Shown one piece after another: positions 1 to 64,000 of a stretch of 64,000 nucleotides of DNA. Both the position numbers and the translations under genes were made by a program. Source of the stretch: Flavobacterium nitrogenifigens (GTDB taxonomy: Bacteria; Bacteroidota; Bacteroidia; Flavobacteriales; Flavobacteriaceae); contig NZ_QJRI01000162.1 of the NCBI RefSeq assembly GCF_003254565.1, positions 1 to 64,000 on the forward strand. Direction: 5' to 3'. Below the pieces are notes generated by a model, which was given only the letters and a program-made list of their open reading frames with translations, did no database searches and had not been told where the DNA came from. The number at the start of each line of letters is the position of its first letter. Positions within the stretch are counted from its first letter, which is position 1.

Positions 1-1479
1 TTTAGTTGTTAATATTAATTCTAATTCTTGTTTCCATTTCTTATAAGCAGCTTCGTAAGGTTCTTTATTATGAAGCGGCAAAAACGTCATTACATGGTCG
101 TTATCGCTTACATTAGCTCCAAACTTGCTATAATTACCATCTTTTAAGCCAACTGCTCTTGCCGCGCCAACCGCTCCGGTTGTATTGTAAATTTCAATTT
201 CATGGCCAATTAAAGTCGCCACAGTATTGGAGAAAATCTCAGAACGGAAAAGATTATCATTTCCGGCTCTTATGACGTTAATAGCTGCATTATCATCTTT
301 TAAACATTCCATTCCGTAGACAAACGAAAAAGCGATTCCTTCCAAAGAAGCTCTGAATAAATGCGCGCTATTATGAATATTCAGGTTGAGGTTTAAGAAA
401 TGCGTACCAATTGTTTTGTTGTTGAACATACGCTCAGCACCATTTCCAAACGGAATCACAACAACGCCTTCTGATCCAATTTCAATATTTGAAGCCTTTT
501 CATTCATTGCCTCATAACTTTCGTTCCCCATATTATTGCGAAGCCATCTGTACTGAATTCCAGCTCCGTTAATATTCAAAAGTTTACCCACTCGTGGCGT
601 TTCCAGTTCGTAGTTTACATGGACGAAATTGTTTACTCTAGTGCTTTTTCCAGAAGACATTTCGCTAACTGCATAAAAAACCCCAGAAGTTCCGCCCGTA
701 GCCGCCACTTCTCCAGGGTTTAATACATTTAATGAAAGAGCATTATTAGGCTGATCTCCTGCTCTATACACAATAGGAATTCCCGCAGGAAGACCAGACT
801 CTGCTGAAGCCTTTTCAGTAACAACTCCCTGATTTGTAAAATTCTCTACAATTTTTGGAGTCATAGACTGGTCGATTCCGTAGTAATCCAAAAGCCAATC
901 GGCTACTTTATTTTCTTTATAATCCCAAAGCATTCCTTCAGACAAACCATTTTTAGTAGTCGTTACTTCGCCTGTCAATTTCAAAGCGATGTAATCTCCC
1001 GGAAGCATGTATTTAGCAATTTTGCTATAAAGCTGAGGTTCATTTTCTTTAACCCATTTTAGTTTTGAAGCCGTAAAATTCCCTGGCGAATTCAATAAAT
1101 GCGACATGCATTTTTCTTCTCCAATTTCGGAGAAAGCCTTATTTCCAATTTCAACGGCACGGCTATCACACCAAATAATTGAATTTCGTAAAGGAGCGCC
1201 TTCTTTGTCGACAATTACCAATCCATGCATTTGGTACGAAATACCAATTCCCTGAATTTTAGAAGCATCAATATTCGCTTCTTTAATGGCTCTTTTTGTT
1301 GCCGTACAAATGTGCTGCCACCAGATTTCAGGATCCTGCTCTGCCCAATCTGGGTGAATAGAAAGGATTTCCATTTCATTTTGAGGCTCATTCAGAACAA
1401 TGATTTTTTTGCCTGTTTCTGCTTCTACCAAAGCTGCCTTGACAGAAGAACTTCCAATATCATAACCGATATAATACAT
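1..1479 (-). CDS. xylB: Xylulokinase (FGGY family), 3' end cut by window edge
   Basis: Phosphorylates D-xylulose to D-xylulose 5-phosphate, the entry step of xylose into the pentose phosphate pathway in the cytoplasm. The frame is open from the ATG at 1479 to base 1 (493 codons) with no stop, so only the last few residues are missing. The N-terminus MYYIGYDIGSSSVKAAL carries the FGGY phosphate-binding DxGSxxxK-type motif, SYQMHG near residue 80 matches the xylulokinase substrate loop, and GDQPNNA and ATGGTSGV form the C-terminal ATPase-fold motifs with the catalytic Asp. It is the most downstream gene of the xylan locus seen here, separated from the GH43 gene by its own operator-containing spacer. 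Xylulokinase is much more likely than another FGGY kinase because of the QMHG motif and the xylan context. Confidence 0.93.
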   Translation of the reverse strand, partial: MYYIGYDIGSSSVKAALVEAETGKKIIVLNEPQNEMEILSIHPDWAEQDPEIWWQHICTATKRAIKEANIDASKIQGIGISYQMHGLVIVDKEGAPLRNSIIWCDSRAVEIGNKAFSEIGEEKCMSHLLNSPGNFTASKLKWVKENEPQLYSKIAKYMLPGDYIALKLTGEVTTTKNGLSEGMLWDYKENKVADWLLDYYGIDQSMTPKIVENFTNQGVVTEKASAESGLPAGIPIVYRAGDQPNNALSLNVLNPGEVAATGGTSGVFYAVSEMSSGKSTRVNNFVHVNYELETPRVGKLLNINGAGIQYRWLRNNMGNESYEAMNEKASNIEIGSEGVVVIPFGNGAERMFNNKTIGTHFLNLNLNIHNSAHLFRASLEGIAFSFVYGMECLKDDNAAINVIRAGNDNLFRSEIFSNTVATLIGHEIEIYNTTGAVGAARAVGLKDGNYSKFGANVSDNDHVMTFLPLHNKEPYEAAYKKWKQELELILTTK

Positions 1480-1600
1480 ACTATAATGATTCTCTTATTA
1501 TTAATTTTGTCGGCACATAACACCTTGTTTCTTCGTCATGTGCAATAAATGCCGCTGCTTTGGTTCCCATTTCGTTAAAATCAGTCGAAATATAGCAACA

Positions 1601-1610
1601 CAACCGATTG
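1601..1610. promoter_or_regulatory. LacI-family operator upstream of xylulokinase
   Basis: CAACCGATTG, the complement of the CAATCGGTTG palindrome repeated across the locus, lies 122 nt upstream of the xylulokinase ATG in the 164-nt spacer after the GH43 gene. It suggests an independent, LacI-controlled promoter for xylB. Assignment to the LacI protein at 12897-13925 is inference. Confidence 0.6.
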
Positions 1611-1643
1611 TAATTTTTGCGAAATTTTTTTACGCAAAAAGCC

Positions 1644-2678
1644 CTAATCAATCAATCTTCTTATTCCGTATGGATCAATCGTAATTATAGAACCATCTTC
1701 CAAATAATCAATTTTGGTTACTTTCATGCTTCGCAAATGCGTTACCCCTTTTGACAAACTCGAATCGTGGTAAAACAAATACCATTCGCCTTCTACTTCA
1801 CAAATTGAATGGTGCGATGTCCAACCTACAACTGGATTCAAAATTCTTCCCTGATACGTAAATGGCCCATACGGATTATTGCCAATAGCATAACAAATAA
1901 AATGCGTATCGCCTGTCGAATACGAGAAATAATACTTTCCGTTGTATTTGTGAACCCAAGAAGCTTCAAAAAAACGTCTGGCATTATCTCCTGCCAAAAT
2001 CACTTTTCCGTTTTCATCCAAAATTTGAATTTCTTTTGGTTCTTCGGCAAATTCCAACATATCATCTCTTAACAAAGCTACTATTGGCCCTAAAGCTTTT
2101 TCTTCAGCCAAAGGTTCTTCGTTATTTTGATCGTACTGATGATTACGGTACTTCTGAAGCTGTCCGCCCCATATTCCTCCAAAATAAATATAATGTTTAC
2201 CATCTTCATCTTCAAAAACAGCAGGATCTATGCTGTAACTTCCTTTTATCGCTTCTTTTTCAGGAACAAAAGGCCCAACTGGCGAATCCGAAATGGCAAC
2301 GCCAATCTGAAAAATTCCGTTAGCTCGTTTAGCTGGGAAATACAGATAATACTTTCCGTTTTTATGAGCTGCATCAGGTGCCCACATTTGCTTTTCAGCC
2401 CAGTCAACATCATTTACATGCAACGCAACACCATTATCAACTGCTTCTGATGAAATATCTTCCATAGAAAAAACATGGTAATCTTCCATTCCGAAATGAT
2501 CGCCATTATCATTAAACGGAATTCCGGCATCAATATCATGAGATGGATAAATGTAAATTTTTCCGTTGAATACATGCGCCGAAGGATCGGCTGTGTACAT
2601 ATGGGACACTAAAGGCTTTGAAATCGCCAGGTCATTAATTTCCTCAAAATTAATGTGTTCAATGCTATCTTCAGGCAT
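1644..2678 (-). CDS. Glycoside hydrolase family 43 beta-xylosidase / alpha-L-arabinofuranosidase
   Basis: Five-bladed beta-propeller hydrolase that releases xylose or arabinose from xylo-oligosaccharides. The three GH43 acidic residues are visible: Asp31 in TADPSAH (general base), Asp151 in SIDPAVF (pKa modulator) and Glu238 in FFEASW (general acid). WAPDA near residue 100 is also typical. The protein is 344 aa, the usual single-domain length, and has no signal peptide, so it is probably cytoplasmic and acts on oligosaccharides imported by the transporter encoded 21 nt upstream. The two genes form an operon preceded by two LacI-type operators. Whether xylose or arabinose is the preferred product cannot be read from the sequence. 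Confidence 0.92.
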   Translation of the reverse strand: MPEDSIEHINFEEINDLAISKPLVSHMYTADPSAHVFNGKIYIYPSHDIDAGIPFNDNGDHFGMEDYHVFSMEDISSEAVDNGVALHVNDVDWAEKQMWAPDAAHKNGKYYLYFPAKRANGIFQIGVAISDSPVGPFVPEKEAIKGSYSIDPAVFEDEDGKHYIYFGGIWGGQLQKYRNHQYDQNNEEPLAEEKALGPIVALLRDDMLEFAEEPKEIQILDENGKVILAGDNARRFFEASWVHKYNGKYYFSYSTGDTHFICYAIGNNPYGPFTYQGRILNPVVGWTSHHSICEVEGEWYLFYHDSSLSKGVTHLRSMKVTKIDYLEDGSIITIDPYGIRRLID

Positions 2679-2699
2679 AGTTATATTTTGTTTAAATGA

Positions 2700-4151
2700 T
2701 TAAGCTCTTCTTTGTTTTAGTTCGGTTTCGATCTGCACTTCCATTTCTTTGTTAATTTTATAGAAAAACAGCAATCCGGCTCCAATTAAAAATGGAATTG
2801 CAGGAAAAATACTCACCAGTAATTTGATTCCATTTATGGCAGTTTGAGACTGCTCTGGTGCATTTGGAACGTAATGGAAATAACCCAAAAATAAAGTGGT
2901 TAAAGCACCTCCAACACTTAATCCCGTTTTTAGTCCAACCATCATTGCAGAGAATATAATAGCAGTTGCGCGACGGTTATTGAGCCATTCTGAATAATCG
3001 GCAACATCGGCAATCATTGCCCAAAGAATCGGAATCGTGATTCCGTAGAAAAATCCGTGCAGAATTTGAGAGAAAAACATCAGACTAATTGATGTTGGCG
3101 GATAAAAATAGAATGCAATAATGAATAAAGTCGAGATGAATAAAAACACCCCAAAAACATTTCTTTTTCCGTACTTGTCTGCCAGATTTTTAGAAAGTGT
3201 AATGCCAACAATCATAAAAATAATTCCGCCTGCATTAAACAGTCCGAAACCTGCTGAAACGGGGTCATTCCCAAAATGATTCAATCCGATATTGGATAAA
3301 GCATCTAAAATAGGCTGAATAAAAATGGCTAATTGCTCTTTATCAACATAATTTTCAAAATAATACACATACGAACCACCTTTCATTGCCAAAGTCACAA
3401 AAACCAAAGTCGTTAGCGAAAGCATAATTATCCAAGGCCTGTTTTTGATTAAATCGCTTAAATCTTCTCTTACGCTTGACTTTTGTTCTGGTTTGGGAAT
3501 GATTCGTTCTTTTGTAGTTAAAAAAGTAATTAAAAGCATGATTGTTCCAATAATGGCCAGCGCAGTCATTACTTTTTCGATTCCGATCGCTTTATCTCCG
3601 TTTCCGGCACTTTTGATAATGCCAAGCATAAAAACCTGAACAAAAAACTGGGCAAACATCACCGCAACAAAACGATAGGACGACATACTATTTCGTTCTT
3701 TCATATCACCCGTAATAACACCGCTTAAAGCAGAATATGGCAGGTTGTTTCCTGCATAAAAAAGCAGCAGCAAAGTATAGGTGATAACTGCATAAATTAC
3801 TTTTCCTTTGTATGAGAAATCGGGAGTTGAAAACGCCAATAAAGCAACTGCTCCAAGCGGAATCGCTGTCAATAAAATCCACGGCCTGAATTTTCCCCAT
3901 TTGGTACTGGTTCTGTCTGCCAAAACCCCAATAATCGGATTAAAAATAAAAGCTGCTACCAATCCAACAATCAGCATAATGATCGAAGAATCTGTTGGCG
4001 ATAAGCCGTAAATGTCGGTATAGAAATACGCCAAATACGTCATCAGAGTTTGAAAAACTAAATTGGCTGCTAAGTCTCCTAAGCTGTATCCAATTTTTTC
4101 TTTGATGGATAGTTTTTGTGAAATGTTAGTCATTCGTGGGTTTGTGGTCAT
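2700..4151 (-). CDS. GPH-family (MFS superfamily) xyloside/oligosaccharide cation symporter
   Basis: Inner-membrane symporter of the glycoside-pentoside-hexuronide family, 483 aa with about twelve hydrophobic segments. The N-terminus KIGYSLGDLAANLVFQT followed by FYTDIYGLSP is diagnostic of this family, and LADRTSTKWGKFRPWIL near residue 78 is the conserved loop between TM2 and TM3. It precedes the cytoplasmic GH43 enzyme by 21 nt, which points to uptake of xylo-oligosaccharides or aldouronic acids. It is the first gene of its operon, and the promoter region carries two LacI-type operators. Exact substrate is inferred from context. Confidence 0.9.
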   Translation of the reverse strand: MTTNPRMTNISQKLSIKEKIGYSLGDLAANLVFQTLMTYLAYFYTDIYGLSPTDSSIIMLIVGLVAAFIFNPIIGVLADRTSTKWGKFRPWILLTAIPLGAVALLAFSTPDFSYKGKVIYAVITYTLLLLFYAGNNLPYSALSGVITGDMKERNSMSSYRFVAVMFAQFFVQVFMLGIIKSAGNGDKAIGIEKVMTALAIIGTIMLLITFLTTKERIIPKPEQKSSVREDLSDLIKNRPWIIMLSLTTLVFVTLAMKGGSYVYYFENYVDKEQLAIFIQPILDALSNIGLNHFGNDPVSAGFGLFNAGGIIFMIVGITLSKNLADKYGKRNVFGVFLFISTLFIIAFYFYPPTSISLMFFSQILHGFFYGITIPILWAMIADVADYSEWLNNRRATAIIFSAMMVGLKTGLSVGGALTTLFLGYFHYVPNAPEQSQTAINGIKLLVSIFPAIPFLIGAGLLFFYKINKEMEVQIETELKQRRA

Positions 4152-4262
4152 TTTATTGATTAGTTATGTAAGCAAAAGTGTTTTCCAAAAATAAAGCTAT
4201 TCAGTTTTTTTGATCATTTCTCATTCTTTTAACTGCTAATATCATGGCAGTTTTCATTAAAA

Positions 4263-4350
4263 CAATCGGTTGTGTAAAATTATACAAAAAAACATATTTT
4301 ACAAATTTACTTTTCTTTATTTAATTTATTTTTCAAATCACAACCGATTG
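4263..4350 (-). promoter_or_regulatory. Dual LacI-type operator and promoter of the transporter-GH43 operon
   Basis: Two copies of the palindrome lie at 4263-4272 (CAATCGGTTG) and 4341-4350 (CAACCGATTG), with centres 78 bp apart, a distance compatible with looping. On the minus strand a TATAATTT box (4277-4284) sits exactly 4 nt upstream of the proximal operator, so a repressor would cover the transcription start. A second candidate -7 box, TAAATTTG, lies at 4302-4309. Function is inferred from position and repetition. Confidence 0.6.
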
Positions 4351-4389
4351 TTAATTAATTTGTAAAAATCCAAGTATTTTTAGCAGTTA

Positions 4390-5496
4390 TTATTTGGTTT
4401 CTTTAAGATTTAAAATACTGCTGTAAGCTTTTTTATGCCTTAAAGTCGCATCAAATGGCAACGGATAATTAGTTCTTCCTTTTATTGGCCAATCGTTTAG
4501 CCAAGATTGTCCGTCATGAACTCCCCAAAAAGTAACACGGCTGATTTTATCTTTGTGTTTCAAAAATAATTTAAAAATCGATTCATAACGTTCTGCAAGT
4601 TTGTTTTGAATAGAATCAGGCAATGCTTTCGGATATGGATTCATTTTTGCGCTTCCTTCAAATTTTTGACTAATCTCTGCTCCTTTCAAATCCCACGGAT
4701 TTGGCAAAACCGTAATATCTAATTCTGTGAATGCTACTTTAAGCCCTAAAGCCGAATATTCTAAAATGCTTTTTTCTATTTCTTCGATTGATGGACTTTC
4801 CAATCGCCAATGTCCCTGGATTCCAACTCCATAAACTTTTCCGCCTTCGGCTTTTATTTTTTTGATTAAAGCAATCGCTCCTGCTCTTTTTGCAGGTTCT
4901 TCGATATTATAATCGTTATAATATAATTCTGCTTTTGGATCTGCTTTTGCCGCTAGTTTGAAAGCGTTAACCAAATATTTTTCGCCCAATGTTTTCAAAA
5001 AAACAGATTGTCTTAAAGTTCCATCCTCATTCAAAGCTTCGTTTACAACATCCCAAGAGTTGATTCTGCCTTTGTATTTGGAAACTATTGTCGTAATATG
5101 ATCTTGCATAAATGCTTTCATTTCCGTACTGTCGGCAATCTTTTCCATCCAAGGCGCTAATTGGCTGTGCCAAATCAGAGTATGTCCGTGAATAAACATC
5201 TTATTCTTTTCTCCATACGCCACAAATTTATCAGATAAAGTAAAATCATATTTGTCCTTTTGCGGATGCGTAAACATAGATTTCATGATGTTTTCTGCCG
5301 TAATTGCATTAAATTCTTTTCGAATCAAAGAATCTTCTTTTTTGTCTTTTTCTTCGATTTGATTCGCGCTTAAAGCAGTACCAATGTAAAAATCATCTTT
5401 GTAAGCATCTTTTAATGAAGCGGTTTCTTTTTGCGATGTACAGCTGACAGCCAGCAAAGTTGTGACGGCAACTAAATAAGGTTTAATGCATTTCAT
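4390..5496 (-). CDS. GH10 endo-1,4-beta-xylanase, lipoprotein
   Basis: Cleaves internal beta-1,4 bonds of the xylan backbone. A signal peptide ends in a lipobox (LAVSC, Cys19), so the 368-aa protein is probably an outer-membrane or periplasmic lipoprotein. GH10 motifs are complete: HTLIWHSQ near 105-112, acid/base Glu153 in WDVVNEAL, and nucleophile Glu258 in FTELDIT. It is the last gene of the minus-strand operon GH67-SDR-uxuA-GH115-GH10, 51 nt after GH115. The 238-nt spacer downstream contains the next operon's operators. Confidence 0.95.
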   Translation of the reverse strand: MKCIKPYLVAVTTLLAVSCTSQKETASLKDAYKDDFYIGTALSANQIEEKDKKEDSLIRKEFNAITAENIMKSMFTHPQKDKYDFTLSDKFVAYGEKNKMFIHGHTLIWHSQLAPWMEKIADSTEMKAFMQDHITTIVSKYKGRINSWDVVNEALNEDGTLRQSVFLKTLGEKYLVNAFKLAAKADPKAELYYNDYNIEEPAKRAGAIALIKKIKAEGGKVYGVGIQGHWRLESPSIEEIEKSILEYSALGLKVAFTELDITVLPNPWDLKGAEISQKFEGSAKMNPYPKALPDSIQNKLAERYESIFKLFLKHKDKISRVTFWGVHDGQSWLNDWPIKGRTNYPLPFDATLRHKKAYSSILNLKETK

Positions 5497-5547
5497 ATTT
5501 TTTGGTTTAAATAGTTAATAGTTTTTTTCTCTTAACGGAGATAGTAA

Positions 5548-8154
5548 TCATTCCTTCCTAAAACTCTGTGGCGGTCCCAAATACGACTGCAAAACTTTTC
5601 CTTCTTGGATTTCAATTACAATTTTTTGAAGCACTAAAGCAGGATCAATTCCGTAAATTTTCAAAACATGATTTCCTGCTTTTTCAATTTTATGAGTTGA
5701 GGCTATAATTTTAATATTATTCGCAACAGATTCTGCCCAAGCTTTTTCCGAAGAATCTGCGTTGAGGTTCATGATTTGCGGTTTCTCATCATCAAAGCCG
5801 ATTCCGTATTTTAATCCGTCTCCCTTTTTAAAATTGATTGTTGGCGAAAAATAGGCATTTACTTTTATTTTTCCTTTGCTAAAAAAACAAACAGTGTACT
5901 CTAACCTTGGAGACTGTTCCGAAATCTCAACAGGTTTACTATTCGAAGGCTTTAAAGTTACTCCTGATGATGTTTTTCCAAGATTTGGAATTATCGTCCA
6001 TTTTACAGAATCTGAATTTATTGCTTTAGTATAATTTTCACTTTCTATTGAAATGTAACCGTCGTTCTCAATAAAACCATGAGCTTGAGCTAAATCTTGT
6101 TTTTTGCTAATTGATGTCTCTTTTTTTAAAATCTTTTCAGCGGTAATCACTTTTACCGCTTGAACTGCAGGCGCAATTTTCTTTGTTTTCGGCATTACAT
6201 TTTTATCAGGCTGCTGCCAATTATCATAACCTATATGTGTCTGAGACATCATGTGATTCCACTTCCCATTGGCTATTTGGGCATGATAATAATTTGTGAG
6301 CTCGGCATCTTTTTCAAATAACGTCTTTACTTTTTCGCCATAATCATTTGCAGCGACATTTCCCTGTTCTGCATACAATTGATTTTTAGCCTGCGCCACA
6401 TACAACTCATTTAAATTAGCGCTTGCCAAAACAGGAAATAAAACCAGCTGATAAAAAGCACCTTTGTATTCTGGTTTCAATTTTTCATTTACCGAATTAG
6501 CTTTTTCAACCAGTTTCTGATATTCTGCAACAATCCTATCTGCTTCATTATAATTCGTTATACTATATGTTCTTGAGTCTAATAATTCAGGCTTTCTTCG
6601 TGAGTTATATTTTGTATATAATTTCAAAATCTCTGCAATTTCAGCTGTAAAATGATTGTCAAAATTCTTTTTAGCCCAATCTGCATAATACTGTTCTAAA
6701 TTCCCAGCATTGAACTTTTCAGGGTTCCACGCCATGTCCAAGAAAAATTCAATCGGAAATTCCATTGGTTTGATGTCTCCCACATTTACAATCCAGATTT
6801 TATCGACACCGTATTGATACGCCAAATCCATTTGTTCCCAAACTCTTTCAATTTGATTCGTGTTGATCCATTTGTAATTTCTTGGGCCGCCCACATAATC
6901 GTAATGATAATAAATGCCATAGCCGCCTTTTCTGGGTTTCGAATCCAGTTCTGGAAGTTTACGGATATTTCCCCAATTATCATCACACAGCAAAAGCGTA
7001 ATATCATCGGGAACTGTCATGCCTTTGTCATAATAATCCTGAACTTCTTTGTAAAGCGCCCATATTTGCGGAGTTTCCTCTGCTGGCTTTTTCGTAACTT
7101 GTGAAATGATATTTCTTTGTGTTTTTACAATATTTTCTAATAACTCAATCGCAGTTCCTTCCGTCATAGGTTCGTCGCCGTCGCCACGCATTCCAATGGT
7201 AACGATGGTTTCCTTGTTTCCCATTCGTTTAATTCCGTCTTTCCAGAATTGAATCAAAGCTTCTGAATTGGCAGTAAAATCCCATTTCCCGTTAGATTTT
7301 CCCCATTCGGCATGGGCTCTCGTTAAGGGTTCATGATGCGAAGTTCCCATTACAATCCCGTATTCATCAGCCAAAACAGCGTTCTGCGGATCTTCAACAT
7401 AAAACATTCTGCCCCACATTGCCGGCCATAAATAGTTGCCTTTCATTCGCAGAATCAATTCAAAAACTTTATCGTAGAATTTCGAATTGAAACCTCCAAA
7501 TTTTTCGAATGCCCAGCCAGTTAATGCTGGAGCTTCATCATTTATAAAAATCCCCCTGTATTTTACTTTTGGCTCTCCCTGCGAATGAATTCCAGGCCTA
7601 ACATGCAGTTCTGATTGTTTTTTAACTGGAACATCAGCCCAATAATACCAAGGCGAAACTCCAATTTGATTAGACAAATCATAAATTCCGTAAATCGTTC
7701 CGCGTTTATCAGAACCCGCAATCACCAGCGCTTTCTTGATTCCTTTAAACGGATTTTCAATTACCTGCGTGGCAAATTTTTCCCATTTCCCCTGAAGCAG
7801 ATTCGCATCAATTTTTCCTTTTTTGGCTAAATGATTGATGATTTCACTTTTTCCAAGTGTACCAATAATAACAACAAAATCTTCTGCTTCTGAAATCTTT
7901 TTAATTCTTTTCGGATGTAAATCGGAAACCTTAAAAAGATCATTTTCCAAATGTCCTGTCACTTTTAAAACTCCTGCATAATCTTTATCGTCAACCAAAA
8001 TTGAAGCTATTTTCCCATTGCCTACTAAAGGAAAATTTTCTTTAGAAGCCTGATTGACTACATATTTTTCTGGATTTATCGCATATGAATTTGTGCTTAA
8101 TCCGATTAGGAAAAACAGCAGGATTATGTATGAAGTTTTAATTTTTAAACACAT
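5548..8154 (-). CDS. GH115 xylan alpha-1,2-glucuronidase
   Basis: Removes (4-O-methyl-)glucuronic acid from internal xylose residues of polymeric glucuronoxylan. The 868-aa length and blocks such as YRGIFINDEAPAL, MKGNYLWPAMWG and GTSHHEPLTRAHAEW (residues about 200-290) are characteristic of GH115. A C-terminal beta-sandwich-like region after about residue 690 also fits. A hydrophobic signal peptide (IILLFFLIGLSTNSYA) indicates export to the periplasm or outer membrane. It lies between uxuA (138 nt, with a large hairpin in the gap) and the GH10 gene. With GH67 in the same operon, the locus can attack both internal and terminal glucuronate decorations. Confidence 0.93.
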   Translation of the reverse strand: MCLKIKTSYIILLFFLIGLSTNSYAINPEKYVVNQASKENFPLVGNGKIASILVDDKDYAGVLKVTGHLENDLFKVSDLHPKRIKKISEAEDFVVIIGTLGKSEIINHLAKKGKIDANLLQGKWEKFATQVIENPFKGIKKALVIAGSDKRGTIYGIYDLSNQIGVSPWYYWADVPVKKQSELHVRPGIHSQGEPKVKYRGIFINDEAPALTGWAFEKFGGFNSKFYDKVFELILRMKGNYLWPAMWGRMFYVEDPQNAVLADEYGIVMGTSHHEPLTRAHAEWGKSNGKWDFTANSEALIQFWKDGIKRMGNKETIVTIGMRGDGDEPMTEGTAIELLENIVKTQRNIISQVTKKPAEETPQIWALYKEVQDYYDKGMTVPDDITLLLCDDNWGNIRKLPELDSKPRKGGYGIYYHYDYVGGPRNYKWINTNQIERVWEQMDLAYQYGVDKIWIVNVGDIKPMEFPIEFFLDMAWNPEKFNAGNLEQYYADWAKKNFDNHFTAEIAEILKLYTKYNSRRKPELLDSRTYSITNYNEADRIVAEYQKLVEKANSVNEKLKPEYKGAFYQLVLFPVLASANLNELYVAQAKNQLYAEQGNVAANDYGEKVKTLFEKDAELTNYYHAQIANGKWNHMMSQTHIGYDNWQQPDKNVMPKTKKIAPAVQAVKVITAEKILKKETSISKKQDLAQAHGFIENDGYISIESENYTKAINSDSVKWTIIPNLGKTSSGVTLKPSNSKPVEISEQSPRLEYTVCFFSKGKIKVNAYFSPTINFKKGDGLKYGIGFDDEKPQIMNLNADSSEKAWAESVANNIKIIASTHKIEKAGNHVLKIYGIDPALVLQKIVIEIQEGKVLQSYLGPPQSFRKE

Positions 8155-8180
8155 AGCGTGACAACCTTTTTATTTAATCT

Positions 8181-8256
8181 CGCAAAATGGCAGAGTCGCA
8201 TAGCAATTCTTTTTAAGCCTTTTCAAAACAAAGCTTTGCGGCTCTGCCACTTTGCG
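8181..8256. repeat. Intergenic inverted repeat (24-nt arms) between uxuA and GH115
   Basis: Arms 8181-8204 and 8233-8256 are complementary with three mismatches around a 28-nt loop. They contain the CGCAAA/TTTGCG core also seen in the spacer at 9482-9563. No T-run follows, so it is more likely an mRNA-stabilising or REP-like element than a terminator. Confidence 0.7.
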
Positions 8257-8292
8257 GGCAATTCTAAGCGCATTAGATTTAGAAAACTTTAA

Positions 8293-9465
8293 TTATAAAT
8301 TCAATTTATACCCAATTCCCATTTCCAAACCTCTTAACTCCGCCAAACCTTTTAACCTTCCCGTCAACGAATAACCCGGATAAGTTTCAGCTGCTTCATC
8401 AACTCTATGCAGAAAACCGTGATCTGGGCGCATTGGGATACTAATTTTAGTTTTATTCGCTAACACCAGCAATTTCTCAACAATCGCTTCCATTTTAACA
8501 TCACCGTTTAAATGCTCTGATTCCCTAAAAATAGTTTCGCTTTCGCGGATAGTATTTCTCAGGTGCAAAAAGTGAATTCGGTCTCCAAAATCGTCTATTA
8601 TTCTTTCCAGATTGTTTTTTGGATCGGCACTTAACGAACCTGTGCAATAACACAATCCGTTTGCTGCTGATGGAACGGCATCAAAAATCGCTTTCAAATC
8701 TTCTTCTGTTGAGACAATTCTTGGAAGGCCTAAAACCGAAAACGGGGGATCATCCGGATGAATGGCTAATCTTTGTCCATTTTTCTCCGCAATCGGAGTT
8801 ACTTCTGATAAAAAATAAATCAGGTTTTCTCTTAGCTTTTGATTATCGATTTCAGCATAATTTTCTAAAAGAGACAAAATCTGTTCTGCTGTAAAATTGA
8901 TTTTGCTTCCCGGAAGTCCTAACAAAACATTTTTAAACAATAATGCTTTTTCATCTTCCGATAATTGATTTCCAAACTGTAACGCTTTTTCTTTTTCAGC
9001 ATCAGAATAATCGCTTTCCGAATCCGGTCTTTTTAAAAGAAAAACATCAAAATAAGCAAACGCATTCTGATTATAGAGCAAAGCCCTACTTCCATCTTCG
9101 TTTATAAAATTATGATTCGTTCGCACCCAGTCCAGAATCGGCATGAAATTGTAGGTTATGATTTTGATGCCGCACTGCGCCAGATTTTGCAAGCTGATTT
9201 TATAATTTTCAATGTATAGCAGATAATTTCCAGAAGCTCGTTTGATTTCTTCATGAACAGGAAGACTTTCAACGACAGTCCATTCCAAGCCGTAATTGCG
9301 AATAATCTCCTGTCTTTCTTTTATCGCTTCAACAGTCCAGATCTCGCCAACAGGAATCTGATGCAATGCCGTTACAATTCCTGTTGCGCCCGCTTGCTTA
9401 ATATCGATAAGTTTTACATTGTCTTGAGGTCCAAACCAACGCATGGTTTGCTGCATTTTTATCAT
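8293..9465 (-). CDS. uxuA: D-mannonate dehydratase
   Basis: Dehydrates D-mannonate to 2-keto-3-deoxy-D-gluconate in the cytoplasm, the third step of glucuronate catabolism. At 390 aa it has the normal length, and MRWFGPQD and ITALHQIP-type residues at the N-terminus, IHPDDPPF near residue 240, HLRNT and RPDHG are family signatures, including metal ligands in the TIM barrel. The ATG at 9465 gives MIKMQQTMRWFG; starting at the internal MQQTMRW is equally possible. It is flanked by the SDR gene and GH115, linking glucuronate release to its breakdown. A glucuronate isomerase (UxaC) is not in the window. Confidence 0.95.
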   Translation of the reverse strand: MIKMQQTMRWFGPQDNVKLIDIKQAGATGIVTALHQIPVGEIWTVEAIKERQEIIRNYGLEWTVVESLPVHEEIKRASGNYLLYIENYKISLQNLAQCGIKIITYNFMPILDWVRTNHNFINEDGSRALLYNQNAFAYFDVFLLKRPDSESDYSDAEKEKALQFGNQLSEDEKALLFKNVLLGLPGSKINFTAEQILSLLENYAEIDNQKLRENLIYFLSEVTPIAEKNGQRLAIHPDDPPFSVLGLPRIVSTEEDLKAIFDAVPSAANGLCYCTGSLSADPKNNLERIIDDFGDRIHFLHLRNTIRESETIFRESEHLNGDVKMEAIVEKLLVLANKTKISIPMRPDHGFLHRVDEAAETYPGYSLTGRLKGLAELRGLEMGIGYKLNL

Positions 9466-9481
9466 ACTTATTTTTTTTTAT

Positions 9482-9563
9482 CTCGCCAAGGTGCAAAGGC
9501 GCAAAGTTTTTATTCAAAAAAGCTTAAAAAGAAAAATACCTTGCGGCTTAGCGTCTTTGCGAG
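9482..9563. repeat. Intergenic inverted repeat between SDR gene and uxuA
   Basis: Arms 9482-9506 and 9539-9563 pair imperfectly (CTCGC-AAG-GC-AAG-CGCAA pattern) around a roughly 32-nt loop. The sequence is a relative of the hairpin at 8181-8256. Such CGCAAAG-rich palindromes are common between Flavobacterium genes. Confidence 0.65.
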
Positions 9564-9579
9564 CCATTTTCAGCATTCG

Positions 9580-10317
9580 CTAAAACCCAATACTATTCCC
9601 GCCATCAACAGGCAATACTGTACCTGTAGTATATTTTGATTCGCTTAAAGCAAAATAATAAACCGCATCTGCAATGTCTGAAGGCTCGCCTAAATAGCCC
9701 ATTGGCGTTCTTCCCAATACTTTATTTTTTCTTTCCGGATCGTTATCAAGCGCTGTTGATGACATTTTCGTTTTAATGAATCCTGGAGCAATACAGTTGG
9801 CACGAATGCCAAACTGAGCCAATTCAACAGCCATAGCACGCGTCATCGCTTCAATAGCGCCTTTGCTTGACGAATACGCAATTACTTTTGGAATTCCGTA
9901 TTGTGATGCCATCGAACTGATATTAATGATGCTTCCGCCTCCGTTTTCTTTCATGTTTTTAATCACTTCTCTGCTTACGGCAAAAACGCTCAATAAATTG
10001 GTGTGAATTATCGAAAGGAAATCTTCATTTGTTACCTCGGGAATTTCTTTTTTCATATTGATTCCGGCGTTGTTGACCAAAATATCAATCGAACTGTTTT
10101 TGGCAATGCTTTCAATCATTGCCGGAATTCCTTTCAAATCATTTAAATCAAAGATTACAGGAATGGCATTTTCTCCAATTTCTTTACAGGCGTCTTCTGT
10201 TTTTTCTTTCGATCTGCCAATTATATAAGTTGTGATTCCGTTGTCGCAAAGCTTTTTTGCCGTTGCAAAACCTAATCCCGAATTTCCTCCCGTTACAATT
10301 GCCGTTTTCTTGCTCAT
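9580..10317 (-). CDS. SDR-family oxidoreductase, probable D-fructuronate reductase (mannonate oxidoreductase)
   Basis: Classical short-chain dehydrogenase, 245 aa. Visible motifs are the NAD(P)-binding TGGNSGLGFA at residues 9-18, NNAG in the middle, an active-site Ser in INISSMAS and YSSSKGA with the catalytic Tyr and Lys. Lying directly upstream of uxuA in a glucuronoxylan operon, it most likely interconverts fructuronate and mannonate as a non-orthologous replacement for UxuB. That role is inference; annotation as a gluconate or 2-deoxygluconate dehydrogenase is the alternative. It follows GH67 after a 167-nt spacer with a hairpin. Confidence 0.85.
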   Translation of the reverse strand: MSKKTAIVTGGNSGLGFATAKKLCDNGITTYIIGRSKEKTEDACKEIGENAIPVIFDLNDLKGIPAMIESIAKNSSIDILVNNAGINMKKEIPEVTNEDFLSIIHTNLLSVFAVSREVIKNMKENGGGSIINISSMASQYGIPKVIAYSSSKGAIEAMTRAMAVELAQFGIRANCIAPGFIKTKMSSTALDNDPERKNKVLGRTPMGYLGEPSDIADAVYYFALSESKYTTGTVLPVDGGNSIGF

Positions 10318-10381
10318 AACTTTTATGCTATATTTTTAGAATGCTGCTAAAACGGATTCGCTATCGCGAAAACGCTTATTT

Positions 10382-10466
10382 ACACAGATTTTTTATTTAC
10401 GATTTTAATTGGAAAAAATCCGTTTTTTCCCGTGTCTTCGCAATAGTGAATCTGCGTCATCTGTGT
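10382..10466. repeat. Intergenic inverted repeat between GH67 and the SDR gene
   Basis: ACACAGAT (10382-10389) and ATCTGTGT (10459-10466) are the perfect outer arms of a larger imperfect palindrome, with an inner GATTTT/AAAATC pair. No T-run follows. It is the third hairpin-bearing spacer of this operon. Confidence 0.55.
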
Positions 10467-10484
10467 TACAATTATCCAATTTAT

Positions 10485-12638
10485 TTATCCATTTCCCGGT
10501 GCAAAAGGAAATTTTAATGATTTAAAATACTCTAATGTTTGTGTCGGTTTTTCTACTCCATCAGGAAGCGCTTTTCCTGAAAACTGCTGAAAATACAGCA
10601 AACAGGCATCGCGCCACCACTTTGCTTCTTTATGCTGAATTTCCAATAGCATTTTCACTTCATTAAATCGTTCACTGTCTATATAGTTTTCAGTTTTGTT
10701 CCAAACATCCTGCATTTTTCTAACCTGATCTACACCTTGCTGATATTTTAGCGCCAAGCCATTCCAAAGCGTTTGTCCGTTTTTCAGTTTATAATCCCAT
10801 GAAAGATGATGAAACCATAGCAGCTCTTTTTCAGGACAAGTTTCTACATTATCAAAAAGTTTGGCAGCTTCCGGTGCATATTGCCAAACAGCATCTGTTC
10901 CTGACTTCGATCGGTCGAAACCTATTCCGTTTTTATCTGCTTTATGATAATACGTCGGATTCCATTCTGGTCTTGATAAATTGGAAACCCAAGGTCCTGG
11001 TCCGTAATGATGCCCTGTATCCATAATATGATGCAAACCAAGCGGTGTCATATAATTGACAACGGCTTCACGCGATTCAATCATGATATTTTTTACTGGC
11101 TTAATGAAATTTTCATTATTAGAAAATGTGCTTCTCAACCATTCCTCTGCAATAACTTCAGAATCTAAATACGGATTCCATGCCAATCGTCCGAAACCGT
11201 ACCAATTGGCTTGCGCAAAAGGATGTCCTGTCCAATTTAAATCGTTACCAATATTAGCAACACCGGCAGTTCCCGTTAGTTTATTTTTATATAAAGTGCC
11301 ATCAACAACTTTAGCAACCGTTGAACCTTTTCCTTTTTGAAAGGTATCCGATTCCAAAACTTCCTGAAATAATTTAGGCAGAAAAACCAAATGTGCGCTA
11401 AAACCTAAATATTCCTGCGTAATTTGAAATTCCATCATTAAAGGCGTTTTTGGCATGGCTCCAAATAACGGATGAAACGGCTCTCTTGGTTGAAAATCAA
11501 TCGCTCCGTTTTTGACTTGAACCATTACATTCTCTTTGAATTTCCCGTCATACGGCTGAAATTCGGCATAAGCCTGTTTAGCGCGATCATTGGCATCATG
11601 TTCAGAATATACAAAGGCTCTCCACATAATTACACCGCCAAAAGGTGCAACGGCATCAGCCAGCATATTAGCGCCATCAACATGATCTCTGCCGTAATTT
11701 TGAGGCCCTGGCTGACCTTCTGAATTGGCTTTTACCAAAAATCCGCCAAAATCTGGAATTCGTTTATAGATTTCAGCCGACTTATTTTTCCACCAGTTAA
11801 TCACTTCAGGATCTTTTGGATCGGCTGTTTTTAGATTTCCGATTTCAATTGGCGCCGAAAATCTTGCCGTTAGATAGACTTTTATTCCATAAGGTCTGAA
11901 AACATTGGCTAATGCTTCCACTTTTTCCAAATACTGCGGAGTCAGAATTAAGGCGTTTGCATTTACATTGGTTAAAACCGTTCCGTTAATTCCGATTGAG
12001 GCATTCGCTCTAGCGTAATCAATATAGCGCTGGTCTATAAAATCTGGAAGTTTCTGCCAGTTCCATAACGAAAATCCAGCATAGCCACGTTCTACCGTTC
12101 TGTCAAGATTGTCCCAATGATTTAAGATTCTGATATTCGTTTTTGGAGAATCAGCAATATTTAAATCTTTAACCGATTTATTGGTTTGCAATATTCTCAG
12201 GAAATGAAAAACGCCATACAAAACAGCAATATCATTCTTTCCTGTAATGACTATCTGCTTTTTATTTTTAAGTAAAATGGCTTTGATAACAAAACCTTCA
12301 GTATTGATTTTATTCAAATCAGCTTGCAATTCTGTTTTGATTTCGGAACTTAAATTCATTTGTGAGCCAACGATTAGATTATTCTCTCCTTTTACGTCTT
12401 TTCTGATTTCAGGAATACTTCCTAACATATCCGCAAATCCAGTTTTGAGTTCTTTTTCAGCAATTTTAATGGTTTCAGAATTTCCTAATACTGCAATGCC
12501 TTTAAGATTGTTCTTGTATTCAGAAGCTGCTGTTGAATCAGCAACTGTATTATACTGAAGCCACAATTTATAATCCTTTTGCGCTGCGGTCGAAAAGGAA
12601 ATAAGAAGAAACAGGAAAACAAATCTTAATGAAGTCAT
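10485..12638 (-). CDS. GH67 alpha-glucuronidase
   Basis: Releases (4-O-methyl-)glucuronic acid from the non-reducing terminal xylose of aldouronic oligosaccharides. The 717-aa length is typical. The acid Glu is in NSEGQPGPQNYG near residue 307, and the Asp/Glu pair acting as base lies in GAIDFQPREPF near 385. LNHWDNLDRTVERGYAG and FSLWNW near 190 match the family N-terminal part of the barrel. A signal peptide (FVFLFLLISFSTAAQ) indicates periplasmic location. It is the first gene of the long minus-strand operon and has a LacI-type operator 120 nt upstream. Confidence 0.95.
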   Translation of the reverse strand: MTSLRFVFLFLLISFSTAAQKDYKLWLQYNTVADSTAASEYKNNLKGIAVLGNSETIKIAEKELKTGFADMLGSIPEIRKDVKGENNLIVGSQMNLSSEIKTELQADLNKINTEGFVIKAILLKNKKQIVITGKNDIAVLYGVFHFLRILQTNKSVKDLNIADSPKTNIRILNHWDNLDRTVERGYAGFSLWNWQKLPDFIDQRYIDYARANASIGINGTVLTNVNANALILTPQYLEKVEALANVFRPYGIKVYLTARFSAPIEIGNLKTADPKDPEVINWWKNKSAEIYKRIPDFGGFLVKANSEGQPGPQNYGRDHVDGANMLADAVAPFGGVIMWRAFVYSEHDANDRAKQAYAEFQPYDGKFKENVMVQVKNGAIDFQPREPFHPLFGAMPKTPLMMEFQITQEYLGFSAHLVFLPKLFQEVLESDTFQKGKGSTVAKVVDGTLYKNKLTGTAGVANIGNDLNWTGHPFAQANWYGFGRLAWNPYLDSEVIAEEWLRSTFSNNENFIKPVKNIMIESREAVVNYMTPLGLHHIMDTGHHYGPGPWVSNLSRPEWNPTYYHKADKNGIGFDRSKSGTDAVWQYAPEAAKLFDNVETCPEKELLWFHHLSWDYKLKNGQTLWNGLALKYQQGVDQVRKMQDVWNKTENYIDSERFNEVKMLLEIQHKEAKWWRDACLLYFQQFSGKALPDGVEKPTQTLEYFKSLKFPFAPGNG

Positions 12639-12757
12639 TGGCTTTAATTTATTCTTGACAATTTCATTTTTACAACATCAATATTTTACACCTTATTAAA
12701 AGCATATAATAAAATTTTGAACCGAAAAATGCATTATTCTAAACAAAACAATAATTG

Positions 12758-12779
12758 CAATCGGTTGCGTAAAAATATA
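12758..12779 (-). promoter_or_regulatory. LacI-type operator and promoter of the GH67 operon
   Basis: CAATCGGTTG at 12758-12767 (12-bp palindrome with its flanking G and C). On the minus strand a TATATTTT box (12772-12779) precedes it by exactly 4 nt, the same layout as at 4263-4284. A bound repressor would overlap the start point. Confidence 0.6.
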
Positions 12780-12847
12780 GGATTGTTGTTTAAGAAAAAA
12801 ATTTTGGATGCCTTTTTTTCAAAAAAATAATTTATTTAACAAATAAA

Positions 12848-12876
12848 AGCAGGATAATTACAAAAACTATCCTGCT
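12848..12876 (-). terminator. Rho-independent terminator of the LacI gene
   Basis: AGCAGGATA (12848-12856) and TATCCTGCT (12868-12876) form a 9-bp stem with an 11-nt loop. On the minus strand it is followed by a T-rich tract, 21 nt after the regulator's stop codon. It separates lacI from the GH67 operon. Confidence 0.75.
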
Positions 12877-12896
12877 CTGTAGCATCTTAAAAATAA

Positions 12897-13925
12897 TTAC
12901 TTTTGAGTAGATTCTCTCGCGAGTACTTCTGTATTTAAAAAAGTGATTTCTTTCGCATCGTCATTTTTAGACGATTTCAAATTCTTAATGATAATTTCAG
13001 CTGCCGCTTTTCCCATTTTTTCTGCAGGATGCGTAATAGTCGATATATTTGGATCAATAATCTGCGAAATTGGATCATTATTAAAACCAATTACTTTAAA
13101 GTCTTCGGGGACTCTGATTCCGCGTTTTTTTGCAGTTTGAACTGCGCTTACAGCCAAAATATCTCCTGGTGCGAACAATCCGTCCGGAATTGGCTTTAAA
13201 TCAAATAAAGCGTTGCTGCCCTTTACCCCGTCTTCATATGTAACCGAATTCAAGTTGATAATTAATTCTTCGTCCACTTCGATATTATGATCTTTTAAGG
13301 CTTCAATATAACCTCTTTTCCTTTCATTATACAAGTTTCCCAATTCTGAACCAGCAGAAAAATGGGCAATACGGATGCAGCCTTGTTCAATAAGATGTTT
13401 GGTTGCTTTGTAACCTGCTGTATAATTGTCAATTACAACTCTAAAAGTATTATATCCTTTTGGAACTCTATCCACAAAAACCAACGGAATATTATTATTT
13501 GAAAACTGATGGAAATGAGCTGTATCGCTTGTTTCCATTGCCAGAGAACAAATTACGCCGCTTACGCGATTGCTATATAAAGATTTGGCCATATTAACTT
13601 CTTCTTCATATGAGTCGTGCGACTGCATAATAATTACGGTATAATCCGATTTTTGAGCCGCGATTTCGATTCCGCTAATCAGAGAAGATAAAAAGGGCTG
13701 TGTAACGGTAGGAATCAAAACGCCAATGGTTCTGGTTTTGTTCCCACGCAAACCTGCTGCTAAAGTATTCGGGACAAAACCCATTTCTTCAGCGGTTTTT
13801 TTCACTTTTTTAATCGTCTTATCACTTATCGTGTGATGATCTTTTAAAGCTCGTGAAATAGTAGATGTTGCCAGATTAAGCCTCTCAGCAATATCATAAA
13901 TCGTTACATATTTATTTTCTTCCAT
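12897..13925 (-). CDS. LacI-family transcriptional regulator of the xylan locus
   Basis: Typical 342-aa LacI/GalR protein. The N-terminal helix-turn-helix plus hinge helix (TIYDIAERLNLATSTISRAL and NTLAAGLRGN, residues 8-60) is followed by a periplasmic-binding-like sensor (TRTIGVLIPTVTQPF onward). It sits between the GH67 operon and the divergent GH3 gene. Five copies of CAATCGGTTG around the locus are the obvious operator candidates, since LacI proteins bind short CG-centred palindromes. Its own promoter has no such site close by but contains a duplicated -7 element. The effector is probably a xylan- or glucuronate-derived sugar, which is inference. Confidence 0.93.
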   Translation of the reverse strand: MEENKYVTIYDIAERLNLATSTISRALKDHHTISDKTIKKVKKTAEEMGFVPNTLAAGLRGNKTRTIGVLIPTVTQPFLSSLISGIEIAAQKSDYTVIIMQSHDSYEEEVNMAKSLYSNRVSGVICSLAMETSDTAHFHQFSNNNIPLVFVDRVPKGYNTFRVVIDNYTAGYKATKHLIEQGCIRIAHFSAGSELGNLYNERKRGYIEALKDHNIEVDEELIINLNSVTYEDGVKGSNALFDLKPIPDGLFAPGDILAVSAVQTAKKRGIRVPEDFKVIGFNNDPISQIIDPNISTITHPAEKMGKAAAEIIIKNLKSSKNDDAKEITFLNTEVLARESTQK

Positions 13926-14011
13926 TACTATTATGATTAGTCGTAAATTTTGAACATAATTTAAAAAGTTTAGTACAGCAATTCAATACCGCCTGTTTTC
14001 GTTTTACATGA

Positions 14012-14041
14012 CAAATTTACTTATAACAAATTTACTTATAA
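14012..14041 (-). repeat. Perfect 15-bp tandem duplication with two -7 boxes upstream of lacI
   Basis: CAAATTTACTTATAA occurs twice back to back (14012-14026, 14027-14041). On the minus strand each copy supplies TAAATTTG, a perfect Bacteroidetes -7 match. For the proximal box, TTGG at 14042-14045 gives a 22-nt spacing to a -33-like element. It lies 87 nt upstream of the regulator's ATG. Confidence 0.75.
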
Positions 14042-14151
14042 CCAATAGAAAACGTAAACATTTATCATCAAAAATAATTAAAAAAAACAGTAAAATGGCA
14101 TTATTTATCAAATAACACTCTAAAGTTAAATTATTTTTCTTTCCTTTACAC

Positions 14152-14161
14152 AATCGGTTGC
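14152..14161. promoter_or_regulatory. LacI-type operator upstream of the GH3 gene
   Basis: CAATCGGTTG, 64 nt upstream of the GH3 ATG and about 226 nt upstream of the divergent lacI start. It is preceded by TTTACA, resembling the TTTACR that flanks the sites at 4263 and 12758. Confidence 0.55.
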
Positions 14162-14224
14162 AATTTATTTTAAAATAAAAAATACAGCACTTCATCAGTC
14201 CCAGCATCAGTAAAATTTATTTAT

Positions 14225-16852
14225 ATGAAAACAAAAAAAATAAAATATCAGATCCTGATATTAATCTCTCTTTGGTGCACTGCACAGAATAAAGATTCTA
14301 AATTTCCTTTTCAAAATACTGATCTCACTTTTGAAGAACGAGTAGAAAACTTAGTGGGGCAATTAACATTAGAAGAAAAAGTGGCACAAATGCTAAATGC
14401 GGCACCTGCTATACCGCGACTGGGAATTCCTGCTTATGACTGGTGGAACGAAACGCTTCATGGGGTCGCTAGAACTCCTTTTAAAACAACCGTTTTCCCG
14501 CAGGCGATTGCAATGGCCGCTACTTTCGATAAAAACTCGCTTTTCAAAATGGCCGATTATTCTGCTCTAGAAGGCAGAGCCATTTACAATAAGGCTGTTG
14601 AACTTAACAGAACCAACGAACGTTATTTAGGGCTTACTTACTGGACCCCAAATATTAATATTTTTAGAGATCCCAGATGGGGACGCGGACAGGAAACTTA
14701 TGGAGAAGATCCTTATCTGACAGCTATTTTAGGCGATGCATTTGTCAAAGGCCTTCAAGGAGATGATCCTAAATATCTTAAAGCTGCAGCCTGTGCAAAA
14801 CACTATGCTGTACACAGCGGGCCAGAATCTCTACGCCACACTTTTGATGTGGATGTAACTCCATATGAACTTTGGGACACCTATCTGCCCGCTTTCAAAA
14901 AATTAATCACCAGCTCTAAAGTTGCAGGGGTTATGTGCGCTTACAATGCCTTTAGAACCCAGCCATGCTGCGCCAGTGATATCCTAATGAATGACATTCT
15001 AAGAAATGAATGGAAATTTACCGGTTATGTCACATCTGACTGCTGGGCTATTGATGATTTTTTCAAAAACCATAAAACACATTCTGATGCTGCATCTGCT
15101 TCAGCCGATGCAGTGCTCCATGGAACAGATATTGACTGCGGAACAGATGCTTATAAATCGCTTGTTCAAGCTGTTAAAAACGGACAAATTACCGAAAAAC
15201 AGATTGATGCTTCTGTAAAACGTCTTTTTTTGATCCGTTTTAGGCTGGGCATGTTTGATCCTGTCTCAATGGTTAAATATGCACAGACTCCAAATTCAGT
15301 TCTAGAATCAGAAAATCATAAGGAGCATGCTCTAAAAATGGCCAGACAATCTATAGTAATGCTTAAAAACGAAAGAAATACGCTTCCATTAAGCAAAAAA
15401 CTGAAAAAGATTGTTGTTTTAGGTCCAAATGCAGATAATTCAATCTCAATACTTGGAAATTACAACGGAACTCCATCAAAACTAACAACAGTTTTGCAAG
15501 GCATTAAAGAGAAAGTCAGCCCTGAAACTGAAGTGGTTTACGAAAAAGCCACCAGCTTTACAAATGATACATTACTGGTTTACAAAGATCTAAAGAGCCG
15601 TTATTCTTATGAAGGAAAACAAGGCTTTAAAGCTGAGTATTATAATAACAATACCTTATCTGGCGCACCTGAAACTACGAGAACTGAATCTGAAATAAAT
15701 AATTTCTGGCAGGAAGGAGAAATGGTTGCCCAAAACATCAAAGCAAATCATTTTTCGGCACGCTATACTACCAATTTTAAAGCAGATGAGGATGGTTCAA
15801 TTACTTTTGAAGTGGCTGCAGATGACGGTTACAGGTTTATTGTTGACGGTAAAGAAGTTATAGATGCCTGGAAAAAAAACCGATGGGGAGCAAAAACATA
15901 CAAACTGCAAACCAAAAAAGATTCTGTTTATAAACTAGTGTTGGAATATTGGCAAGGTGAAGGAAAAGCTGAAGTGGCTCTGCAAACCGGGAATTTTATA
16001 AAAACAGATTTTGCGAATTTAATTGGGCGCCATAAAAATGCAGATGCCTTTATTTTTGCAGGAGGCATTTCTCCCCAACTTGAAGGAGAAGAAATGCCTG
16101 TTGATGCGCCCGGATTTAATGGTGGAGACCGTACTTCCATCCTACTTCCAGAAGTGCAGACAAAACTTCTAAAAACGCTTCAATCTTCTGGAAAACCCGT
16201 AATTTTTCTCATGATGACCGGCAGCGCAATAGCTGTGCCTTGGGAAGCAGAAAACATTCCGGCTATTCTAAACATATGGTATGGCGGACAATCTGCTGGA
16301 ACGGCCTCTGCCGATGTCATTTTTGGCGATTACAATCCTGCAGGAAGACTTCCGGTAACCTTTTACAAAGACGATTCCGATTTGCCTTCTTTTGTTGATT
16401 ATAAAATGGACAATAAAACATATCGTTACTTTAAAGGCACTCCTTTATACGGATTTGGCTATGGCTTAAGCTATACTGAATTCAAATACAGCGCAGTAAA
16501 AGCTCCTGCAAAAATAAAAAAGGGTCAGCCAGCCACTATTTCTGTTAAAGTAACCAATGCCGGAAAAATGGAAGGAGAAGAAGTTGCGCAACTGTATTTA
16601 ATTAATCCAAATGCATCCATAAAATCTCCTTTAAAAAGCCTCAAAGGATTTGAAAGGTTCAACTTGAAACCTGGCCAAAGTACCGTTGTCAATTTTGCTC
16701 TTTCTCCTGAAGATCTTTCTTATGTGACAGAAAACGGAAGCTTAAAACCATATGAAGGCAAAATTCAAATTGCAGTTGGAGGTTCGCAGCCAGATGAAAA
16801 AAATCGAACAAAAGGCAATATTATAACTCAAACTTTAGAAATAGAAAAATAA
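14225..16852 (+). CDS. GH3 beta-xylosidase with inserted PA14 domain
   Basis: Exo-acting beta-glycosidase, here most likely a beta-xylosidase acting on xylo-oligosaccharides. The GH3 N-terminal barrel includes EATYG-type blocks around residues 120-165 and the nucleophile Asp272 in TSDCWAIDDF. The C-terminal sandwich (VVLGPNADN, near 400) is interrupted by a PA14 carbohydrate-binding-like domain (about 461-595, GFKAEYYNN to VALQTGNF). A fibronectin-III-like domain ends the protein (about 760-870). An N-terminal signal peptide predicts export; Trp before the Cys argues against a lipobox. At 875 aa it is the normal size for PA14-type GH3 enzymes. It is transcribed away from lacI behind its own operator and followed by transketolase. 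Confidence 0.93.
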   Translation: MKTKKIKYQILILISLWCTAQNKDSKFPFQNTDLTFEERVENLVGQLTLEEKVAQMLNAAPAIPRLGIPAYDWWNETLHGVARTPFKTTVFPQAIAMAATFDKNSLFKMADYSALEGRAIYNKAVELNRTNERYLGLTYWTPNINIFRDPRWGRGQETYGEDPYLTAILGDAFVKGLQGDDPKYLKAAACAKHYAVHSGPESLRHTFDVDVTPYELWDTYLPAFKKLITSSKVAGVMCAYNAFRTQPCCASDILMNDILRNEWKFTGYVTSDCWAIDDFFKNHKTHSDAASASADAVLHGTDIDCGTDAYKSLVQAVKNGQITEKQIDASVKRLFLIRFRLGMFDPVSMVKYAQTPNSVLESENHKEHALKMARQSIVMLKNERNTLPLSKKLKKIVVLGPNADNSISILGNYNGTPSKLTTVLQGIKEKVSPETEVVYEKATSFTNDTLLVYKDLKSRYSYEGKQGFKAEYYNNNTLSGAPETTRTESEINNFWQEGEMVAQNIKANHFSARYTTNFKADEDGSITFEVAADDGYRFIVDGKEVIDAWKKNRWGAKTYKLQTKKDSVYKLVLEYWQGEGKAEVALQTGNFIKTDFANLIGRHKNADAFIFAGGISPQLEGEEMPVDAPGFNGGDRTSILLPEVQTKLLKTLQSSGKPVIFLMMTGSAIAVPWEAENIPAILNIWYGGQSAGTASADVIFGDYNPAGRLPVTFYKDDSDLPSFVDYKMDNKTYRYFKGTPLYGFGYGLSYTEFKYSAVKAPAKIKKGQPATISVKVTNAGKMEGEEVAQLYLINPNASIKSPLKSLKGFERFNLKPGQSTVVNFALSPEDLSYVTENGSLKPYEGKIQIAVGGSQPDEKNRTKGNIITQTLEIEK

Positions 16853-16863
16853 TTAATTAGCAG

Positions 16864-16894
16864 TGCCTTTGGATTTTAATTTTAATCAAAGGCA
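16864..16894. other. Hairpin between GH3 and transketolase genes
   Basis: TGCCTTTG (16864-16871) and CAAAGGCA (16887-16894) form a perfect 8-bp stem. No T-run follows on the plus strand, so it could be a weak attenuator between two co-transcribed genes. Confidence 0.5.
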
Positions 16895-16924
16895 TATCAT
16901 TAGCATTTATTAAAAAACTTAAAA

Positions 16925-18961
16925 ATGGACAAGACAATAGACCAATTATCAGCAGATAATATTAGAGCTTTAGCAATATCAATGGTTGAAAAAGCAAATT
17001 CCGGACATCCTGGAGGATCAATGGGAGGAGCAGATTTTATGCACATTTTATATTCTGAATATTTGAAATATGATCCAACTGAAATGAACTGGATTTTTAG
17101 AGATCGTTTTTTTATGGACGCTGGGCATTTATCTGCATTAATGTACGCCCAATACTATCTTTTGGGAAATTATGAAAAAACAGATCTTGAAAATTTCAGA
17201 CAATGGGGTTCTGTAACGCCTGGCCATCCAGAAATTGATGTAAAGAGAGGTATTGAAAACACATCCGGTCCATTGGGACAAGGGCATGTTATGGGCGTTG
17301 GAGCTGCCATTGCCGCTAAATTCCTATCTGAAAAATTCGATAATTTATTTGATCACAAAATATATGGTTTTATAACAGACGGAGGCATTCAGGAAGAAAT
17401 TTCGCAGGGAGCAGGAAGGATTGCAGGACATTTGGGATTAAACAATTTTATCATGTTTTATGATTCCAATGATGTGCAATTATCATCCATGACTGACGAA
17501 GTAACGAGTGAAAATACAGCCGCAAAATATGAATCTTGGGGATGGAAGGTCATAACTATTGATGCTCACAATCATACCCAGATACGTTCTGCGTTAAACG
17601 CAGCAAATGCCGAATTAAAAAGGCCTACGCTTATTATTGGAAGGACAATTATGGGAAAAGGCTGCGTAACTTCTGAGGGCACATTATACGAAGGGCAATG
17701 TGAACTTCATGGCAAACCTATCGGGGCAACAAAAGCAGACTTTATAAAGACACTTGAAAACTTGGGCGCTGATCCACAAGATTCTTTTGCCATTTACAGC
17801 AGCGTTGAAGGCCATTATCAAAAAGTTTTAGAACAAAAAACTAAGGATGCTGCAGAAAAGAAATCAAAAATTTTGGCGTGGGAAAGCCAAAATCCTGAAT
17901 CTGCTATAAAAATCCAGCAGTTCTTCAGCGGAGAACTTCCTGAAATGGACTTCAGTTCTATATCTCAAAAAGCTAATGCGGCAACACGCGATGCTTCTGC
18001 GGAGGTTTTAGGCTATTTGGCTGAAAAAATAGAAAACATGATTGTTTCTTCTGCTGATTTGTCTAACAGCGATAAAACGGACGGTTTCTTGAAAAAGACT
18101 TCAGTGATGCAGAAAGATAACTTTAGCGGAGCATTTCTTCAAGCAGGCGTCGCCGAACTTACAATGGCCGCAATTGCAAATGGAATGGCTCTGCATGGCG
18201 GAGTAATTCCTGTTGTAGCCACTTTCTTTGTTTTTTCTGATTATATGAAACCAGCCATGCGTCTTGCTGCAATTCAGGAGCTTCCTGTAAAATATGTGTT
18301 CACGCATGATTCGTTTAGAGTCGGAGAAGATGGGCCAACGCATCAGCCGATTGAACAAGAGGCTCAGATCAGGCTTTTAGAAAAAATTAAAAACCATTCT
18401 GGCCGTCAAAGCTTTTTGGCACTGCGCCCAGCCGATGCGGCTGAAACTTCGGTAGCTTGGCAAATGGCTGTTGAAAATAAAACAACTCCTACAGCATTAA
18501 TCCTTTCAAGACAAAACATCAAAGATCTTCCGTACAAGGATCCAAAATTTGCAGCTGCATCACAAGCTAAAAAAGGGGGATATCTAATTAAAGAAAACCA
18601 AAATCCAGATCTTACTTTGATCGGAAACGGATCTGAGGTTGCCACTCTTTTAGAAGCAGCCTCTGAATTGGAAAAAACAAAACAGTTAAAGATAAATGTT
18701 GCTTCCATTATTTCTGAGGGCATTTTCAGATCTCAACCAAAAGAATATCAAGAAAGCATTATTCCAAAAGACGGATTGGTTTTCGGTCTGACAGCCGGTC
18801 TTTCTATTAATCTTGAAAGTTTAGTGGGTTCTCGAGGAATTGTCTATGGTTTAGATCATTTTGGCTACTCAGCTCCAGCTTCAGTTTTAGATCAAAAATT
18901 TGGATTTACGGCTGAAAATATTAGCAATGAGATTGTAAAATATTTAGGAATAGCACATTAG
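16925..18961 (+). CDS. tkt: Transketolase
   Basis: Thiamine-diphosphate enzyme of the non-oxidative pentose phosphate pathway; consumes the xylulose 5-phosphate made by xylulokinase. It is full length (678 aa) with both halves: HPGGSMGGADF near 28, SGPLGQGH near 115, the ThDP/metal motif TDGGIQEEIS near 155 (normally GDG), the Glu of GVAELTM near 405 and VGEDGPTHQPIEQ near 465. Its location after GH3 in the xylan locus suggests a substrate-induced isozyme in addition to a housekeeping copy. The Thr in place of Gly in the GDG motif is notable but Asp-Gly is kept. Confidence 0.93.
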   Translation: MDKTIDQLSADNIRALAISMVEKANSGHPGGSMGGADFMHILYSEYLKYDPTEMNWIFRDRFFMDAGHLSALMYAQYYLLGNYEKTDLENFRQWGSVTPGHPEIDVKRGIENTSGPLGQGHVMGVGAAIAAKFLSEKFDNLFDHKIYGFITDGGIQEEISQGAGRIAGHLGLNNFIMFYDSNDVQLSSMTDEVTSENTAAKYESWGWKVITIDAHNHTQIRSALNAANAELKRPTLIIGRTIMGKGCVTSEGTLYEGQCELHGKPIGATKADFIKTLENLGADPQDSFAIYSSVEGHYQKVLEQKTKDAAEKKSKILAWESQNPESAIKIQQFFSGELPEMDFSSISQKANAATRDASAEVLGYLAEKIENMIVSSADLSNSDKTDGFLKKTSVMQKDNFSGAFLQAGVAELTMAAIANGMALHGGVIPVVATFFVFSDYMKPAMRLAAIQELPVKYVFTHDSFRVGEDGPTHQPIEQEAQIRLLEKIKNHSGRQSFLALRPADAAETSVAWQMAVENKTTPTALILSRQNIKDLPYKDPKFAAASQAKKGGYLIKENQNPDLTLIGNGSEVATLLEAASELEKTKQLKINVASIISEGIFRSQPKEYQESIIPKDGLVFGLTAGLSINLESLVGSRGIVYGLDHFGYSAPASVLDQKFGFTAENISNEIVKYLGIAH

Positions 18962-18989
18962 AATTGCCTTCTATTTTGCCACAAAAAAG

Positions 18990-19026
18990 TAAGCCTATTT
19001 TATTTAAGTTATTGGCTTAATTTTTT
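18990..19026 (+). terminator. Terminator of transketolase
   Basis: TAAGCC (18990-18995) pairs with GGCTTA (19014-19019), followed by ATTTTTT. It lies 29 nt after the stop. The loop is long (18 nt), so strength is uncertain. Confidence 0.55.
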
Positions 19027-19143
19027 ATGCAACAAAAAGCCAGGCCAGTTTGAATAAAAATTATAATTAAGAAAGCTGTTTTTTCATTGTTATAAAAGCC
19101 CTTGTGTAATTTGAGCATCGGGTACAAATAAGATACAAAACAA

Positions 19144-19170
19144 AAAGCCTGCAAATTTTCTGCAGGCTTT
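19144..19170. terminator. Bidirectional hairpin at the chromosome / transfer-block boundary
   Basis: AAAGCCTGCA (19144-19153) and TGCAGGCTTT (19161-19170), a perfect 10-bp stem with a 7-nt loop. It lies 12 nt beyond the stop of the last minus-strand gene of the transfer block and is followed by a T-rich minus strand. Confidence 0.8.
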
Positions 19171-19181
19171 CCAAAATAATC

Positions 19182-19514
19182 CTATTTATTAAATCTCTGA
19201 TCCGCTTCCCGCTGCATTTCCGACATGGTTTTGATCCTCCCGGATTTGATCCACTCCAGCAGTTCTGACCTTATAAAATAAAGTTTCTTGCCCTTCTTGT
19301 TGGCGGGCATTTCCTTTCGGCATACTTTCGAATAGATGGTGGCCACCGATAGATTCACGAGCTTTGAGGCCTCCAGAATGGTCATTAGGCCCGGATCAAA
19401 ATCCTCAGGAGGCTTATTGTCCCTGATCTGTTTTACCATACGCTCAATGCTCTCCACACGCATCACAAGGGTTCCGAGTATATTGGGAAGATCCTCAAAA
19501 GCAAAAGGCTTCAT
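19182..19514 (-). CDS. Helix-turn-helix (HTH_17 / excisionase-like) DNA-binding protein
   Basis: 110-aa protein whose C-terminal half (MTILEASKLVNLSVATIYSK, then KKGKKLYFIRSELLEWIKSGR) is a MerR-like HTH_17 domain of the excisionase type. The N-terminal part is likely a short helix. Such proteins in Bacteroidetes conjugative transposons act in excision or in control of transfer or mobilisation genes. It is last in the minus-strand block and its ATG overlaps the previous stop by 4 nt (ATGA), indicating translational coupling. Whether it is a recombination directionality factor or a regulator cannot be decided. Confidence 0.8.
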   Translation of the reverse strand: MKPFAFEDLPNILGTLVMRVESIERMVKQIRDNKPPEDFDPGLMTILEASKLVNLSVATIYSKVCRKEMPANKKGKKLYFIRSELLEWIKSGRIKTMSEMQREADQRFNK

Positions 19515-19822
19515 GGCTCCATTAATTTACGCAGTTCAAAATCAAAAAAATATATCCGGCTTGCCCTTGTCTTCTTAAAAGAAGGCTCATAGCGCAGGTA
19601 TCCGTACTCATCGAGCTCCCGAAGGCATTTATGGTAGGTGCATGCGGAAGATATCTTAGCCGTGGGCGCCAATTCCCTTCTGAAGACTTCAACAGGATTG
19701 GCAAAGCCTTTGGCAGACCTGAACTGCAGAAGGGCCGCATAAAGGGCTATATGCGCCGTGCCGATGCGCCCGTCCTTTTCAATGGCAGAAAAAAAGTCTG
19801 CCAAGGGTTTCACGCTTTCCAT
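19511..19822 (-). CDS. Small winged-helix-like protein of the conjugative element
   Basis: 103 aa, no confident family. The pattern HIALYAALLQFRSAKGFANPVEVFRREL followed by SACTYHKCLRELDEYGYLRYEP resembles a winged helix (replication or mobile-element regulator type), with a conserved-looking YRYEPS-like wing. It is coupled to the downstream HTH gene by a 4-nt overlap and lies 22 nt after the 377-aa gene. A DNA-binding role is an inference from fold pattern and neighbour. Confidence 0.65.
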   Translation of the reverse strand: MESVKPLADFFSAIEKDGRIGTAHIALYAALLQFRSAKGFANPVEVFRRELAPTAKISSACTYHKCLRELDEYGYLRYEPSFKKTRASRIYFFDFELRKLMEP

Positions 19823-19844
19823 AATCCATCAATGATCACCTGAG

Positions 19845-20978
19845 TTAAATCGACGGCGATCTTCTTTTCGCCTTCTTTTCCTTCTTCTCCCCCAAATCAT
19901 CTTCCTTCCCATCAGCGCTCTTCTTCTCCCCTTTGGAGATATCTTCCTTGGAATCCTTCTGCTTCTGCTCCTGGCTTTGCCTGTCATTGATGCGAAGCAT
20001 CGATTCGTCATACACCCTGATGGTCTTGAACTGCGGATTGGCCTCCACAAACCTTCTCTTTTCCTCGCCATTGACAACAAAAGTGACCGATTGGATATTC
20101 CCTTTTTTAAGCGAACCAAGCAGACTCTCTTTAGACTCGGGTGTCTGAAGCTCCTTAATGGAATGCTTCTCCAGAGCCGCCTGAAGATTATAGCCGTAAT
20201 TCTGGTGGTAATGGTTCATCTTAAAATTTCCGTTTGGCTCGGCATCCTTAAAGTCCAAAGAAATCCAAGAATTATATTTCTCGCCCTCCTTGGTCATAAG
20301 ATCCTTATTGACCGATCTTCCTTCCAGCAGATTAAAAGCCTCCTTCATTGTAAAATTATTATCCTTTCCCATATAGAAGATCTGCTCCAATGTATGTGGA
20401 GCCCCTTCCTTGGAGAGCATGGCCTTATAGGAGTTGAAGAAATACAGATCGCTCCGGTCGGATTTCTTAAAGCTCAGCTCGCATTTAAAGGCGCTCTTCT
20501 CAAAATTGGCTTCATGGAGAACCGTAAATTCCTTTTCCCCTTTTCCCAGCTGCTCTTTTAATATGGGCTGCAGCGCTTCCCCAAAACCAGCATACTTGAT
20601 CTGGTCTGCCAAAAATTCTAAATTCTTCTCATTCATGATACTTCCATTTAAATTATTCTCTAAAAATTCTTTCCTTTCTCTTTCGCCCCTGGCAAAACCA
20701 GTTATATCAATCGCCTCAATAGAGGACAGGTCAATTCCGCTTTGCATAAGCGCATTTAAATCATGTATCAGCGACTTTACAGGCAGTCTCTCAAAGTATT
20801 CTGCATCGTTAGCCATTACAGCACAATATTCCTCTGCTTGCTGCGGATCGCGAAAAAACTCCAGCGTATCACTGTTATTAACCTGATCAATATTAAAGGC
20901 AACATCCGTGTAGCCGAGATAAGCCATTTCTTGGGCGTAACCCAGCATCATTTCACTGTCACTTAAGTCGATTGTCAT
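19845..20978 (-). CDS. Conjugative-element protein of unknown function with charged C-terminal tail
   Basis: 377 aa, no signal peptide or membrane segment. An N-terminal region (1-115) is separated by a short linker from a second domain beginning MNEKNLEFLADQIKYAGFGE near residue 113. After about residue 300 a Lys/Glu-rich tail (repeated EKK, KDSKED, KAKRRS) follows a segment FVVNGEEKRRFVEANPQF reminiscent of DUF3945/DUF4099-type proteins carried by Bacteroidetes conjugative transposons. The position directly after traN fits. No catalytic motif was recognised, and the family comparison is from memory of pattern only. Confidence 0.7.
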   Translation of the reverse strand: MTIDLSDSEMMLGYAQEMAYLGYTDVAFNIDQVNNSDTLEFFRDPQQAEEYCAVMANDAEYFERLPVKSLIHDLNALMQSGIDLSSIEAIDITGFARGERERKEFLENNLNGSIMNEKNLEFLADQIKYAGFGEALQPILKEQLGKGEKEFTVLHEANFEKSAFKCELSFKKSDRSDLYFFNSYKAMLSKEGAPHTLEQIFYMGKDNNFTMKEAFNLLEGRSVNKDLMTKEGEKYNSWISLDFKDAEPNGNFKMNHYHQNYGYNLQAALEKHSIKELQTPESKESLLGSLKKGNIQSVTFVVNGEEKRRFVEANPQFKTIRVYDESMLRINDRQSQEQKQKDSKEDISKGEKKSADGKEDDLGEKKEKKAKRRSPSI

Positions 20979-21008
20979 AGTGCTGCTATTTATTTTTATA
21001 AATCTGAA

Positions 21009-21842
21009 CTACAGTGAAAGCATTTTATCTGCCATGTTTTTAATGTCAACATCCAAGTTTCTTCCGCCATTCTTTTCAATAAGCTGAATTGTGAGGTATT
21101 TTTTCTCAGGAATGGTAAATTTGCCAAAAGCAAAAACTTTTACAACCTGAGATTTATCAGGTATAACCAGCGAAGCTGAAGTTGCATACAGCGGCACCAT
21201 TTCAATTTCCTGTGAGGCTGTCCGTTTTGATTTCCTCTGGTCTCTTATAAAAAACCGAATCTGGTCGATGTCATAATTTATTTTCGATTTGTTCTCCAAT
21301 GCTATCCTGAAATACATAACATCCTGGCTTATAAAAATGCCATTGACTTCAAGGCCCATTTGAAACTTTGAACTTTTAATCCCGCTTGCTTTTTTCTTTT
21401 TGCCTAATGCAAGCCAAGCCCCCTGTTCGATCTTTTTCTGATTATCGTTCTCACGAGAGAAAAGGATATCTTTATTAACTGCGATGCCATCTTCCGCCTT
21501 AATATTTAAATCGGAGCAGCCGTCATCGTAATTCAGGACAAACACGTATAGCCTTCCATCTGAAGTTACAGCTGTTAGATTGGTCTGAAAAAAATACGGT
21601 TTGGCAGCCTTAATCAGCAGTACATTCTCCACCCCTTTTGCTTTTTGCACCAGCACATCTGCGCTTCCCTTATCTATGCTTTTAATGGCATAGGGAAATA
21701 CTATGCTTGTGGTTTTAGAAAAACCAATTTGGAGATTTTTGTAATGATCTTCATAAAATGCAGTTTCATTTCCTGATCCCTGAGGGTAAGCTGAAATACC
21801 GGCAAGACATGCAAGCAGCAGCAGATAGATTATTCTTTTCAT
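21009..21842 (-). CDS. traN: Conjugative transposon protein TraN (DUF4138)
   Basis: 277-aa exported protein with a signal peptide (IIYLLLLACLAGISAYPQ). The block KAAKPYFFQTNLTAVTSDGRLYVFVLNYDD near residues 75-115 is typical of TraN, thought to be an outer component of the Bacteroidetes type IV secretion apparatus, roughly VirB9-like in position. It starts 12 nt after the traM stop and is the last recognised tra gene; TraO, P and Q equivalents are not seen. Confidence 0.85.
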   Translation of the reverse strand: MKRIIYLLLLACLAGISAYPQGSGNETAFYEDHYKNLQIGFSKTTSIVFPYAIKSIDKGSADVLVQKAKGVENVLLIKAAKPYFFQTNLTAVTSDGRLYVFVLNYDDGCSDLNIKAEDGIAVNKDILFSRENDNQKKIEQGAWLALGKKKKASGIKSSKFQMGLEVNGIFISQDVMYFRIALENKSKINYDIDQIRFFIRDQRKSKRTASQEIEMVPLYATSASLVIPDKSQVVKVFAFGKFTIPEKKYLTIQLIEKNGGRNLDVDIKNMADKMLSL

Positions 21843-21854
21843 CTCTTCTTTCTT

Positions 21855-23147
21855 TTAAGGTTTTAAATTCTTTTGTTTTTCATCATATAATAGCACCCTA
21901 TAACCTGCTTTTACAAGCACTTTAATGAGTTTCACTTTTTTACTGAAAAGGCTTTTTGCCGCTTCAATTCCCATCTCTGCCGCCTGCGCGCCCCATGAAT
22001 CCGAAATTCCGGCAAGACCGAGACTCTGGATGGAACGGTCCGCCGATGCTTTGGCAGCATCCCTGCTGATCGCCCCAGGAATATAGATGCCTTCAATCCC
22101 GTCAATATCGTAAACAGCCAGCTCGACAGGAAATATGGAATTACCATACTGTATGTTTGCAATCTTTACCTCAAGCCTCTCGCCTTTTAAAGCTGCAGTT
22201 CCGTACAGGAAAGTATTCTTGGGTATCGCTGTTCCCTGCAGGAAAACATCATGCGAAAGTCTTAATTTGACCATCGATCCGTTGACAATAGTCAGTGTCT
22301 GATGCACAACCGCTTCAATGGAATTCTGGATCTCTTCAGCAGCCTTCACTTCGTCCAGAGAATAAAATGCATTTGTTTTTACAGGATTCTGCGCATTGGC
22401 ATTCCGCTCAAGGGAGCTCATGATGTTCTCCGGCGCTTTTTTCTGCACTTGATATATTTTTCCCTTTTTACTGTCAGATGATTCTTTAAGCCTTTCCTGC
22501 ACGCGCTGCGGATGCTGTATATCCAAAATATTTTCCAGCATACCGCCTAACTGCTGAAGTTCAGGATCAGGTTCCTCAGAAGTGCCCATTTGCGATATCA
22601 TCTGCTCCAAGTTTTTTATCGCATCCGGTTCGCTTTTTGATGCCCCATAGTTTTCAAACTCCCGCATATCCTGGCCATAAGCATTAGGGACAGCAGGCTG
22701 GCTGATTGCCTTTTCAAGAGCCCTAAGCTTCTCATAAACTTTCTGCTCATTGCGGTCCTGAAAAGGCTGCGAATTAAAAGCCGATCTGCTTTTTGGAAGC
22801 ATGCTGGAGTCAAAATCATCCGCAGAAAAAGGACTGGCTTTATCTTCAGAGCCTTTATCATCAAAATAGTTGGGATCTTTCTTTATCTGCTCCCGCAGTT
22901 TTATAGAATCCGCTGCCGCCTGATCGTAATAGCCCATCTTGTCCAATGCTGAGTCTCCTTTAAATTTAGGCAGCGGCAGATTAAAATTAAATCCTTTCTT
23001 TTCAGCATTCTCCCCTGTTTTAACTTCCATTCGTCCTCCTCCTAGGCAATAGAATAGGAATGTTAGAAACGGAAGCGTTATAAGAGGCAGCATTAAAAGC
23101 AATTTTCTCTTTTTAGACTCCTTTAGCGATATTGTTTTCTCTTGCAT
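21855..23147 (-). CDS. traM: Conjugative transposon protein TraM
   Basis: 430 aa with one N-terminal membrane anchor (LLLMLPLITLPFLTFLFYCL, about 15-34). A long low-complexity, probably disordered periplasmic region follows, then a C-terminal beta domain (VKLRLSHDVFLQGTAIPKNTFLYG near 290-320). This architecture and position match TraM, a VirB10-like core component. It overlaps no neighbour; traL ends 4 nt upstream of its start. Confidence 0.88.
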   Translation of the reverse strand: MQEKTISLKESKKRKLLLMLPLITLPFLTFLFYCLGGGRMEVKTGENAEKKGFNFNLPLPKFKGDSALDKMGYYDQAAADSIKLREQIKKDPNYFDDKGSEDKASPFSADDFDSSMLPKSRSAFNSQPFQDRNEQKVYEKLRALEKAISQPAVPNAYGQDMREFENYGASKSEPDAIKNLEQMISQMGTSEEPDPELQQLGGMLENILDIQHPQRVQERLKESSDSKKGKIYQVQKKAPENIMSSLERNANAQNPVKTNAFYSLDEVKAAEEIQNSIEAVVHQTLTIVNGSMVKLRLSHDVFLQGTAIPKNTFLYGTAALKGERLEVKIANIQYGNSIFPVELAVYDIDGIEGIYIPGAISRDAAKASADRSIQSLGLAGISDSWGAQAAEMGIEAAKSLFSKKVKLIKVLVKAGYRVLLYDEKQKNLKP

Positions 23148-23151
23148 AATT

Positions 23152-23403
23152 TTAGTTTTTTAAGTTGATTTTCTTAGTTTTTAAAACTTCTGGAACCCCA
23201 GCCTCTTTATAAAATGCCCTGTACAGATTGTAGATCAGAAGCCCTGATGTTAAAACCGTAAATAATAGCAGTGCCCATATGAGCTGTCTCTTTGAAAGGC
23301 CACCTGTGAATCCTTTCATTTTTTCAGCCCATCTTTTCTGCGCCAGCAGATAAAACTTGTGATAAACCATTGGCTCAGTGCGTTTTTTAAATAAAGATTT
23401 CAT
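23152..23403 (-). CDS. traL: TraL-like small membrane protein
   Basis: 83 aa with one transmembrane helix (LIWALLLFTVLTSGLLIYNLY) after a basic N-terminal segment. The start MKSLFKKRTEP at 23403 is preferred because a longer reading (start 23448) would overlap traK by 38 nt. Located between traK and traM, as in CTnDOT-type transfer operons. Identity rests on size, topology and order. Confidence 0.7.
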   Translation of the reverse strand: MKSLFKKRTEPMVYHKFYLLAQKRWAEKMKGFTGGLSKRQLIWALLLFTVLTSGLLIYNLYRAFYKEAGVPEVLKTKKINLKN

Positions 23404-23410
23404 ATGAATT

Positions 23411-24031
23411 TTATTTTCTGGTTTCAGCCGAGATATCCTTATTTTCAACAGTATTAAAACGCTCGATCAGAAAACCGTGCGGATTATTGTCGCTTCTGGA
23501 TACATTTCGAAGCGCACCTTCAGTAATCAGGCTTCTTTTTATAATGCTGGTAGTGCGGATAATGTTCTGTCTGGCATAACATCTAAAACGGTAGGGATAT
23601 TCTCGGATATCAATGCTCACACTATCAATCTGAATGGTCTGGCTGATGTTCCCGGATATAATTCCTGAATAAAAATTATTTTCCTTCAGATCATCATAAA
23701 TGCGCTTGGCGCTGTCGTCTGCCAGATACAGCGCTTTTGTGATATTGGCTTTAATCACTTTATCGTCAGGGTCAAGGGTAAAGAAAAACTTGTGAAAGGT
23801 TTTCACATGATCCCTGGCTTCCACAGTCACATTATCCTTTCGATCTGACGCATAAGCTTCAAGCGCTTTGCCATTGGCCAGAATATACACTTTGTCCTGC
23901 ATCATCCTTACGGTCTGGAAACTTTTATACAGTGCATAACAGCACACTGCCATACACCCAACAATTACAAGCATTGTAAAACCTCTCACATATCTGAAAG
24001 CGGCATCTATATTTTTCATTTTAGCAAACAT
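23411..24031 (-). CDS. traK: Conjugative transposon protein TraK
   Basis: 206 aa, one N-terminal transmembrane helix (FTMLVIVGCMAVCCYALYKSF, about 19-40) and a VirB8-like periplasmic domain. ARDHVKTFHKFFFTLDPDD near 72-90 is a highly typical TraK segment. It begins 12 nt after the traJ stop. Confidence 0.9.
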   Translation of the reverse strand: MFAKMKNIDAAFRYVRGFTMLVIVGCMAVCCYALYKSFQTVRMMQDKVYILANGKALEAYASDRKDNVTVEARDHVKTFHKFFFTLDPDDKVIKANITKALYLADDSAKRIYDDLKENNFYSGIISGNISQTIQIDSVSIDIREYPYRFRCYARQNIIRTTSIIKRSLITEGALRNVSRSDNNPHGFLIERFNTVENKDISAETRK

Positions 24032-24043
24032 GGGATGTTGGTT

Positions 24044-25252
24044 TTAAGTCTGTTTGGAATTTCCTTTGAGCTTATCATTCATGTAATTTCCCTTCTCTTT
24101 AAAATAGGGAGCATTGCCTGCTGATGAAGACATGCTCTGCGACATTTGCCCAGCAGCATTTCCCATTGCATCCATTGCCATGCCAACCCCATGCGAGGTT
24201 TTGGCAATTACTGAATTGGCAGAACTGCCAAGCATACTGGTAACTTTTTGGCCAAGAGCTCCGCCCCCGGCTGCATGGACAATATAATTGGCAACTGACG
24301 GAACAGTGAAATAGCCTATGATTCCAATAATCATAAAAATGAGGTAAGCCATATCGGTCCGGCTAAAAAAGGTGTCTCCACTTGCCTCCACCTGCGATAA
24401 ATCCAGTTTGAGCATCAGTTCCTGAATTTTCCCAATGATGCTTCCAAAAATATTCGCAACGGGAAGCCATAAATAAATGTTTATGTATCTGGCAAGCCAG
24501 ACGGTGAGGGTATGCTGAAACCCGTCAAATACAGCTATGCCAAATACAAGCGGCCCTAAAATGGAAAGCACTACAAGTTGGAATGTCCTAAGGGTATCAA
24601 TGCACAAAGCCGCTGCTTCAAATAATACTCTGAGCACCTCGCTCATCCATTCCTTAACAGAATTCCGAAAATTATAGGATGCTTTCTCCATGGCAAATTT
24701 GACATCGTTTCCGATACCGGCAATCAAGCTCTCATCGGAAGGATCTTCATCATGAGTATATTTATACCACCTGTCACGGTCCCCGGTACCGGAAACCCCT
24801 ACATACATCCGCCATGGATCCGTTTCTCTGATTGCTTTTTCCTTTTCTTTCAAAAGAACTGCCACAGCATTATTGGATCCTGTCACCATAGCGGCCGTAG
24901 CAGTTACAGTCGGTTTCATAACCCCGTTGATAAGAGCAAGAACAGATGGAAAAATCATGATGCAGAACCCAATCGCAAAAGGTCTGAACAGGGGATAAAA
25001 ATCTATAGGTTCAGCGTTTGCAATATGACGCCAGACTCGGGAAGCAATATACCAGATCGTTCCAAAACCAGCTATCCCCTGCCCTACAGCCAAAAGATTA
25101 CTGCACAAGGGCATCATCTCATCATAAAGCTGGTCCAACACGGAGTGCAAACTCTGCATATCATCTCCGACGCCTTGAGCATGAATAGCAAAAGGCATAA
25201 ACACTGCTGCATTTAAAAACAGAATTCTCTTTAAAGATTTATCTATGTTCAT
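24044..25252 (-). CDS. traJ: Conjugative transposon protein TraJ
   Basis: 402-aa polytopic inner-membrane protein (VirB6-like role) with a signal-like N-terminus and several hydrophobic segments (about 45-70, 90-130, 225-260, 315-335). Met/Ser/Gly-rich C-terminal tail after about 345. Repeated NSV/SS-A-rich tail segments and position upstream of traK fit TraJ. Confidence 0.88.
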   Translation of the reverse strand: MNIDKSLKRILFLNAAVFMPFAIHAQGVGDDMQSLHSVLDQLYDEMMPLCSNLLAVGQGIAGFGTIWYIASRVWRHIANAEPIDFYPLFRPFAIGFCIMIFPSVLALINGVMKPTVTATAAMVTGSNNAVAVLLKEKEKAIRETDPWRMYVGVSGTGDRDRWYKYTHDEDPSDESLIAGIGNDVKFAMEKASYNFRNSVKEWMSEVLRVLFEAAALCIDTLRTFQLVVLSILGPLVFGIAVFDGFQHTLTVWLARYINIYLWLPVANIFGSIIGKIQELMLKLDLSQVEASGDTFFSRTDMAYLIFMIIGIIGYFTVPSVANYIVHAAGGGALGQKVTSMLGSSANSVIAKTSHGVGMAMDAMGNAAGQMSQSMSSSAGNAPYFKEKGNYMNDKLKGNSKQT

Positions 25253-25256
25253 CGCA

Positions 25257-25892
25257 TTAATTTTTTAAATCAAGAAGTTCTTTGGAAGCATAAACATCTT
25301 TCTTTTCCTTTGCTCTCTGCAGCACCAGCATGCTTGATGATTTATTAAAGCCTCTCAAAAACAACAGTTTATCCTGCATCTCCATATAAATAGTATCAAT
25401 TGCCAGAAGCCTTTCATCGTCTGACATTCTCAGCTTATCAGCTGTAATTGCCATAGTGAGTTCATCAAGGTTTCTTAAACTCTGGTTCAAAAGGTTTCCA
25501 TAAACTTTCTCAAAATAATTGATCTCCTGCTGGCTGAAACTTTCACTTTTTATAAATCTGGAAAGTCCTTTTTTGCTTTCTTTTACCAACAATATCTGGA
25601 AGTTCACGATATCTCCTATCTTTTTGTAATTCTTGACCGTTGGGCTTACCTGCATAAGGGCATCCAAGAATGTTTTATGAAGGCTGAAATTTCCTTCAGT
25701 CATATCTTTAACTGTTTTGTAGCCTCCTGAAAGCAGCTCATAACCCTTTTTCATATCGCTGAGAATCTTTTTGAACTGCGAGAGTTTTTCAATGTTTAAG
25801 ATCAGCTGCTGGATTTCTGCCGACTGCGCATTTATGCTGCTTGGGATAAATCCAAAAAAGACCAGAAATACTAAAATCAATATCCTTTTCAT
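25257..25892 (-). CDS. TraI/TerB-like exported coiled-coil protein, paralogue 1
   Basis: 211 aa. The true start is the internal Met at 25892 (MKRILILVFLVFFGFIPSSINAQ), a clear signal peptide; a longer reading would run deep into the neighbouring gene. The mature part is helical with a KGYELLSGGYKTVKDMTEGNFSLHKTFLDAL block that closely parallels the next gene upstream. Proteins of this type sit between TraG and TraJ in Bacteroidetes elements and are sometimes labelled TerB-like; a tellurite role is unsupported here. The start is 4 nt downstream of the paralogue-2 stop. Confidence 0.8.
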   Translation of the reverse strand: MKRILILVFLVFFGFIPSSINAQSAEIQQLILNIEKLSQFKKILSDMKKGYELLSGGYKTVKDMTEGNFSLHKTFLDALMQVSPTVKNYKKIGDIVNFQILLVKESKKGLSRFIKSESFSQQEINYFEKVYGNLLNQSLRNLDELTMAITADKLRMSDDERLLAIDTIYMEMQDKLLFLRGFNKSSSMLVLQRAKEKKDVYASKELLDLKN

Positions 25893-25896
25893 GGCG

Positions 25897-26517
25897 TCAA
25901 TTTTTAAGTCCGTAAATGCTTTGTGCGGATTCAGCACTTCTTTTTTCATGAGATTTTGACAATGACAGTAACTTTGCTTCATTGCTAAAAGACAGACAGA
26001 AATCGTAATTCTCAACCATCGTTTTATGCAGCCCATCAATACGCGCTATTCTTTGGTCATCTTTAAGCTCCAGTTCTGAATCAGTTGTAAGAACCAGAAG
26101 CTGGTCCAAAGTTTCATTGCAGCTTTCCAGCAGCCTTTCAAAAGAACGCGCAATATAATCGAGCTCATTTCCCTGAAATAAATCATCAGTCTTGAGTTTA
26201 GCATAAGTGCTTTTATACATTTTCACTATCTTAAACTGCAAGGAGATGATCTCTGCTGTTTTATAATAGTTTCTCACCCTCGGATTAATCTTCAATAACG
26301 ATGTAAAATAATCACCATGGAGATTAACTTCTCCCTTCTTTACATCACCAATGAAATTCAGACTTTTCGAAACAGCTGAATATCCTTTTTTAGCATAATC
26401 CATGTAAACCTGAAGTGCAGCAATCTGCAGCAGCAGTTCCTTTCTCTGCCTGGCCTGCGCGTGAATTCCTTGACTTAAAAGAAATCCCGTGAAGAGCAGT
26501 ATGATTACTTTTTTCAT
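25897..26517 (-). CDS. TraI/TerB-like exported coiled-coil protein, paralogue 2
   Basis: 206 aa with signal peptide (VIILLFTGFLLSQGIHAQ) and a helical mature chain. KKGYSAVSKSLNFIGDVKKGEVNLHGDYFTSLL near residues 43-76 aligns with the same region of the downstream paralogue (KGY-GD/KDM-GE-NLH spacing), and both end in LKN. It follows the TraI-like gene by 11 nt. It is probably a periplasmic transfer-apparatus component. Confidence 0.8.
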   Translation of the reverse strand: MKKVIILLFTGFLLSQGIHAQARQRKELLLQIAALQVYMDYAKKGYSAVSKSLNFIGDVKKGEVNLHGDYFTSLLKINPRVRNYYKTAEIISLQFKIVKMYKSTYAKLKTDDLFQGNELDYIARSFERLLESCNETLDQLLVLTTDSELELKDDQRIARIDGLHKTMVENYDFCLSFSNEAKLLSLSKSHEKRSAESAQSIYGLKN

Positions 26518-26528
26518 AATATTTAATT

Positions 26529-27215
26529 TTATTGCGGAATTCCGTAAAATTCTTTGACTTGATTTGCATCAGCTTCTGTTTTAGCCCTCTGGAGGCTAAG
26601 CATTATATTCTGCCGGTTAAACAGCATCAGGTCATCATAATTGGCGTTGATTTGGTCTGCAGCTCTATTGATAATTTCCAGCCTTTTCAAATCACTCATC
26701 TGCGTTGAGAAAGAATCCAGGATTAAAAAAATTTGGTCGATGTTCTTAAGGCTTTCTTCCAGAATTCCGGAATAAACGCGCTCCATATACTGTATCTCGC
26801 TTTCTTTAAAATGGGCATCCTTTTTAAAAAGATTCCATGCCCTTTCATATTCGTGAACCAGTCTGGTCTGTTTTTTAGTGACATCCTTTATCCTCTGATA
26901 ATAGGTTATGATTGATTTTACTTTGGCGAGTTCCTCGTAATAGCCTTTGTAAAGTTCTTTCTGCTTCTGGGTCCAGTCCGATATCTCATCGAGCTTTAAT
27001 TTTGACAGGACATTTTCAACTTTTTTCTGTGCATTCTGAAGCCATATGGTCTTATTCTGCAGCCTCTGGATCCTCAGATCAATTGCTTTTATAACTTTCT
27101 TTGTTACTGCCTTTACAATTTCCAGTATCGGCAGCACTGCAGCCGTTTCAGCAGGTCTCACAGGGGTGCTGATAAGCAGCAGGCAGACCGCACTGGCAAT
27201 TAATCTCTTTTTCAT
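26529..27215 (-). CDS. Conjugative transposon TraI-like exported protein
   Basis: 228 aa, signal peptide (LIASAVCLLLISTPVRPAE) followed by a helical, coiled-coil-prone chain (QRLQNKTIWLQNAQKKVENVLSKLK near 50-75). Position directly downstream of traG and the QNKTIWLQNAQK block fit TraI of CTnDOT-like systems. It is more distantly related to the two following paralogues. Its start overlaps the traG stop by 4 nt (ATGA). Confidence 0.82.
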   Translation of the reverse strand: MKKRLIASAVCLLLISTPVRPAETAAVLPILEIVKAVTKKVIKAIDLRIQRLQNKTIWLQNAQKKVENVLSKLKLDEISDWTQKQKELYKGYYEELAKVKSIITYYQRIKDVTKKQTRLVHEYERAWNLFKKDAHFKESEIQYMERVYSGILEESLKNIDQIFLILDSFSTQMSDLKRLEIINRAADQINANYDDLMLFNRQNIMLSLQRAKTEADANQVKEFYGIPQ

Positions 27216-29701
27216 TTTTCCTTTTCATTTAATTGTTTTCCTTCCCTCATATCCTGAGCCATTGCGGCTATTCCTTTTTTGATGTCCCCGCCAAACTTCT
27301 CGGCGTAGGCATTCATTTTCACTTTCTCGCTTTCTTCAGTAGTATATGCCAGATATTCCTCCAAGGATACCTCGGTTCTATACACTTTAGAAAGCATGCC
27401 ACCAAGGGAGATAAAAACTTCTTTGTACTTCTTATTGGGATCATTGGCCTTGTTTACCGAAAGCACAAGCGCTTTTTCTTTCTCGGTCAGTCCCAGAAGC
27501 TCCTGAATCTGATCAAACTTGTTCTGGTATTTGCTCTGGTCCAAAAGGATCTTGCAGTCGCTGTTATTGATGATGGCCTGTTTTACTATGGGAGAAGAAA
27601 TAATATCCTCCACTTCCTGCGTAACCACAACTGCCTCTCCAAAGAACTTCCTTACCGTTTTAAACAAATACTTAATGTATTCTGCCATTCCTTCCCTGGC
27701 AATTGCCTTCCACGCCTCTTCAATGAGTATCATCTTGCGGACACCTTTCAGTTTTCGCATCTTACTGATAAATACTTCCATAATAATGATGGTCACAACT
27801 GGAAAAAGAATCGGATGGTCTTTGATATTATCCAATTCGAAGACAATAAGCCTTTCTTTCAGAAGATCCAGATTCTCTGTTGCATTTAACAGATAATCAA
27901 ACTCACCTCCTTTATAATAGGGACGCAATACATATAGAAAGTTATTCACGTCAAAATCCTTCTCCTTTACCTTATCATCCGACAGAATCAAAACAAACTC
28001 CTCTTTCAGAAATTCATAAAAGCTGTCAAAGCATGGGAAAATATCCGAATCGGCATCCAGCGTTTCATAATACAGCTGTAGGGCATTTGAAAGCGCCACA
28101 TACTCGCTTCGGTTAAAGGTTTCATCGTCTTTTTTCCACAGCGCCAAAAGCAGCGTTTTAATGCTTTCTTTTTTCTCGGTATCCAGAGAGTCCCCTTCTG
28201 AAATATAAAAAGGGTTAAAGCGTATCGGATTCTTTTCATCGTACGTGAAATAATAGCCACCCACCATATCGCAGAGCCCCTTGTAGCTGTGCCCGACATC
28301 CACCAGCACTATATGCGTTCCCTGCTCGTAGTAGCTTCTCACCATATGGTTGGTAAAAAAGGATTTTCCGCTGCCCGAAGGCCCGAGTATAAACTTATTG
28401 CGATTCGTGCAGATTCCCATCCTAACAGGCTCATCGCTGATATCCACATGAACCGGTTTTCCGGTCAGCCTGTCTCCAAGCCTTATACCGCAAGGACTCA
28501 GCGAAGATCTGTAGCCAGTCTCCATGTTCAGAAAACAGACCGCCTGCTCTGTGAAAGTATCAAAAGTGTCATTCATTGGAAAATCCCCTTCATTGCCTGG
28601 AATTCCAGCCCAATAAATCTGGGGGGCTCCAACCGTTTCCAGCTTGGCGGCCGCATCCATCTGGGCAAGTGCTGATGACACCTTGTTCTTAATGTCCTTG
28701 AGCTCTTCTTTATCCGTGCTCCATGCCAGCACATTAAAATGGGCCTTTACGGGAAGCCTCTGCTCAGACACGACTTCATTCAGGAAATCATTAGCGGCAT
28801 CTCTGGCAATCATATTTCCCCTGCTGTAAGCCGACAACGACTGGAGCCGAAGCCTCTTGCTTTCCAGCTTCCTAATGGTTTTCTGAGCATCCTCAATAAA
28901 AATGTACTGGCTGTAGATATGATTGCACGACAAAAGCTGCCCTAAAGCTGATGCAAATCCTACGCTAAATTTGGTTCTATCAGTCGAATAGCGGTCAAAA
29001 TTGATTCTGGATCCGCATAGGCCCGGCAGATCGGCCGCATCGCCAAGAGTAAAAAGCTGGCAGCGTTTATCTCCCACTTCCAAGCCTTCATCAAATCTGA
29101 TATCGCTGAAAACAAATGAATCTTCCCGCTCCGATAAAAAACAATACTTTTCCACCAGCCCGATCCTTCTGCTCCCGCTTCTAAGCCATTCATTTTTCAT
29201 ACGCACCAGCTTTATGAATCCGCTGTCCTCCATGATCCTTTTAAACTGGCCGCAGACATCTGTAAAGTCCTGCAGCAGCTGCGGTTTTAAAGTTTCCTCG
29301 GGAACTATGGAACTCCTTAGCAGATTAGAAAACAGCGAGGTTGCATTTCTCCTTCCCTGCGGCTTTTGGGTCAGCATAATATAGCAGGAATGATCCAGAA
29401 AAGGCCTTTCGTTAAAAAAACGCTCGCTGCTTTGGCTCAGAAAACTGCTGTCCCCGCTTGAGAAATCAGCTTTATATTTCCTTTCTAAAAACCAGTCCTG
29501 CTTATGGAAAACGCAAAACTTCGGCAGCACCTTTAAAGCTTTTATCCACGACTGGTGGAAAGCTTCATATTCCTGATCCGAAAGCGTAAAAATCTCAGGC
29601 AGCTCCGCCTTAAAAACTAAAGTTATATCCCCTTGTTTTGACAATATGCAGTCATGCTCCACTGCCATAATCGGCAGGAGCTCTTCCATCCTCTTCTCCA
29701 T
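27212..29701 (-). CDS. traG: Conjugative transposon ATPase TraG (VirB4-like)
   Basis: 829-aa cytoplasmic/inner-membrane ATPase that energises the Bacteroidetes type IV secretion system. Walker A GPSGSGKS is at about 440-447 followed by FTNHMVRSYYEQGTHIVLVD; Walker B MILIEEAW is near 655. Length and order TraE-F-G are canonical. Note that TraG in this nomenclature is the VirB4 homologue, not the VirD4 coupling protein, which is not in the window. Confidence 0.93.
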   Translation of the reverse strand: MEKRMEELLPIMAVEHDCILSKQGDITLVFKAELPEIFTLSDQEYEAFHQSWIKALKVLPKFCVFHKQDWFLERKYKADFSSGDSSFLSQSSERFFNERPFLDHSCYIMLTQKPQGRRNATSLFSNLLRSSIVPEETLKPQLLQDFTDVCGQFKRIMEDSGFIKLVRMKNEWLRSGSRRIGLVEKYCFLSEREDSFVFSDIRFDEGLEVGDKRCQLFTLGDAADLPGLCGSRINFDRYSTDRTKFSVGFASALGQLLSCNHIYSQYIFIEDAQKTIRKLESKRLRLQSLSAYSRGNMIARDAANDFLNEVVSEQRLPVKAHFNVLAWSTDKEELKDIKNKVSSALAQMDAAAKLETVGAPQIYWAGIPGNEGDFPMNDTFDTFTEQAVCFLNMETGYRSSLSPCGIRLGDRLTGKPVHVDISDEPVRMGICTNRNKFILGPSGSGKSFFTNHMVRSYYEQGTHIVLVDVGHSYKGLCDMVGGYYFTYDEKNPIRFNPFYISEGDSLDTEKKESIKTLLLALWKKDDETFNRSEYVALSNALQLYYETLDADSDIFPCFDSFYEFLKEEFVLILSDDKVKEKDFDVNNFLYVLRPYYKGGEFDYLLNATENLDLLKERLIVFELDNIKDHPILFPVVTIIIMEVFISKMRKLKGVRKMILIEEAWKAIAREGMAEYIKYLFKTVRKFFGEAVVVTQEVEDIISSPIVKQAIINNSDCKILLDQSKYQNKFDQIQELLGLTEKEKALVLSVNKANDPNKKYKEVFISLGGMLSKVYRTEVSLEEYLAYTTEESEKVKMNAYAEKFGGDIKKGIAAMAQDMREGKQLNEKEK

Positions 29702-29728
29702 CCCTTCCTATAAATTAACGTTCTATAG

Positions 29729-30043
29729 CTACAGCTTTATATAAACGCCCCTGCTGCGCACCTTCACGCAGTTGGGAATGCGCTTTGAGGCAATGGCTTT
29801 CATCAAGCCATGCTCTCCATATCTGGCGCTCATCCTATATATCTTAAAAACCAGAAAGGCCCCTGCAATTCCGATAAGCCCAACACATGCAAGGGAAGGC
29901 ATCCCTGCAATAAAAAGCGCGGCAAAAAGTATCATAAGCGCCACTATTCCAAAACCTAAATACCAGATATACTGCGCTTTGAGCCCTTTAAATTCAATGC
30001 TTTGATTAATGCCCTTATTGATCCTGTAAACGCTGTTTGCCAT
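29729..30043 (-). CDS. traF: Conjugative transposon protein TraF (DUF4133)
   Basis: 104 aa; N-terminus YRINKGINQSIEFKGLKAQYIW is diagnostic, followed by two hydrophobic segments forming a hairpin (about 28-70). VirB3-like inner-membrane partner of TraG. Its first base coincides with the last base of the traE stop codon. Confidence 0.92.
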   Translation of the reverse strand: MANSVYRINKGINQSIEFKGLKAQYIWYLGFGIVALMILFAALFIAGMPSLACVGLIGIAGAFLVFKIYRMSARYGEHGLMKAIASKRIPNCVKVRSRGVYIKL

Positions 30044-30387
30044 CAGACCCCAAAAAAGGATTTAATGACCGTAGCCACCACCACTAGAAACACGCAGCTG
30101 CCAAACCATGCCGCGGCGACCTTTCCCGTATCGGGATCGCCCGCATTCCACTTCTGGTACACCTTCACCGCTCCGATAAGCCCCAATATGGCTCCCACAG
30201 CGTACATCAGTTCGGTGCCCGCATCAAAGTAGCTGCGCACCTTCTGGTTGGCCTCATTGATGCCCGCCACCCCATCCTGGCTGTAAAGAGCCCCTGAATA
30301 AAGCATCAGCAGGGACAGTGCTAAAGCGCCCGATATATTTTTAAGCCTTCTCCATAAGAATTTCAATCTCCAATTCCACCTTTTCAT
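30043..30387 (-). CDS. traE: Conjugative transposon protein TraE (DUF4134)
   Basis: 114 aa with a signal sequence (LSLLMLYSGALYSQ) and two transmembrane helices; GAILGLIGAVKVYQKWNAGDPDTGKVAAAWFG is the family signature. VirB2/pilin-like component. Overlaps traF by one base. A 129-nt spacer separates it from the upstream membrane-protein gene. Confidence 0.92.
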   Translation of the reverse strand: MKRWNWRLKFLWRRLKNISGALALSLLMLYSGALYSQDGVAGINEANQKVRSYFDAGTELMYAVGAILGLIGAVKVYQKWNAGDPDTGKVAAAWFGSCVFLVVVATVIKSFFGV

Positions 30388-30516
30388 CTCCCATCATTTA
30401 AATTAAACCATCACTTGAAATAAAAGCAGAGAAATGCCGCTGCTACAGCTTCTATCTCCTTGTCACAAACCGCCATACCGCACTAGAGCGAACAGGGGCA
30501 TTCCTCTGCATAAGAT

Positions 30517-30978
30517 TTACGCGCCGCTCTCCCAGAGGCCGTCCATCTCTTGAGCGCTGAGCTCAAAAACAGGATATCTGCGGCTCTTCAAAACCATAAG
30601 GGAATTTATTTTTTCACGCAAAGCGGACTGCTTCACAAAAGGGTATTCAGACAACACAAACTGCAGATAATGTTTGAATTCCGTTTTGGACACCCCTCTA
30701 GCATCGCTTTCATCAAATGCATACAACAATTTGGAATACAGCTCTTTTACATCTTCAAGCGTACTGAAAGATTCTTTGAACTCCGCAAAGGGGCTATCGC
30801 TTTTCATGTCCTCTGCAGCCAAAGATTGGCGCCTAACCCCCCCTTTCAAAATCGAAATGAACTTCTTCGGATAGTACCGAAAGATTACAAAACCGTACCA
30901 CAAAAAAAGAAAAACAACAGCTGCAATCATAAAAGCCTTCCATGAAACATCTCCAAGCATAACCATCCTATTTAACAT
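30517..30978 (-). CDS. Single-pass membrane protein at the head of the tra block
   Basis: 153 aa from the ATG at 30978, preferred over a longer start because an AAAGGAT ribosome-binding-like sequence (30984-30990) precedes it. One transmembrane helix (AFMIAAVVFLFLWYGFVIFRYY) and a cytoplasmic helical domain that ends FELSAQEMDGLWE. No family recognised. It is the first gene of the transfer block in this window and may be co-transcribed with traE. Confidence 0.7.
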   Translation of the reverse strand: MLNRMVMLGDVSWKAFMIAAVVFLFLWYGFVIFRYYPKKFISILKGGVRRQSLAAEDMKSDSPFAEFKESFSTLEDVKELYSKLLYAFDESDARGVSKTEFKHYLQFVLSEYPFVKQSALREKINSLMVLKSRRYPVFELSAQEMDGLWESGA

Positions 30979-31126
30979 TATACATCCTTTTCCGAAAACT
31001 GGAACCATTCCGATTTCATTGCAGGGCAAAGGAACAATTACGCAAGGCCTCCTGCAAGTACAACTTTTTCTGTGCCTTTCAGTACCCCTCCGATTTCAAC
31101 AGCCTGCTTTATTCCATGGCAAAAAA

Positions 31127-31152
31127 AAACTCCCGGAACATTCCAGGAGTTT
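31127..31152 (-). terminator. Rho-independent terminator
   Basis: AAACTCC-C-GGAA-CA-TTCC-A-GGAGTTT, an 11-bp stem with one mismatch. On the minus strand it is followed by a run of nine or more T. It terminates transcription of the YoaK remnant upstream and insulates the tra block. Confidence 0.9.
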
Positions 31153-31243
31153 CTGCGTACATATGCTTTTAAATTTAATGGCCGAACTGCTTCCAAAATC
31201 AGAGCAGGCTCCCAACTATCGAAAGCAATGGCGGATTTACGGA

Positions 31244-31692
31244 TTACTTGCGCTTCTTCCTCTGTCTGCATCTTCTTCTGGCCAGCCTAATTTTCAGCCT
31301 AAGATTATCATAAAGAATCCCTATGGCCAGAAGCAGCGCGGCGGACAATAGGGCCACGATCCCAACTTTGGAATACAGCAGGCCTCCTGCAATGCCTCCC
31401 AGAAAGAAAAAGCCGATTATCGTAAAGCGGAGCCTAATGGAGGAAAACAGCCTGCGCCTTGATTGCGCATCCCTATAAAAAAACAGCTGGGAGAGCTCGA
31501 TCCCTAGATCCGTAAAGAGCCCTGTGAGATGGGTTGTCCTCACCACAGCATTGGAAATTCTGGTGACCAGCGAGTTCTGCAGCCCCATGGCAAAAAGCCG
31601 GCAGCATTGACTGCTCCCGCAACAAAAGACAGCAGTGAGGCAATCTGCAGATTGTGCTTCGAATTTCTTTTTCTGCCCTGATGGATAAACAT
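31244..31692 (-). pseudogene. Decayed YoaK/DUF1275 family membrane protein with internal deletion
   Basis: The beginning reads MFIHQGRKRNSKHNLQIASLLSF, VAGAVNAAGF in one frame. The rest continues in another frame from FAMGLQNSLVTRISNAVVRTTHLTGLFTDLGIELSQLFFYR to the stop. Both parts align with the intact DUF1275 gene at 41636-42364, but about 130 residues in the middle are missing and the junction shifts the frame. The join falls at a short CTTTTTG-type sequence that resembles both break points, suggesting deletion between microhomologies. The C-terminal 140 residues could still be translated from a downstream start, but the protein would lack several helices. Confidence 0.85.
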
Positions 31693-31757
31693 TTTTTATA
31701 AATCTTTTTTTCAGGCGCAACAAGCAGGCACCCGATGCATTGAGAAACGGTGCGTTC

Positions 31758-32049
31758 CCTTTCCGGCAGCGCCTCCCCAAAAACTTTTATTATTTCCGAA
31801 GTTATGCCAATAACTGATTTTTGGGGATGCCGCAGGATTCAAAAATAGCTGGTTGTAGTTAATCTGAACAATGATTAGATCTTTCAAAAAGAAGCCAGAG
31901 ATTAGAAAAGCTAATCTCCGGCGGCTATAATAACAAAAAAGTCCGATTTTAGTGCTCCTTGAAATTCTCCTAAAAATCGCCCTTAATCCCATGAACTTCA
32001 GATACGAAAATAATATAAAAATCCGAACTATTTTTTTGATTTAAATCAA
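31758..32049 (-). ncRNA. Candidate structured RNA, copy 1 (about 292-nt repeat)
   Basis: Non-coding sequence resembling 45762-46056 over its whole length (roughly three quarters identical by eye). On the minus strand it begins at an FNR box with a -7-like element. It then holds a hairpin with arms 31895-31905 and 31911-31921, and ends in a stem CCCCAAAAA (31775-31783) / TTTTTGGGG (31818-31826) whose loop differs completely from copy 2 while the stem is kept. It precedes the YoaK remnant, so it could be a 5' leader rather than an independent RNA. No coding frame is conserved between the copies as far as can be seen. Confidence 0.5.
32005..32049 (-). promoter_or_regulatory. FNR-type box and promoter upstream of RNA copy 1 / YoaK remnant
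   Basis: Perfect box TTGATTTAAATCAA (32036-32049), then 23 nt, then TATTTTCG (32005-32012) on the minus strand, a near match to TAnnTTTG. The box centre would be near -41, the position of class II FNR/CRP activation. Confidence 0.65.
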
Positions 32050-32146
32050 GTTTAAGCCCAGTGGAAAAAAGGTTCGAATGGACTTAAAAGAAAACTGAAA
32101 AACAAATTCCCATTGCTTTAAGCGATAAAAAAAGCCTTAAGCCCAT

Positions 32147-32899
32147 TTATCTTGATCGGATGATGTACAGCTCGTTTGGCCCGTAAGCTTTGCGCCTCAC
32201 CAAAAAGCTTACACAGGAGATTTTTTGAAATTCAGCCGGCACCCGGTAAAGGCTTATGCCCAGTTCATAATCGTTTCTTTCATATCTATTCGAGAAAAAA
32301 TTCCTGGCCGACACTTCCCCATCCTTAAGCTTCAGAACTTCCTTCTGCATCTTTAAACCAATATAGGCAGTGCCCTGCCAGGCCATATTTCTGCCCGGTC
32401 CGTTGGGGCTGCCAAGCCCCCTAAAAGGATTCAAGCTAAGGGTGCAATTCTCTTTATGAAAGTGCACCACGCTGACCGCTTCATTTTTAGCGCCGAGCAC
32501 GTCCTCCAATTTCACGCAATGGCCAAACTCGGTCTGCTGCCCCATTTCCTCTGCAGATTCCATTTTTGAAAGCAGGACGCCCTTCGCATCAAATATATAG
32601 GTGCAGTTCCTAATTATGGCCAGGCTCTTCTGCTCATCATAATACTGATGCTTTAAAGGGAGAATGAATTTATGGTTTACAGTGTCAAAATTTATCCTTT
32701 CAGACAATAGGTCCTGGGGAACAGCTTTTGAGACGGGAACAAGGGCATAATTCTCCGCGCTGATGCCCATCCGGTAATCTTTATAGGCGGCATCATACCG
32801 CATTTTTCCATACAATGCCGATAGCCAGTAAACTGCAGCACACAGTATGAAAAGCGCAGCTCCCAATAAAAGCATGGTTATCCTTCTTCTTGCCATCAA
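32147..32899 (-). CDS. Membrane-anchored hypothetical protein
   Basis: 250 aa, one N-terminal transmembrane segment (ITMLLLGAALFILCAAVYWLSALY) and a soluble, probably extracytoplasmic domain with four Cys. No family recognised. MARRRIT one codon later is an alternative start. It ends 49 nt downstream (minus direction) of the next gene's stop and may form an operon with it. GC-richer codon use resembles the transfer block rather than the xylan locus. Confidence 0.7.
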   Translation of the reverse strand: MMARRRITMLLLGAALFILCAAVYWLSALYGKMRYDAAYKDYRMGISAENYALVPVSKAVPQDLLSERINFDTVNHKFILPLKHQYYDEQKSLAIIRNCTYIFDAKGVLLSKMESAEEMGQQTEFGHCVKLEDVLGAKNEAVSVVHFHKENCTLSLNPFRGLGSPNGPGRNMAWQGTAYIGLKMQKEVLKLKDGEVSARNFFSNRYERNDYELGISLYRVPAEFQKISCVSFLVRRKAYGPNELYIIRSR

Positions 32900-32948
32900 A
32901 TTGGCTGTTATGGTTATCTATTCTATAAGTTCCCTTTAGGGTAAATTC

Positions 32949-33875
32949 CTATCGGCAGCTCTTCCTGATCTCATCGAGGATCCTATTGGACCTGTTGAAA
33001 ATAATCTCTTCCTCCCCGCCGCCGTTTGGCCTCCAATGCTCCGAGGTTATGGCTTTATTTCCGCTTTTATAGGTCCTTCTTGAGACCAATGCGCTTTTCA
33101 TTGCGTCTTTGGTCTCGATATCCGCTTTCGTCCCTAAATATTTCGCCGCAACTTTTGGCATTTCCCAAAAGCATTCCGTCCCATCACCAATGTCTATTAT
33201 TCTGCTTTGGGAATCTTTCGGAAACAGCCTGTTGAGCCAGAACTGCTTTTCATATTTCGCATAGATCGGAACGGCGTTCAAATAAAGCCGATACCCAGCA
33301 TAATGTTCTGTAAAATCACTGTCCGCAATATAATTGTAATAGGCAATGGCTTCAATGGACTGCCATGCCATAAAACAGCTCTTGTCAAACAGCGGCATTT
33401 CAACTGTGATTCCCCTATCATCGGCAGACAGCCTATTTCGCCTCTTCCGCATCAGTTTGAGCCGCTTTTCGGAAACCGCAGCCCCAAATATCAGACCATG
33501 GATTAAAGCCAGCGCAAAAAATGCGGATAGGCAGACGGCTATCCAGCCTGACAGGCCGATATCCCATTTTAATTGAGCGGCAAAAAACAGCGGCAAAAAT
33601 CCTGGAATTGCGAATATTAAAAGCAACGCAATAAAAACGCCTAAAAATCCATATCGCGGTTTTGGACTTAGAAGCTTTAGCATCGCTGCTTGAGAAAACC
33701 ATCCTGAAATGCCCCTAAAAAGAATCGATAGCGCAACAATGATAAAAACAGCAGGAATTATAAGAGGGCCTACTGTTCTGGTTCCGCTTTTCAGATCAAA
33801 AAAGGCCATTGCCAGACCTGCTGCCAGCATAAAAATCCCAGCGGCCTGCTTAATTTTTCTCTCATTCAAATCCAT
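32949..33875 (-). CDS. Membrane protein with four N-terminal helices and a PH-like cytoplasmic domain
   Basis: 308 aa. Hydrophobic segments at about 12-30, 36-50, 75-95 and 108-135 are followed by a soluble C-terminal domain beginning DDRGITVEMPLFDKSCFMAWQSIEAIAYY. That pattern resembles bacterial PH-like membrane proteins that read a conformational strand-turn-strand followed by W-x-I. No function can be assigned. It lies 49 nt upstream of the anchored hypothetical gene. Confidence 0.7.
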   Translation of the reverse strand: MDLNERKIKQAAGIFMLAAGLAMAFFDLKSGTRTVGPLIIPAVFIIVALSILFRGISGWFSQAAMLKLLSPKPRYGFLGVFIALLLIFAIPGFLPLFFAAQLKWDIGLSGWIAVCLSAFFALALIHGLIFGAAVSEKRLKLMRKRRNRLSADDRGITVEMPLFDKSCFMAWQSIEAIAYYNYIADSDFTEHYAGYRLYLNAVPIYAKYEKQFWLNRLFPKDSQSRIIDIGDGTECFWEMPKVAAKYLGTKADIETKDAMKSALVSRRTYKSGNKAITSEHWRPNGGGEEEIIFNRSNRILDEIRKSCR

Positions 33876-34135
33876 ACAAGCTTTTCAATAACATGCATTC
33901 CGTTTTCCAGTAGCGCTCCATTTCAGCTCTTCCTATTCTTCAGCAATCCGATTGCCGATCCATTAAGAACCGCCCTCAGTGCAATGCAAATTTCAGAAAA
34001 AAGACAATCTGGATTCAGCCCAATATAAATTAGCCCGGAACAATCCGATATCCGCAAAGGTTTTAGATTGATTCGCGTCAATGGACCAGGGCATAGTAAA
34101 AAAAAGATATTGGAAACAGAAGAAGTGCAGATCCG

Positions 34136-34432
34136 CTAAATCGGCCTTTTTGCCGCTATGCGCTGCAGGCCTAAAATGGTGAGGCAGCTTTCATCGGTAT
34201 CGGAATCTATGGCAGCAAGCCCAAAATTTTCCAATTCCAATAAGGCTTCCATGATTTTTGTCTCATTTTCAATACCGTTGGCCGATGAAAACCAAGAGGA
34301 AGAAGGGCTGCTAAGCGCTTCGGCCATCTCTTCAAAACTAAGGCTTCTGGGATAAGCGCTGCCAAGAACGATCAGCATCTGATCTAAAAACTCGCTCTTG
34401 TTCTGCTTCTTGCCTATATTCGTCTGATCCAT
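34136..34432 (-). CDS. Small helical protein, paralogue A of the 102-aa family
   Basis: 98 aa from MDQTNIG (34432); this start matches the initiation context ATGGATCA of paralogue B at 46603. The chain FLDQMLIVLGSAYPRS-SFEEMAEAL, IMEALLELENFGLAAID, LTILGLQRIAAKR looks like a small winged helix. More than half of its residues are identical to paralogue B, and both lie immediately downstream of a decayed Crp C-terminus. Function unknown. Confidence 0.7.
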   Translation of the reverse strand: MDQTNIGKKQNKSEFLDQMLIVLGSAYPRSLSFEEMAEALSSPSSSWFSSANGIENETKIMEALLELENFGLAAIDSDTDESCLTILGLQRIAAKRPI

Positions 34433-34503
34433 ATCTTTTTGCATTTAAAACCATAAGTGGCTAATATATAATTTATATTCCGATATCATCGGCTTTATCC
34501 GAA

Positions 34504-34650
34504 TTAAAAGTTGGCGACATTGGCCAGCTGCTGCAAATCCAGAAGCTATATCCTTCTGTCTTCCATCCAGCTAAGCCTCTCATCTTTAAAATCATAAAGC
34601 ACCCTAGCCAGGGTTTCGTTAATGGTGCCCACCATATTGGCCAGACTAAA
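34504..34650 (-). pseudogene. Remnant of a Crp/Fnr regulator C-terminus (copy B)
   Basis: The minus strand reads SLANMVGTINETLARVLYD, FKDERLSWMEDRRI, stop, LLDLQQLANVANF, stop. This aligns residue by residue with the last 50 residues of the intact Crp protein at 42545-43228. The in-frame TAG at 34546-34548 replaces a Gln codon. The sensor domain is absent upstream. It precedes the 98-aa paralogue A gene. Confidence 0.8.
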
Positions 34651-34761
34651 ATCATTTTTTTATCAGAAAATTAAGCCGTAAATTGTACTGGAATAATTGG
34701 GTGGCAGTTATTTTTGAGAACAGAAAAAAGAAAAATGTTTTTGGTACCCTACGCATTGGCT

Positions 34762-34788
34762 CCAGAGGTTAGCCGCTCTAATCTCTGG
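34762..34788. repeat. CCAGAG-type hairpin, copy H2
   Basis: CCAGAGGTTAG (34762-34772), 5-nt loop, CTAATCTCTGG (34778-34788). It is one of four near-identical palindromes (others at 31895, 45902 and 46906). No FNR box lies at the usual distance from this copy; a degenerate TTGAA-TTCAA palindrome is at 34838-34850. The 34433-34960 stretch otherwise contains only the Crp remnant and a terminator. Confidence 0.65.
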
Positions 34789-34902
34789 TTTCTGCCCCCT
34801 AATTTAATTCATCTGCAGCCAATTATCAGACCCTATATTGAACGCTTCAATGAGCCCAAAATCAAAAATAGACAAAGGGCGTTTGCTTTGCGAAGATTTA
34901 AA

Positions 34903-34934
34903 AAGCCCCTGAAAACATAAGTCTTCAGGGGCTT
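34903..34934 (-). terminator. Rho-independent terminator of the phosphoesterase gene
   Basis: AAGCCCCTGAA (34903-34913) and TTCAGGGGCTT (34924-34934), 11-bp perfect stem followed on the minus strand by TTTTT. It lies 27 nt after the stop codon. Confidence 0.9.
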
Positions 34935-34960
34935 CATAATTTAAAACATTCGGCAATTGG

Positions 34961-36508
34961 TCACTGAAACCTTTTTATAAATTCCATCATATCGCCAATG
35001 GTCTGTATCTCTTCTTTTTGGGTATTGCCCAGCGCTCTGGCCTTCTCAATATGCAGCAGGCTGCTTAGCATGGCTTTCTGAAGCCCGTTTAAGGGATCCC
35101 CGCTGGTGTCCGGTTCAGGAAGCAGCTCCCTTAAGTCAATCCCTGACGGAATTTCAGGCCAATCTGCCCTTTTCTGATTAGAAAAAACTTCTGTAAATGG
35201 CAAAACCTCAGGATCCCTGTCCCTATCGGTCAGCGGATCCATCTGCCATTTCTGGCAAACCGTCTTTATGAATGAAGTGTGCTCAAATTGTCCGCTGACT
35301 ACCGTCTGCGGCTGGATATAGGAAGACACCATTATCATCGGAACGCGCACCCCTAGACGGTCAAAGCCGAAACCGCACTCGCCTTTCATGCCAGCAGCAG
35401 GCGGTACCGTACCTGGCGGCGCCACATGGTCATAGCAGCCTCCGTGCTCGTCATGGGTGATGATGAAAAGTATCTTGTCCCTTTTGGGGCTTTTTCTGAT
35501 GGCATTGTACACTTCGCCGATGAGCTCGTCTCCCAGCTTCACCGTCCCGACAGCCAATTCATGGTTCACTGCCGACGGATGCTGGTCATTGTGCTTATGC
35601 AGAAACTGGGGTTCCACAAAGCAGTATTGCGGCAGGGTGCCAAACTCCAGATCAAAGAAAAAATCGAGATGCCCGTGCGTATTGTCTTTTCCCTCGCCGG
35701 TTCCATTGACTATATAGGTCAGGCTCAAAGGCGCAATAGGCGAATAGACCTTCCATGAAACATTATTATCGTTCATGCGGTCAAAGATGGTCGGCAGCGA
35801 CCAGACATCCTTTATCCATGAATCCATCCCATGCAGATCGCCATCAATGCCTGGAAAACCTGTTCCATCCTCACCAAGGGGATTAATTACTTTTCCCCCT
35901 GAACTTGCCGCATGCCAGAATGCCCGATTGCAGTAGGTCTGGCTCGGCACCGAACAGTACCAGTGGTCAAAAACCGCAAACTCTTTGGCTAAAGTGGCCA
36001 TTGCAGGAATCTGGTCCGGCTCAAAGCACTGCATGATCACCTCATACTGTTCATAGGTAGGATTATCAATGCTGTAAGCTGACCTGAGCGTATTTTCGTA
36101 ATCGTTGACAAAGCCATTCATGCTGGGCTCGCCCGGGGAAGCCGGCAGATTATAAGGCGGTGCCATTTTATAGTCAGCCGCTCCTACATTGCTCTCAGGG
36201 ATGATGGAATTGAAAAGCTGCGTATTGACATGAGGGTATTCCTCACCCGGATCCGGATAGGGCATCGAGTAGCTCACCGCCCGCGAAGGGGAAATGTCCG
36301 TTTTCTCTGGATAGCCCGCCGCTCTGGCTGGAATGGGGTTCGCATAGTCAATATTGGGATTATAAAGCCCTTCAAAAGGCTTTTCAGGTGGCAGTTCGCC
36401 ATTTTTATAGAGATAGCCTAACAGATTGTCAAATGAGCGGTTCTCCAGCATAAGCACCACAATATGCTCAAAAGTTTCCAGTCCGTCAAATTGGTTTGCA
36501 TTTTCCAT
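34961..36508 (-). CDS. Phospholipase C / acid phosphatase-like phosphoesterase
   Basis: 515-aa member of the phosphoesterase (PLC/AcpA) family that hydrolyses phosphodiesters or phosphomonoesters. HIVVLMLENRSFDNLLGYL at residues 15-33 is the family metal/nucleophile motif; WYCSVPSQTYCNRAFWHA near 185 and IITHDEHGGCYDHVAPP near 348 supply further ligands. The protein starts directly at the catalytic domain with no signal peptide or Tat motif, unusual for exported PLC enzymes. It has its own terminator and is monocistronic. Substrate unknown. Confidence 0.88.
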   Translation of the reverse strand: MENANQFDGLETFEHIVVLMLENRSFDNLLGYLYKNGELPPEKPFEGLYNPNIDYANPIPARAAGYPEKTDISPSRAVSYSMPYPDPGEEYPHVNTQLFNSIIPESNVGAADYKMAPPYNLPASPGEPSMNGFVNDYENTLRSAYSIDNPTYEQYEVIMQCFEPDQIPAMATLAKEFAVFDHWYCSVPSQTYCNRAFWHAASSGGKVINPLGEDGTGFPGIDGDLHGMDSWIKDVWSLPTIFDRMNDNNVSWKVYSPIAPLSLTYIVNGTGEGKDNTHGHLDFFFDLEFGTLPQYCFVEPQFLHKHNDQHPSAVNHELAVGTVKLGDELIGEVYNAIRKSPKRDKILFIITHDEHGGCYDHVAPPGTVPPAAGMKGECGFGFDRLGVRVPMIMVSSYIQPQTVVSGQFEHTSFIKTVCQKWQMDPLTDRDRDPEVLPFTEVFSNQKRADWPEIPSGIDLRELLPEPDTSGDPLNGLQKAMLSSLLHIEKARALGNTQKEEIQTIGDMMEFIKRFQ

Positions 36509-36686
36509 ATTCCAGCTGTTTTTTTAAGTTACTAAATATAAGTAAATTACGGCAATTAAAGCCAAGCCTGCGCAAGTAGTTCTACCTGTTTTAAAAGCTG
36601 GCCCCAGAGGCGCACTTATCCTAGCTTGAAATTGCTTTACTCCTAAAAAAGAATGGCCGTTTTATCAGTCTTTAACCGCTTCAAAT

Positions 36687-37865
36687 TTAACTCTTGGGTG
36701 AATAGGTCCAGCCATAAATCCAATCAAGCCTTTGGATCTGCCTGCCTATAAAAAAACCGATTAAGCGGTCACGAAACCATGCTCCCATTGGATTGCTCCT
36801 GGTTTTAGAATCACCAGTTTTTCTGGCGCTTTTTATTATTTTTTCTACTCTGGGCTGGCGTTCAGACTGAAAAATCTGAAACGCAGTGCTGTAGTCGCCA
36901 TGCAATTTTAATGACTCGGCAATTGCAATTGTGTCTTCTAGAGCCAATGACGCTCCCTGTCCAATATGAGGAGAAATGCCGTGCGCCGCATCTCCAATAA
37001 GGCAGACCCTGCCTTTATGCCAATGCAGAAGCTTAGGCACATCGTAAATCGGATAGGCAATAATCTCATGGCTATTTTTTATAATTTTAGAGAACAGAGG
37101 ATCATCATTTTTATGGACATCTATTAAATGTTTCTGAATTTCGGCTTTTAGCGTTTTTTCCATTTCCTGCCGCTTTGGCTGCAGCTCTCTAAAGTAATTG
37201 TTGAACCACCAGACTTCCCCCTTATCAGAAACCGAATAGGCAAAAAATCCCCTTTCGCCAAAAGTCATCTGTATTGAATCCAACGGCTCTGAAAGTTCAG
37301 GAATCTTCGCATAGCCGCCAGTTGAGATAAGTTTGGTGTATTTGAGAGCGGAAACTCCAGGAAACAGCTGTTTTCTAACCTCGGAAAACATTCCGTCACA
37401 GCCTATCATAATATCGCCTACGGCTTCAGTTCCGTCAGCAAAATATGCGGTCACTTTTCTGTCTGCCTCACTATACCTTAGAAATTTTTTATTATAGTTT
37501 ATTTTTATACCTGCAGCTTTTGCCGCCATTCGGACATATCGGTTCAGGTTTGCCCTTTTAATCTGAATGGTCTCTGCTCCATACTGCTGCTTCTGATAGG
37601 CCGTGCCCAGTTCTGCTATCTGCCTTCCTTTGGAATTAAAAAATTTCATCGAACCGGGAGCATAATCTTCTTTGAGCAGCTTCAAATCAACAAATTCTTT
37701 CAATACATTCAGACCATTGGGAGTGACGCCTAAAAAGGCGCCCTCTTTTATATTCTCTTCTGATCTCGATTCAAATATTTCAGGCTCAAAGCCTATTTTT
37801 TTCAGCTGTAGAGCCAGTATTGGCCCTGCTGCGCCCGCGCCTATTATAATCGCTTTTTTATCCAT
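36687..37865 (-). CDS. FAD-dependent aromatic-hydroxylase-type monooxygenase (TetX/PHBH-like)
   Basis: 392 aa from MDKKAIIIGAG (37865), chosen because the Rossmann GxGxxG (GAGAAGP, 9-15) then lies at the normal distance from the N-terminus; an upstream start would add 35 residues of unlike composition. Second FAD motif GDAAHGISPHIGQGASLALED near 290-310 and the DG motif GCDGMFSEVR near 155 are typical of group A flavoprotein monooxygenases. It is divergent from an AraC regulator. Resistance (tetracycline-modifying) and catabolic roles are both possible; sequence alone does not decide. Confidence 0.85.
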   Translation of the reverse strand: MDKKAIIIGAGAAGPILALQLKKIGFEPEIFESRSEENIKEGAFLGVTPNGLNVLKEFVDLKLLKEDYAPGSMKFFNSKGRQIAELGTAYQKQQYGAETIQIKRANLNRYVRMAAKAAGIKINYNKKFLRYSEADRKVTAYFADGTEAVGDIMIGCDGMFSEVRKQLFPGVSALKYTKLISTGGYAKIPELSEPLDSIQMTFGERGFFAYSVSDKGEVWWFNNYFRELQPKRQEMEKTLKAEIQKHLIDVHKNDDPLFSKIIKNSHEIIAYPIYDVPKLLHWHKGRVCLIGDAAHGISPHIGQGASLALEDTIAIAESLKLHGDYSTAFQIFQSERQPRVEKIIKSARKTGDSKTRSNPMGAWFRDRLIGFFIGRQIQRLDWIYGWTYSPKS

Positions 37866-38128
37866 TGCTTTTCTATTTGATTTATAATCCGTTTTATTCC
37901 TTAAATAATTAGCGCAAAACACTGATCCAGCAATACCCTGAGTTTCCCCATTGTATCTCTTTTCCTGCAAGCCATAGCTTCAATAATCCTTCTGTGAAGC
38001 ATCAGTCTGCAGAGTTTTTTCTAAATTTGCTATTGTCTGTTCCCTGCTTTGTCCCACTATGCAAAACTATCAAGCTTGCAGAAAACGGAGTTGCAAAAAA
38101 AGGAGTCAGGCTGGCAAATTAAGGAGCA

Positions 38129-39109
38129 ATGGGATTTGAATTAAAAAATGATAAAAAGGCGCTTGAAATAGCCTTTGATGAAAATGATTTTAGCAATCAC
38201 GGCTTCAAAGAAGACGTTTTTGAAATGAACCTGCCTTTTGGGCAAGTAACGGGCAGGCAATGGCTTTTTGACGGCATCAAGATTCTATATTCTGAAACTA
38301 ATCTTGACAGCCCTGTCGAACTGGACTGGAAAGGAGATACGGAATTGGTAGCCATGCATTTTAACCTCCAGGGAAGAACCTCCATCAAACAGGATGGAAT
38401 GGACAATTCTTTTGAGCTGAATAAAAATCAGCACAATTTATTCTATGGCACCAATGCTGAAGGCAAAATGAAATTTGATGAATTGCGGATGAAGTCATTT
38501 ATGATTCAATTCGAAAAGAATTCTTTTTTGAGAATGTCCAAAGACGGGAATGAATCCCTTAAAAGGTTTGCCGGCAAAATAGCTTCGGGAACCCCTTCGG
38601 CTTTTTCAAATTCCAATCTCAATATCAATCTGCCCATACAGACCTGCATCAATTCTATTTTGAATTGTGAGTACTCCAGCGGATTAAAAAGATTGTTTCT
38701 TCTATCCAAAACAATTGAGCTGCTTGTTCTCCAGGCGGAATCATTCAATGCTTTTCAAAATTCAAAATCCCAATACATAAAACATGATTACGACAAAGAG
38801 CGGATCGTATTTGCCCGCGATTATCTGGGTAAAAATATTGAGTCGCCTCCCACACTGGCAGAATTGTCCAAAATAGCAGGAATAAACGAATACAAGCTGA
38901 AGCGGGGTTTTAAAGAAATGTTTAATCAGACAGCCTTCTCCTACCTGTCTGACTTGCGTTTAGAGCTGGCAAAAAACGATCTGCTTGACGGCAGAAAACT
39001 GGCTTCTGAAATCGCATTTGAATTGGGCTACTATTCATTGCAGCACTTTAGCAATGCATTTAAAAAAAAGTTCGGCATTGCCCCAAGTCAGGTTAGACGC
39101 TCTAGATAA
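38129..39109 (+). CDS. AraC-family transcriptional regulator
   Basis: 326 aa with the two C-terminal helix-turn-helix motifs (LAELSKIAGINEYKLKRGFKEMF and ASEIAFELGYYSLQHFSNAFKKKFG, about 240-320). The N-terminal domain is of the cupin-free, PchR-like type seen in Bacteroidetes. It is divergent from the flavin monooxygenase with a 263-nt intergenic region, so regulation of that gene is likely. Confidence 0.88.
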   Translation: MGFELKNDKKALEIAFDENDFSNHGFKEDVFEMNLPFGQVTGRQWLFDGIKILYSETNLDSPVELDWKGDTELVAMHFNLQGRTSIKQDGMDNSFELNKNQHNLFYGTNAEGKMKFDELRMKSFMIQFEKNSFLRMSKDGNESLKRFAGKIASGTPSAFSNSNLNINLPIQTCINSILNCEYSSGLKRLFLLSKTIELLVLQAESFNAFQNSKSQYIKHDYDKERIVFARDYLGKNIESPPTLAELSKIAGINEYKLKRGFKEMFNQTAFSYLSDLRLELAKNDLLDGRKLASEIAFELGYYSLQHFSNAFKKKFGIAPSQVRRSR

Positions 39110-39188
39110 GTCAGTGTAGCTGCTTCTTTATTACATAAAAACACCTGTTCTCACTAACACTAACTGTTCTCAATCATGGAAAAACGCC

Positions 39189-39869
39189 TCATGAAAGCAT
39201 ATAATCCACGATGGCCTGCGAATGTATTTTTGCGGTATCAAAAACCGGCACTGCAAAATCATCCTCGCTGATGAGCATTGGGATTTCCGTACAGCCCAGA
39301 ATGATGCATTCTGCACCACGGACAACAAGATCATTGGCAATGGCAATATAGCTGGCTTTGGTTTCAGGATTGATAAGTCCAACACCCAGCTCTTCTTTTA
39401 GCGTATATTGGATATAATCCCTTGTTTCTTCTTTTTCGGGTATCAGCATCTCCAGTCCATGCTCTTGCATCTTGCCGGCATAAAAATCCATCTCCATGGT
39501 AAACTTTGTGCCCAGCAATCCCACTTTTTTAAGCCCCTGCCTCTTCACGGCCTTTGCGGTCTCTTCCCCTATATGGATAATGGGCAGTCTCACGGTTTGC
39601 TGAAGCCTGTCTGCAAAAAGGTGCGCTGTATTGGCGCATAGGGCAATGCCTTCTGCCCCGCTTCTTTTAAGGCTTTCACAGGCCTCCAACAGTAATTCAA
39701 AGGAATTTTCCCAGCTTTTGGCCTGAACATCCCCAAAATTAAGGGAATAGATGATGCACTGGGCGGCATTCAGTCCGCCCAGCCTTGCATTTACACCTTC
39801 GTTGATAAACTTGTAATAATCCAATGTTGACACCCAGCTTATGCCGCCTACCAATCCTATTTTTCTCAT
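39189..39869 (-). CDS. Aspartate/glutamate racemase family protein
   Basis: 226-aa cofactor-independent amino-acid racemase. N-terminal GLVGGISWVSTLDYYKFIN is typical of the aspartate racemase subgroup, and both catalytic cysteines are present: Cys78 in ALCANTAH and Cys193 in LGCTEIP. Monocistronic. A substrate of aspartate or a related amino acid is likely, but a hydantoin-type activity cannot be excluded. Confidence 0.88.
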   Translation of the reverse strand: MRKIGLVGGISWVSTLDYYKFINEGVNARLGGLNAAQCIIYSLNFGDVQAKSWENSFELLLEACESLKRSGAEGIALCANTAHLFADRLQQTVRLPIIHIGEETAKAVKRQGLKKVGLLGTKFTMEMDFYAGKMQEHGLEMLIPEKEETRDYIQYTLKEELGVGLINPETKASYIAIANDLVVRGAECIILGCTEIPMLISEDDFAVPVFDTAKIHSQAIVDYMLS

Positions 39870-40323
39870 GTTTTCTTAATTTATGGCTGTTTAGCCTGCA
39901 ACTGCCTGCCGATTTCAGAGCCGATGCTCTCATTTTAAATGATCATTAAACACATCTCTTCCAAAAGACATAGATAACTTTGGCTGTTTTACGTCTGCTA
40001 ATTTACACAAAATACTGCCTTTTAACCTTGCCCGCAATTTCATCAATATTGTCACCGCGGTCTAGACATTAGAGAAAATCCGATGGCACGGGGAAGAAAG
40101 CTCCAAAAAAATATCATCACATAAAATTGATACACAGCTGGCCAAAAAAGATTCCTTCCCCAGTCGTCGATAGATCGGGTAAACCGAAAAGCGGAAAAAA
40201 CTCAAAAAAAAAACAATCTCTCCATTTAAAGCATCCAATGCCGGCAATATTCCATTAATTTTGCACTATACAATCTACACTCTTAGAAAATTCCGAAACA
40301 TTGCTTCATTGGAATTCCTGAAG
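39870..40323. other. Gene-free spacer
   Basis: No gene or RNA recognised. A 10-bp palindrome AATGATCATT lies about 65 nt upstream of the racemase start and could be an operator. The remainder is AT-rich with no repeat found elsewhere in the window. Confidence 0.4.
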
Positions 40324-40563
40324 ATGCTGGAAAGCTTAAGAAAAATGAAGAAGTTTGAAATAAAAAAGACAGAGCAGAACCAATGGCTGGTATCCCACAA
40401 CGAATTCCCCAGGTTCACCTGTCTTTTTGAAGATAAAAAATTCCATTACTCAAGGACCATAACAGGGCTTTTGGACCCCACAGGCAGCCCTGAAGAAATA
40501 CAGCCGCTCCAGAAAATGGAAAAATGGCTCTCGCGCTACCATATGGACAAAATAAACGGCTGA
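40324..40563 (+). CDS. Small hypothetical protein
   Basis: 79 aa from MLESLRKMKKFEIKKTEQ; the ATG at 40345 (MKKFEIKK) is an alternative. Beta-rich start (KKTEQNQWLVSHNE, FTCLFEDKKFHYS) and a helical end. It is the only plus-strand gene in its neighbourhood. No family recognised; weak evidence beyond an open frame with plausible composition. Confidence 0.45.
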   Translation: MLESLRKMKKFEIKKTEQNQWLVSHNEFPRFTCLFEDKKFHYSRTITGLLDPTGSPEEIQPLQKMEKWLSRYHMDKING

Positions 40564-40646
40564 AAATTTTGCGCCAACCAATTTCGGCCAGGCACATTTG
40601 CCTGATCCGTGCCCAAAATAGTGCGCTGGAACTTGCTTCGCCAGTC

Positions 40647-40674
40647 CGCTAACGCTCACGTGCAGCGTATAGCG
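40647..40674. repeat. GC-rich palindrome in a non-coding spacer
   Basis: CGCTAACGCT (40647-40656) pairs with AGCGTATAGCG (40664-40674) with a one-base bulge, around CACGTGC. It lies in the 232-nt spacer between the small gene and the HD-domain gene. No other copy was found in the window. Confidence 0.45.
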
Positions 40675-40795
40675 GGAAGAGCTCATAAAAAAGCATTGCA
40701 TATGCCTAAAAAATCTGAGCCATCGCTTCTCTGGATTTCCCTCCTTCCAATAATTCAACAGTCACTCCCCCCATATGAATCTGCTAGTGAAGATT

Positions 40796-41563
40796 TTATG
40801 GAGCCAATCTGTTATAGTGCTGCAGTTTCATTCTGCCAACCAGGCCATTGAGATAATCCAGCAGCACCAGCCCTTCTTTTTCAGTAATCCTGCCGGCCAA
40901 ATAGCTGTTCAATTCATCATTTTCATCGGCATACAGCTTGATTTTTTCCTGATTATTGCCAATGATGCTGAATTCCAGATTGGCAATCCTATCAGCGAGT
41001 TTGATTATGATTGCATTTTGGTTCAGGACTATTTTTTCATACATTGCCTGTTTCCTTTCTTTCCTGTTTTCCCCCTTGCCATCAGTCAGGGACCATACTA
41101 TTTCAAAAATATGTATCCCAAACCTGTCAATTATTTCATCCCTGTCCGTATCTGTATCTTCCAGCACATCATGCAGCCAAGCGCTGCTCCATAAATCGAT
41201 ATTCATTTCAGTGTCAGGCAAAATGCCATTGCGCAGCAATACGCTAACTGCATTTACAAGGTGCACCTCATAGGGGTATTTTCCATATTTCTGGTTTCCA
41301 TGCTTTTCAGCCGCAAAACTTCTGGCCTCATCCACTTTTTTTCCTAATGCCCTTATGGCTGTCTTATAATCCATGGCGTCGCCTTCATCGAGCCAGCCGG
41401 AAGCATACCTGCTCATAAAAGATTTTAAGGAGCTCAAATCGCCATTCCACCGTCCATTTTGGAAAGATTCCAAAGTGCCTGCAGAATCTCCAATTCTGCC
41501 TTCTTTAATTCTATAGAGCGTTTCGATGCCGTTGTGGCTGCTGATATAATATTTATACTCCAT
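40796..41563 (-). CDS. HD-domain protein, (p)ppGpp-hydrolase (MESH1/SpoT-HD)-like
   Basis: 255 aa. An N-terminal region (1-65) of unknown type precedes an HD hydrolase domain resembling SpoT: HGNQKYGKYPYEVH (His101), WLHDVLEDT (His131-Asp132) and KLADRIANLE (Asp191), the expected metal ligands and order. No synthetase, TGS or ACT domain, so it would be a stand-alone hydrolase. Roles in alarmone breakdown or another nucleotide phosphohydrolysis are inferences. A five-unit pentanucleotide repeat lies directly upstream, in its promoter region. Confidence 0.8.
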   Translation of the reverse strand: MEYKYYISSHNGIETLYRIKEGRIGDSAGTLESFQNGRWNGDLSSLKSFMSRYASGWLDEGDAMDYKTAIRALGKKVDEARSFAAEKHGNQKYGKYPYEVHLVNAVSVLLRNGILPDTEMNIDLWSSAWLHDVLEDTDTDRDEIIDRFGIHIFEIVWSLTDGKGENRKERKQAMYEKIVLNQNAIIIKLADRIANLEFSIIGNNQEKIKLYADENDELNSYLAGRITEKEGLVLLDYLNGLVGRMKLQHYNRLAP

Positions 41564-41591
41564 TTTGGTAAGATTTAATAGAACTTATATT

Positions 41592-41616
41592 TTAGATTAG
41601 ATTAGATTAGATTAGA
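41592..41616. repeat. Pentanucleotide tandem repeat (TTAGA)5
   Basis: Five perfect tandem TTAGA units, extended by related GATT-rich bases on the right, lie 29 nt upstream of the HD-domain gene's ATG and 20 nt after the end of the YoaK gene. Length change by slippage would alter promoter spacing. Confidence 0.85.
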
Positions 41617-41635
41617 TCGGATTGGATTTGATCTG

Positions 41636-42364
41636 CTATTGTTTTCTTTTTAATTTGCGCGCAAGCAGGATTACATTTAGCTTAATATTGTCATAAATTA
41701 AGCCCGCAAACAATATAAGTCCTCCAAGAAATAATGCCTGCAGCCCTATTTTTGAATAAAAAACGCCTCCTGTAATGCCTCCAATGAAAAAAAAGCTGAT
41801 AATAATTATCCGCAGCTTAATTGAAGAGGAAAGTTCAGCTTTCCTATTTTGCTCCCTATAAAAGAAAAGCTGGGACAGCTCAATGCCCAAATCGGTAAAT
41901 AGGCCGGTTAAATGGGTGGTCCTCACTACGGAATTTGAGATTCTTGTAACAAAAGAATTCTGCATTCCCATTGCAAAAAGCAGAATAAAGGAAATTAAAT
42001 TTGGAAAACCGGCCTTTAAGCCATCTCCAAAGAAGGCAATAAAAAATAAAATTGCAATCTCAATGCAGGCAGGAATGAGATGCACGATATTTTCTCTTTT
42101 GCGCACTACCAGCTCCATTAGAAGGCTCGATGTGAAAGAGCCCATAAAAAAGAAAAATATATAGCCAAAGCACGTCAATGCCGCTAAGAGATCAAGCTTG
42201 AAGATTTCATCTACAAAAAACGCAAAATGGCCCGTCACATTGGTGGTAAGGGTCTGGACTGAAAAAAAACCTGCCACATTTACCATCCCGGCAACAGACG
42301 AGAGAAGGGCGGCAATTTTTAGATTGTGCCTCAAACTTCTTTTTTTTCCTCGGTGCTTAAACAT
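41636..42364 (-). CDS. YoaK/DUF1275 family membrane protein
   Basis: 242 aa from MFKHRGKKRSLRHN (42364); this start corresponds to that of the truncated copy at 31692, whereas a longer frame (to 42493) adds an unlike leader. Five to six transmembrane helices; VAGMVNVAGFFSVQTLTTNVTGHFAFF near 25-50 and NSFVTRISNSVVRTTHLTGLFTDLG near 140-165 are DUF1275 signatures. Function of the family is unknown. It follows the Crp/Fnr gene by 180 nt on the same strand, so it is probably within its regulon. Confidence 0.88.
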   Translation of the reverse strand: MFKHRGKKRSLRHNLKIAALLSSVAGMVNVAGFFSVQTLTTNVTGHFAFFVDEIFKLDLLAALTCFGYIFFFFMGSFTSSLLMELVVRKRENIVHLIPACIEIAILFFIAFFGDGLKAGFPNLISFILLFAMGMQNSFVTRISNSVVRTTHLTGLFTDLGIELSQLFFYREQNRKAELSSSIKLRIIIISFFFIGGITGGVFYSKIGLQALFLGGLILFAGLIYDNIKLNVILLARKLKRKQ

Positions 42365-42544
42365 TTCCAGCAGTGCTTTTATAAGTTGGCGAAGCATTAC
42401 TTTTAAAATGCCTTTCATTTGTAAATAGGGCAATTTTTCTTTTTGCCTCCTTAACATATTGCTGCAAAGAAGGGGCAGCTTTCCTCTCTTCAAACAAAAT
42501 TCTGCCCAGCCTGGCCAGATCAGTTAATCTTCATAGCCTTGCCA

Positions 42545-43228
42545 TCAATAAAAATTGGCTATGCGGATCAATTGCTGGAAATTAACCAGCTGGATCTTGC
42601 GCCCTTCCATCCATATAAGATTTTCATTCTTAAAATCATGGAGCACCCTTGCCAGAGTTTCATTTACAGTGCCTACCATTTTGGCCAGATCCCCCCTGGA
42701 AAGGGTAATAAAAACATTTTTCTGGCCATCATCTGTTTTATATTTATCATGCAGAATCAATAGGCTAAGCGCTACGCGCTCCCTTACGGTCCGCTGCGAT
42801 AAAACAGCCATTAGATTTGCCACCACGCTAAACTCATGGCTGAGGCATTTTAAAAGCAGACGCGAAAACACTGCAGAATTATTAAGAATATTAAAAAAAT
42901 CCTCTTTGGATATAAATGAAATGACTGAATTTTCAATGGCCACAGCGTTATCTCCATATGCCTTCTCGCTTAGTATGGCCGTATAGCCGAAAAACTCTCC
43001 TGAACTGTAGATGTAAATAATCTGCTCCCTTCCATCATTATCGACCTTGTGCTTTTTGATCTTGCCTGTCTGAATATAAAAAATGCCTGTAGGCAGCGTC
43101 CCTTCGGTAAATACTGTCTGGTTTTTAGCATACTTTCTGCTTTGCATCACCTTTTCAAGCAGGTCCCTATCGCTTTGGGGCAGCTCATTTAAAATATACT
43201 GGTTATTGAAGATGAATTTTGAAATCAT
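42545..43228 (-). CDS. Crp/Fnr-family transcriptional regulator
   Basis: 227 aa with an N-terminal cyclic-nucleotide-binding-like domain (about 15-130) and a C-terminal winged helix (LSRGDLAKMVGTVNETLARVLHDF). Recognition-helix Glu190 and Arg194 correspond to residues that read TTGAT half-sites in FNR. It lacks the N-terminal Cys cluster of E. coli FNR and has a single Cys, so direct Fe-S oxygen sensing is unlikely. Its own promoter contains the longest FNR palindrome of the window, implying autoregulation. Four further boxes form its probable regulon; two decayed copies of its 3' end exist nearby. Confidence 0.92.
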   Translation of the reverse strand: MISKFIFNNQYILNELPQSDRDLLEKVMQSRKYAKNQTVFTEGTLPTGIFYIQTGKIKKHKVDNDGREQIIYIYSSGEFFGYTAILSEKAYGDNAVAIENSVISFISKEDFFNILNNSAVFSRLLLKCLSHEFSVVANLMAVLSQRTVRERVALSLLILHDKYKTDDGQKNVFITLSRGDLAKMVGTVNETLARVLHDFKNENLIWMEGRKIQLVNFQQLIRIANFY

Positions 43229-43241
43229 AGCTGTATCAAAG

Positions 43242-43286
43242 CTACAATATTTTTCCCTACTCCATATAAAACTTGATTTAAATCAA
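43242..43286 (-). promoter_or_regulatory. Autoregulatory FNR-type box and promoter of the Crp/Fnr gene
   Basis: TTGATTTAAATCAA at 43273-43286 is the core of a perfect 22-bp palindrome (43269-43290). On the minus strand TATTGTAG begins exactly 23 nt after the box; a perfect TAGCTTTG -7 box also lies at 43237-43244. The gene's ATG is 44 nt from the box. Confidence 0.72.
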
Positions 43287-43289
43287 GTT

Positions 43290-43560
43290 TTATACGCCGT
43301 TCCAATCAGCTGGATCGATTTCAAAACCTTTTGCTTTTGCAGCATTGACCCCTGAAATGATAAGCCGGCATATGTCGCTGTGCCTTGCAGACCGGTCCGT
43401 CGCAAATTTTAAAAGCGTTAAAGAATCTGCCAATGAAGAAATCTCTAGCGGCGCACCTATTGTCCAATGAAAGAGCCATAAGGGCATTTAAAGAAATCCT
43501 ATCTAATCTGAATGCTGGCCGATAAAAACACAGAAAAAACAGCCAGTGCAAGCGCTATAG
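43290..43560 (-). pseudogene. Possible decayed reading frame between FNR box and terminator
   Basis: Two overlapping minus-strand frames look like one broken protein: LNALMALSLDNRCAARDFF in one frame, then ICRLIISGVNAAKAKGFEIDPADW in the other, ending in a stop at 43290. No family recognised. The remaining bases to 43718 hold a terminator only. Confidence 0.3.
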
Positions 43561-43665
43561 CTATAAAACTTGGCAACCGGCAATGCAAAACAAGTGCGCT
43601 ATCATAGCGCATAAGGCAAAAGGCTGCCGCCACTGCCAATGCCATATCAGATAATCTAAAAAAAG

Positions 43666-43692
43666 GGAAGAGCATCAGTTAAACGCTCTTCC
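43666..43692 (-). terminator. Rho-independent terminator after DUF983 gene
   Basis: GGAAGAGC (43666-43673) and GCTCTTCC (43685-43692) with an 11-nt loop, followed on the minus strand by a run of T. It ends the methyltransferase-PhnA-DUF983 transcription unit. Confidence 0.9.
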
Positions 43693-43717
43693 TTTTTCCG
43701 GTCAGGAGTTTTTTAAA

Positions 43718-44119
43718 TTATTCTTTTTTTATTGCCGCTTTCGGATCATAGCAGACAAACATATTGATATAAATATTTCGGGATAATCGCAGCAATATCG
43801 GAAACAAAATTACCAGCACTGCAGTAATTGCAATAAACGATGTTTTTATTCCGGAATCAAAAATAAGATATGAGATGGCAAAAACAGCAATTCCAACCCC
43901 GACATTCAACCCATAGCTTACATACATTGCGCCAAAAAAGAAAGAAGGCTCTATCTGATATCTTAGCCCGCAATGGCTGCACTTCTCATGCATTTTTAAA
44001 ACAGAGCCCAAATGCAGCAGGTTTTTATCCACGTACATATTCCCATTCTGGCATTTAGGGCAGCTTCCCGTTAAAATGCTATTTAATCTGCTTCCTTTCT
44101 TCATCTTCGAAATATCCAT
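43718..44119 (-). CDS. DUF983 zinc-ribbon membrane protein
   Basis: 133 aa. Two CxxC pairs, Cys20/Cys23 and Cys47/Cys50, form a zinc ribbon, followed by two transmembrane helices (about 68-88 and 94-112). This matches DUF983. Function unknown; sometimes near cytochrome oxidase genes. It is last in a three-gene run, 59 nt after the PhnA gene, and has a strong terminator. Confidence 0.85.
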   Translation of the reverse strand: MDISKMKKGSRLNSILTGSCPKCQNGNMYVDKNLLHLGSVLKMHEKCSHCGLRYQIEPSFFFGAMYVSYGLNVGVGIAVFAISYLIFDSGIKTSFIAITAVLVILFPILLRLSRNIYINMFVCYDPKAAIKKE

Positions 44120-44178
44120 TTAAAGCTCCAAATCCATGAGCCACGGTTTAATTTTAAGTTTATAGATGCCCTGAGGGA

Positions 44179-44757
44179 CTATCTCTTTACAAATTTGGTT
44201 AAAATCACGATAGCCTGCCCCTCTATTTTCCCTTCGATCTGCTCATGGTTGCCATGGACCAAACGGATGTTTCGAACTGCCGTGCCGACTTTCGCATTTA
44301 AAGACGAACCTTTTACATCCAAATCTTTGATAAGGGTCACCGTATCGCCATTTTGCAGGATATTGCCATTGCTGTCTTTGTGGAAATTAATGGCCCCGTC
44401 ATCGGTATGGTCTCCGGCTGCTTTTGCCCATTGCAGATTTTCATCATCCAAATACATCATATCCAGCGCATCGGCTGCCCAGCTTTCATTGCGAAACCGG
44501 TTAAGCATGCGCCATGACACCACCTGCACGGCCGGCACTTCGCTCCACATTGATATTGGCAGAAAATTTTTCCAGAAAGCATCATCCAATTCCTCTTTTT
44601 TTTCAATTTGGCGAAGGCATTTCTCATTGATTAAAATCCAACCGTCCGCCCCTTTATTTTGGGCTGGCGGAACTTCATAAGCAACTAGATTTTTATTGAT
44701 GTCGCTCAATTCGCAGACATTTCCGCTTCTCTTTTTTAATAATTCCTCTAATTTCAT
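44179..44757 (-). CDS. PhnA domain protein
   Basis: 192 aa. The C-terminal part (GDTVTLIKDLDVKGSSLNAKVGTAVRNIRL to IEGKIEGQAIVILTKFVKR, about 128-192) is the PhnA domain, an SH3-like fold. The N-terminal half carries two Cys (residues 15 and 49) and a YLDDENLQWAKAAGDHTDDGA linker typical of longer Bacteroidetes versions. Despite the name, a role in phosphonate use is not established. Middle gene of the FNR-box-preceded unit. Confidence 0.82.
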   Translation of the reverse strand: MKLEELLKKRSGNVCELSDINKNLVAYEVPPAQNKGADGWILINEKCLRQIEKKEELDDAFWKNFLPISMWSEVPAVQVVSWRMLNRFRNESWAADALDMMYLDDENLQWAKAAGDHTDDGAINFHKDSNGNILQNGDTVTLIKDLDVKGSSLNAKVGTAVRNIRLVHGNHEQIEGKIEGQAIVILTKFVKR

Positions 44758-44879
44758 TTTATTTTATTTGGAAATAAAGTTTACAGGCTTCTCAGAACAT
44801 ATTTTAAATCCATATATCCTTCACAGTCCCTATTTTAATTGATTCTATTTGGCAGCGTTTATAGATTTCATGCTCCAAT

Positions 44880-45476
44880 TTAAGCCGTTTTTCTCCAGAA
44901 GCTTAATACCCCGCCGTGCGAAACGGATTCTAGGCTGAAACTCTTTGGAACCTCTCTGCAATTGCTCCAGTAGGTAACCAGTTTTGTGCCAATGGGAGTT
45001 TTCTCCAGCTGGCCTTTAAGATAAGCTGTATATAAATTATACAGTTCCTCGCTTGGATCAATTGATTTGTCAATGCGGGCCGTTAGATCTATATTTTCCT
45101 GAAATGAATTGAAAAAATAGAAAGCGTCATAATCCAAAAAAGATATCTCCATAATATTTGAGTGTATGAATTCTGCATTATCAATCTTATATTTTTCGGC
45201 AATTTTCCGCGATAATTTTATAAGCGATTCCCTTTGCTCGACCCCATAAAAAATCCCATTGGTTAAAGCGGCCCCCACAAGGCAGAATTTTCCAGCCCCC
45301 GAGCCTATATCCAATACCCTTTTACCAGGTTTGTCCACCAAAAAACCAGCCGCTTTTCTGGCTATTTTTACAGGTGTCCAATGGCGGGCAGCCAGCTTCT
45401 TTATCCTAATAGGGTACACTTGGTTAAACTCGTTATCATCAATAGATCTATTTTGCTTGAGCTGTTCAAAAATCAT
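44880..45476 (-). CDS. Class I SAM-dependent methyltransferase
   Basis: 198 aa. SAM-binding motif I VLDIGSGAGKFCLVG is at about 54-68, with an acidic motif II end (YGVEQRE) and YFFNSFQENIDL as motif IV region. The substrate cannot be predicted. First gene of the unit methyltransferase-PhnA-DUF983 and preceded, 124 nt upstream, by an FNR box. Confidence 0.82.
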   Translation of the reverse strand: MIFEQLKQNRSIDDNEFNQVYPIRIKKLAARHWTPVKIARKAAGFLVDKPGKRVLDIGSGAGKFCLVGAALTNGIFYGVEQRESLIKLSRKIAEKYKIDNAEFIHSNIMEISFLDYDAFYFFNSFQENIDLTARIDKSIDPSEELYNLYTAYLKGQLEKTPIGTKLVTYWSNCREVPKSFSLESVSHGGVLSFWRKTA

Positions 45477-45568
45477 TTTATAAATACTTTTGCATTTGCT
45501 GCAGTTGGCTTAATTTTCCCTGCTAAATGGAATAATTTTACAAGTGGCAAAAATATAGAGAGTCCCAA

Positions 45569-45613
45569 TATATTTAGCTGATTAATATCTTTATAAAATT
45601 TGATTTAAATCAA
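45569..45613 (-). promoter_or_regulatory. FNR-type box upstream of the methyltransferase unit
   Basis: TTGATTTAAATCAA (45600-45613); 23 nt further on the minus strand comes TAAATATA (45569-45576) and, slightly later, TATATTGG. This is the weakest -7 match of the five but keeps TA at the shared position. Confidence 0.6.
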
Positions 45614-45761
45614 AAAAAAAAGAATGGACAGAAAATGTAATATAACTGGCCACTTTGGCAGCCGAATATTATCCATTAGAGATAAATAAATAACCCATGG
45701 CATAAATAGAGGGCAGGATATTTTTAGAATCTGCCCTTAAAGCCGGAAAAGTGCCATCTTC

Positions 45762-46056
45762 TTTCCAGCAGCGCTTCCCCAAAAAGCTTTTCCAATTAAA
45801 GCAAAAGCAGCAAACAGCTTTTTTTTGGGGATGCCGCAGGATTCAAAAATAGTTGGCTATAGTTAAAAATGAATTAATAGTAAGATCCCTTGCAAAGAAA
45901 ACCAGAGATTAAAGAAGCTAAATCTCTGGCGGCAATAATAACAAAAAAGTCTGATTTTTAGCTGTCTGAAATTCTCCTAAAAATCATTCTCATTCCCATG
46001 AACGTGAGAAGCGAAAATAGCATAAATATCCGAACTATTTTTTTGATTTAAATCAA
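45762..46056 (-). ncRNA. Candidate structured RNA, copy 2 (about 295-nt repeat)
   Basis: Counterpart of 31758-32049. From the FNR box at 46043 on the minus strand it holds, in order, a GATTTTTAG/CTAAAAATC stem, the CCAGAGATT/AATCTCTGG hairpin (45902-45929), a well-conserved stretch, and a terminal stem AGCTTTTTTTTGGGG (45816-45830) / CCCCAAAAAGCT (45777-45788). The stem is longer than in copy 1 and its loop is unrelated, as expected if pairing is under selection. No YoaK gene follows this copy, so here it would be a free-standing transcript ending before the methyltransferase promoter. The flanking stretch 45614-45761 and 46057-46294 shows nothing else. Confidence 0.55.
46012..46056 (-). promoter_or_regulatory. 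FNR-type box and promoter of RNA copy 2
   Basis: TTGATTTAAATCAA (46043-46056), 23 nt, TATTTTCG (46012-46019) on the minus strand; the box, spacing and -7-like element are identical to the promoter at 32005-32049. Confidence 0.68.
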
Positions 46057-46294
46057 GAATTCCGTCAAAGGATTCCGATTTCAATTATAAATCAGCAGCG
46101 ATATAAGAGCTGCCCTAAATTAAGGCTCCAAAACGCAAAGCCCTTTATTAAGCCCACGACATTGCCACACTCCTTTCGTTTTATCTTTATATTGCACGCA
46201 TTCTTCGCGTATGCATCTTGATTGAACCGCATTATATTTCCCATTCTCCATTTCAGAAAGGCATTGCAGATGGAAATGCAGACCAATAAAAAAA

Positions 46295-46603
46295 TCATAC
46301 AAGCCGCAAAAAAAATCTTTTTCCGGCAATCCGCTCCAATCCTAAAACGCTGAGAGAGCTTTCATCGCTATTAGAATCTATAGCCACAAGGCCTAAACTT
46401 TCCAATTCCAATAAGGCCTCCATGACTCTTGACTCAATTTCGATGCTGCTGCCCGATAAGGATGCGCCGCTGCCAGGGCCGCAAAACATTTCGGCCATTT
46501 CTTCAAAAGCCACGCTGCAGGGATACGCATGCCCTAGAACGATCAAAATCTGATCTAAAAACTCGCACCTGCCTTTCTCCTTCCCAATATCCATTTGATC
46601 CAT
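46295..46603 (-). CDS. Small helical protein, paralogue B of the 102-aa family
   Basis: 102 aa, MDQMDIGKEKGRCEFLDQILIVLGHAYP onward, closely related to the protein at 34136-34432 (FEEMAE, MEALLELE, GL-AIDS, DES-L-LGL-RIA-KR shared). The same arrangement of decayed Crp end, then this gene, is seen in both places. Possible small DNA-binding or regulatory protein; no family recognised. Its last residues differ from paralogue A because the frame runs on. Confidence 0.7.
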   Translation of the reverse strand: MDQMDIGKEKGRCEFLDQILIVLGHAYPCSVAFEEMAEMFCGPGSGASLSGSSIEIESRVMEALLELESLGLVAIDSNSDESSLSVLGLERIAGKRFFLRLV

Positions 46604-46675
46604 ATATTTCTAAAATTCAAAACCGTTATAGGCTTATATATAACTTACATTCTGATATCTTCCGCTTTATTCGGA

Positions 46676-46760
46676 CTAAAAGTTAGCGGCATCGCCCAGC
46701 TGTGAAAAATTGAACAGCCGTATTCCAGATCAGCCTATCATCATTAAAATGGCGGCCATC
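46676..46760 (-). pseudogene. Remnant of a Crp/Fnr regulator C-terminus (copy E)
   Basis: The minus strand reads HFNDDRLIWN in one frame and then RLFNFSQLGDAANF, stop, in another. Together these match the last 30 residues of the intact Crp protein (FKNENLIWMEGRKIQLVNFQ...ANFY), with a frameshift at the join. It lies 73 nt upstream of paralogue B. Confidence 0.7.
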
Positions 46761-46905
46761 TTTGATCTGTCTAATGCCGGCAGACAGTACTCAAATAGCT
46801 TGCCGAAACCGAGAAAAACCCTTCTGGGGAAATTGGCAATGAGCTGAATTAAAATAGCCGGGTCATGTCAAAAAACTAATATCATAATTTGCCTAAATAA
46901 TAAAA

Positions 46906-46931
46906 CCAGAGATTTAGCGGCTAATCTCTGG
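46906..46931. repeat. CCAGAG-type hairpin, copy H4
   Basis: CCAGAGATTTAG (46906-46917), 3-nt loop, CTAATCTCTGG (46921-46931). The distance from its right end to the FNR box at 47040 is 109 nt, compared with 115 and 114 nt for the copies at 31895 and 45902. Conserved spacing suggests it is part of the transcript made from the box. Confidence 0.7.
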
Positions 46932-47008
46932 CCCTATAGTTCCATAACAAATAAATCCTACTAAAATCCTGATAATAGCCGCTGCTCAATTCTAGGAGTC
47001 TCCAAAGA

Positions 47009-47053
47009 CTAAAATACAATTAAATGCTTTGCAAAAAATTTGATTTAAATCAA
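47009..47053 (-). promoter_or_regulatory. FNR-type box and promoter upstream of hairpin H4 and paralogue B
   Basis: TTGATTTAAATCAA (47040-47053), 23 nt, TATTTTAG (47009-47016) on the minus strand. The next real gene in that direction is the 102-aa paralogue B, about 400 nt away across the Crp remnant. The 47054-47384 stretch to its right shows no gene. Confidence 0.65.
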
Positions 47054-47384
47054 GTAAATATTTTTCAAGACAAACGTATCGGCAACATTTTTAATATTTT
47101 AAAAAAATCGCGAGACAAATCGGCAAACCAATAAAAAAAGTGAATTCAAGATCTTCCCATTAAAATTGCGAATCTTTCTAGCCCCTTCTGCGCCACTGGC
47201 CAAAACCAAAACTTAGAAAAAAGGAAAAAACGCATAACCAACTAAATGGGGATGCAAACTGTAACTGGAAATAAAACAAATAAGAGCAATTATCCGAAAC
47301 AAAAATTTATTCTGGTTTCCCTTTCTTGAAGACATCCTCTAACAAAGGCTCTCTTAAGGCGGCAGAAAGATGCCTCTGCTTATT

Positions 47385-48368
47385 TTAAAGATTAAGTTTG
47401 GTTACGGGAAATTTAACCACAAAAAGATTTCTTACGTCCTCATCGTGTTCCCAGACCTTAACGACAATGCCTTCAGATATTCCTACAAGCGAATCGTTTT
47501 TAAAAACTTCCAGTTTTGCTCTTATCGGATAAACTTTAATGCGGTAATCATATTCTGTCAGTTCGATCTTTTGCTTATTAGTTACCTTGTATAAGGCAAG
47601 AAAATCATCAAATGTTACAGGAAAATCCAGACTATCACTGCCTCTCTTTAAGCTATCAAGCCATTTATTAGTTTCCACAACCTGCATTAGCCCCTCAAAA
47701 CTTGATTTAGCCCACTTTTTATTATCTTTTAAACTATTGATTTTTCCTTTAAAATCCCTATAATTCCTTATCAATTCAATAGAGCTTAAGTCCACGCTCT
47801 GGATCAATTTTCTGTCAAACAGCTGAGTGCTGGATATTATATCTAATGAATTCCCCGAGATAAAAAAACCATTCTTCCATCCCTGTACATTAAGAGAATC
47901 TAGATCTTTATCCTCGATTATCCTTAATTCCAATTCTGCTGTGTTCTTAAAGAAGTCAGGCGCTCTTTCATCAGCATTGTCTATGTGAAATGTAACTCTT
48001 GCCGTAATATCTTTAATTTTAATAGCGGATAATTCCATTACAGCCTCTTTTATTTCTTTATCAGCTGAAATTGGCGGTGATACCATCCACCAGATCAAAA
48101 CAAGAATAAAAACAGCAATACCGGAACCAGCCTGCATAGTAATTTTTCCAAATTTAGTTTCCGGAGACTGCCCAGTCAGCCTAACCGAACCTGAAAGAAA
48201 AAATGCAAATAGGCCAGCCAGTAAAGATGAGGCAAATGCCATCATTCTTTGCTTGTAAAATGGAAGAGTATCAGGAGAAAATAAAAAAATATAAATAAAA
48301 AAAACTAAAAGCACCGAACCAAAAATGTAGGTTCCCATTTTCTTGTCATTATAACTCTTCGTTGCCAT
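47385..48368 (-). CDS. Membrane protein of unknown function
   Basis: 327 aa from MATKSYNDKKMGTYIFG (48368); starts at 48431 or 48338 cannot be excluded, since no ribosome-binding sequence decides. Three hydrophobic segments near the N-terminus (GTYIFGSVLLVFFIYIFLF, MAFASSLLAGLFAFFL, GIAVFILVLIWWM) precede a soluble domain of about 210 residues. No family recognised. Monocistronic, AT-rich codon use unlike the transfer block. Confidence 0.65.
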   Translation of the reverse strand: MATKSYNDKKMGTYIFGSVLLVFFIYIFLFSPDTLPFYKQRMMAFASSLLAGLFAFFLSGSVRLTGQSPETKFGKITMQAGSGIAVFILVLIWWMVSPPISADKEIKEAVMELSAIKIKDITARVTFHIDNADERAPDFFKNTAELELRIIEDKDLDSLNVQGWKNGFFISGNSLDIISSTQLFDRKLIQSVDLSSIELIRNYRDFKGKINSLKDNKKWAKSSFEGLMQVVETNKWLDSLKRGSDSLDFPVTFDDFLALYKVTNKQKIELTEYDYRIKVYPIRAKLEVFKNDSLVGISEGIVVKVWEHDEDVRNLFVVKFPVTKLNL

Positions 48369-49119
48369 ACATTGCATCGTTTTACATTGGATATATCTTT
48401 GCTGTCCAATTCTGTTACACGCTGCTATCAAAATTAAGAAAAAGATAGATATAAAAAATCAGTATAAATACGTATTGCATTATATTTCTTCATTTCGTGG
48501 TTCCAAAGCAATATAATAAGATTCTGCCGCATCTCTCAAATAAATCTAGAAGCAATCTTGAATCCAAAAATTATACGGCCAATTTGCAAAACGAACGCTT
48601 GTTATGGACTTTGATAACGGCAGTATCCGAACCGCTTTTATCTATGTTTATTATTCTTGGCCGGCCAAAAGAAAGCCGCTGCATTGCCTTATTTACCCGC
48701 TAATCTGTATAAATAGCACCTAACTCCTTTTACTTATATATTAGTCTCACCCAATCTCCAGCTCATCCCTACTCCTCCGAAATTTATAAAAACTGCGAAA
48801 ATTTCCGTGTCAAAATCGGGGTGCAGGTTTTGGCTTTGGATGCAACCTCCAAAATTAAATGCTAAAATAATATCTCTCATTTCAAATTCACTTACTTTTA
48901 GGTAACTGCTTTTAAAATGGAAGAATCCTGCCTTACTAAATTAAAAATAAAAGATGTCCTTAGTCAAACCTAAATAAAACGGTAAAAACCAATTACTTAA
49001 ATATTTTCCATTGATTAATTTAATCCGTTCAAAAACAAACAGAATTAAAAAATAAGGAGCTAGAATTAGTTCGCGGAGATTGCCCCTTGTTTAACAAATG
49101 GCTTCTAATATTTAAATTA
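48369..49119. other. Gene-free spacer upstream of the TonB receptor
   Basis: About 740 nt without a convincing gene. A plus-strand frame at 48497-48703 (68 codons) has no recognisable features. The right end leads into the iron-type promoter at 49120. No repeat shared with other parts of the window was seen. Confidence 0.4.
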
Positions 49120-49151
49120 TTTGTATTTAGTCTAAATAAATAATAAGTTTG
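49120..49151 (+). promoter_or_regulatory. Bacteroidetes promoter with embedded metal-type operator for the siderophore receptor
   Basis: TTTG (49120-49123) and a perfect -7 box TAAGTTTG (49144-49151) are 20 nt apart, the expected spacing. Exactly between them is the perfect 15-bp palindrome TATTTAGTCTAAATA (49124-49138). A repressor there would block the polymerase. TTTAG/CTAAA palindromes are typical of Fur/DtxR-type metalloregulators, so iron repression of the downstream receptor is likely. Confidence 0.7.
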
Positions 49152-49174
49152 CGGACGAAAAATAAATAACCGCC

Positions 49175-51622
49175 ATGAAATTAACTTTCTCTTTCTTATT
49201 ACTGCTCGCCTTTCTGCATATTGGTTCGGCGCAAAATGCTAAAATTACCGGAAAAATTATTTCCGAAAATAACGAAGCCGTCTCTTACGCTTCCATATCA
49301 ATTAAAAGTCCTAAAAAGAATGCTGTTTCTGATGACAAGGGAAATTTTGAAATTGCAAATCTTGCTGCCGGAAACTATACAGTCTATTTCTCTGCGATGG
49401 GATTCACAGCAGAACAAAAAAACGTTGAACTGCATGAAAATGAAAATCTCGATATTTCCATTACTTTAAAAGAAAACATCAATGCGCTGCAGACTGTAGA
49501 AATTACCGGACGCAAAGAAAAATCATATCGAAATACCAAATCTTTTATCGGTGCCAAAACAGAAATCGCTTTAAAGGATTTACCGCAGGCTGTTTCATAT
49601 GCCACAAAAGAGTTAATTGCCGATCAGGGAGCAATTCGCGTGGGCGACGTAGTAAAAAATTTCAGCGGTGTAAGCCAGTTTACTTTTTACGACGATATCT
49701 CCATTAGAGGTTTTAGAATAAACGGAGGAAGCAATACGCAATTGCTAAATGGCATGCGAACCTCTACCGGATTTTGGAAACAGCCTCTGGCAAACTATCT
49801 GGAGCGTGTGGAAGTTTTAAAAGGACCATCATCGGCACTGTTTGGAAATGCTTCTCCTGGAGGAGTTTTAAATCGTGTGACCAAAAAACCTTTGGATCAG
49901 GCAGCAAACAGTGTGAGTTTTTCTACGGGAAGTTTCAACACTTTAAGAGCTTTAGCCGATTTCACAGGCCCTTTAACCGAAGATAAATCGCTTTTATACC
50001 GTCTGAATCTAGGTTACGAAAATGCCAACTCATTCAGAGATCTGCAATACGATAAGAATATTGTTGTAGCTCCTTCCCTATCTTTTCTTCCGAATGATAA
50101 AACAAGCGTAAATTTTGATTTGATCTACAGCAGTTCGAATGGAAATCTGGACCGCGGACAATCCACTTACGAAAACAGCCTCTACTCTACAAAAATTTCA
50201 AATTCGTTAAACTCAACAAACGATTATTTAAAAGAGGAAACCTATATCGTTACAACTTCCTTAAATCACCAGTTTTCAGATCGCTTATCGTTTTCGGGAT
50301 CTTATATCAGAACGGGCTACAACGAGGATCTTTTAGAGCATCGCGGTGCCAATAAATATGCTTCTGCCGCAGACGGGTCTACAATCCCAACAGCAATTGA
50401 AATGCAGGTTTTCCAACGCAAGCGCAAGCGTTATATCGACAATCTTTCCACTTTCTTTAAATACGAAGCTAAAACAGCCGCTTTAGGCCATAATCTGATA
50501 GCTGGTTTTGATTATGCTCAGGAAGAGGTTCCCGCAGGAGGTTCGCAATTGACTGCAAGCGGTTACCGAAATGCCGCCAACAATGGCTTTATTGCCACTT
50601 ATAACCCTGCAAACAAATCCAATTATTTGTTGGATTCTAAAGGAAATCCAGTGCCAAACGTAGCTCATTTTGATTTGAGCAATCCATTTGCATCGCAGCA
50701 GCTAAAAGATATGAGCAAATATTTTTATGCGGCGCGCCAGGTTGACCCAACCTATTATTCATTGTATGGAATCTATATTCAGGACCATATTAAATTTGGC
50801 GCTTTTCAGGCTTTAATCGGTATTCGCTACGATGAATATTCAGATAAAGTAAATTACAAAAAAGCTACAGAAACAAAAGTAAAACAGCATTCGTTTTTAC
50901 CGCGTTTTGGCCTTACTTATACCCTTAATCCAAATATTAACCTATACGGAACTTATGTTCAGGGCTATAATCCTCAAACGGCGTCTACTCTGGCAAATCC
51001 AAATGCAGGAGGGCCATTTAATCCATTAGAAAGCAATATGTTTGAATTTGGAGGAAAATCATCCTGGTTCAACGAAAAACTTTTTGTGACGGTTGCCTTA
51101 TTCAAAATACAGCAGAAAAACACATTGTATCCTGCAAATGATCCGTCGAATCCAGATTTAATGAGATCTATTGGTGAGGAGGAATCTAAAGGGATCGAAA
51201 TTGATATTAATGGAAATATCACCCGCAATTGGAGCATTTCTGCCGCTTACAGCTATAATGAAGCTTTTATTACAGAAAGCCCCATTGAAGTCGAAATTGG
51301 AAGACAAAAACCAAATACGCCTCGACAGCAGGGCAATATCTGGACTCGCTACAATTTTACGGATGGCGCTTTAAAAGATTTTGGAATCGCAATGGGATCT
51401 AATTTTGCAACAACACGCACCATGAGCCAGACCACTACGGAAACGCTTCCTGGATATACCTTATTCAATGCCGCTTTTTACTATAATATCAATAAGTTTA
51501 AAATTCAGCTGAATGCTAATAACATTCTAAACAAAACCTATTGGGTTGGAGGATACGACTATATCCGCTTATTCCCTGGAGCACCTTCAAACTGGCTTTT
51601 GACCCTTGGCTATTCTTTCTAA
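49175..51622 (+). CDS. TonB-dependent siderophore receptor (FpvA/FhuA-like)
   Basis: 815-aa outer-membrane receptor. Signal peptide (FSFLLLLAFLHIGSAQ), CarboxypepD-like beta domain (about 20-105, ISENNEAVSYASISIK), plug domain with RGFRINGG and RVEVLKGPSSALFGNASPGGVLNRVTKKP (about 170-235, the siderophore-receptor hallmark), then a 22-strand barrel ending in aromatic GYSF. Followed after 45 nt by a PepSY membrane protein, the usual partner in ferric-siderophore uptake. The promoter carries a metal-type operator. Confidence 0.93.
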   Translation: MKLTFSFLLLLAFLHIGSAQNAKITGKIISENNEAVSYASISIKSPKKNAVSDDKGNFEIANLAAGNYTVYFSAMGFTAEQKNVELHENENLDISITLKENINALQTVEITGRKEKSYRNTKSFIGAKTEIALKDLPQAVSYATKELIADQGAIRVGDVVKNFSGVSQFTFYDDISIRGFRINGGSNTQLLNGMRTSTGFWKQPLANYLERVEVLKGPSSALFGNASPGGVLNRVTKKPLDQAANSVSFSTGSFNTLRALADFTGPLTEDKSLLYRLNLGYENANSFRDLQYDKNIVVAPSLSFLPNDKTSVNFDLIYSSSNGNLDRGQSTYENSLYSTKISNSLNSTNDYLKEETYIVTTSLNHQFSDRLSFSGSYIRTGYNEDLLEHRGANKYASAADGSTIPTAIEMQVFQRKRKRYIDNLSTFFKYEAKTAALGHNLIAGFDYAQEEVPAGGSQLTASGYRNAANNGFIATYNPANKSNYLLDSKGNPVPNVAHFDLSNPFASQQLKDMSKYFYAARQVDPTYYSLYGIYIQDHIKFGAFQALIGIRYDEYSDKVNYKKATETKVKQHSFLPRFGLTYTLNPNINLYGTYVQGYNPQTASTLANPNAGGPFNPLESNMFEFGGKSSWFNEKLFVTVALFKIQQKNTLYPANDPSNPDLMRSIGEEESKGIEIDINGNITRNWSISAAYSYNEAFITESPIEVEIGRQKPNTPRQQGNIWTRYNFTDGALKDFGIAMGSNFATTRTMSQTTTETLPGYTLFNAAFYYNINKFKIQLNANNILNKTYWVGGYDYIRLFPGAPSNWLLTLGYSF

Positions 51623-51667
51623 ATAGCTTTAACTGCATTTAAAAAATATTTTTCATCTCCTATCTGC

Positions 51668-52789
51668 ATGAATAAAACATTTAAAAAAAATATTGGGTAT
51701 TTACATTTATGGCTCGGACTAGCGTCCGGGCTTATTGTATTTATTGCAGCCCTTACCGGAAGCATTCTGGTTTTTGAAGAAGAGATTGATTCTTTTATAC
51801 ATCCTGAATTCTATAAAGTTTCTGCCATCGGAACAAAAAAAATGCCTGTCGATCTTTACCTTGCTTCCATTGAAAAACAATACAGAATTACAGCATTAGA
51901 CCGAATCCAAACTTATCAGGATCCGGCGAGAACCGCAATTATTTCCGGAACAGATGCCGATAAAAAGGATCAGGTTTTCTCAGTAGATCCGTATACGGGA
52001 AAAGTATTGGCTGCAATTCCAGAAAAAAGCAGGTTTTTCTCTATCATTTTAGATCTGCATCGCCATTTAATTCTAGGAGAAGTTGGAAAGTTTATCACAG
52101 GCTGCAGCTGCCTTATTTTTGTTTTCATGCTGCTTTCGGGGCTAATTTTATGGTGGCCAAAAAAGACAAAAAACCTAAAGCAGAGATTGACCGTAAAATG
52201 GAACGCTTCTTTTAAAAGGGTTAATTGGGATTTTCATTCCAATTTTGGCTTCTACAGTTTTCTATTCCTTCTGATAATCTCTTTGACTGGATTAACGTGG
52301 TCTTTCAAATGGTTTGAAAGCGGCATTTATCTATTAGCAGATGGAACAGGTAAAAAACCTTCGGCTAAAGTTGAAAATCCGACGAAAACAGATCCAAAAA
52401 TGGACAAAACTTATTTCTATCAAAACATACTTTCTAAAACAGAAAACATCTATAAATACAAAGGCGATACGCAGATTAGAATTCCATCTGATACCATAAA
52501 CAGCATTATGGCTATTAAATTGAATCTTGAAAAATCCATTCCCAATATTTCAAGCATGGCTTATTTTGACAAATATACAGGCAAGCTTTTGAAAATTAGG
52601 CCATATGAATCCCTGAGCAGCGGAGATAAAGTGCGACGCCTAATTTATCCGATCCATACGGGAAGCATTTATGGCTATCCAACAAAAATCTTAGCTTTTC
52701 TGGTTTGCCTATTTGCGGCAACATTACCCGTAACAGGATTTCTTATCTGGTTGGGAAGAAAGAAAAAGAACCGTTACTGTTTCTTCTGA
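51668..52789 (+). CDS. PepSY-associated TM helix protein (siderophore-linked reductase type)
   Basis: 373 aa with four transmembrane segments: LHLWLGLASGLIVFIAALTGSILVFEEEID at the N-terminus, then about 145-165, 190-210 and 340-360. Histidines in LHRHLILGEVG, WDFHSNFGFYSF and IHTGSIYG fit haem or metal binding. PepSY_TM proteins next to siderophore receptors are believed to reduce ferric siderophores in the inner membrane. Its last 16 nt overlap the 3' end of the convergent lipoprotein gene. Confidence 0.9.
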   Translation: MNKTFKKNIGYLHLWLGLASGLIVFIAALTGSILVFEEEIDSFIHPEFYKVSAIGTKKMPVDLYLASIEKQYRITALDRIQTYQDPARTAIISGTDADKKDQVFSVDPYTGKVLAAIPEKSRFFSIILDLHRHLILGEVGKFITGCSCLIFVFMLLSGLILWWPKKTKNLKQRLTVKWNASFKRVNWDFHSNFGFYSFLFLLIISLTGLTWSFKWFESGIYLLADGTGKKPSAKVENPTKTDPKMDKTYFYQNILSKTENIYKYKGDTQIRIPSDTINSIMAIKLNLEKSIPNISSMAYFDKYTGKLLKIRPYESLSSGDKVRRLIYPIHTGSIYGYPTKILAFLVCLFAATLPVTGFLIWLGRKKKNRYCFF

Positions 52790-53799
52790 AAATAAAGATA
52801 ATTAGTCGTTGCCCCTGCGTCTCGCAATCGTATCTGAGAATTATTAAACTCAAACAATTTCCAGTTAAAATTCAATTTAGAAAGCACTCCAGTGCTAAAA
52901 CTTATATTTACTGCCGTAATCCCGTTTTGGACTGAACTCTCCCACTGCCCAGTTTCTGAAACTCCTGCTTTGCTGGCAACTACCGATTTATCTGTTTTAA
53001 ATACAAATGAATAATCGCTGTAATTTGAAGTCTTAACAGTGCCATCATAAAAATAGGGTATTTCCCAAGAACCTTTTGTGATGGCTGCTGTAAAATCCAA
53101 CTGCACAAGATTATTTTCAGGACAATAGTCTATGGCATATTTAATGGCATTTTCAAACTCGAGATTATTTGAAATCGATTTTATCTGACTATTATAATCC
53201 GTAATTGCGATAGGGTACTTTAGAGATATGTACTGGCTTTCATTTAAATTTTTAATAAAATTGAAAAAGGCCTCGTCGCTTACTATCGATTGAGAACCCG
53301 CTGCTTGATTGGTGCTGTTGTAGCTATTAATGGTTATCGGATAATTGATATTCAGACCGTTGATTTTGGATAAAAGATCCGGATAGAGATTCCAATAATC
53401 AATCAAAGAATCAAAATCTGCCTGATTTGGAATCAGTTTTTCGATGTAATTGTAGTAGACCATCGTTACCGGAAAATCTATTCTTACAATATCCTCATCA
53501 TAATTGCTGGCGTTGATGTTATCCAAAACTTTCTGATAATCGGCTGTGGCATTAACCGCAATCTTCTCATTGTTTACCGTAACGGCATACGGGAGTTTTA
53601 TAGTGCAATAACTCGACCCGTCAATCATATTGTCCTGTACGGTTTTAACCATCGCAACCCTCTGCAGATAAGCTGTAAGCGGAGAAACAGCAGTAATTGT
53701 CCCCTGCGAAGTAGTGTTTTGTTCGTCTATTTCACTTTGGCAGGAAAACAGCAAGAACAGGAAAGCTGCAATTGATAAATATTTTTTCAAAAGGAACAT
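52774..53799 (-). CDS. Surface-type lipoprotein of unknown function, probable ECF regulon member
   Basis: 341 aa from MFLLKKYLSIAAFLFLLFSCQSE (53799), a clear lipoprotein signal with Cys20; longer starts would add an unlikely leader. The mature chain has three to four repeats of a motif containing [KN]-x-P-x-[AT]-[IV]-x-x-x-[YN] (for example LPYAVTVNNE, FPVTMVYYN, YPITINSYN, YPIAITDYN), each about 55-60 residues apart. It is divergent from the ECF sigma gene and preceded by the same GTAGGGTAA element as fecR. It may act with the TonB receptor of that system; substrate unknown. Confidence 0.78.
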   Translation of the reverse strand: MFLLKKYLSIAAFLFLLFSCQSEIDEQNTTSQGTITAVSPLTAYLQRVAMVKTVQDNMIDGSSYCTIKLPYAVTVNNEKIAVNATADYQKVLDNINASNYDEDIVRIDFPVTMVYYNYIEKLIPNQADFDSLIDYWNLYPDLLSKINGLNINYPITINSYNSTNQAAGSQSIVSDEAFFNFIKNLNESQYISLKYPIAITDYNSQIKSISNNLEFENAIKYAIDYCPENNLVQLDFTAAITKGSWEIPYFYDGTVKTSNYSDYSFVFKTDKSVVASKAGVSETGQWESSVQNGITAVNISFSTGVLSKLNFNWKLFEFNNSQIRLRDAGATTNYLYFQKKQ

Positions 53800-53922
53800 A
53801 TTTATGTTTTTACAAAGGTAAATAAATTTTGAAAGAAACTGTTTTTTAATACACTGAATCAAGGCTTTCATAATTTTCATCTATGCTAAATTATCAAAAA
53901 CCAATAGCATTTTATTCCTCAA

Positions 53923-53951
53923 TAAAACAATCATCTCTACTTTTACCCTAC
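53923..53951 (-). promoter_or_regulatory. ECF-type promoter element of the lipoprotein gene
   Basis: On the minus strand GTAGGGTAA (53943-53951), 13 nt, TGTTTTA (53923-53929), about 125 nt upstream of the ATG. Identical spacing to the elements at 54517 and 58071. Confidence 0.62.
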
Positions 53952-53997
53952 TTAAATTAAAAACAAATACTTTTACGCTGAAAAATTGAAACTCTAC

Positions 53998-54513
53998 ATG
54001 CCAGACCAAAACCAATCCAATACTTGTGATGAAATCATTTTTTCGTCTTTCTTCAAAAGCCATGCAAAAGCGCTTCGAAATTTTCTATTCTACAAATTCG
54101 GAAACGCAGAACAGGCAGAAGACATAACTCAGGAAGCATTTGTTAAGCTTTGGCAGAACTGCGCTTCTGTGCCTTTAGAAAAAGCAAAATCATACCTTTA
54201 CACTATTGCAAACAACAGCAGCCTCAACCAGATTTCGCACCAGAAAGTGGTTTTGAAATATGAAAAAAACTTTACCGGTTTGGATAAAACAAATGAAAGT
54301 CCGGAATATCTTCTGGAAGAAAAACAGTTTCAGGCAAAACTTTTAAAAGCCATCGAAAACTTAAACGAAAAACAGCGCACTGCTTTTTTGATGCACAGAA
54401 TTGACGGAAAAAAATACAGCGAAATTGCCGCGGAGCTAGACATCAGCGTAAAGGCTGTGGAAAAACGCATTCATTTGGCTTTGTTAAGCTTACGCAAAGA
54501 AATTGATTTATAA
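53998..54513 (+). CDS. ECF RNA polymerase sigma factor (FecI-like)
   Basis: 171 aa from MPDQNQSN (53998), preferred over an ATG four codons earlier. Region 2 (FFKSHAKALRNFLFYKFGNAEQAEDITQEAFVKLWQN) and region 4 (LNEKQRTAFLMHRIDGKKYSEIAAELDISVKAVEKRIHLAL) are complete. It is followed by FecR-like anti-sigma and a TonB receptor, the usual cell-surface signalling trio. The GTAGGGTAA element is absent from its own upstream region, so it may be expressed from another promoter. Confidence 0.93.
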   Translation: MPDQNQSNTCDEIIFSSFFKSHAKALRNFLFYKFGNAEQAEDITQEAFVKLWQNCASVPLEKAKSYLYTIANNSSLNQISHQKVVLKYEKNFTGLDKTNESPEYLLEEKQFQAKLLKAIENLNEKQRTAFLMHRIDGKKYSEIAAELDISVKAVEKRIHLALLSLRKEIDL

Positions 54514-54516
54514 AAA

Positions 54517-54545
54517 GTAGGGTAAATTCAGTTCTAATTGTTTTA
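54517..54545 (+). promoter_or_regulatory. ECF-type promoter element of fecR-TonB receptor
   Basis: GTAGGGTAA (54517-54525), 13 nt, TGTTTTA (54539-54545), starting 4 nt after the sigma-factor stop codon and 17 nt before the fecR ATG. It would uncouple fecR and receptor transcription from the sigma gene. Confidence 0.65.
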
Positions 54546-54562
54546 ATTAAATATACGATAAA

Positions 54563-55462
54563 ATGAAAAAAGATCGCTTATTGGCTAAATGGCTCAACGA
54601 CGAATTATCTCCGGATGAATTGGCAGCATTTGAGGCAAGTCCCGATTTTGAAAAATATCAAAAGATAAAAAAATACACCAATCATCTCGAAGCAGGTGAT
54701 TTGGATGAGAATGCTATGCTATCGAATATTTTAAGCCAGAAAAAAACAGCTCCAAAAACGGTTCCATTATACAAAAAATGGATCTTTAGAGCTGCCGCTA
54801 TTTTTGTCCTGGCTCTTGGAATTGCCTTTGCAATGAAAGTTTTTATCCCTCAAACAGAAACTGCCGATCTTGGAAAAAAGACTGCTTTTTCATTACCCGA
54901 TAATTCTGAAGTGGTTTTAAATTCAGGTTCTGAAATACACTATAAAAAATGGAATTGGAACAGCAACCGGCATTTGGAACTAAAAGGAGAAGCCTATTTC
55001 AAAGTGGCAAAAGGCAGAAAATTTGAAGTGCAGACCAATCTTGGAAAAGTAACTGTTTTAGGAACGCAGTTTAATGTTAAAGCCAGAAAAAATAAGTTTG
55101 ATGTTGCGTGTTACCAAGGGCGTGTAAAAGTAACTTATGGCAACGCTGAAATTCTATTAACCCACGGACAAAGCGTTCGCTTTGAGAGTGGAAAACAGAT
55201 AAAAATGACTGTAAGTTCATTACAGCCAGAATGGATGAATGACCAGATCTGTTTTTATAAAGAAAACATAAGAAACCTTTTAGATGAAGTTGAAAGGCAA
55301 TACAATATTAAAATCGATTTGAATGCCAAAGACACCATCTCCCTGTTTACAGGAAAATTGCCTGCAAAAGATCTCAATACAGCTTTGCAGATTATTGGCA
55401 CGACTTATCATTTAGAAGCTAGAAAAGTTTCAAACAGCAAAATAATTTTTGACGAAAAATAA
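54563..55462 (+). CDS. FecR-family anti-sigma factor
   Basis: 299 aa. Cytoplasmic N-terminal anti-sigma part (1-75), one transmembrane helix (IFRAAAIFVLALGIAFAMKVF), FecR domain (VVLNSGSEIHYKKWNW, LKGEAYFKVAKGRKFEVQT, GTQFNVKARK) and a C-terminal STN-like DUF4974 segment (IRNLLDEVERQYNIKIDL). It relays occupancy of the adjacent receptor to the sigma factor. The receptor's ATG follows directly after its stop with no gap. Confidence 0.93.
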   Translation: MKKDRLLAKWLNDELSPDELAAFEASPDFEKYQKIKKYTNHLEAGDLDENAMLSNILSQKKTAPKTVPLYKKWIFRAAAIFVLALGIAFAMKVFIPQTETADLGKKTAFSLPDNSEVVLNSGSEIHYKKWNWNSNRHLELKGEAYFKVAKGRKFEVQTNLGKVTVLGTQFNVKARKNKFDVACYQGRVKVTYGNAEILLTHGQSVRFESGKQIKMTVSSLQPEWMNDQICFYKENIRNLLDEVERQYNIKIDLNAKDTISLFTGKLPAKDLNTALQIIGTTYHLEARKVSNSKIIFDEK

Positions 55463-57997
55463 ATGTTCCGCCCCAAAGAATTCCATTTTTTGTTTTTTCT
55501 CTTTTTTCTTGTCCTGAATCTTTCTGCTCAGGACAAAGGAAAGGTTATGCCTTTTAAAAAAATAATAATTGATATTGAAAAACAGTATGGCGTGAGCTTT
55601 AATTATACCGAAGACAATATTGAAGGCCTCGAATTAAATCCTCCCAAGAAATCATTTTCATTAGACCAAAAACTGGAATATCTTGGAAAAAGAACCAATT
55701 TATCTTTTGAAAATATAGGCAACAAATTCATCAACATCTATAAAAAGGATGCTGTTTTAAAAACGATTTGCGGCTATGTCTTATCTTCGATAGATAAAAA
55801 GCCCATTGAAAATGCCAACATCAGTTTAAACAATAAAAATCATTTTACAACTGATTCAGAAGGCTATTTTGAGTTTAGTGAAGAAAGCAGAAATACTTTT
55901 GCAATCAGCCATGTCGGTTTTGCATCAAAGAGAATTACGGCAGGCAATACAGGGGATAAAGACTGCATTCAAATCCTACTGGAACCTGAAATAACAGAAT
56001 TGCACGAAATTAAAACCAATGCTATCCTGGCTTCGGGCATTTCAAAAAACACTGATGGATCTTTTGAAATTAAACCCAAAAAATTTGGTATTCTTCCCGG
56101 TTTAATTGAACCTGATGCCTTGCAGACCATGCAGCAGATTCCGGGCGTAAACAGTCTCGATGAAAGTGTATCAAGCATCAATGTTCGAGGCGGTACGCAC
56201 GATCAGAATTTATTTTTGTGGAATGGGATACGAATGTTTCAAACGGGACATTTTTTTGGTTTAATATCTGTTTTCAATCCAAATCTTGCGCATACTATTT
56301 CCATCTATAAAAACGGAAGTTCTGCCTTTTACGGAGAAAGCGTTTCAAGTGTAGTTGCGATTTCTTCCACTCCGGAAAAAGCAGAAAAAAATTCATTCAG
56401 CGCAGGAATCAATATGATTAATGCTGATGTATACGGAAAGTATAATCTTTCTAAAAAAAGCTACATCGAAATTTCGGCGCGTAAATCGATTACAGATTTT
56501 ATAGAAACCCCTACCTATCGGGAGTACTTCAATAAAGTATTTCAAAATACTACAATCACAGATTTTTCGCAGAACCAAAATCTCAATTATAAAAGCGATA
56601 AAAAATTTGGCTTTTATGATGCTACGATAAAATATGCTCAAAAAATAGGGATCAAAGATCAAATAATATTGGATTTAATAACCATAAAAGATAATCTAGA
56701 GGTTGTTAAAAGTGCCGCTTCATACAGTATCAATAAATCGCAAAACAATAATTTGCGCCAGCAGAATTACGGCGCAAATCTCTCATGGAGAAGAAACTGG
56801 AACAGCTTCAACACCACCAAGATTAATATCTATAATTCTTCGTACGAACTTTTGGCCAATCAAAACACAGCTTACGAAAACCAGACTGTTATTCAGGAAA
56901 ACACAGTCAATAATAATGGCGTGAATTTAGAGAACAATCATATCCTAAACTCTAAATTTAGCTTCAGCGACGGCTATCAGTTTAATGAAATTGGCATTAC
57001 AAATTTAGAGCAGGTAACCAATCCTGATTTTTATCGTAATGTAAAAGAGGTTTTAAGAACTCACGCTTTAATTCTGGAAGGAAAATATAGCGATACCATT
57101 TCCCGAGTATATGCAAAGGGCGGAATGCGGCTTAATTATATTGAAAAATTCAAAAAATATATTGCAGAGCCCAGAGTTCAATTGGGTTACGGAATCAGCA
57201 AAAGTGTGACTTTAGAATTACTTGGCGAGCTAAAAAGCCAAAACTCCCAGCAGATTATTGATCTGCAGAAAGATTATTTCGGCATCGAAAAAAGACGCTG
57301 GATTGTTTCCAATAACGGCACAATTCCAATACAAAGAAGCAGACAGCTTTCATTAAACCTATTCTTCCAAAAAAACAGCTGGCTTCTGGATATCGAAAAC
57401 TTTTACAAAAAAGTAACCGGAATAACGACCTCCAGCCAGGGTTTTCAGAATCAGCTGGAATTTGTCAGAACTACCGGCGATTATGAAATATGGGGAACAG
57501 AAATGCTGATCCAAAAAAAAATAAACCGCTTTCTTACGTGGTTAAGCTATACTTACAATGAAAACAATTATCATTTTACCAATTACGAATATCCCCGTTT
57601 TCCAAACAACTTTGAGCTGACCCATACTTTATCATGGGCAGGAATTTATGAGAAAAACAATTTCAAGATTGCTCTTGGCACAAAATGGTCTTCAGGAAGG
57701 CCAAAAACATCTCCAGACTTATCTCAAATTGATCTTTCTGATCCTGTACTGGTTTACAATAAACCAAACAACAGCAATCTTCATATGTTTTGGCAGGTTA
57801 ACCTCTCTTCAACCTACAAGTGGGAAACCGCAGAGGGAATTCAATATAAAATTGGCGTATCAATCTTAAATATCCTAAACAGAAGAAATGAAATCAGCGA
57901 ATATTACAGAATAAATACTTTAACCAATTCTATAGAAGAAGTGGACACTTTTTCGCTGCAAAGAACTCCAAATCTGAGTTTTAGAGTTTCATTCTAA
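55463..57997 (+). CDS. TonB-dependent outer-membrane transducer/receptor
   Basis: 844 aa. Signal peptide (FLFFLFFLVLNLSAQ), STN signalling domain (IEKQYGVSFNYTEDNI to NKFINIY, about 33-95), CarboxypepD-like domain (about 97-175), plug (NSLDESVSSINVRGGTHDQNLFLWNG, about 230-260) and barrel ending in FRVSF. The N-terminal STN identifies a transducer that signals to FecR. Ligand unknown; divergent from FpvA-like receptors such as 49175-51622. Confidence 0.9.
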   Translation: MFRPKEFHFLFFLFFLVLNLSAQDKGKVMPFKKIIIDIEKQYGVSFNYTEDNIEGLELNPPKKSFSLDQKLEYLGKRTNLSFENIGNKFINIYKKDAVLKTICGYVLSSIDKKPIENANISLNNKNHFTTDSEGYFEFSEESRNTFAISHVGFASKRITAGNTGDKDCIQILLEPEITELHEIKTNAILASGISKNTDGSFEIKPKKFGILPGLIEPDALQTMQQIPGVNSLDESVSSINVRGGTHDQNLFLWNGIRMFQTGHFFGLISVFNPNLAHTISIYKNGSSAFYGESVSSVVAISSTPEKAEKNSFSAGINMINADVYGKYNLSKKSYIEISARKSITDFIETPTYREYFNKVFQNTTITDFSQNQNLNYKSDKKFGFYDATIKYAQKIGIKDQIILDLITIKDNLEVVKSAASYSINKSQNNNLRQQNYGANLSWRRNWNSFNTTKINIYNSSYELLANQNTAYENQTVIQENTVNNNGVNLENNHILNSKFSFSDGYQFNEIGITNLEQVTNPDFYRNVKEVLRTHALILEGKYSDTISRVYAKGGMRLNYIEKFKKYIAEPRVQLGYGISKSVTLELLGELKSQNSQQIIDLQKDYFGIEKRRWIVSNNGTIPIQRSRQLSLNLFFQKNSWLLDIENFYKKVTGITTSSQGFQNQLEFVRTTGDYEIWGTEMLIQKKINRFLTWLSYTYNENNYHFTNYEYPRFPNNFELTHTLSWAGIYEKNNFKIALGTKWSSGRPKTSPDLSQIDLSDPVLVYNKPNNSNLHMFWQVNLSSTYKWETAEGIQYKIGVSILNILNRRNEISEYYRINTLTNSIEEVDTFSLQRTPNLSFRVSF

Positions 57998-58070
57998 TAT
58001 CTTTTCCGCAAGAGTTTTTTAAAACTCTTATCCTGCATTTTATTTTTTTTACAAAAATCGCAATTCTTTG

Positions 58071-58099
58071 GTAGGGTAATCTTTACTAAGGCTGTTTCA
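58071..58099 (+). promoter_or_regulatory. ECF-type promoter element of the HxlR gene cluster
   Basis: GTAGGGTAA (58071-58079), 13 nt, TGTTTCA (58093-58099), 38 nt upstream of the HxlR start. Third copy of the element around the sigma gene. Confidence 0.6.
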
Positions 58100-58137
58100 C
58101 TATAGAATCATCATTTGATTTGAGACAGTTTTAAAGC

Positions 58138-58542
58138 ATGGATACACAAGAAAATTCAACATCCAATAAACGGAAGATCAGATTTGCATCACAATGCAAA
58201 TCTGAAATAGCATCCATTATGGATGCCATTTACATGATCGGCGGAAAATGGAGAATTCCCATAATCCTGACCCTTATGCAAGACAGCAAACGGTTTTCTG
58301 AAATTCAGAAAGAAGTGCACAAAATTGCTTCCAAAGTTTTGGCCCATGAACTGAAAGAAATGGAACTAAACGGATTTGTTGAAAAGAAAACAGATGATCA
58401 AAGCCGCGCTAAAACCGAGTACCAATTAACCGATTACAGTTCTTCGCTTGAACCTATTATCAAATCATTACGGGATTTTGGCCTACAGCATCGAAAAAAA
58501 ATGCGCGATGAAAGCCATCAAGTAAAAAAGAGCGCTGGCTGA
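58138..58542 (+). CDS. HxlR-family winged-helix regulator
   Basis: 134 aa. IGGKWRIPIILTLMQDSKRFSEIQKEV, IASKVLAHELKEMELNGFVEKK is the characteristic HxlR winged helix; a Cys at residue 21 near the N-terminus could allow redox sensing. First gene of the plus-strand cluster behind the third ECF-type element. Target unknown, possibly its own cluster. Confidence 0.88.
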   Translation: MDTQENSTSNKRKIRFASQCKSEIASIMDAIYMIGGKWRIPIILTLMQDSKRFSEIQKEVHKIASKVLAHELKEMELNGFVEKKTDDQSRAKTEYQLTDYSSSLEPIIKSLRDFGLQHRKKMRDESHQVKKSAG

Positions 58543-58571
58543 TTATTATCTATCACTAATACAAACCAAAT

Positions 58572-58964
58572 ATGAAAAGAAAAAAAACAGCAATTCTAGC
58601 CGCAATATTACTGCTAATAGTTTCTGGGGGCATCTACTTTTATTATGGAGTCATCTTTAAAGAAGCCCGCAATATAGAATCAGAAGCTCCAGATTTTAGT
58701 TTAACGGCAAAAAAACTTCTTGAAGACTATACCGCAGATCCTAAAAAAGCAGATGTATTATATCTCAACAAAACTATTGAAATAACAGGAGCTGCAACCA
58801 AAGAAACCGATTCTGCAATTGTACTTGAAAATAGCGTTTTCTGCCTTTTCAAAGAAAAGCTAAAAGACAAAATGATCGATAAAAAAACTACGATTAAAGG
58901 CAAATGCATTGGATATGACGAACTGTTTATGGAAGTCAAAATTGACCAATGCAGCATTAAATAA
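58572..58964 (+). CDS. Membrane-anchored OB-fold (tRNA_anti-like) protein
   Basis: 130 aa with one N-terminal transmembrane helix (TAILAAILLLIVSGGIYFYYG) and an OB-fold pattern (LLEDYTADPKKADVLYLNKTIEITGAA ... TTIKGKCIGYDELFMEVKIDQCSI) like the tRNA_anti-like family of Bacteroidetes. Role unknown; it recurs next to DUF5777 and YceI genes. Two Cys near the C-terminus could be paired. Confidence 0.78.
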   Translation: MKRKKTAILAAILLLIVSGGIYFYYGVIFKEARNIESEAPDFSLTAKKLLEDYTADPKKADVLYLNKTIEITGAATKETDSAIVLENSVFCLFKEKLKDKMIDKKTTIKGKCIGYDELFMEVKIDQCSIK

Positions 58965-58987
58965 CCCAAACCAATACTAATTAATTT

Positions 58988-59830
58988 ATGAAGAAAATTC
59001 TAGTTCCGTTCTGCCTGTTTTTAGCAACACTGGCCTATTCTCAGGATGATTTACTAAAAAGTCTTGATTCTACTCAGACAGAAGAAAGCTATTCTACAGC
59101 AACCTTTAAAGCTTTACAGCTGGTAACGCTGCAGACCACAAAAATGCCGGCTAAAAAAGAGTTTTATTTTGTGGTTTCACATCGTTTCGGCTCTGTAAAA
59201 GATGGCTTTGACAGTTTTTTCGGCCTTGACAATGCCACCACAAAACTTGGGGGAATTTATGGCATTACAGATTGGCTATCAGCGAGCCTTTCCAGACATA
59301 CTTTAAACAAAATGTATGAAATCGGATTAAAGTATCGAATGGCAAGACAAAACGATAGTTTCCCTCTCGACATTGTTGGATACAGTGTGGCAGACATCAA
59401 TACTTTTTTGGAAAAAGACCAGTACCCGGGCTTAGAATCCAAACATCGCATGACCTATGTGCAGCAGGTTTTAATTTCCAGAAAAGTGAGTGAAAAATTC
59501 TCATTAGAATTAGTGCCATCCTTTATACACAAGAACCTTTACAATCCTGATATAGAAAGGGACAATCAGTTTTCTTTTGGCGGCGGGGGACGCTATAAAA
59601 TCACGAAGAGGCTGTCTGTCAATTTAGAATACATGCACAATTTTGATAAGCCGGACTTTTATAAAAATCCGCTGTCTGTGGGCCTTGATATAGAAACTGG
59701 CGGACACGTATTTCAATTAATATTTACCAATTCACAATCTATGAGCGAGAGCGGATACCTTACCAATGCTTCTGGCGACTGGGGCAAAGGAGATTTCTTC
59801 TTTGGCTTTAACCTTTACCGAGTTTTCTAA
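58988..59830 (+). CDS. DUF5777 family beta-barrel protein
   Basis: 280 aa with signal peptide (PFCLFLATLAYSQ). KKEFYFVVSHRFGSVKDGFDSFFGLDNATTK near 55-85 is the DUF5777 signature; the remainder alternates as beta-strands and ends in an aromatic residue, as outer-membrane barrels do. It precedes the cytochrome-c-like lipoprotein by 19 nt. Function unknown. Confidence 0.83.
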   Translation: MKKILVPFCLFLATLAYSQDDLLKSLDSTQTEESYSTATFKALQLVTLQTTKMPAKKEFYFVVSHRFGSVKDGFDSFFGLDNATTKLGGIYGITDWLSASLSRHTLNKMYEIGLKYRMARQNDSFPLDIVGYSVADINTFLEKDQYPGLESKHRMTYVQQVLISRKVSEKFSLELVPSFIHKNLYNPDIERDNQFSFGGGGRYKITKRLSVNLEYMHNFDKPDFYKNPLSVGLDIETGGHVFQLIFTNSQSMSESGYLTNASGDWGKGDFFFGFNLYRVF

Positions 59831-59849
59831 CAATTAAAAACGATAAATC

Positions 59850-60254
59850 ATGAAAAAAACAATCGCACTTACAATTTTACTCGCTGCATTGGCAAGCTGC
59901 AGTGATTCTGATACAACTCAGGAGATCGAAACGCCAACAAGTCCAACGAACCCGACAAACCCGACAAACCCGACGGATCCCACAAATCCAACAACTGCTA
60001 TTACCTACAATAAAGATGTAAAATCTATTATTGATGCCAATTGCATAAGCTGCCACTCAAGCGGAAGATCGGCATCTTTCAGACCATTAACTACTTATGC
60101 GCAGGTAAAAGCTGCTGTAGAAAATGCTGGTTTATTAGGCAGAATTCAATTGCAAAGCGGCCAGCAGGGACTTATGCCTCAAGGCGGCAGAATGGCTCAG
60201 GCTAATATTGATCTAATTGTAAAATGGAACACCGATGGCTTAAAAGAAAACTAA
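59850..60254 (+). CDS. c-type cytochrome-like lipoprotein
   Basis: 134 aa. Lipobox LLAALASC (Cys17), a Pro-Thr-Asn repeat linker (PTNPTNPTNPTDPTNPTT, about 33-50), and a haem-binding CISCH (Cys65, Cys68, His69) with LMPQGG supplying a probable axial Met. It is likely a surface or periplasmic mono-haem electron carrier tethered to the membrane. Position between DUF5777 and YceI genes suggests a joint export or electron-transfer role. Confidence 0.85.
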   Translation: MKKTIALTILLAALASCSDSDTTQEIETPTSPTNPTNPTNPTDPTNPTTAITYNKDVKSIIDANCISCHSSGRSASFRPLTTYAQVKAAVENAGLLGRIQLQSGQQGLMPQGGRMAQANIDLIVKWNTDGLKEN

Positions 60255-60259
60255 TTTTT

Positions 60260-60814
60260 ATGAAAAAGCCATATCTAATTTTCTTAGCGCTACTGCTTAT
60301 TATAGCAGCACATACTCAGGGAACTGCGCAAAAACTAATTACAAAAACAGGGAACATAAAATTTCAGGCATCCATGCCATCTTACGAAGAAGTTGCCGCC
60401 GAAAGCAAATCAGTATCGGCTGTTCTGGATCAGACAACGGGGGATTTTGCCAGTCTGGTGCTTATAAAGGGATTTCGTTTTAAAGTGGCGTTGATGGAAG
60501 AGCACTTTAATGAAAATTACATGGAATCTGAAAAATTTCCAAAAGCAACTTTCAAAGGTAAAGTTGAAGATTTTGACAGTTCAAAAATTACAGCTTCACC
60601 CAAAAATTTCACATTAAAAGGAGATCTTACCATTCACGGAAAAACAAAACCGGTCTCAGTGATTGTAAAAATCTCCAAAGTTCAAAATGGAGTTAAAGCC
60701 ATTGGTTCATTTGAAGTAAAACCTGAAGACTTTGCCATTGAAATACCGAGTCTTGTGAGAAAGAAAATTGCCGACAAAATCGAGATTGATTACAATTTTT
60801 CATTAATTAAATAA
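60260..60814 (+). CDS. YceI-like lipocalin-fold periplasmic protein
   Basis: 184 aa from MKKPYLIFLALLLII (60260), a signal peptide; a longer frame overlaps the previous gene. GNIKFQASMP, VALMEEHFNENYMESEKFPKATFKGKV and LTIHGKTKPVSVIVKI match YceI, whose members bind polyisoprenoids or similar lipids. It ends the cluster and is followed by a good terminator. Confidence 0.9.
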   Translation: MKKPYLIFLALLLIIAAHTQGTAQKLITKTGNIKFQASMPSYEEVAAESKSVSAVLDQTTGDFASLVLIKGFRFKVALMEEHFNENYMESEKFPKATFKGKVEDFDSSKITASPKNFTLKGDLTIHGKTKPVSVIVKISKVQNGVKAIGSFEVKPEDFAIEIPSLVRKKIADKIEIDYNFSLIK

Positions 60815-60876
60815 TCTCTTTCAAGAATCAGCCCTATCCAGATTTGAAAGAGCATTAAACATGGCAAATATTCTGT

Positions 60877-60914
60877 AGGCCGGTGTGAATTTATAGCGCC
60901 GGTCTCTTTTTTTT
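60877..60914 (+). terminator. Rho-independent terminator after the YceI gene
   Basis: AGGCCGGTG (60877-60885) pairs with CGCCGGTCT (60897-60905) with two G-U pairs, followed by eight or more T. It closes the HxlR-to-YceI unit. Confidence 0.85.
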
Positions 60915-60934
60915 AACCTTAAAATTAAATTAAA

Positions 60935-61381
60935 ATGATCTGCAGAAATTACATTGTTACCGGAGAAGATGTAAATGATTATATGGTTATGGAAGATGCC
61001 GCATACATTTCATATGCCCTTCGGCTGTTATATCATTTTTTATTCAATAACGGATTTTCAAAAGAAAAACTCAATTCCATGCATTTAGGCTTACAGGAAG
61101 GAAATCATGAATTAATCTGCCATAAAGCTTTGATGTTTACCCAATCCTTTTCAGTTGAAATGAAATATTGCCATATAGGGGACACTATCAATTTCAAGAG
61201 CCGCTTTTCTAACTCAAACAATGAATGCTGTGCAGAAGTTATAAAAGAAGTAAAATGGTTTGATCCAATCAGCAGAGAAGTTGTTAAAACGCCTAAACAG
61301 GTTTTGTCGCATCTGCCAGAGACTAAAATGCAATTAAATGCGGCGCTAAGAAATCAGATCAGCACCAATTCCAAAACTTGA
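60935..61381 (+). CDS. Thioesterase-like (hotdog-fold) protein
   Basis: 148 aa. The order of elements, VTGEDVNDYMVMEDAAYISYALRLLYHFLFNNGF (long hotdog helix) then SFSVEMKYCHIGDTINFKSRFSNSN and AEVIKEVKWFDPISREVVK, follows the acyl-CoA thioesterase hotdog fold. The usual catalytic Asp near the helix start is plausible (Asp12 or Asp15) but not certain. No signal peptide. Independent of the preceding operon because of the terminator. Confidence 0.65.
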   Translation: MICRNYIVTGEDVNDYMVMEDAAYISYALRLLYHFLFNNGFSKEKLNSMHLGLQEGNHELICHKALMFTQSFSVEMKYCHIGDTINFKSRFSNSNNECCAEVIKEVKWFDPISREVVKTPKQVLSHLPETKMQLNAALRNQISTNSKT

Positions 61382-61634
61382 TTAAAATCATTTTTTTTCT
61401 TAAAAAATTCTACCGCAAATTAGCGAATGCAATTGAGCGGCATCTATTATTGAAAACAGGAAAAAAGAAACTGCAGCCGCCAGCGGATTTTAAAACCTTC
61501 GGCCATGGCAAATTTTTAGCCCAAATCATCCGGCAGCCCCAATAGCCTTCTTAAAAGGTAAAGCCATCAGATCGATTGCCAAACCTTAAAAAGGCGCCAT
61601 CTCAGATTGATGGATCACCAGCTATTGGCCGTTC

Positions 61635-61835
61635 CTACTTTGCCTTCATTGCCCTTATCATTTTACCGGTCCTTCTATCTGCTCGTGCATTCTGAAGCGA
61701 CACTACAGCCCATATGGCCGCGGGAATCCAACCGATAAGCGTAATCTGAAGGATAAGGCATAAAAGAGCCGTAAGAAGCTTTCCTCTGAGAAGAAAAGAC
61801 AGTGAGGGAAAAAATATGGCAATTAAGGTCATCAT
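61635..61835 (-). CDS. Pmp3/YqaE-family small membrane peptide
   Basis: 66 aa with two hydrophobic segments (MTLIAIFFPSLSFLLRGK and LTALLCLILQITLIGWIPAAIWAVV). FFPSL-F---G and GWIPAAIWA match the Pmp3 pattern. The C-terminal tail NARADRRTGKMIRAMKAK is basic. Members help membrane-potential or stress responses in other organisms; role here unknown. The 61382-61634 spacer to its left holds nothing recognisable. Confidence 0.8.
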   Translation of the reverse strand: MMTLIAIFFPSLSFLLRGKLLTALLCLILQITLIGWIPAAIWAVVSLQNARADRRTGKMIRAMKAK

Positions 61836-61944
61836 AGTTTTTTGGTTTTAATGATACGGTAAAAAAAGAATTCAGATCTAAAAGAAGTAAGACGCCTCTC
61901 AACAGATTTTGTTTCAAAAGAACATCAGATAATCAAATAGGCAT

Positions 61945-63129
61945 TCAATACGACCTGATTTTCCTGATCATCTTCTCCAGAGTGAGTATGGCAATATTCT
62001 TGTCGTTCTCCTCCGCATTATAGGATTTGCTGCGCACCGACTGATAGGACAGATCCCTTTTAAAGGCCGTGGAGAGATGGGGCACTATCCTTTGGAAGAC
62101 AAGGCTCATCGATCTGGACTTCACCACGCGAGCCTCATCGGCAGCGCGAAGAATAATCCCGATCTGATCTGCCGAAAGATCGCACTCGAGCTTATTTTCA
62201 TGCTTCTGGTCCGAACTGGCAAGACCTTGCCCACCGGCAAGCTCCATCTGTTTTTCCAGATACTCAAGCTCGCGTCTGAACCAGTTCTCCAATACTGTTT
62301 TTACAGGCTCAAGCCCTGCATTAAAAAACAGCTTTCCGCCCGAAGGGATCTGGGTGACCTCTTTAAGATGATACGATAAAAAACCGAGTTTTTCAGAAAG
62401 GCTTTCCCGCTCTTCCAATCCGGACATAAAACGGCTTATCAGCAGATTGATATAAACGGCGCTGTTGAAATTCAGGCTGACCAGCTTCCGGTCCAATAGG
62501 GCAATCATCGCTTCCTCCTGCGAATAGTCAATCTGCAAAAGCTCATTTAAAAGGGTCCTCTCATAAATAACCTGGCGGAAAGTTGCTCTGCTCCTGCCCT
62601 GCATCGAAAGAGATTGGCCCAGTTCCTCCACAACCGCTCCTAAAGCCTGCTGCACCTGCCCGCTTCCTGTTTGAATTTTCTGAAGCCTTTTCAGCTTGAG
62701 CCGCGCCTCTTTTCTTGAAACCAGCAGATACACAATGGGCATCCTTTCATCCAAACTCAAATAGCCCGAATAGCGCTGCTCCAAAAATGACAGCAGACCA
62801 TCAATACATCTTATGATATCCTCACCACACCTTGACAAGGCAGCATTCTGAAAGGCATCCTCTTTCTGCCTGTCCGCCATCGCATCCAATAGGAAAATCA
62901 ATGTCGAATGGTACTTTCTGACCAGAAGGCGGATCTGCTTTTTGCGCTTCAGTGCAAATATTTCGTTTTTGATCCTCACCTGGATCTTCACCGACTCTTT
63001 TGCCGCGTCTTCTGAAATCGCAACCAGCTGCTCTCGCGTTAATTCGCCATCCATTCCATTGGAGCCGAAACGCTCCAATATCAGATCATCCAGCCATTCT
63101 AAAGGATATCTATTGTTCATCATTTTCAT
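61945..63129 (-). CDS. Mobile-element hypothetical protein with RteC-reminiscent C-terminus
   Basis: 394 aa, largely helical, no signal or membrane segment. The last 100 residues (LSADQIGIILRAADEARVVKSRSMSLVFQRIVPHLSTAFKRDLSYQSVRSKSYNAEENDKNIAILTLEKMIRKI) resemble in layout the C-terminus of RteC, the CTnDOT excision regulator: a helix hairpin, a segment before FxxxL, then a C-terminal helix. Helical N-terminal domain of about 290 residues is unlike RteC. Higher GC composition matches the transfer block. Function unknown. Confidence 0.65.
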   Translation of the reverse strand: MKMMNNRYPLEWLDDLILERFGSNGMDGELTREQLVAISEDAAKESVKIQVRIKNEIFALKRKKQIRLLVRKYHSTLIFLLDAMADRQKEDAFQNAALSRCGEDIIRCIDGLLSFLEQRYSGYLSLDERMPIVYLLVSRKEARLKLKRLQKIQTGSGQVQQALGAVVEELGQSLSMQGRSRATFRQVIYERTLLNELLQIDYSQEEAMIALLDRKLVSLNFNSAVYINLLISRFMSGLEERESLSEKLGFLSYHLKEVTQIPSGGKLFFNAGLEPVKTVLENWFRRELEYLEKQMELAGGQGLASSDQKHENKLECDLSADQIGIILRAADEARVVKSRSMSLVFQRIVPHLSTAFKRDLSYQSVRSKSYNAEENDKNIAILTLEKMIRKIRSY

Positions 63130-63173
63130 ATTTCAATTGCAGTTAATACTAAAAACTAACGACTCTTAAATCT

Positions 63174-64000
63174 CTAGGGGCATTTCGAACGGTATTCAGA
63201 TGGGGATACTGAAGTTGATTTTTTAAAAAAGCTGCTGAAGGATGAAATGGAATCAAATTCCAATGCTTCCGCAATTTCAGCAATGGTTAATTTGGATTCC
63301 TTGAGCAGAATCAATGCGTCAGCCGCCACAGCTTCCATTATTATTCTCTTTGCCGACATGCCTGTCACTTCTTTCAAAATTCGGTTTAAATGGGCAGAAG
63401 AAATGCATAATGCGCCAGCATAGAACTTTACATTATGCCGGTTTCTGCTATGGATTGATAGGACGGTGAAGAAACGTATGGCCAGGTCTTCATTTCTTCT
63501 GACGGGTAGCATAGCATTAAAATTCTGGACGCTGTAGATAGCCAAAAGCTCATAAAGGAAAATATCGAAGCCAAGGCGCCAGAGCGCAGCGCTAAAATTT
63601 CCCTGCTGTTTATTTTTAAAAATATTATACATTAATTCATATGCCAGCGAAAGCATTGTAAAATCTCCGCTTGCCAGACTGGTCTTCAAAGGATGGTTCC
63701 AGATGAAAAAATAGAGCCAGTGCGGCGCTTCTCCTTGATACATGCTTTTCAATGCTGAAACTGAGGAAAAGGAAACTAGATAAAACTGGAATCTGTTTCC
63801 CATTCCAATCACTCTGCAGGATAGCTTTCCGGGTATCAGCAGCAGATCATTTTTGCCTGCTTTATATACGGCATCAGAAAACTGTATGGTCAGAGAACCG
63901 CTTCTAACCAAAAGAATTGAAAAGTTCTGGGTTTCAAATACGGCCTGTAAAGAATTTTTAAATTCATACTTTTTAATGGCATGGACTGCAAACCCTTCTC
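63174..64000 (-). CDS. AraC-family regulator, 5' end cut by window edge
   Basis: The frame stays open to base 64000 (upstream residues EGFAVHAIKKYEFKNSLQAVFETQNFSILLVRSG), so the true start lies outside; the TTG at 63911 is not needed. A cupin-like N-terminal sensor (FSILLVRSGSLTIQF, LLLIPGKLSCRV) and the C-terminal HTH pair (VKFYAGALCISSAHLNRILKEVTG, IAEIAEALEFDSISSFSSFFKKSTS VSPSEYRS) are clear. Located 44 nt downstream-adjacent to the 394-aa gene start on the same strand; probable co-transcription. Confidence 0.88.
   Translation of the reverse strand, partial: EGFAVHAIKKYEFKNSLQAVFETQNFSILLVRSGSLTIQFSDAVYKAGKNDLLLIPGKLSCRVIGMGNRFQFYLVSFSSVSALKSMYQGEAPHWLYFFIWNHPLKTSLASGDFTMLSLAYELMYNIFKNKQQGNFSAALWRLGFDIFLYELLAIYSVQNFNAMLPVRRNEDLAIRFFTVLSIHSRNRHNVKFYAGALCISSAHLNRILKEVTGMSAKRIIMEAVAADALILLKESKLTIAEIAEALEFDSISSFSSFFKKSTSVSPSEYRSKCP

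Follow-up and report, generated by a model that had tools for sequence, protein, structure and literature searches.

A 64,000-nt stretch of Flavobacterium nitrogenifigens DNA (GCF_003254565.1, contig NZ_QJRI01000162.1, positions 1-64,000 of the forward strand; hereafter the window) quite probably encodes, on a conjugative element, an Fe-S-free activator of the Crp/Fnr family that would bind the palindrome TTGATTTAAATCAA and govern a local regulon including three untranslated RNA genes. As we picture it, the regulator would control two operons, crp-yoaK-HD, of which its own gene is part, and methyltransferase-PhnA-DUF983, together with three untranslated RNA genes of ~105-112 nt (sR1-sR3), whose products may base-pair with other messages. 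This reading builds on boxes, conserved spacings, residue/box covariation and conserved terminator-ended units, all present in the DNA itself, from which we infer that the regulator binds and activates, that the genes form the operons named, and that the RNAs are transcribed and pair with other messages. Pfam profiles identify CTnDOT-type transfer genes in the window (TraG, TraJ and TraM; PF19044, PF07863 and PF12508), along with PF13595 and PF13571, which we take to be TraN/TraE-type. Parts of the crp/sRNA module also occur in F. zhairuonense and in Flavobacterium sp. Root186. In the stretches examined around the module loci of these two genomes (40 and 60 kb), the tra proteins of the window have no match; thus, the module is element cargo in the window but is not bound to the element. 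A literature search on chosen term combinations found no paper, which is no proof of absence from print.

The palindrome is present in five exact copies in the window, placed on the minus strand ahead of sR1 (32036..32049), crp (43273..43286), the methyltransferase gene (45600..45613), sR2 (46043..46056) and sR3 (47040..47053). Dinucleotide composition predicts 0.005 exact copies per window and 0.44 per 5.44 Mb genome, so that the five identical 14-mers are genuine and well above chance. The whole 5.44 Mb genome contains six, the sixth lying within a 797-aa ORF on another contig. Of 25 matches to TTGAYTTAARTCAA in seven genomes selected for carrying this crp, 21 are at module loci, which supports the core idea of the sequence-only reading that the cargo brings its own Crp/Fnr regulon. 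That reading had also stressed the shared strand of the boxes; they are indeed so placed, but this adds little weight because the box is palindromic and most long ORFs nearby run in the same direction.

Three boxes precede non-coding-looking units, all on the minus strand, that are probably small RNAs: sR1 (31889..32001), sR2 (45896..46008) and sR3 (46902..47007). Two of these had been described earlier as non-coding repeats; with the unit at the 32036 box included, they are better read as three small-RNA-like genes. They are ~105-112 nt terminator-ended units, and each combines a putative promoter, a putative intrinsic terminator, a non-coding length within 50-300 nt and conservation. sR1 and sR2 are 84% identical over 170 nt. 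Only the sR1 terminator-like hairpin (31922-31894) is listed by the terminator scan, the remaining hairpins being visible in folds; sR2 has an inner hairpin, a terminator hairpin and a T-run. Homologs of sR2 are found in G662 and F. zhairuonense, and of sR3 in G662, F. tistrianum and Root186. Identity across sR3 is 95-97%, compared with 82-84% for its downstream flank, and the 60 bp upstream of its box are 95% identical in Root186 (equal to sR3) and 73% in F. tistrianum. sR2 is 86.6% identical to its F. zhairuonense counterpart, and with 92% and 85.9% for the downstream flank it shows no excess.

Strong matches to the sR models are confined to 2 (R2) and 3 (R1) of 398 genus genomes, own included. 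A DNA search with sR2 matched 1 of 299 family genomes (its own) and 19 of 398 genus genomes, with matches longer than 60 nt only in G000, G662 and G600. With RNA model R1, built without the box, a further unit, sR5, was identified in F. zhairuonense; its box lies exactly 23 nt before a -7 element. The R1 match is weak (E=0.0057 over 30 chosen loci), and whole-genome model scans of its own genome did not report sR5. Six other weak R1 matches (G646, G671, G381, G690, G383 and G702) have no box upstream (0/6) and are set aside as chance or terminator matches, and none of nine further weak rows of the R1 search that are not module copies has a box. R1 also matches sR4 (34688..34794, plus strand; E=7e-4), a decayed sRNA-like unit that has a terminator hairpin like those of the others and a degenerate box at 34642; its counterpart in G711 has the box TTGATTAAAATCAA and no -7 element at 23 nt.

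Fold z-scores of the RNAs range from -0.55 to -3.7, and among four distinct sequences covariation amounts to one compensatory pair, not above shuffles. No known RNA family could be assigned to the sR units (0 Rfam hits at gathering score in the window). When sR1-sR3 minus their terminator hairpins were paired with 41 window gene starts, some set by hand, the best duplexes were no stronger than the median of 30 mononucleotide shuffles.

There is a small but real chance that the three units are instead leaders (encoding short peptides or serving as attenuators) or remnants of lost box-driven genes. Both sR1 and sR2 begin with ATGGGA. In sR2 this opens a frame of 13 codons, conserved in F. zhairuonense at both its start and its stop codon; in sR1 it opens one that continues for 93 codons. 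A truncated yoaK lies downstream of sR1. However, 5 of the 13 residues of the sR2 frame differ in F. zhairuonense, the sR1 frame has no stop at that point and passes through the terminator hairpin, and sR3 has no ATG frame of at least 8 codons. Nor do the three units share a downstream gene type, since what follows sR2 is the box belonging to the methyltransferase, and behind sR3 no ORF starts for ~300 nt. The ORF behind sR1, yoaK1 (31244..31780, minus strand), is N-truncated and covers only positions 105-191 of the 193 in the DUF1275 profile. As it matches the C-terminal half only, we rejected it as an intact regulated gene; it is probably a pseudogene. Of the YoaK genes assigned earlier to the regulon, it would include yoaK2, behind crp, but not yoaK1, where the 32036 box heads a non-coding-looking unit.

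The regulator favored here as the reader of the boxes is encoded by crp (42545..43228, minus strand; 227 aa) and falls in the Crp/Fnr superfamily, scoring 74.3 bits against PF00027 (cut-off 27.5) and 47.4 against PF13545 (cut-off 27); its best solved relative by sequence is 2gau. It stays below the cut-offs of the NCBIfam models for Fnr (NF008365, 81.7 bits, cut-off 228) and CRP (NF008732, 65.5 bits, cut-off 266). As noted earlier, it lacks a [4Fe-4S] cysteine cluster, its single Cys being residue 128. The recognition helix, TVNETLARVLHDF (NETLAR in the window), keeps the Glu and Arg and has no Arg before ETLAR, which together with the TTGAT half-site indicates FNR-type specificity. The residue before ETLAR, presumably position 180 in CRP numbering, agrees with the box type in 42 of 42 orthologs: Arg goes with a GTGA box (25/25) and Asn, Ser or Thr with a TTGA box (17/17). 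These orthologs are related and do not represent independent events, but a tree computed without the recognition helix places two independent specificity switches on it. Three additional Flavobacterium orthologs (G642, G433 and G531) also fit (3/3). The counts exclude 15 loci (L077-L091), paralogs of 31-36% identity, and a truncated gene in G514 (L191) that gave no box; the loci in G302, G600, G662, G682 and G693 are genes already counted or a window near-copy and were not recounted. Because the recognition residue shifts with the box, a local regulator reading TTGAT, as the sequence-only reading had proposed, is supported. The pattern agrees with the R180/G3 correlation for the CRP/FNR family described in the available text of PMC1274295.

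It is improbable that another, host-chromosomal Crp/Fnr protein reads the boxes. The genome does encode three further relatives with open frames (E below 1e-16) and a weaker one, but these are only 24-32% identical, and the regulator, whose next relative is 32% identical, is alone in its subfamily there. Moreover, the one exact box elsewhere in the genome is intra-ORF, and it is the recognition residue of the element regulator's own subfamily that co-varies with the box. All 865 plasmid relatives are below 60% identity. Contrary to the earlier description of crp as the only Crp/Fnr gene nearby, the remnant of another crp gene, 46-51 residues with one internal stop, lies at 34507..34659 (minus strand).

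Behind crp, on the same strand, are yoaK2 (41636..42493; DUF1275, PF06912), likely co-transcribed with it, and an HD-domain gene for a RelA/SpoT-like hydrolase (40796..41563; PF13328) whose order behind yoaK2 is the same in F. zhairuonense. A yoaK relative also follows crp at loci L035-L038, L046, L047, L049, L056, L059-L062 and L075. The other putative operon, again on the minus strand, comprises a SAM methyltransferase gene (44880..45476; PF13847), a PhnA/YjdM-domain gene (44179..44757; PF03831) and a DUF983 gene (43718..44119) followed by a terminator-like hairpin (43692-43666).

In class II activation the activator site is centred near -41.5, and in class I near -61.5, whole helical turns upstream. 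The sequence-only reading had placed all five promoters in class II, and minus-strand TA is indeed found 23 nt after each box. A convincing -7 element, however, stands there at only three, 32036, 46043 and 47040 (TATTTTCG, TATTTTCG and TATTTTAG), all before non-coding units. Across five genomes, the 23-nt spacing holds in 10 of 10 copies of sR1, sR2, sR3 and sR5; sR4, excluded from this count as decayed, breaks it, its box being degenerate in the window and its Root186 copy lacking a -7 at 23 nt. Our numbering puts the T of the -7 element at -12, as given for F. johnsoniae in the accessible part of PMC6847099. On that basis the box centre at the RNA genes would be at ~-42.5, which as geometry alone corresponds to class II. 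At the methyltransferase promoter, a fitting -7 element (TATTTTTG in the window, with TATATTGG at 27 nt as an alternative) lies 44 nt away in all five genomes; with the divergent sides of crp boxes (44-45 nt in 41 of 42), this would put the centre at ~-63.5, class I by geometry alone. The two kinds of site differ by 21 bp, two helical turns.

The crp promoter itself is out of phase with both. Its -7 element, TAGCTTTG, lies 28 nt from the box, which would put the centre at ~-47.5 and leave a very short leader; autoregulation there could be of either sign. Neither this promoter nor that of the methyltransferase (44 nt) in the window has class II geometry. The crp spacing is 27-28 nt in the seven Flavobacterium orthologs among the 42. 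The window's element carries G at -10, a base avoided there by promoters of F. johnsoniae (PMC6847099, available text). The operon divergent from crp has a -7 at 44 nt in 38 and at 45 nt in 3 of the 42 orthologs; no divergent -7 was found in the window, G662, F. tistrianum or the second crp of F. zhairuonense. L192, the second crp of G600, is a separate gene that has a box and lacks a divergent -7.

A class II arrangement at all five promoters, each with a -7 at 23 nt, is thus very improbable, even though TA follows every box at that distance and is present there in 4 of 5 genomes at the methyltransferase (TAAATATA in the window), and even though all 10 TTGA-type Chryseobacterium crp genes have TAnnTT at 21-24 nt. 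F. zhairuonense has lost the methyltransferase TA, reading CA, whereas the 44-nt element persists in all five genomes; likewise, the Flavobacterium crp element at 27-28 nt fits TAnnTTTG, whereas the 23-nt word (TATTGTAG in the window) does not. TAnnTT is absent at 21-28 nt in 21 of 25 GTGA-type crp genes. The best reading remains an autoregulated protein of FNR specificity that would act from two kinds of site, one class II-like and the other class I-like.

That the palindromes are repeat debris of local cassette duplication without regulatory role is scarcely credible: sR1/sR2 and the 34136 and 46295 genes are local duplicates, and the sR1/sR2 homology starts at the box edge, yet the crp, methyltransferase, sR3 and sR5 boxes sit in differing flanks with the distance from box to -7 fixed across genomes.

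A more speculative and rather doubtful proposal is that the 14-bp operator serves as a joint, with promoter-RNA cassettes gained, lost and exchanged by recombination between identical boxes. In Root186, the methyltransferase promoter follows directly on the sR2 upstream flank, the two being fused within the 14-mer, and two more pairwise homologies begin at a box edge, but the F. tistrianum joint does not. If true, a mobile element would bear a set of small RNAs that answers to a single regulator and can be re-arranged at its operator joints.

The proposed regulon offers an activator from the Bacteroidota, its site predicted, and a natural specificity switch that has obeyed the CRP/FNR recognition code twice. 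With two promoter geometries two helical turns apart and a predicted site, whether class I and class II activation operate on the unusual Bacteroidota promoter can be put to a direct test. A further gain is a family of candidate small RNAs on a mobile element, which the element's private regulator would activate.

Compared by description, the narrow occurrence of the sR units in the genus differs from that of Rfp18 of Flavobacterium psychrophilum, an sRNA with predicted hairpins and wide genus conservation (PMC9723704, available text). Element-borne small RNAs are known from RteR of CTnDOT (a title cited in PMC10994844) and sgm-sRNA of SGI1 (PMC9299015); the window, with its CTnDOT-type tra genes, resembles these by description, although for neither is a Crp/Fnr box mentioned in the text available. 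HcpR is a Crp/Fnr protein without the FNR cysteines that binds heme and controls hcp, with GTAACnnnnGTTAC as the Bacteroides-type HcpR2 motif (PMC1274295; PMC13370916, both in part), and at the HcpR-SnoA locus an RNA gene adjoins the regulator, with snoA levels independent of hcpR (PMC13370916, in part). The element regulator shares with it the missing cysteines, the correlation of residue 180 with base 3 and the neighboring RNA gene, but differs from it in motif, in HcpR's heme and hcp, and in that snoA does not depend on hcpR.

Cur is a Crp-like, chromosomal carbon regulator. In Bacteroides thetaiotaomicron it activates the ~100-nt sRNA MasB (PMC10994844, accessible text). By description the two systems are alike in that, within one phylum, a transcription factor is paired with an sRNA of ~100 nt, although Cur has a single sRNA and the element regulator three candidates. 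The E. coli FNR regulon has a TTGAT-type palindrome, class II geometry and the ~100-nt sRNA FnrS, which FNR activates. All three features are predicted here as well, but the element regulator has one Cys in place of the N-terminal cysteine cluster and would work with the Bacteroidota -7 element, and it would command three RNA genes at one locus in a regulon carried on a conjugative element.

An exact search of the window returned five copies of the 14-mer TTGATTTAAATCAA, all where the sequence-only reading had placed them: at 32036, 46043 and 47040 (ahead of sR1, sR2 and sR3, three candidate small RNAs), at 43273 (crp, the Crp/Fnr-family regulator gene) and at 45600 (the methyltransferase gene). 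From first-order composition, 0.005 copies per window and 0.44 per genome of this size are expected. A scan of the whole genome (5,436,059 bases, 182 contigs) yielded six copies, the sixth lying within a 797-aa ORF, and the looser form TTGATTNNAATCAA occurs at nine places in this genome. Across seven genomes selected for carrying this crp, TTGAYTTAARTCAA is found at 25 places, 21 of which, assigned by position, are at crp, methyltransferase or RNA units.

The product of crp (42545-43228 (-)) is a Crp/Fnr protein of 227 aa which, with a single Cys, indeed lacks the FNR cysteine cluster and which, in a profile search, scores under the cut-offs of both the FNR and CRP models. Close relatives are present in 10 of 398 genus genomes; the nearest other Crp/Fnr relative within its own genome is 32% identical. 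One search of GTDB contigs identified 57 loci, comprising 42 close orthologs (L035-L076, 66-99% identical) and 15 distant paralogs left out of the ortholog counts, and in all 42 orthologs a box begins 50-59 bp ahead of the start codon. The residue just before ETLAR in the recognition helix covaries with this box: 25 orthologs have Arg and a GTGA... box (25/25), and 17 have Asn, Ser or Thr and a TTGA... box (17/17). When the recognition helix is left out of the alignment behind the tree, two changes are needed to account for the GTGA group, each forced by well-supported branches, and three further Flavobacterium orthologs outside the 42 (G642, G433 and G531) show the same pairing (3/3). We take the residue before ETLAR to be position 180 in CRP numbering. 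In a study of the CRP/FNR family, residue 180 correlates with base 3 (PMC1274295), so that the pairing of regulator and box would rest on a known code. An N-to-R substitution at this residue is predicted to swap the preference between TTGATTTAAATCAA and GTGATTTAAGTTAA.

Promoters of F. johnsoniae carry TAHHTTTG, with T at -12 (PMC6847099), and in this -7 numbering the box centre would lie at about -42.5 at RNA-type promoters. There all 10 copies counted have the -7 element 23 nt from the box (two of sR1, three of sR2, four of sR3 and one of sR5, a weak model match in F. zhairuonense; the decayed unit sR4 was left out), the copies from G662, a genus genome with a near-copy of the window region, being near-duplicates of the window's. 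At the methyltransferase promoter, TAHHTTT[GA] lies 44 nt from the box in 5/5 genomes; this promoter retains TA at 23 nt in four of the five and a weaker TATATTGG at 27 nt, also in four of five. The difference between 44 and 23, 21 bp, is two helical turns. On its own side, crp has TAnnTT at 27-28 nt in Flavobacterium (7/7), and at 21-24 nt in TTGA-type Chryseobacterium (10/10). Of the 25 GTGA-type genes, four have it at 23 nt and the remaining 21 at none of 21-24 or 27-28 nt. The earlier proposal that all five window boxes lie 23 nt from a -7-like element describes a mixture: it stands for the three RNA promoters and fails for the methyltransferase, which is class I-like at 44 nt, and for crp, at 28 nt. 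We also note TTGATTTAAGTCAA 23 nt ahead of TACTTTAA in two Chryseobacterium loci (L045, 3989 (+); L051, 7145 (+)), apparently upstream of a short ORF.

On the divergent side of the crp box, TAHHTTT[GA] is present in 41 of the 42 orthologs, at 44 nt (38) or 45 nt (3), and in 21 of 22 after thinning at 85% identity; the sole exception, L035, adjoins tra genes. This element is also absent at the crp boxes of the window, of G662 and of the second F. zhairuonense crp. A divergent ORF of at least 100 aa, presumably encoding PEP carboxykinase or a glycine-cleavage-H-like protein, starts within 260 nt in 16 of the 22 thinned loci and in none of the other six. The set facing chromosomal crp orthologs presumably comprises PEP carboxykinase, glycine cleavage H and T, an H-like protein, a methyltransferase paralog and a ketobutyrate-ligase-like gene; it faces the orthologs at L036, L075, L039 and L041 (~4-10 kb), not every gene being found at each locus. 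A glycine/one-carbon theme for the regulator is possible from this gene set.

Each of sR1-sR3 is ~105-112 nt long, has one box ahead of it and ends in a hairpin of type CCAGAGATT..AATCTCTGG followed by a T-rich tail; sR1 and sR2 are 84% identical. Relatives of sR1 occur in G662, of sR2 in G662 and F. zhairuonense, and of sR3 in G662, F. tistrianum and Root186. Among the 398 genus genomes, the window's own among them, the sR3 model matches two, and the sR1/2 model gives three strong matches (G000, G600 and G662) and weak ones in five others, with a weaker sR4 match in G000 and G662. No box precedes the five weak matches or one weak match in G702. In a separate model search over 30 chosen loci, we examined 14 of the weaker rows for an upstream box, which is absent in 12, among them sR4 in both the window and G662. 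Those two sR4 copies have a degenerate box, with TAAATTGT at 23 nt in the window, and the Root186 sR4 unit has the box TTGATTAAAATCAA and no -7 at 23 nt. At sR5 the box TTGACTTAAATCAA lies exactly 23 nt ahead of TAATTTAG; not reported by the whole-genome model scans, this candidate is a weak model match backed by box, spacing, terminator and place.

sR3 is 95-97% identical in two relatives, with a downstream flank at 82-84% and an upstream flank at 95% (Root186) and 73% (F. tistrianum). For sR2 and F. zhairuonense the values are 86.6% for the RNA and 92% and 85.9% downstream; sR2 is conserved like its downstream flank and thus is not singled out by conservation alone. Fold statistics of the RNA units are modest, and covariation of the fold was uninformative. 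A second repeated element with the inverted repeat CCCCAAAAA..TTTTTGGGG lies behind sR1 (31806-31862) and sR2 (45810-45866). In addition, 26 nt of the sR3 -7 region recur at 61316-61341 (-) as GCATTTAATTGCATTTTAGTCTCTGG, accompanied by a box-like ATGATTTTAATCAA (61378); this region contains no ORF of at least 150 aa.

Transfer genes of the CTnDOT type are present in the 20-30 kb region. G662 has the five boxes and gene order of the window, and in F. tistrianum three boxes, one of them a variant, adjoin tra genes. The methyltransferase-PhnA-DUF983 genes, crp and some of the RNAs are present in F. zhairuonense and Root186, and a search with the window's tra proteins gave no match within the 40 and 60 kb retrieved from these two. 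What looks like a decayed second copy occupies 31.2-34.8 kb, where a truncated yoaK, a remnant of crp, sR1, sR4 and a duplicate of the 46295 gene are found. The duplicated 102-aa genes (34136-34444 (-) and 46295-46603 (-)) each lie near sRNA-like units; the 46295 product has no Pfam or NCBIfam match. The crp remnant (34507-34659 (-)) is 61-67% identical and has an in-frame stop. F. zhairuonense has a second crp (L131, 15717-16394 (+)), 68% identical and with its own box, and sR5 lies ~1.5 kb behind it (17914 (+)).

A few homology breaks coincide with the box. In Root186, DNA from upstream of sR2 (94%, 101 bp) runs straight into the methyltransferase promoter (95%, 167 bp), and the joint falls inside the 14-mer; homology between sR1 and sR2, and between the window and F. 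zhairuonense sR2, likewise begins at most one base from the box. The F. tistrianum joint lies outside it. These few cases fit deletion or exchange between identical boxes.

With the observed sequences, spacings and residue/box covariation, the regulator is most likely an autoregulated activator whose contacts would be class II-like at promoters of the RNAs and class I-like at the methyltransferase operon; its DNA binding and activation, and a function for the RNAs, we infer from sequence. Cur is, we presume, a Crp-like protein. Cur-MasB (PMC10994844) and the HcpR-SnoA locus (PMC13370916) are precedents from the same phylum for a regulator of this type linked to an RNA, so that the window system would differ from them in variant, not in kind.
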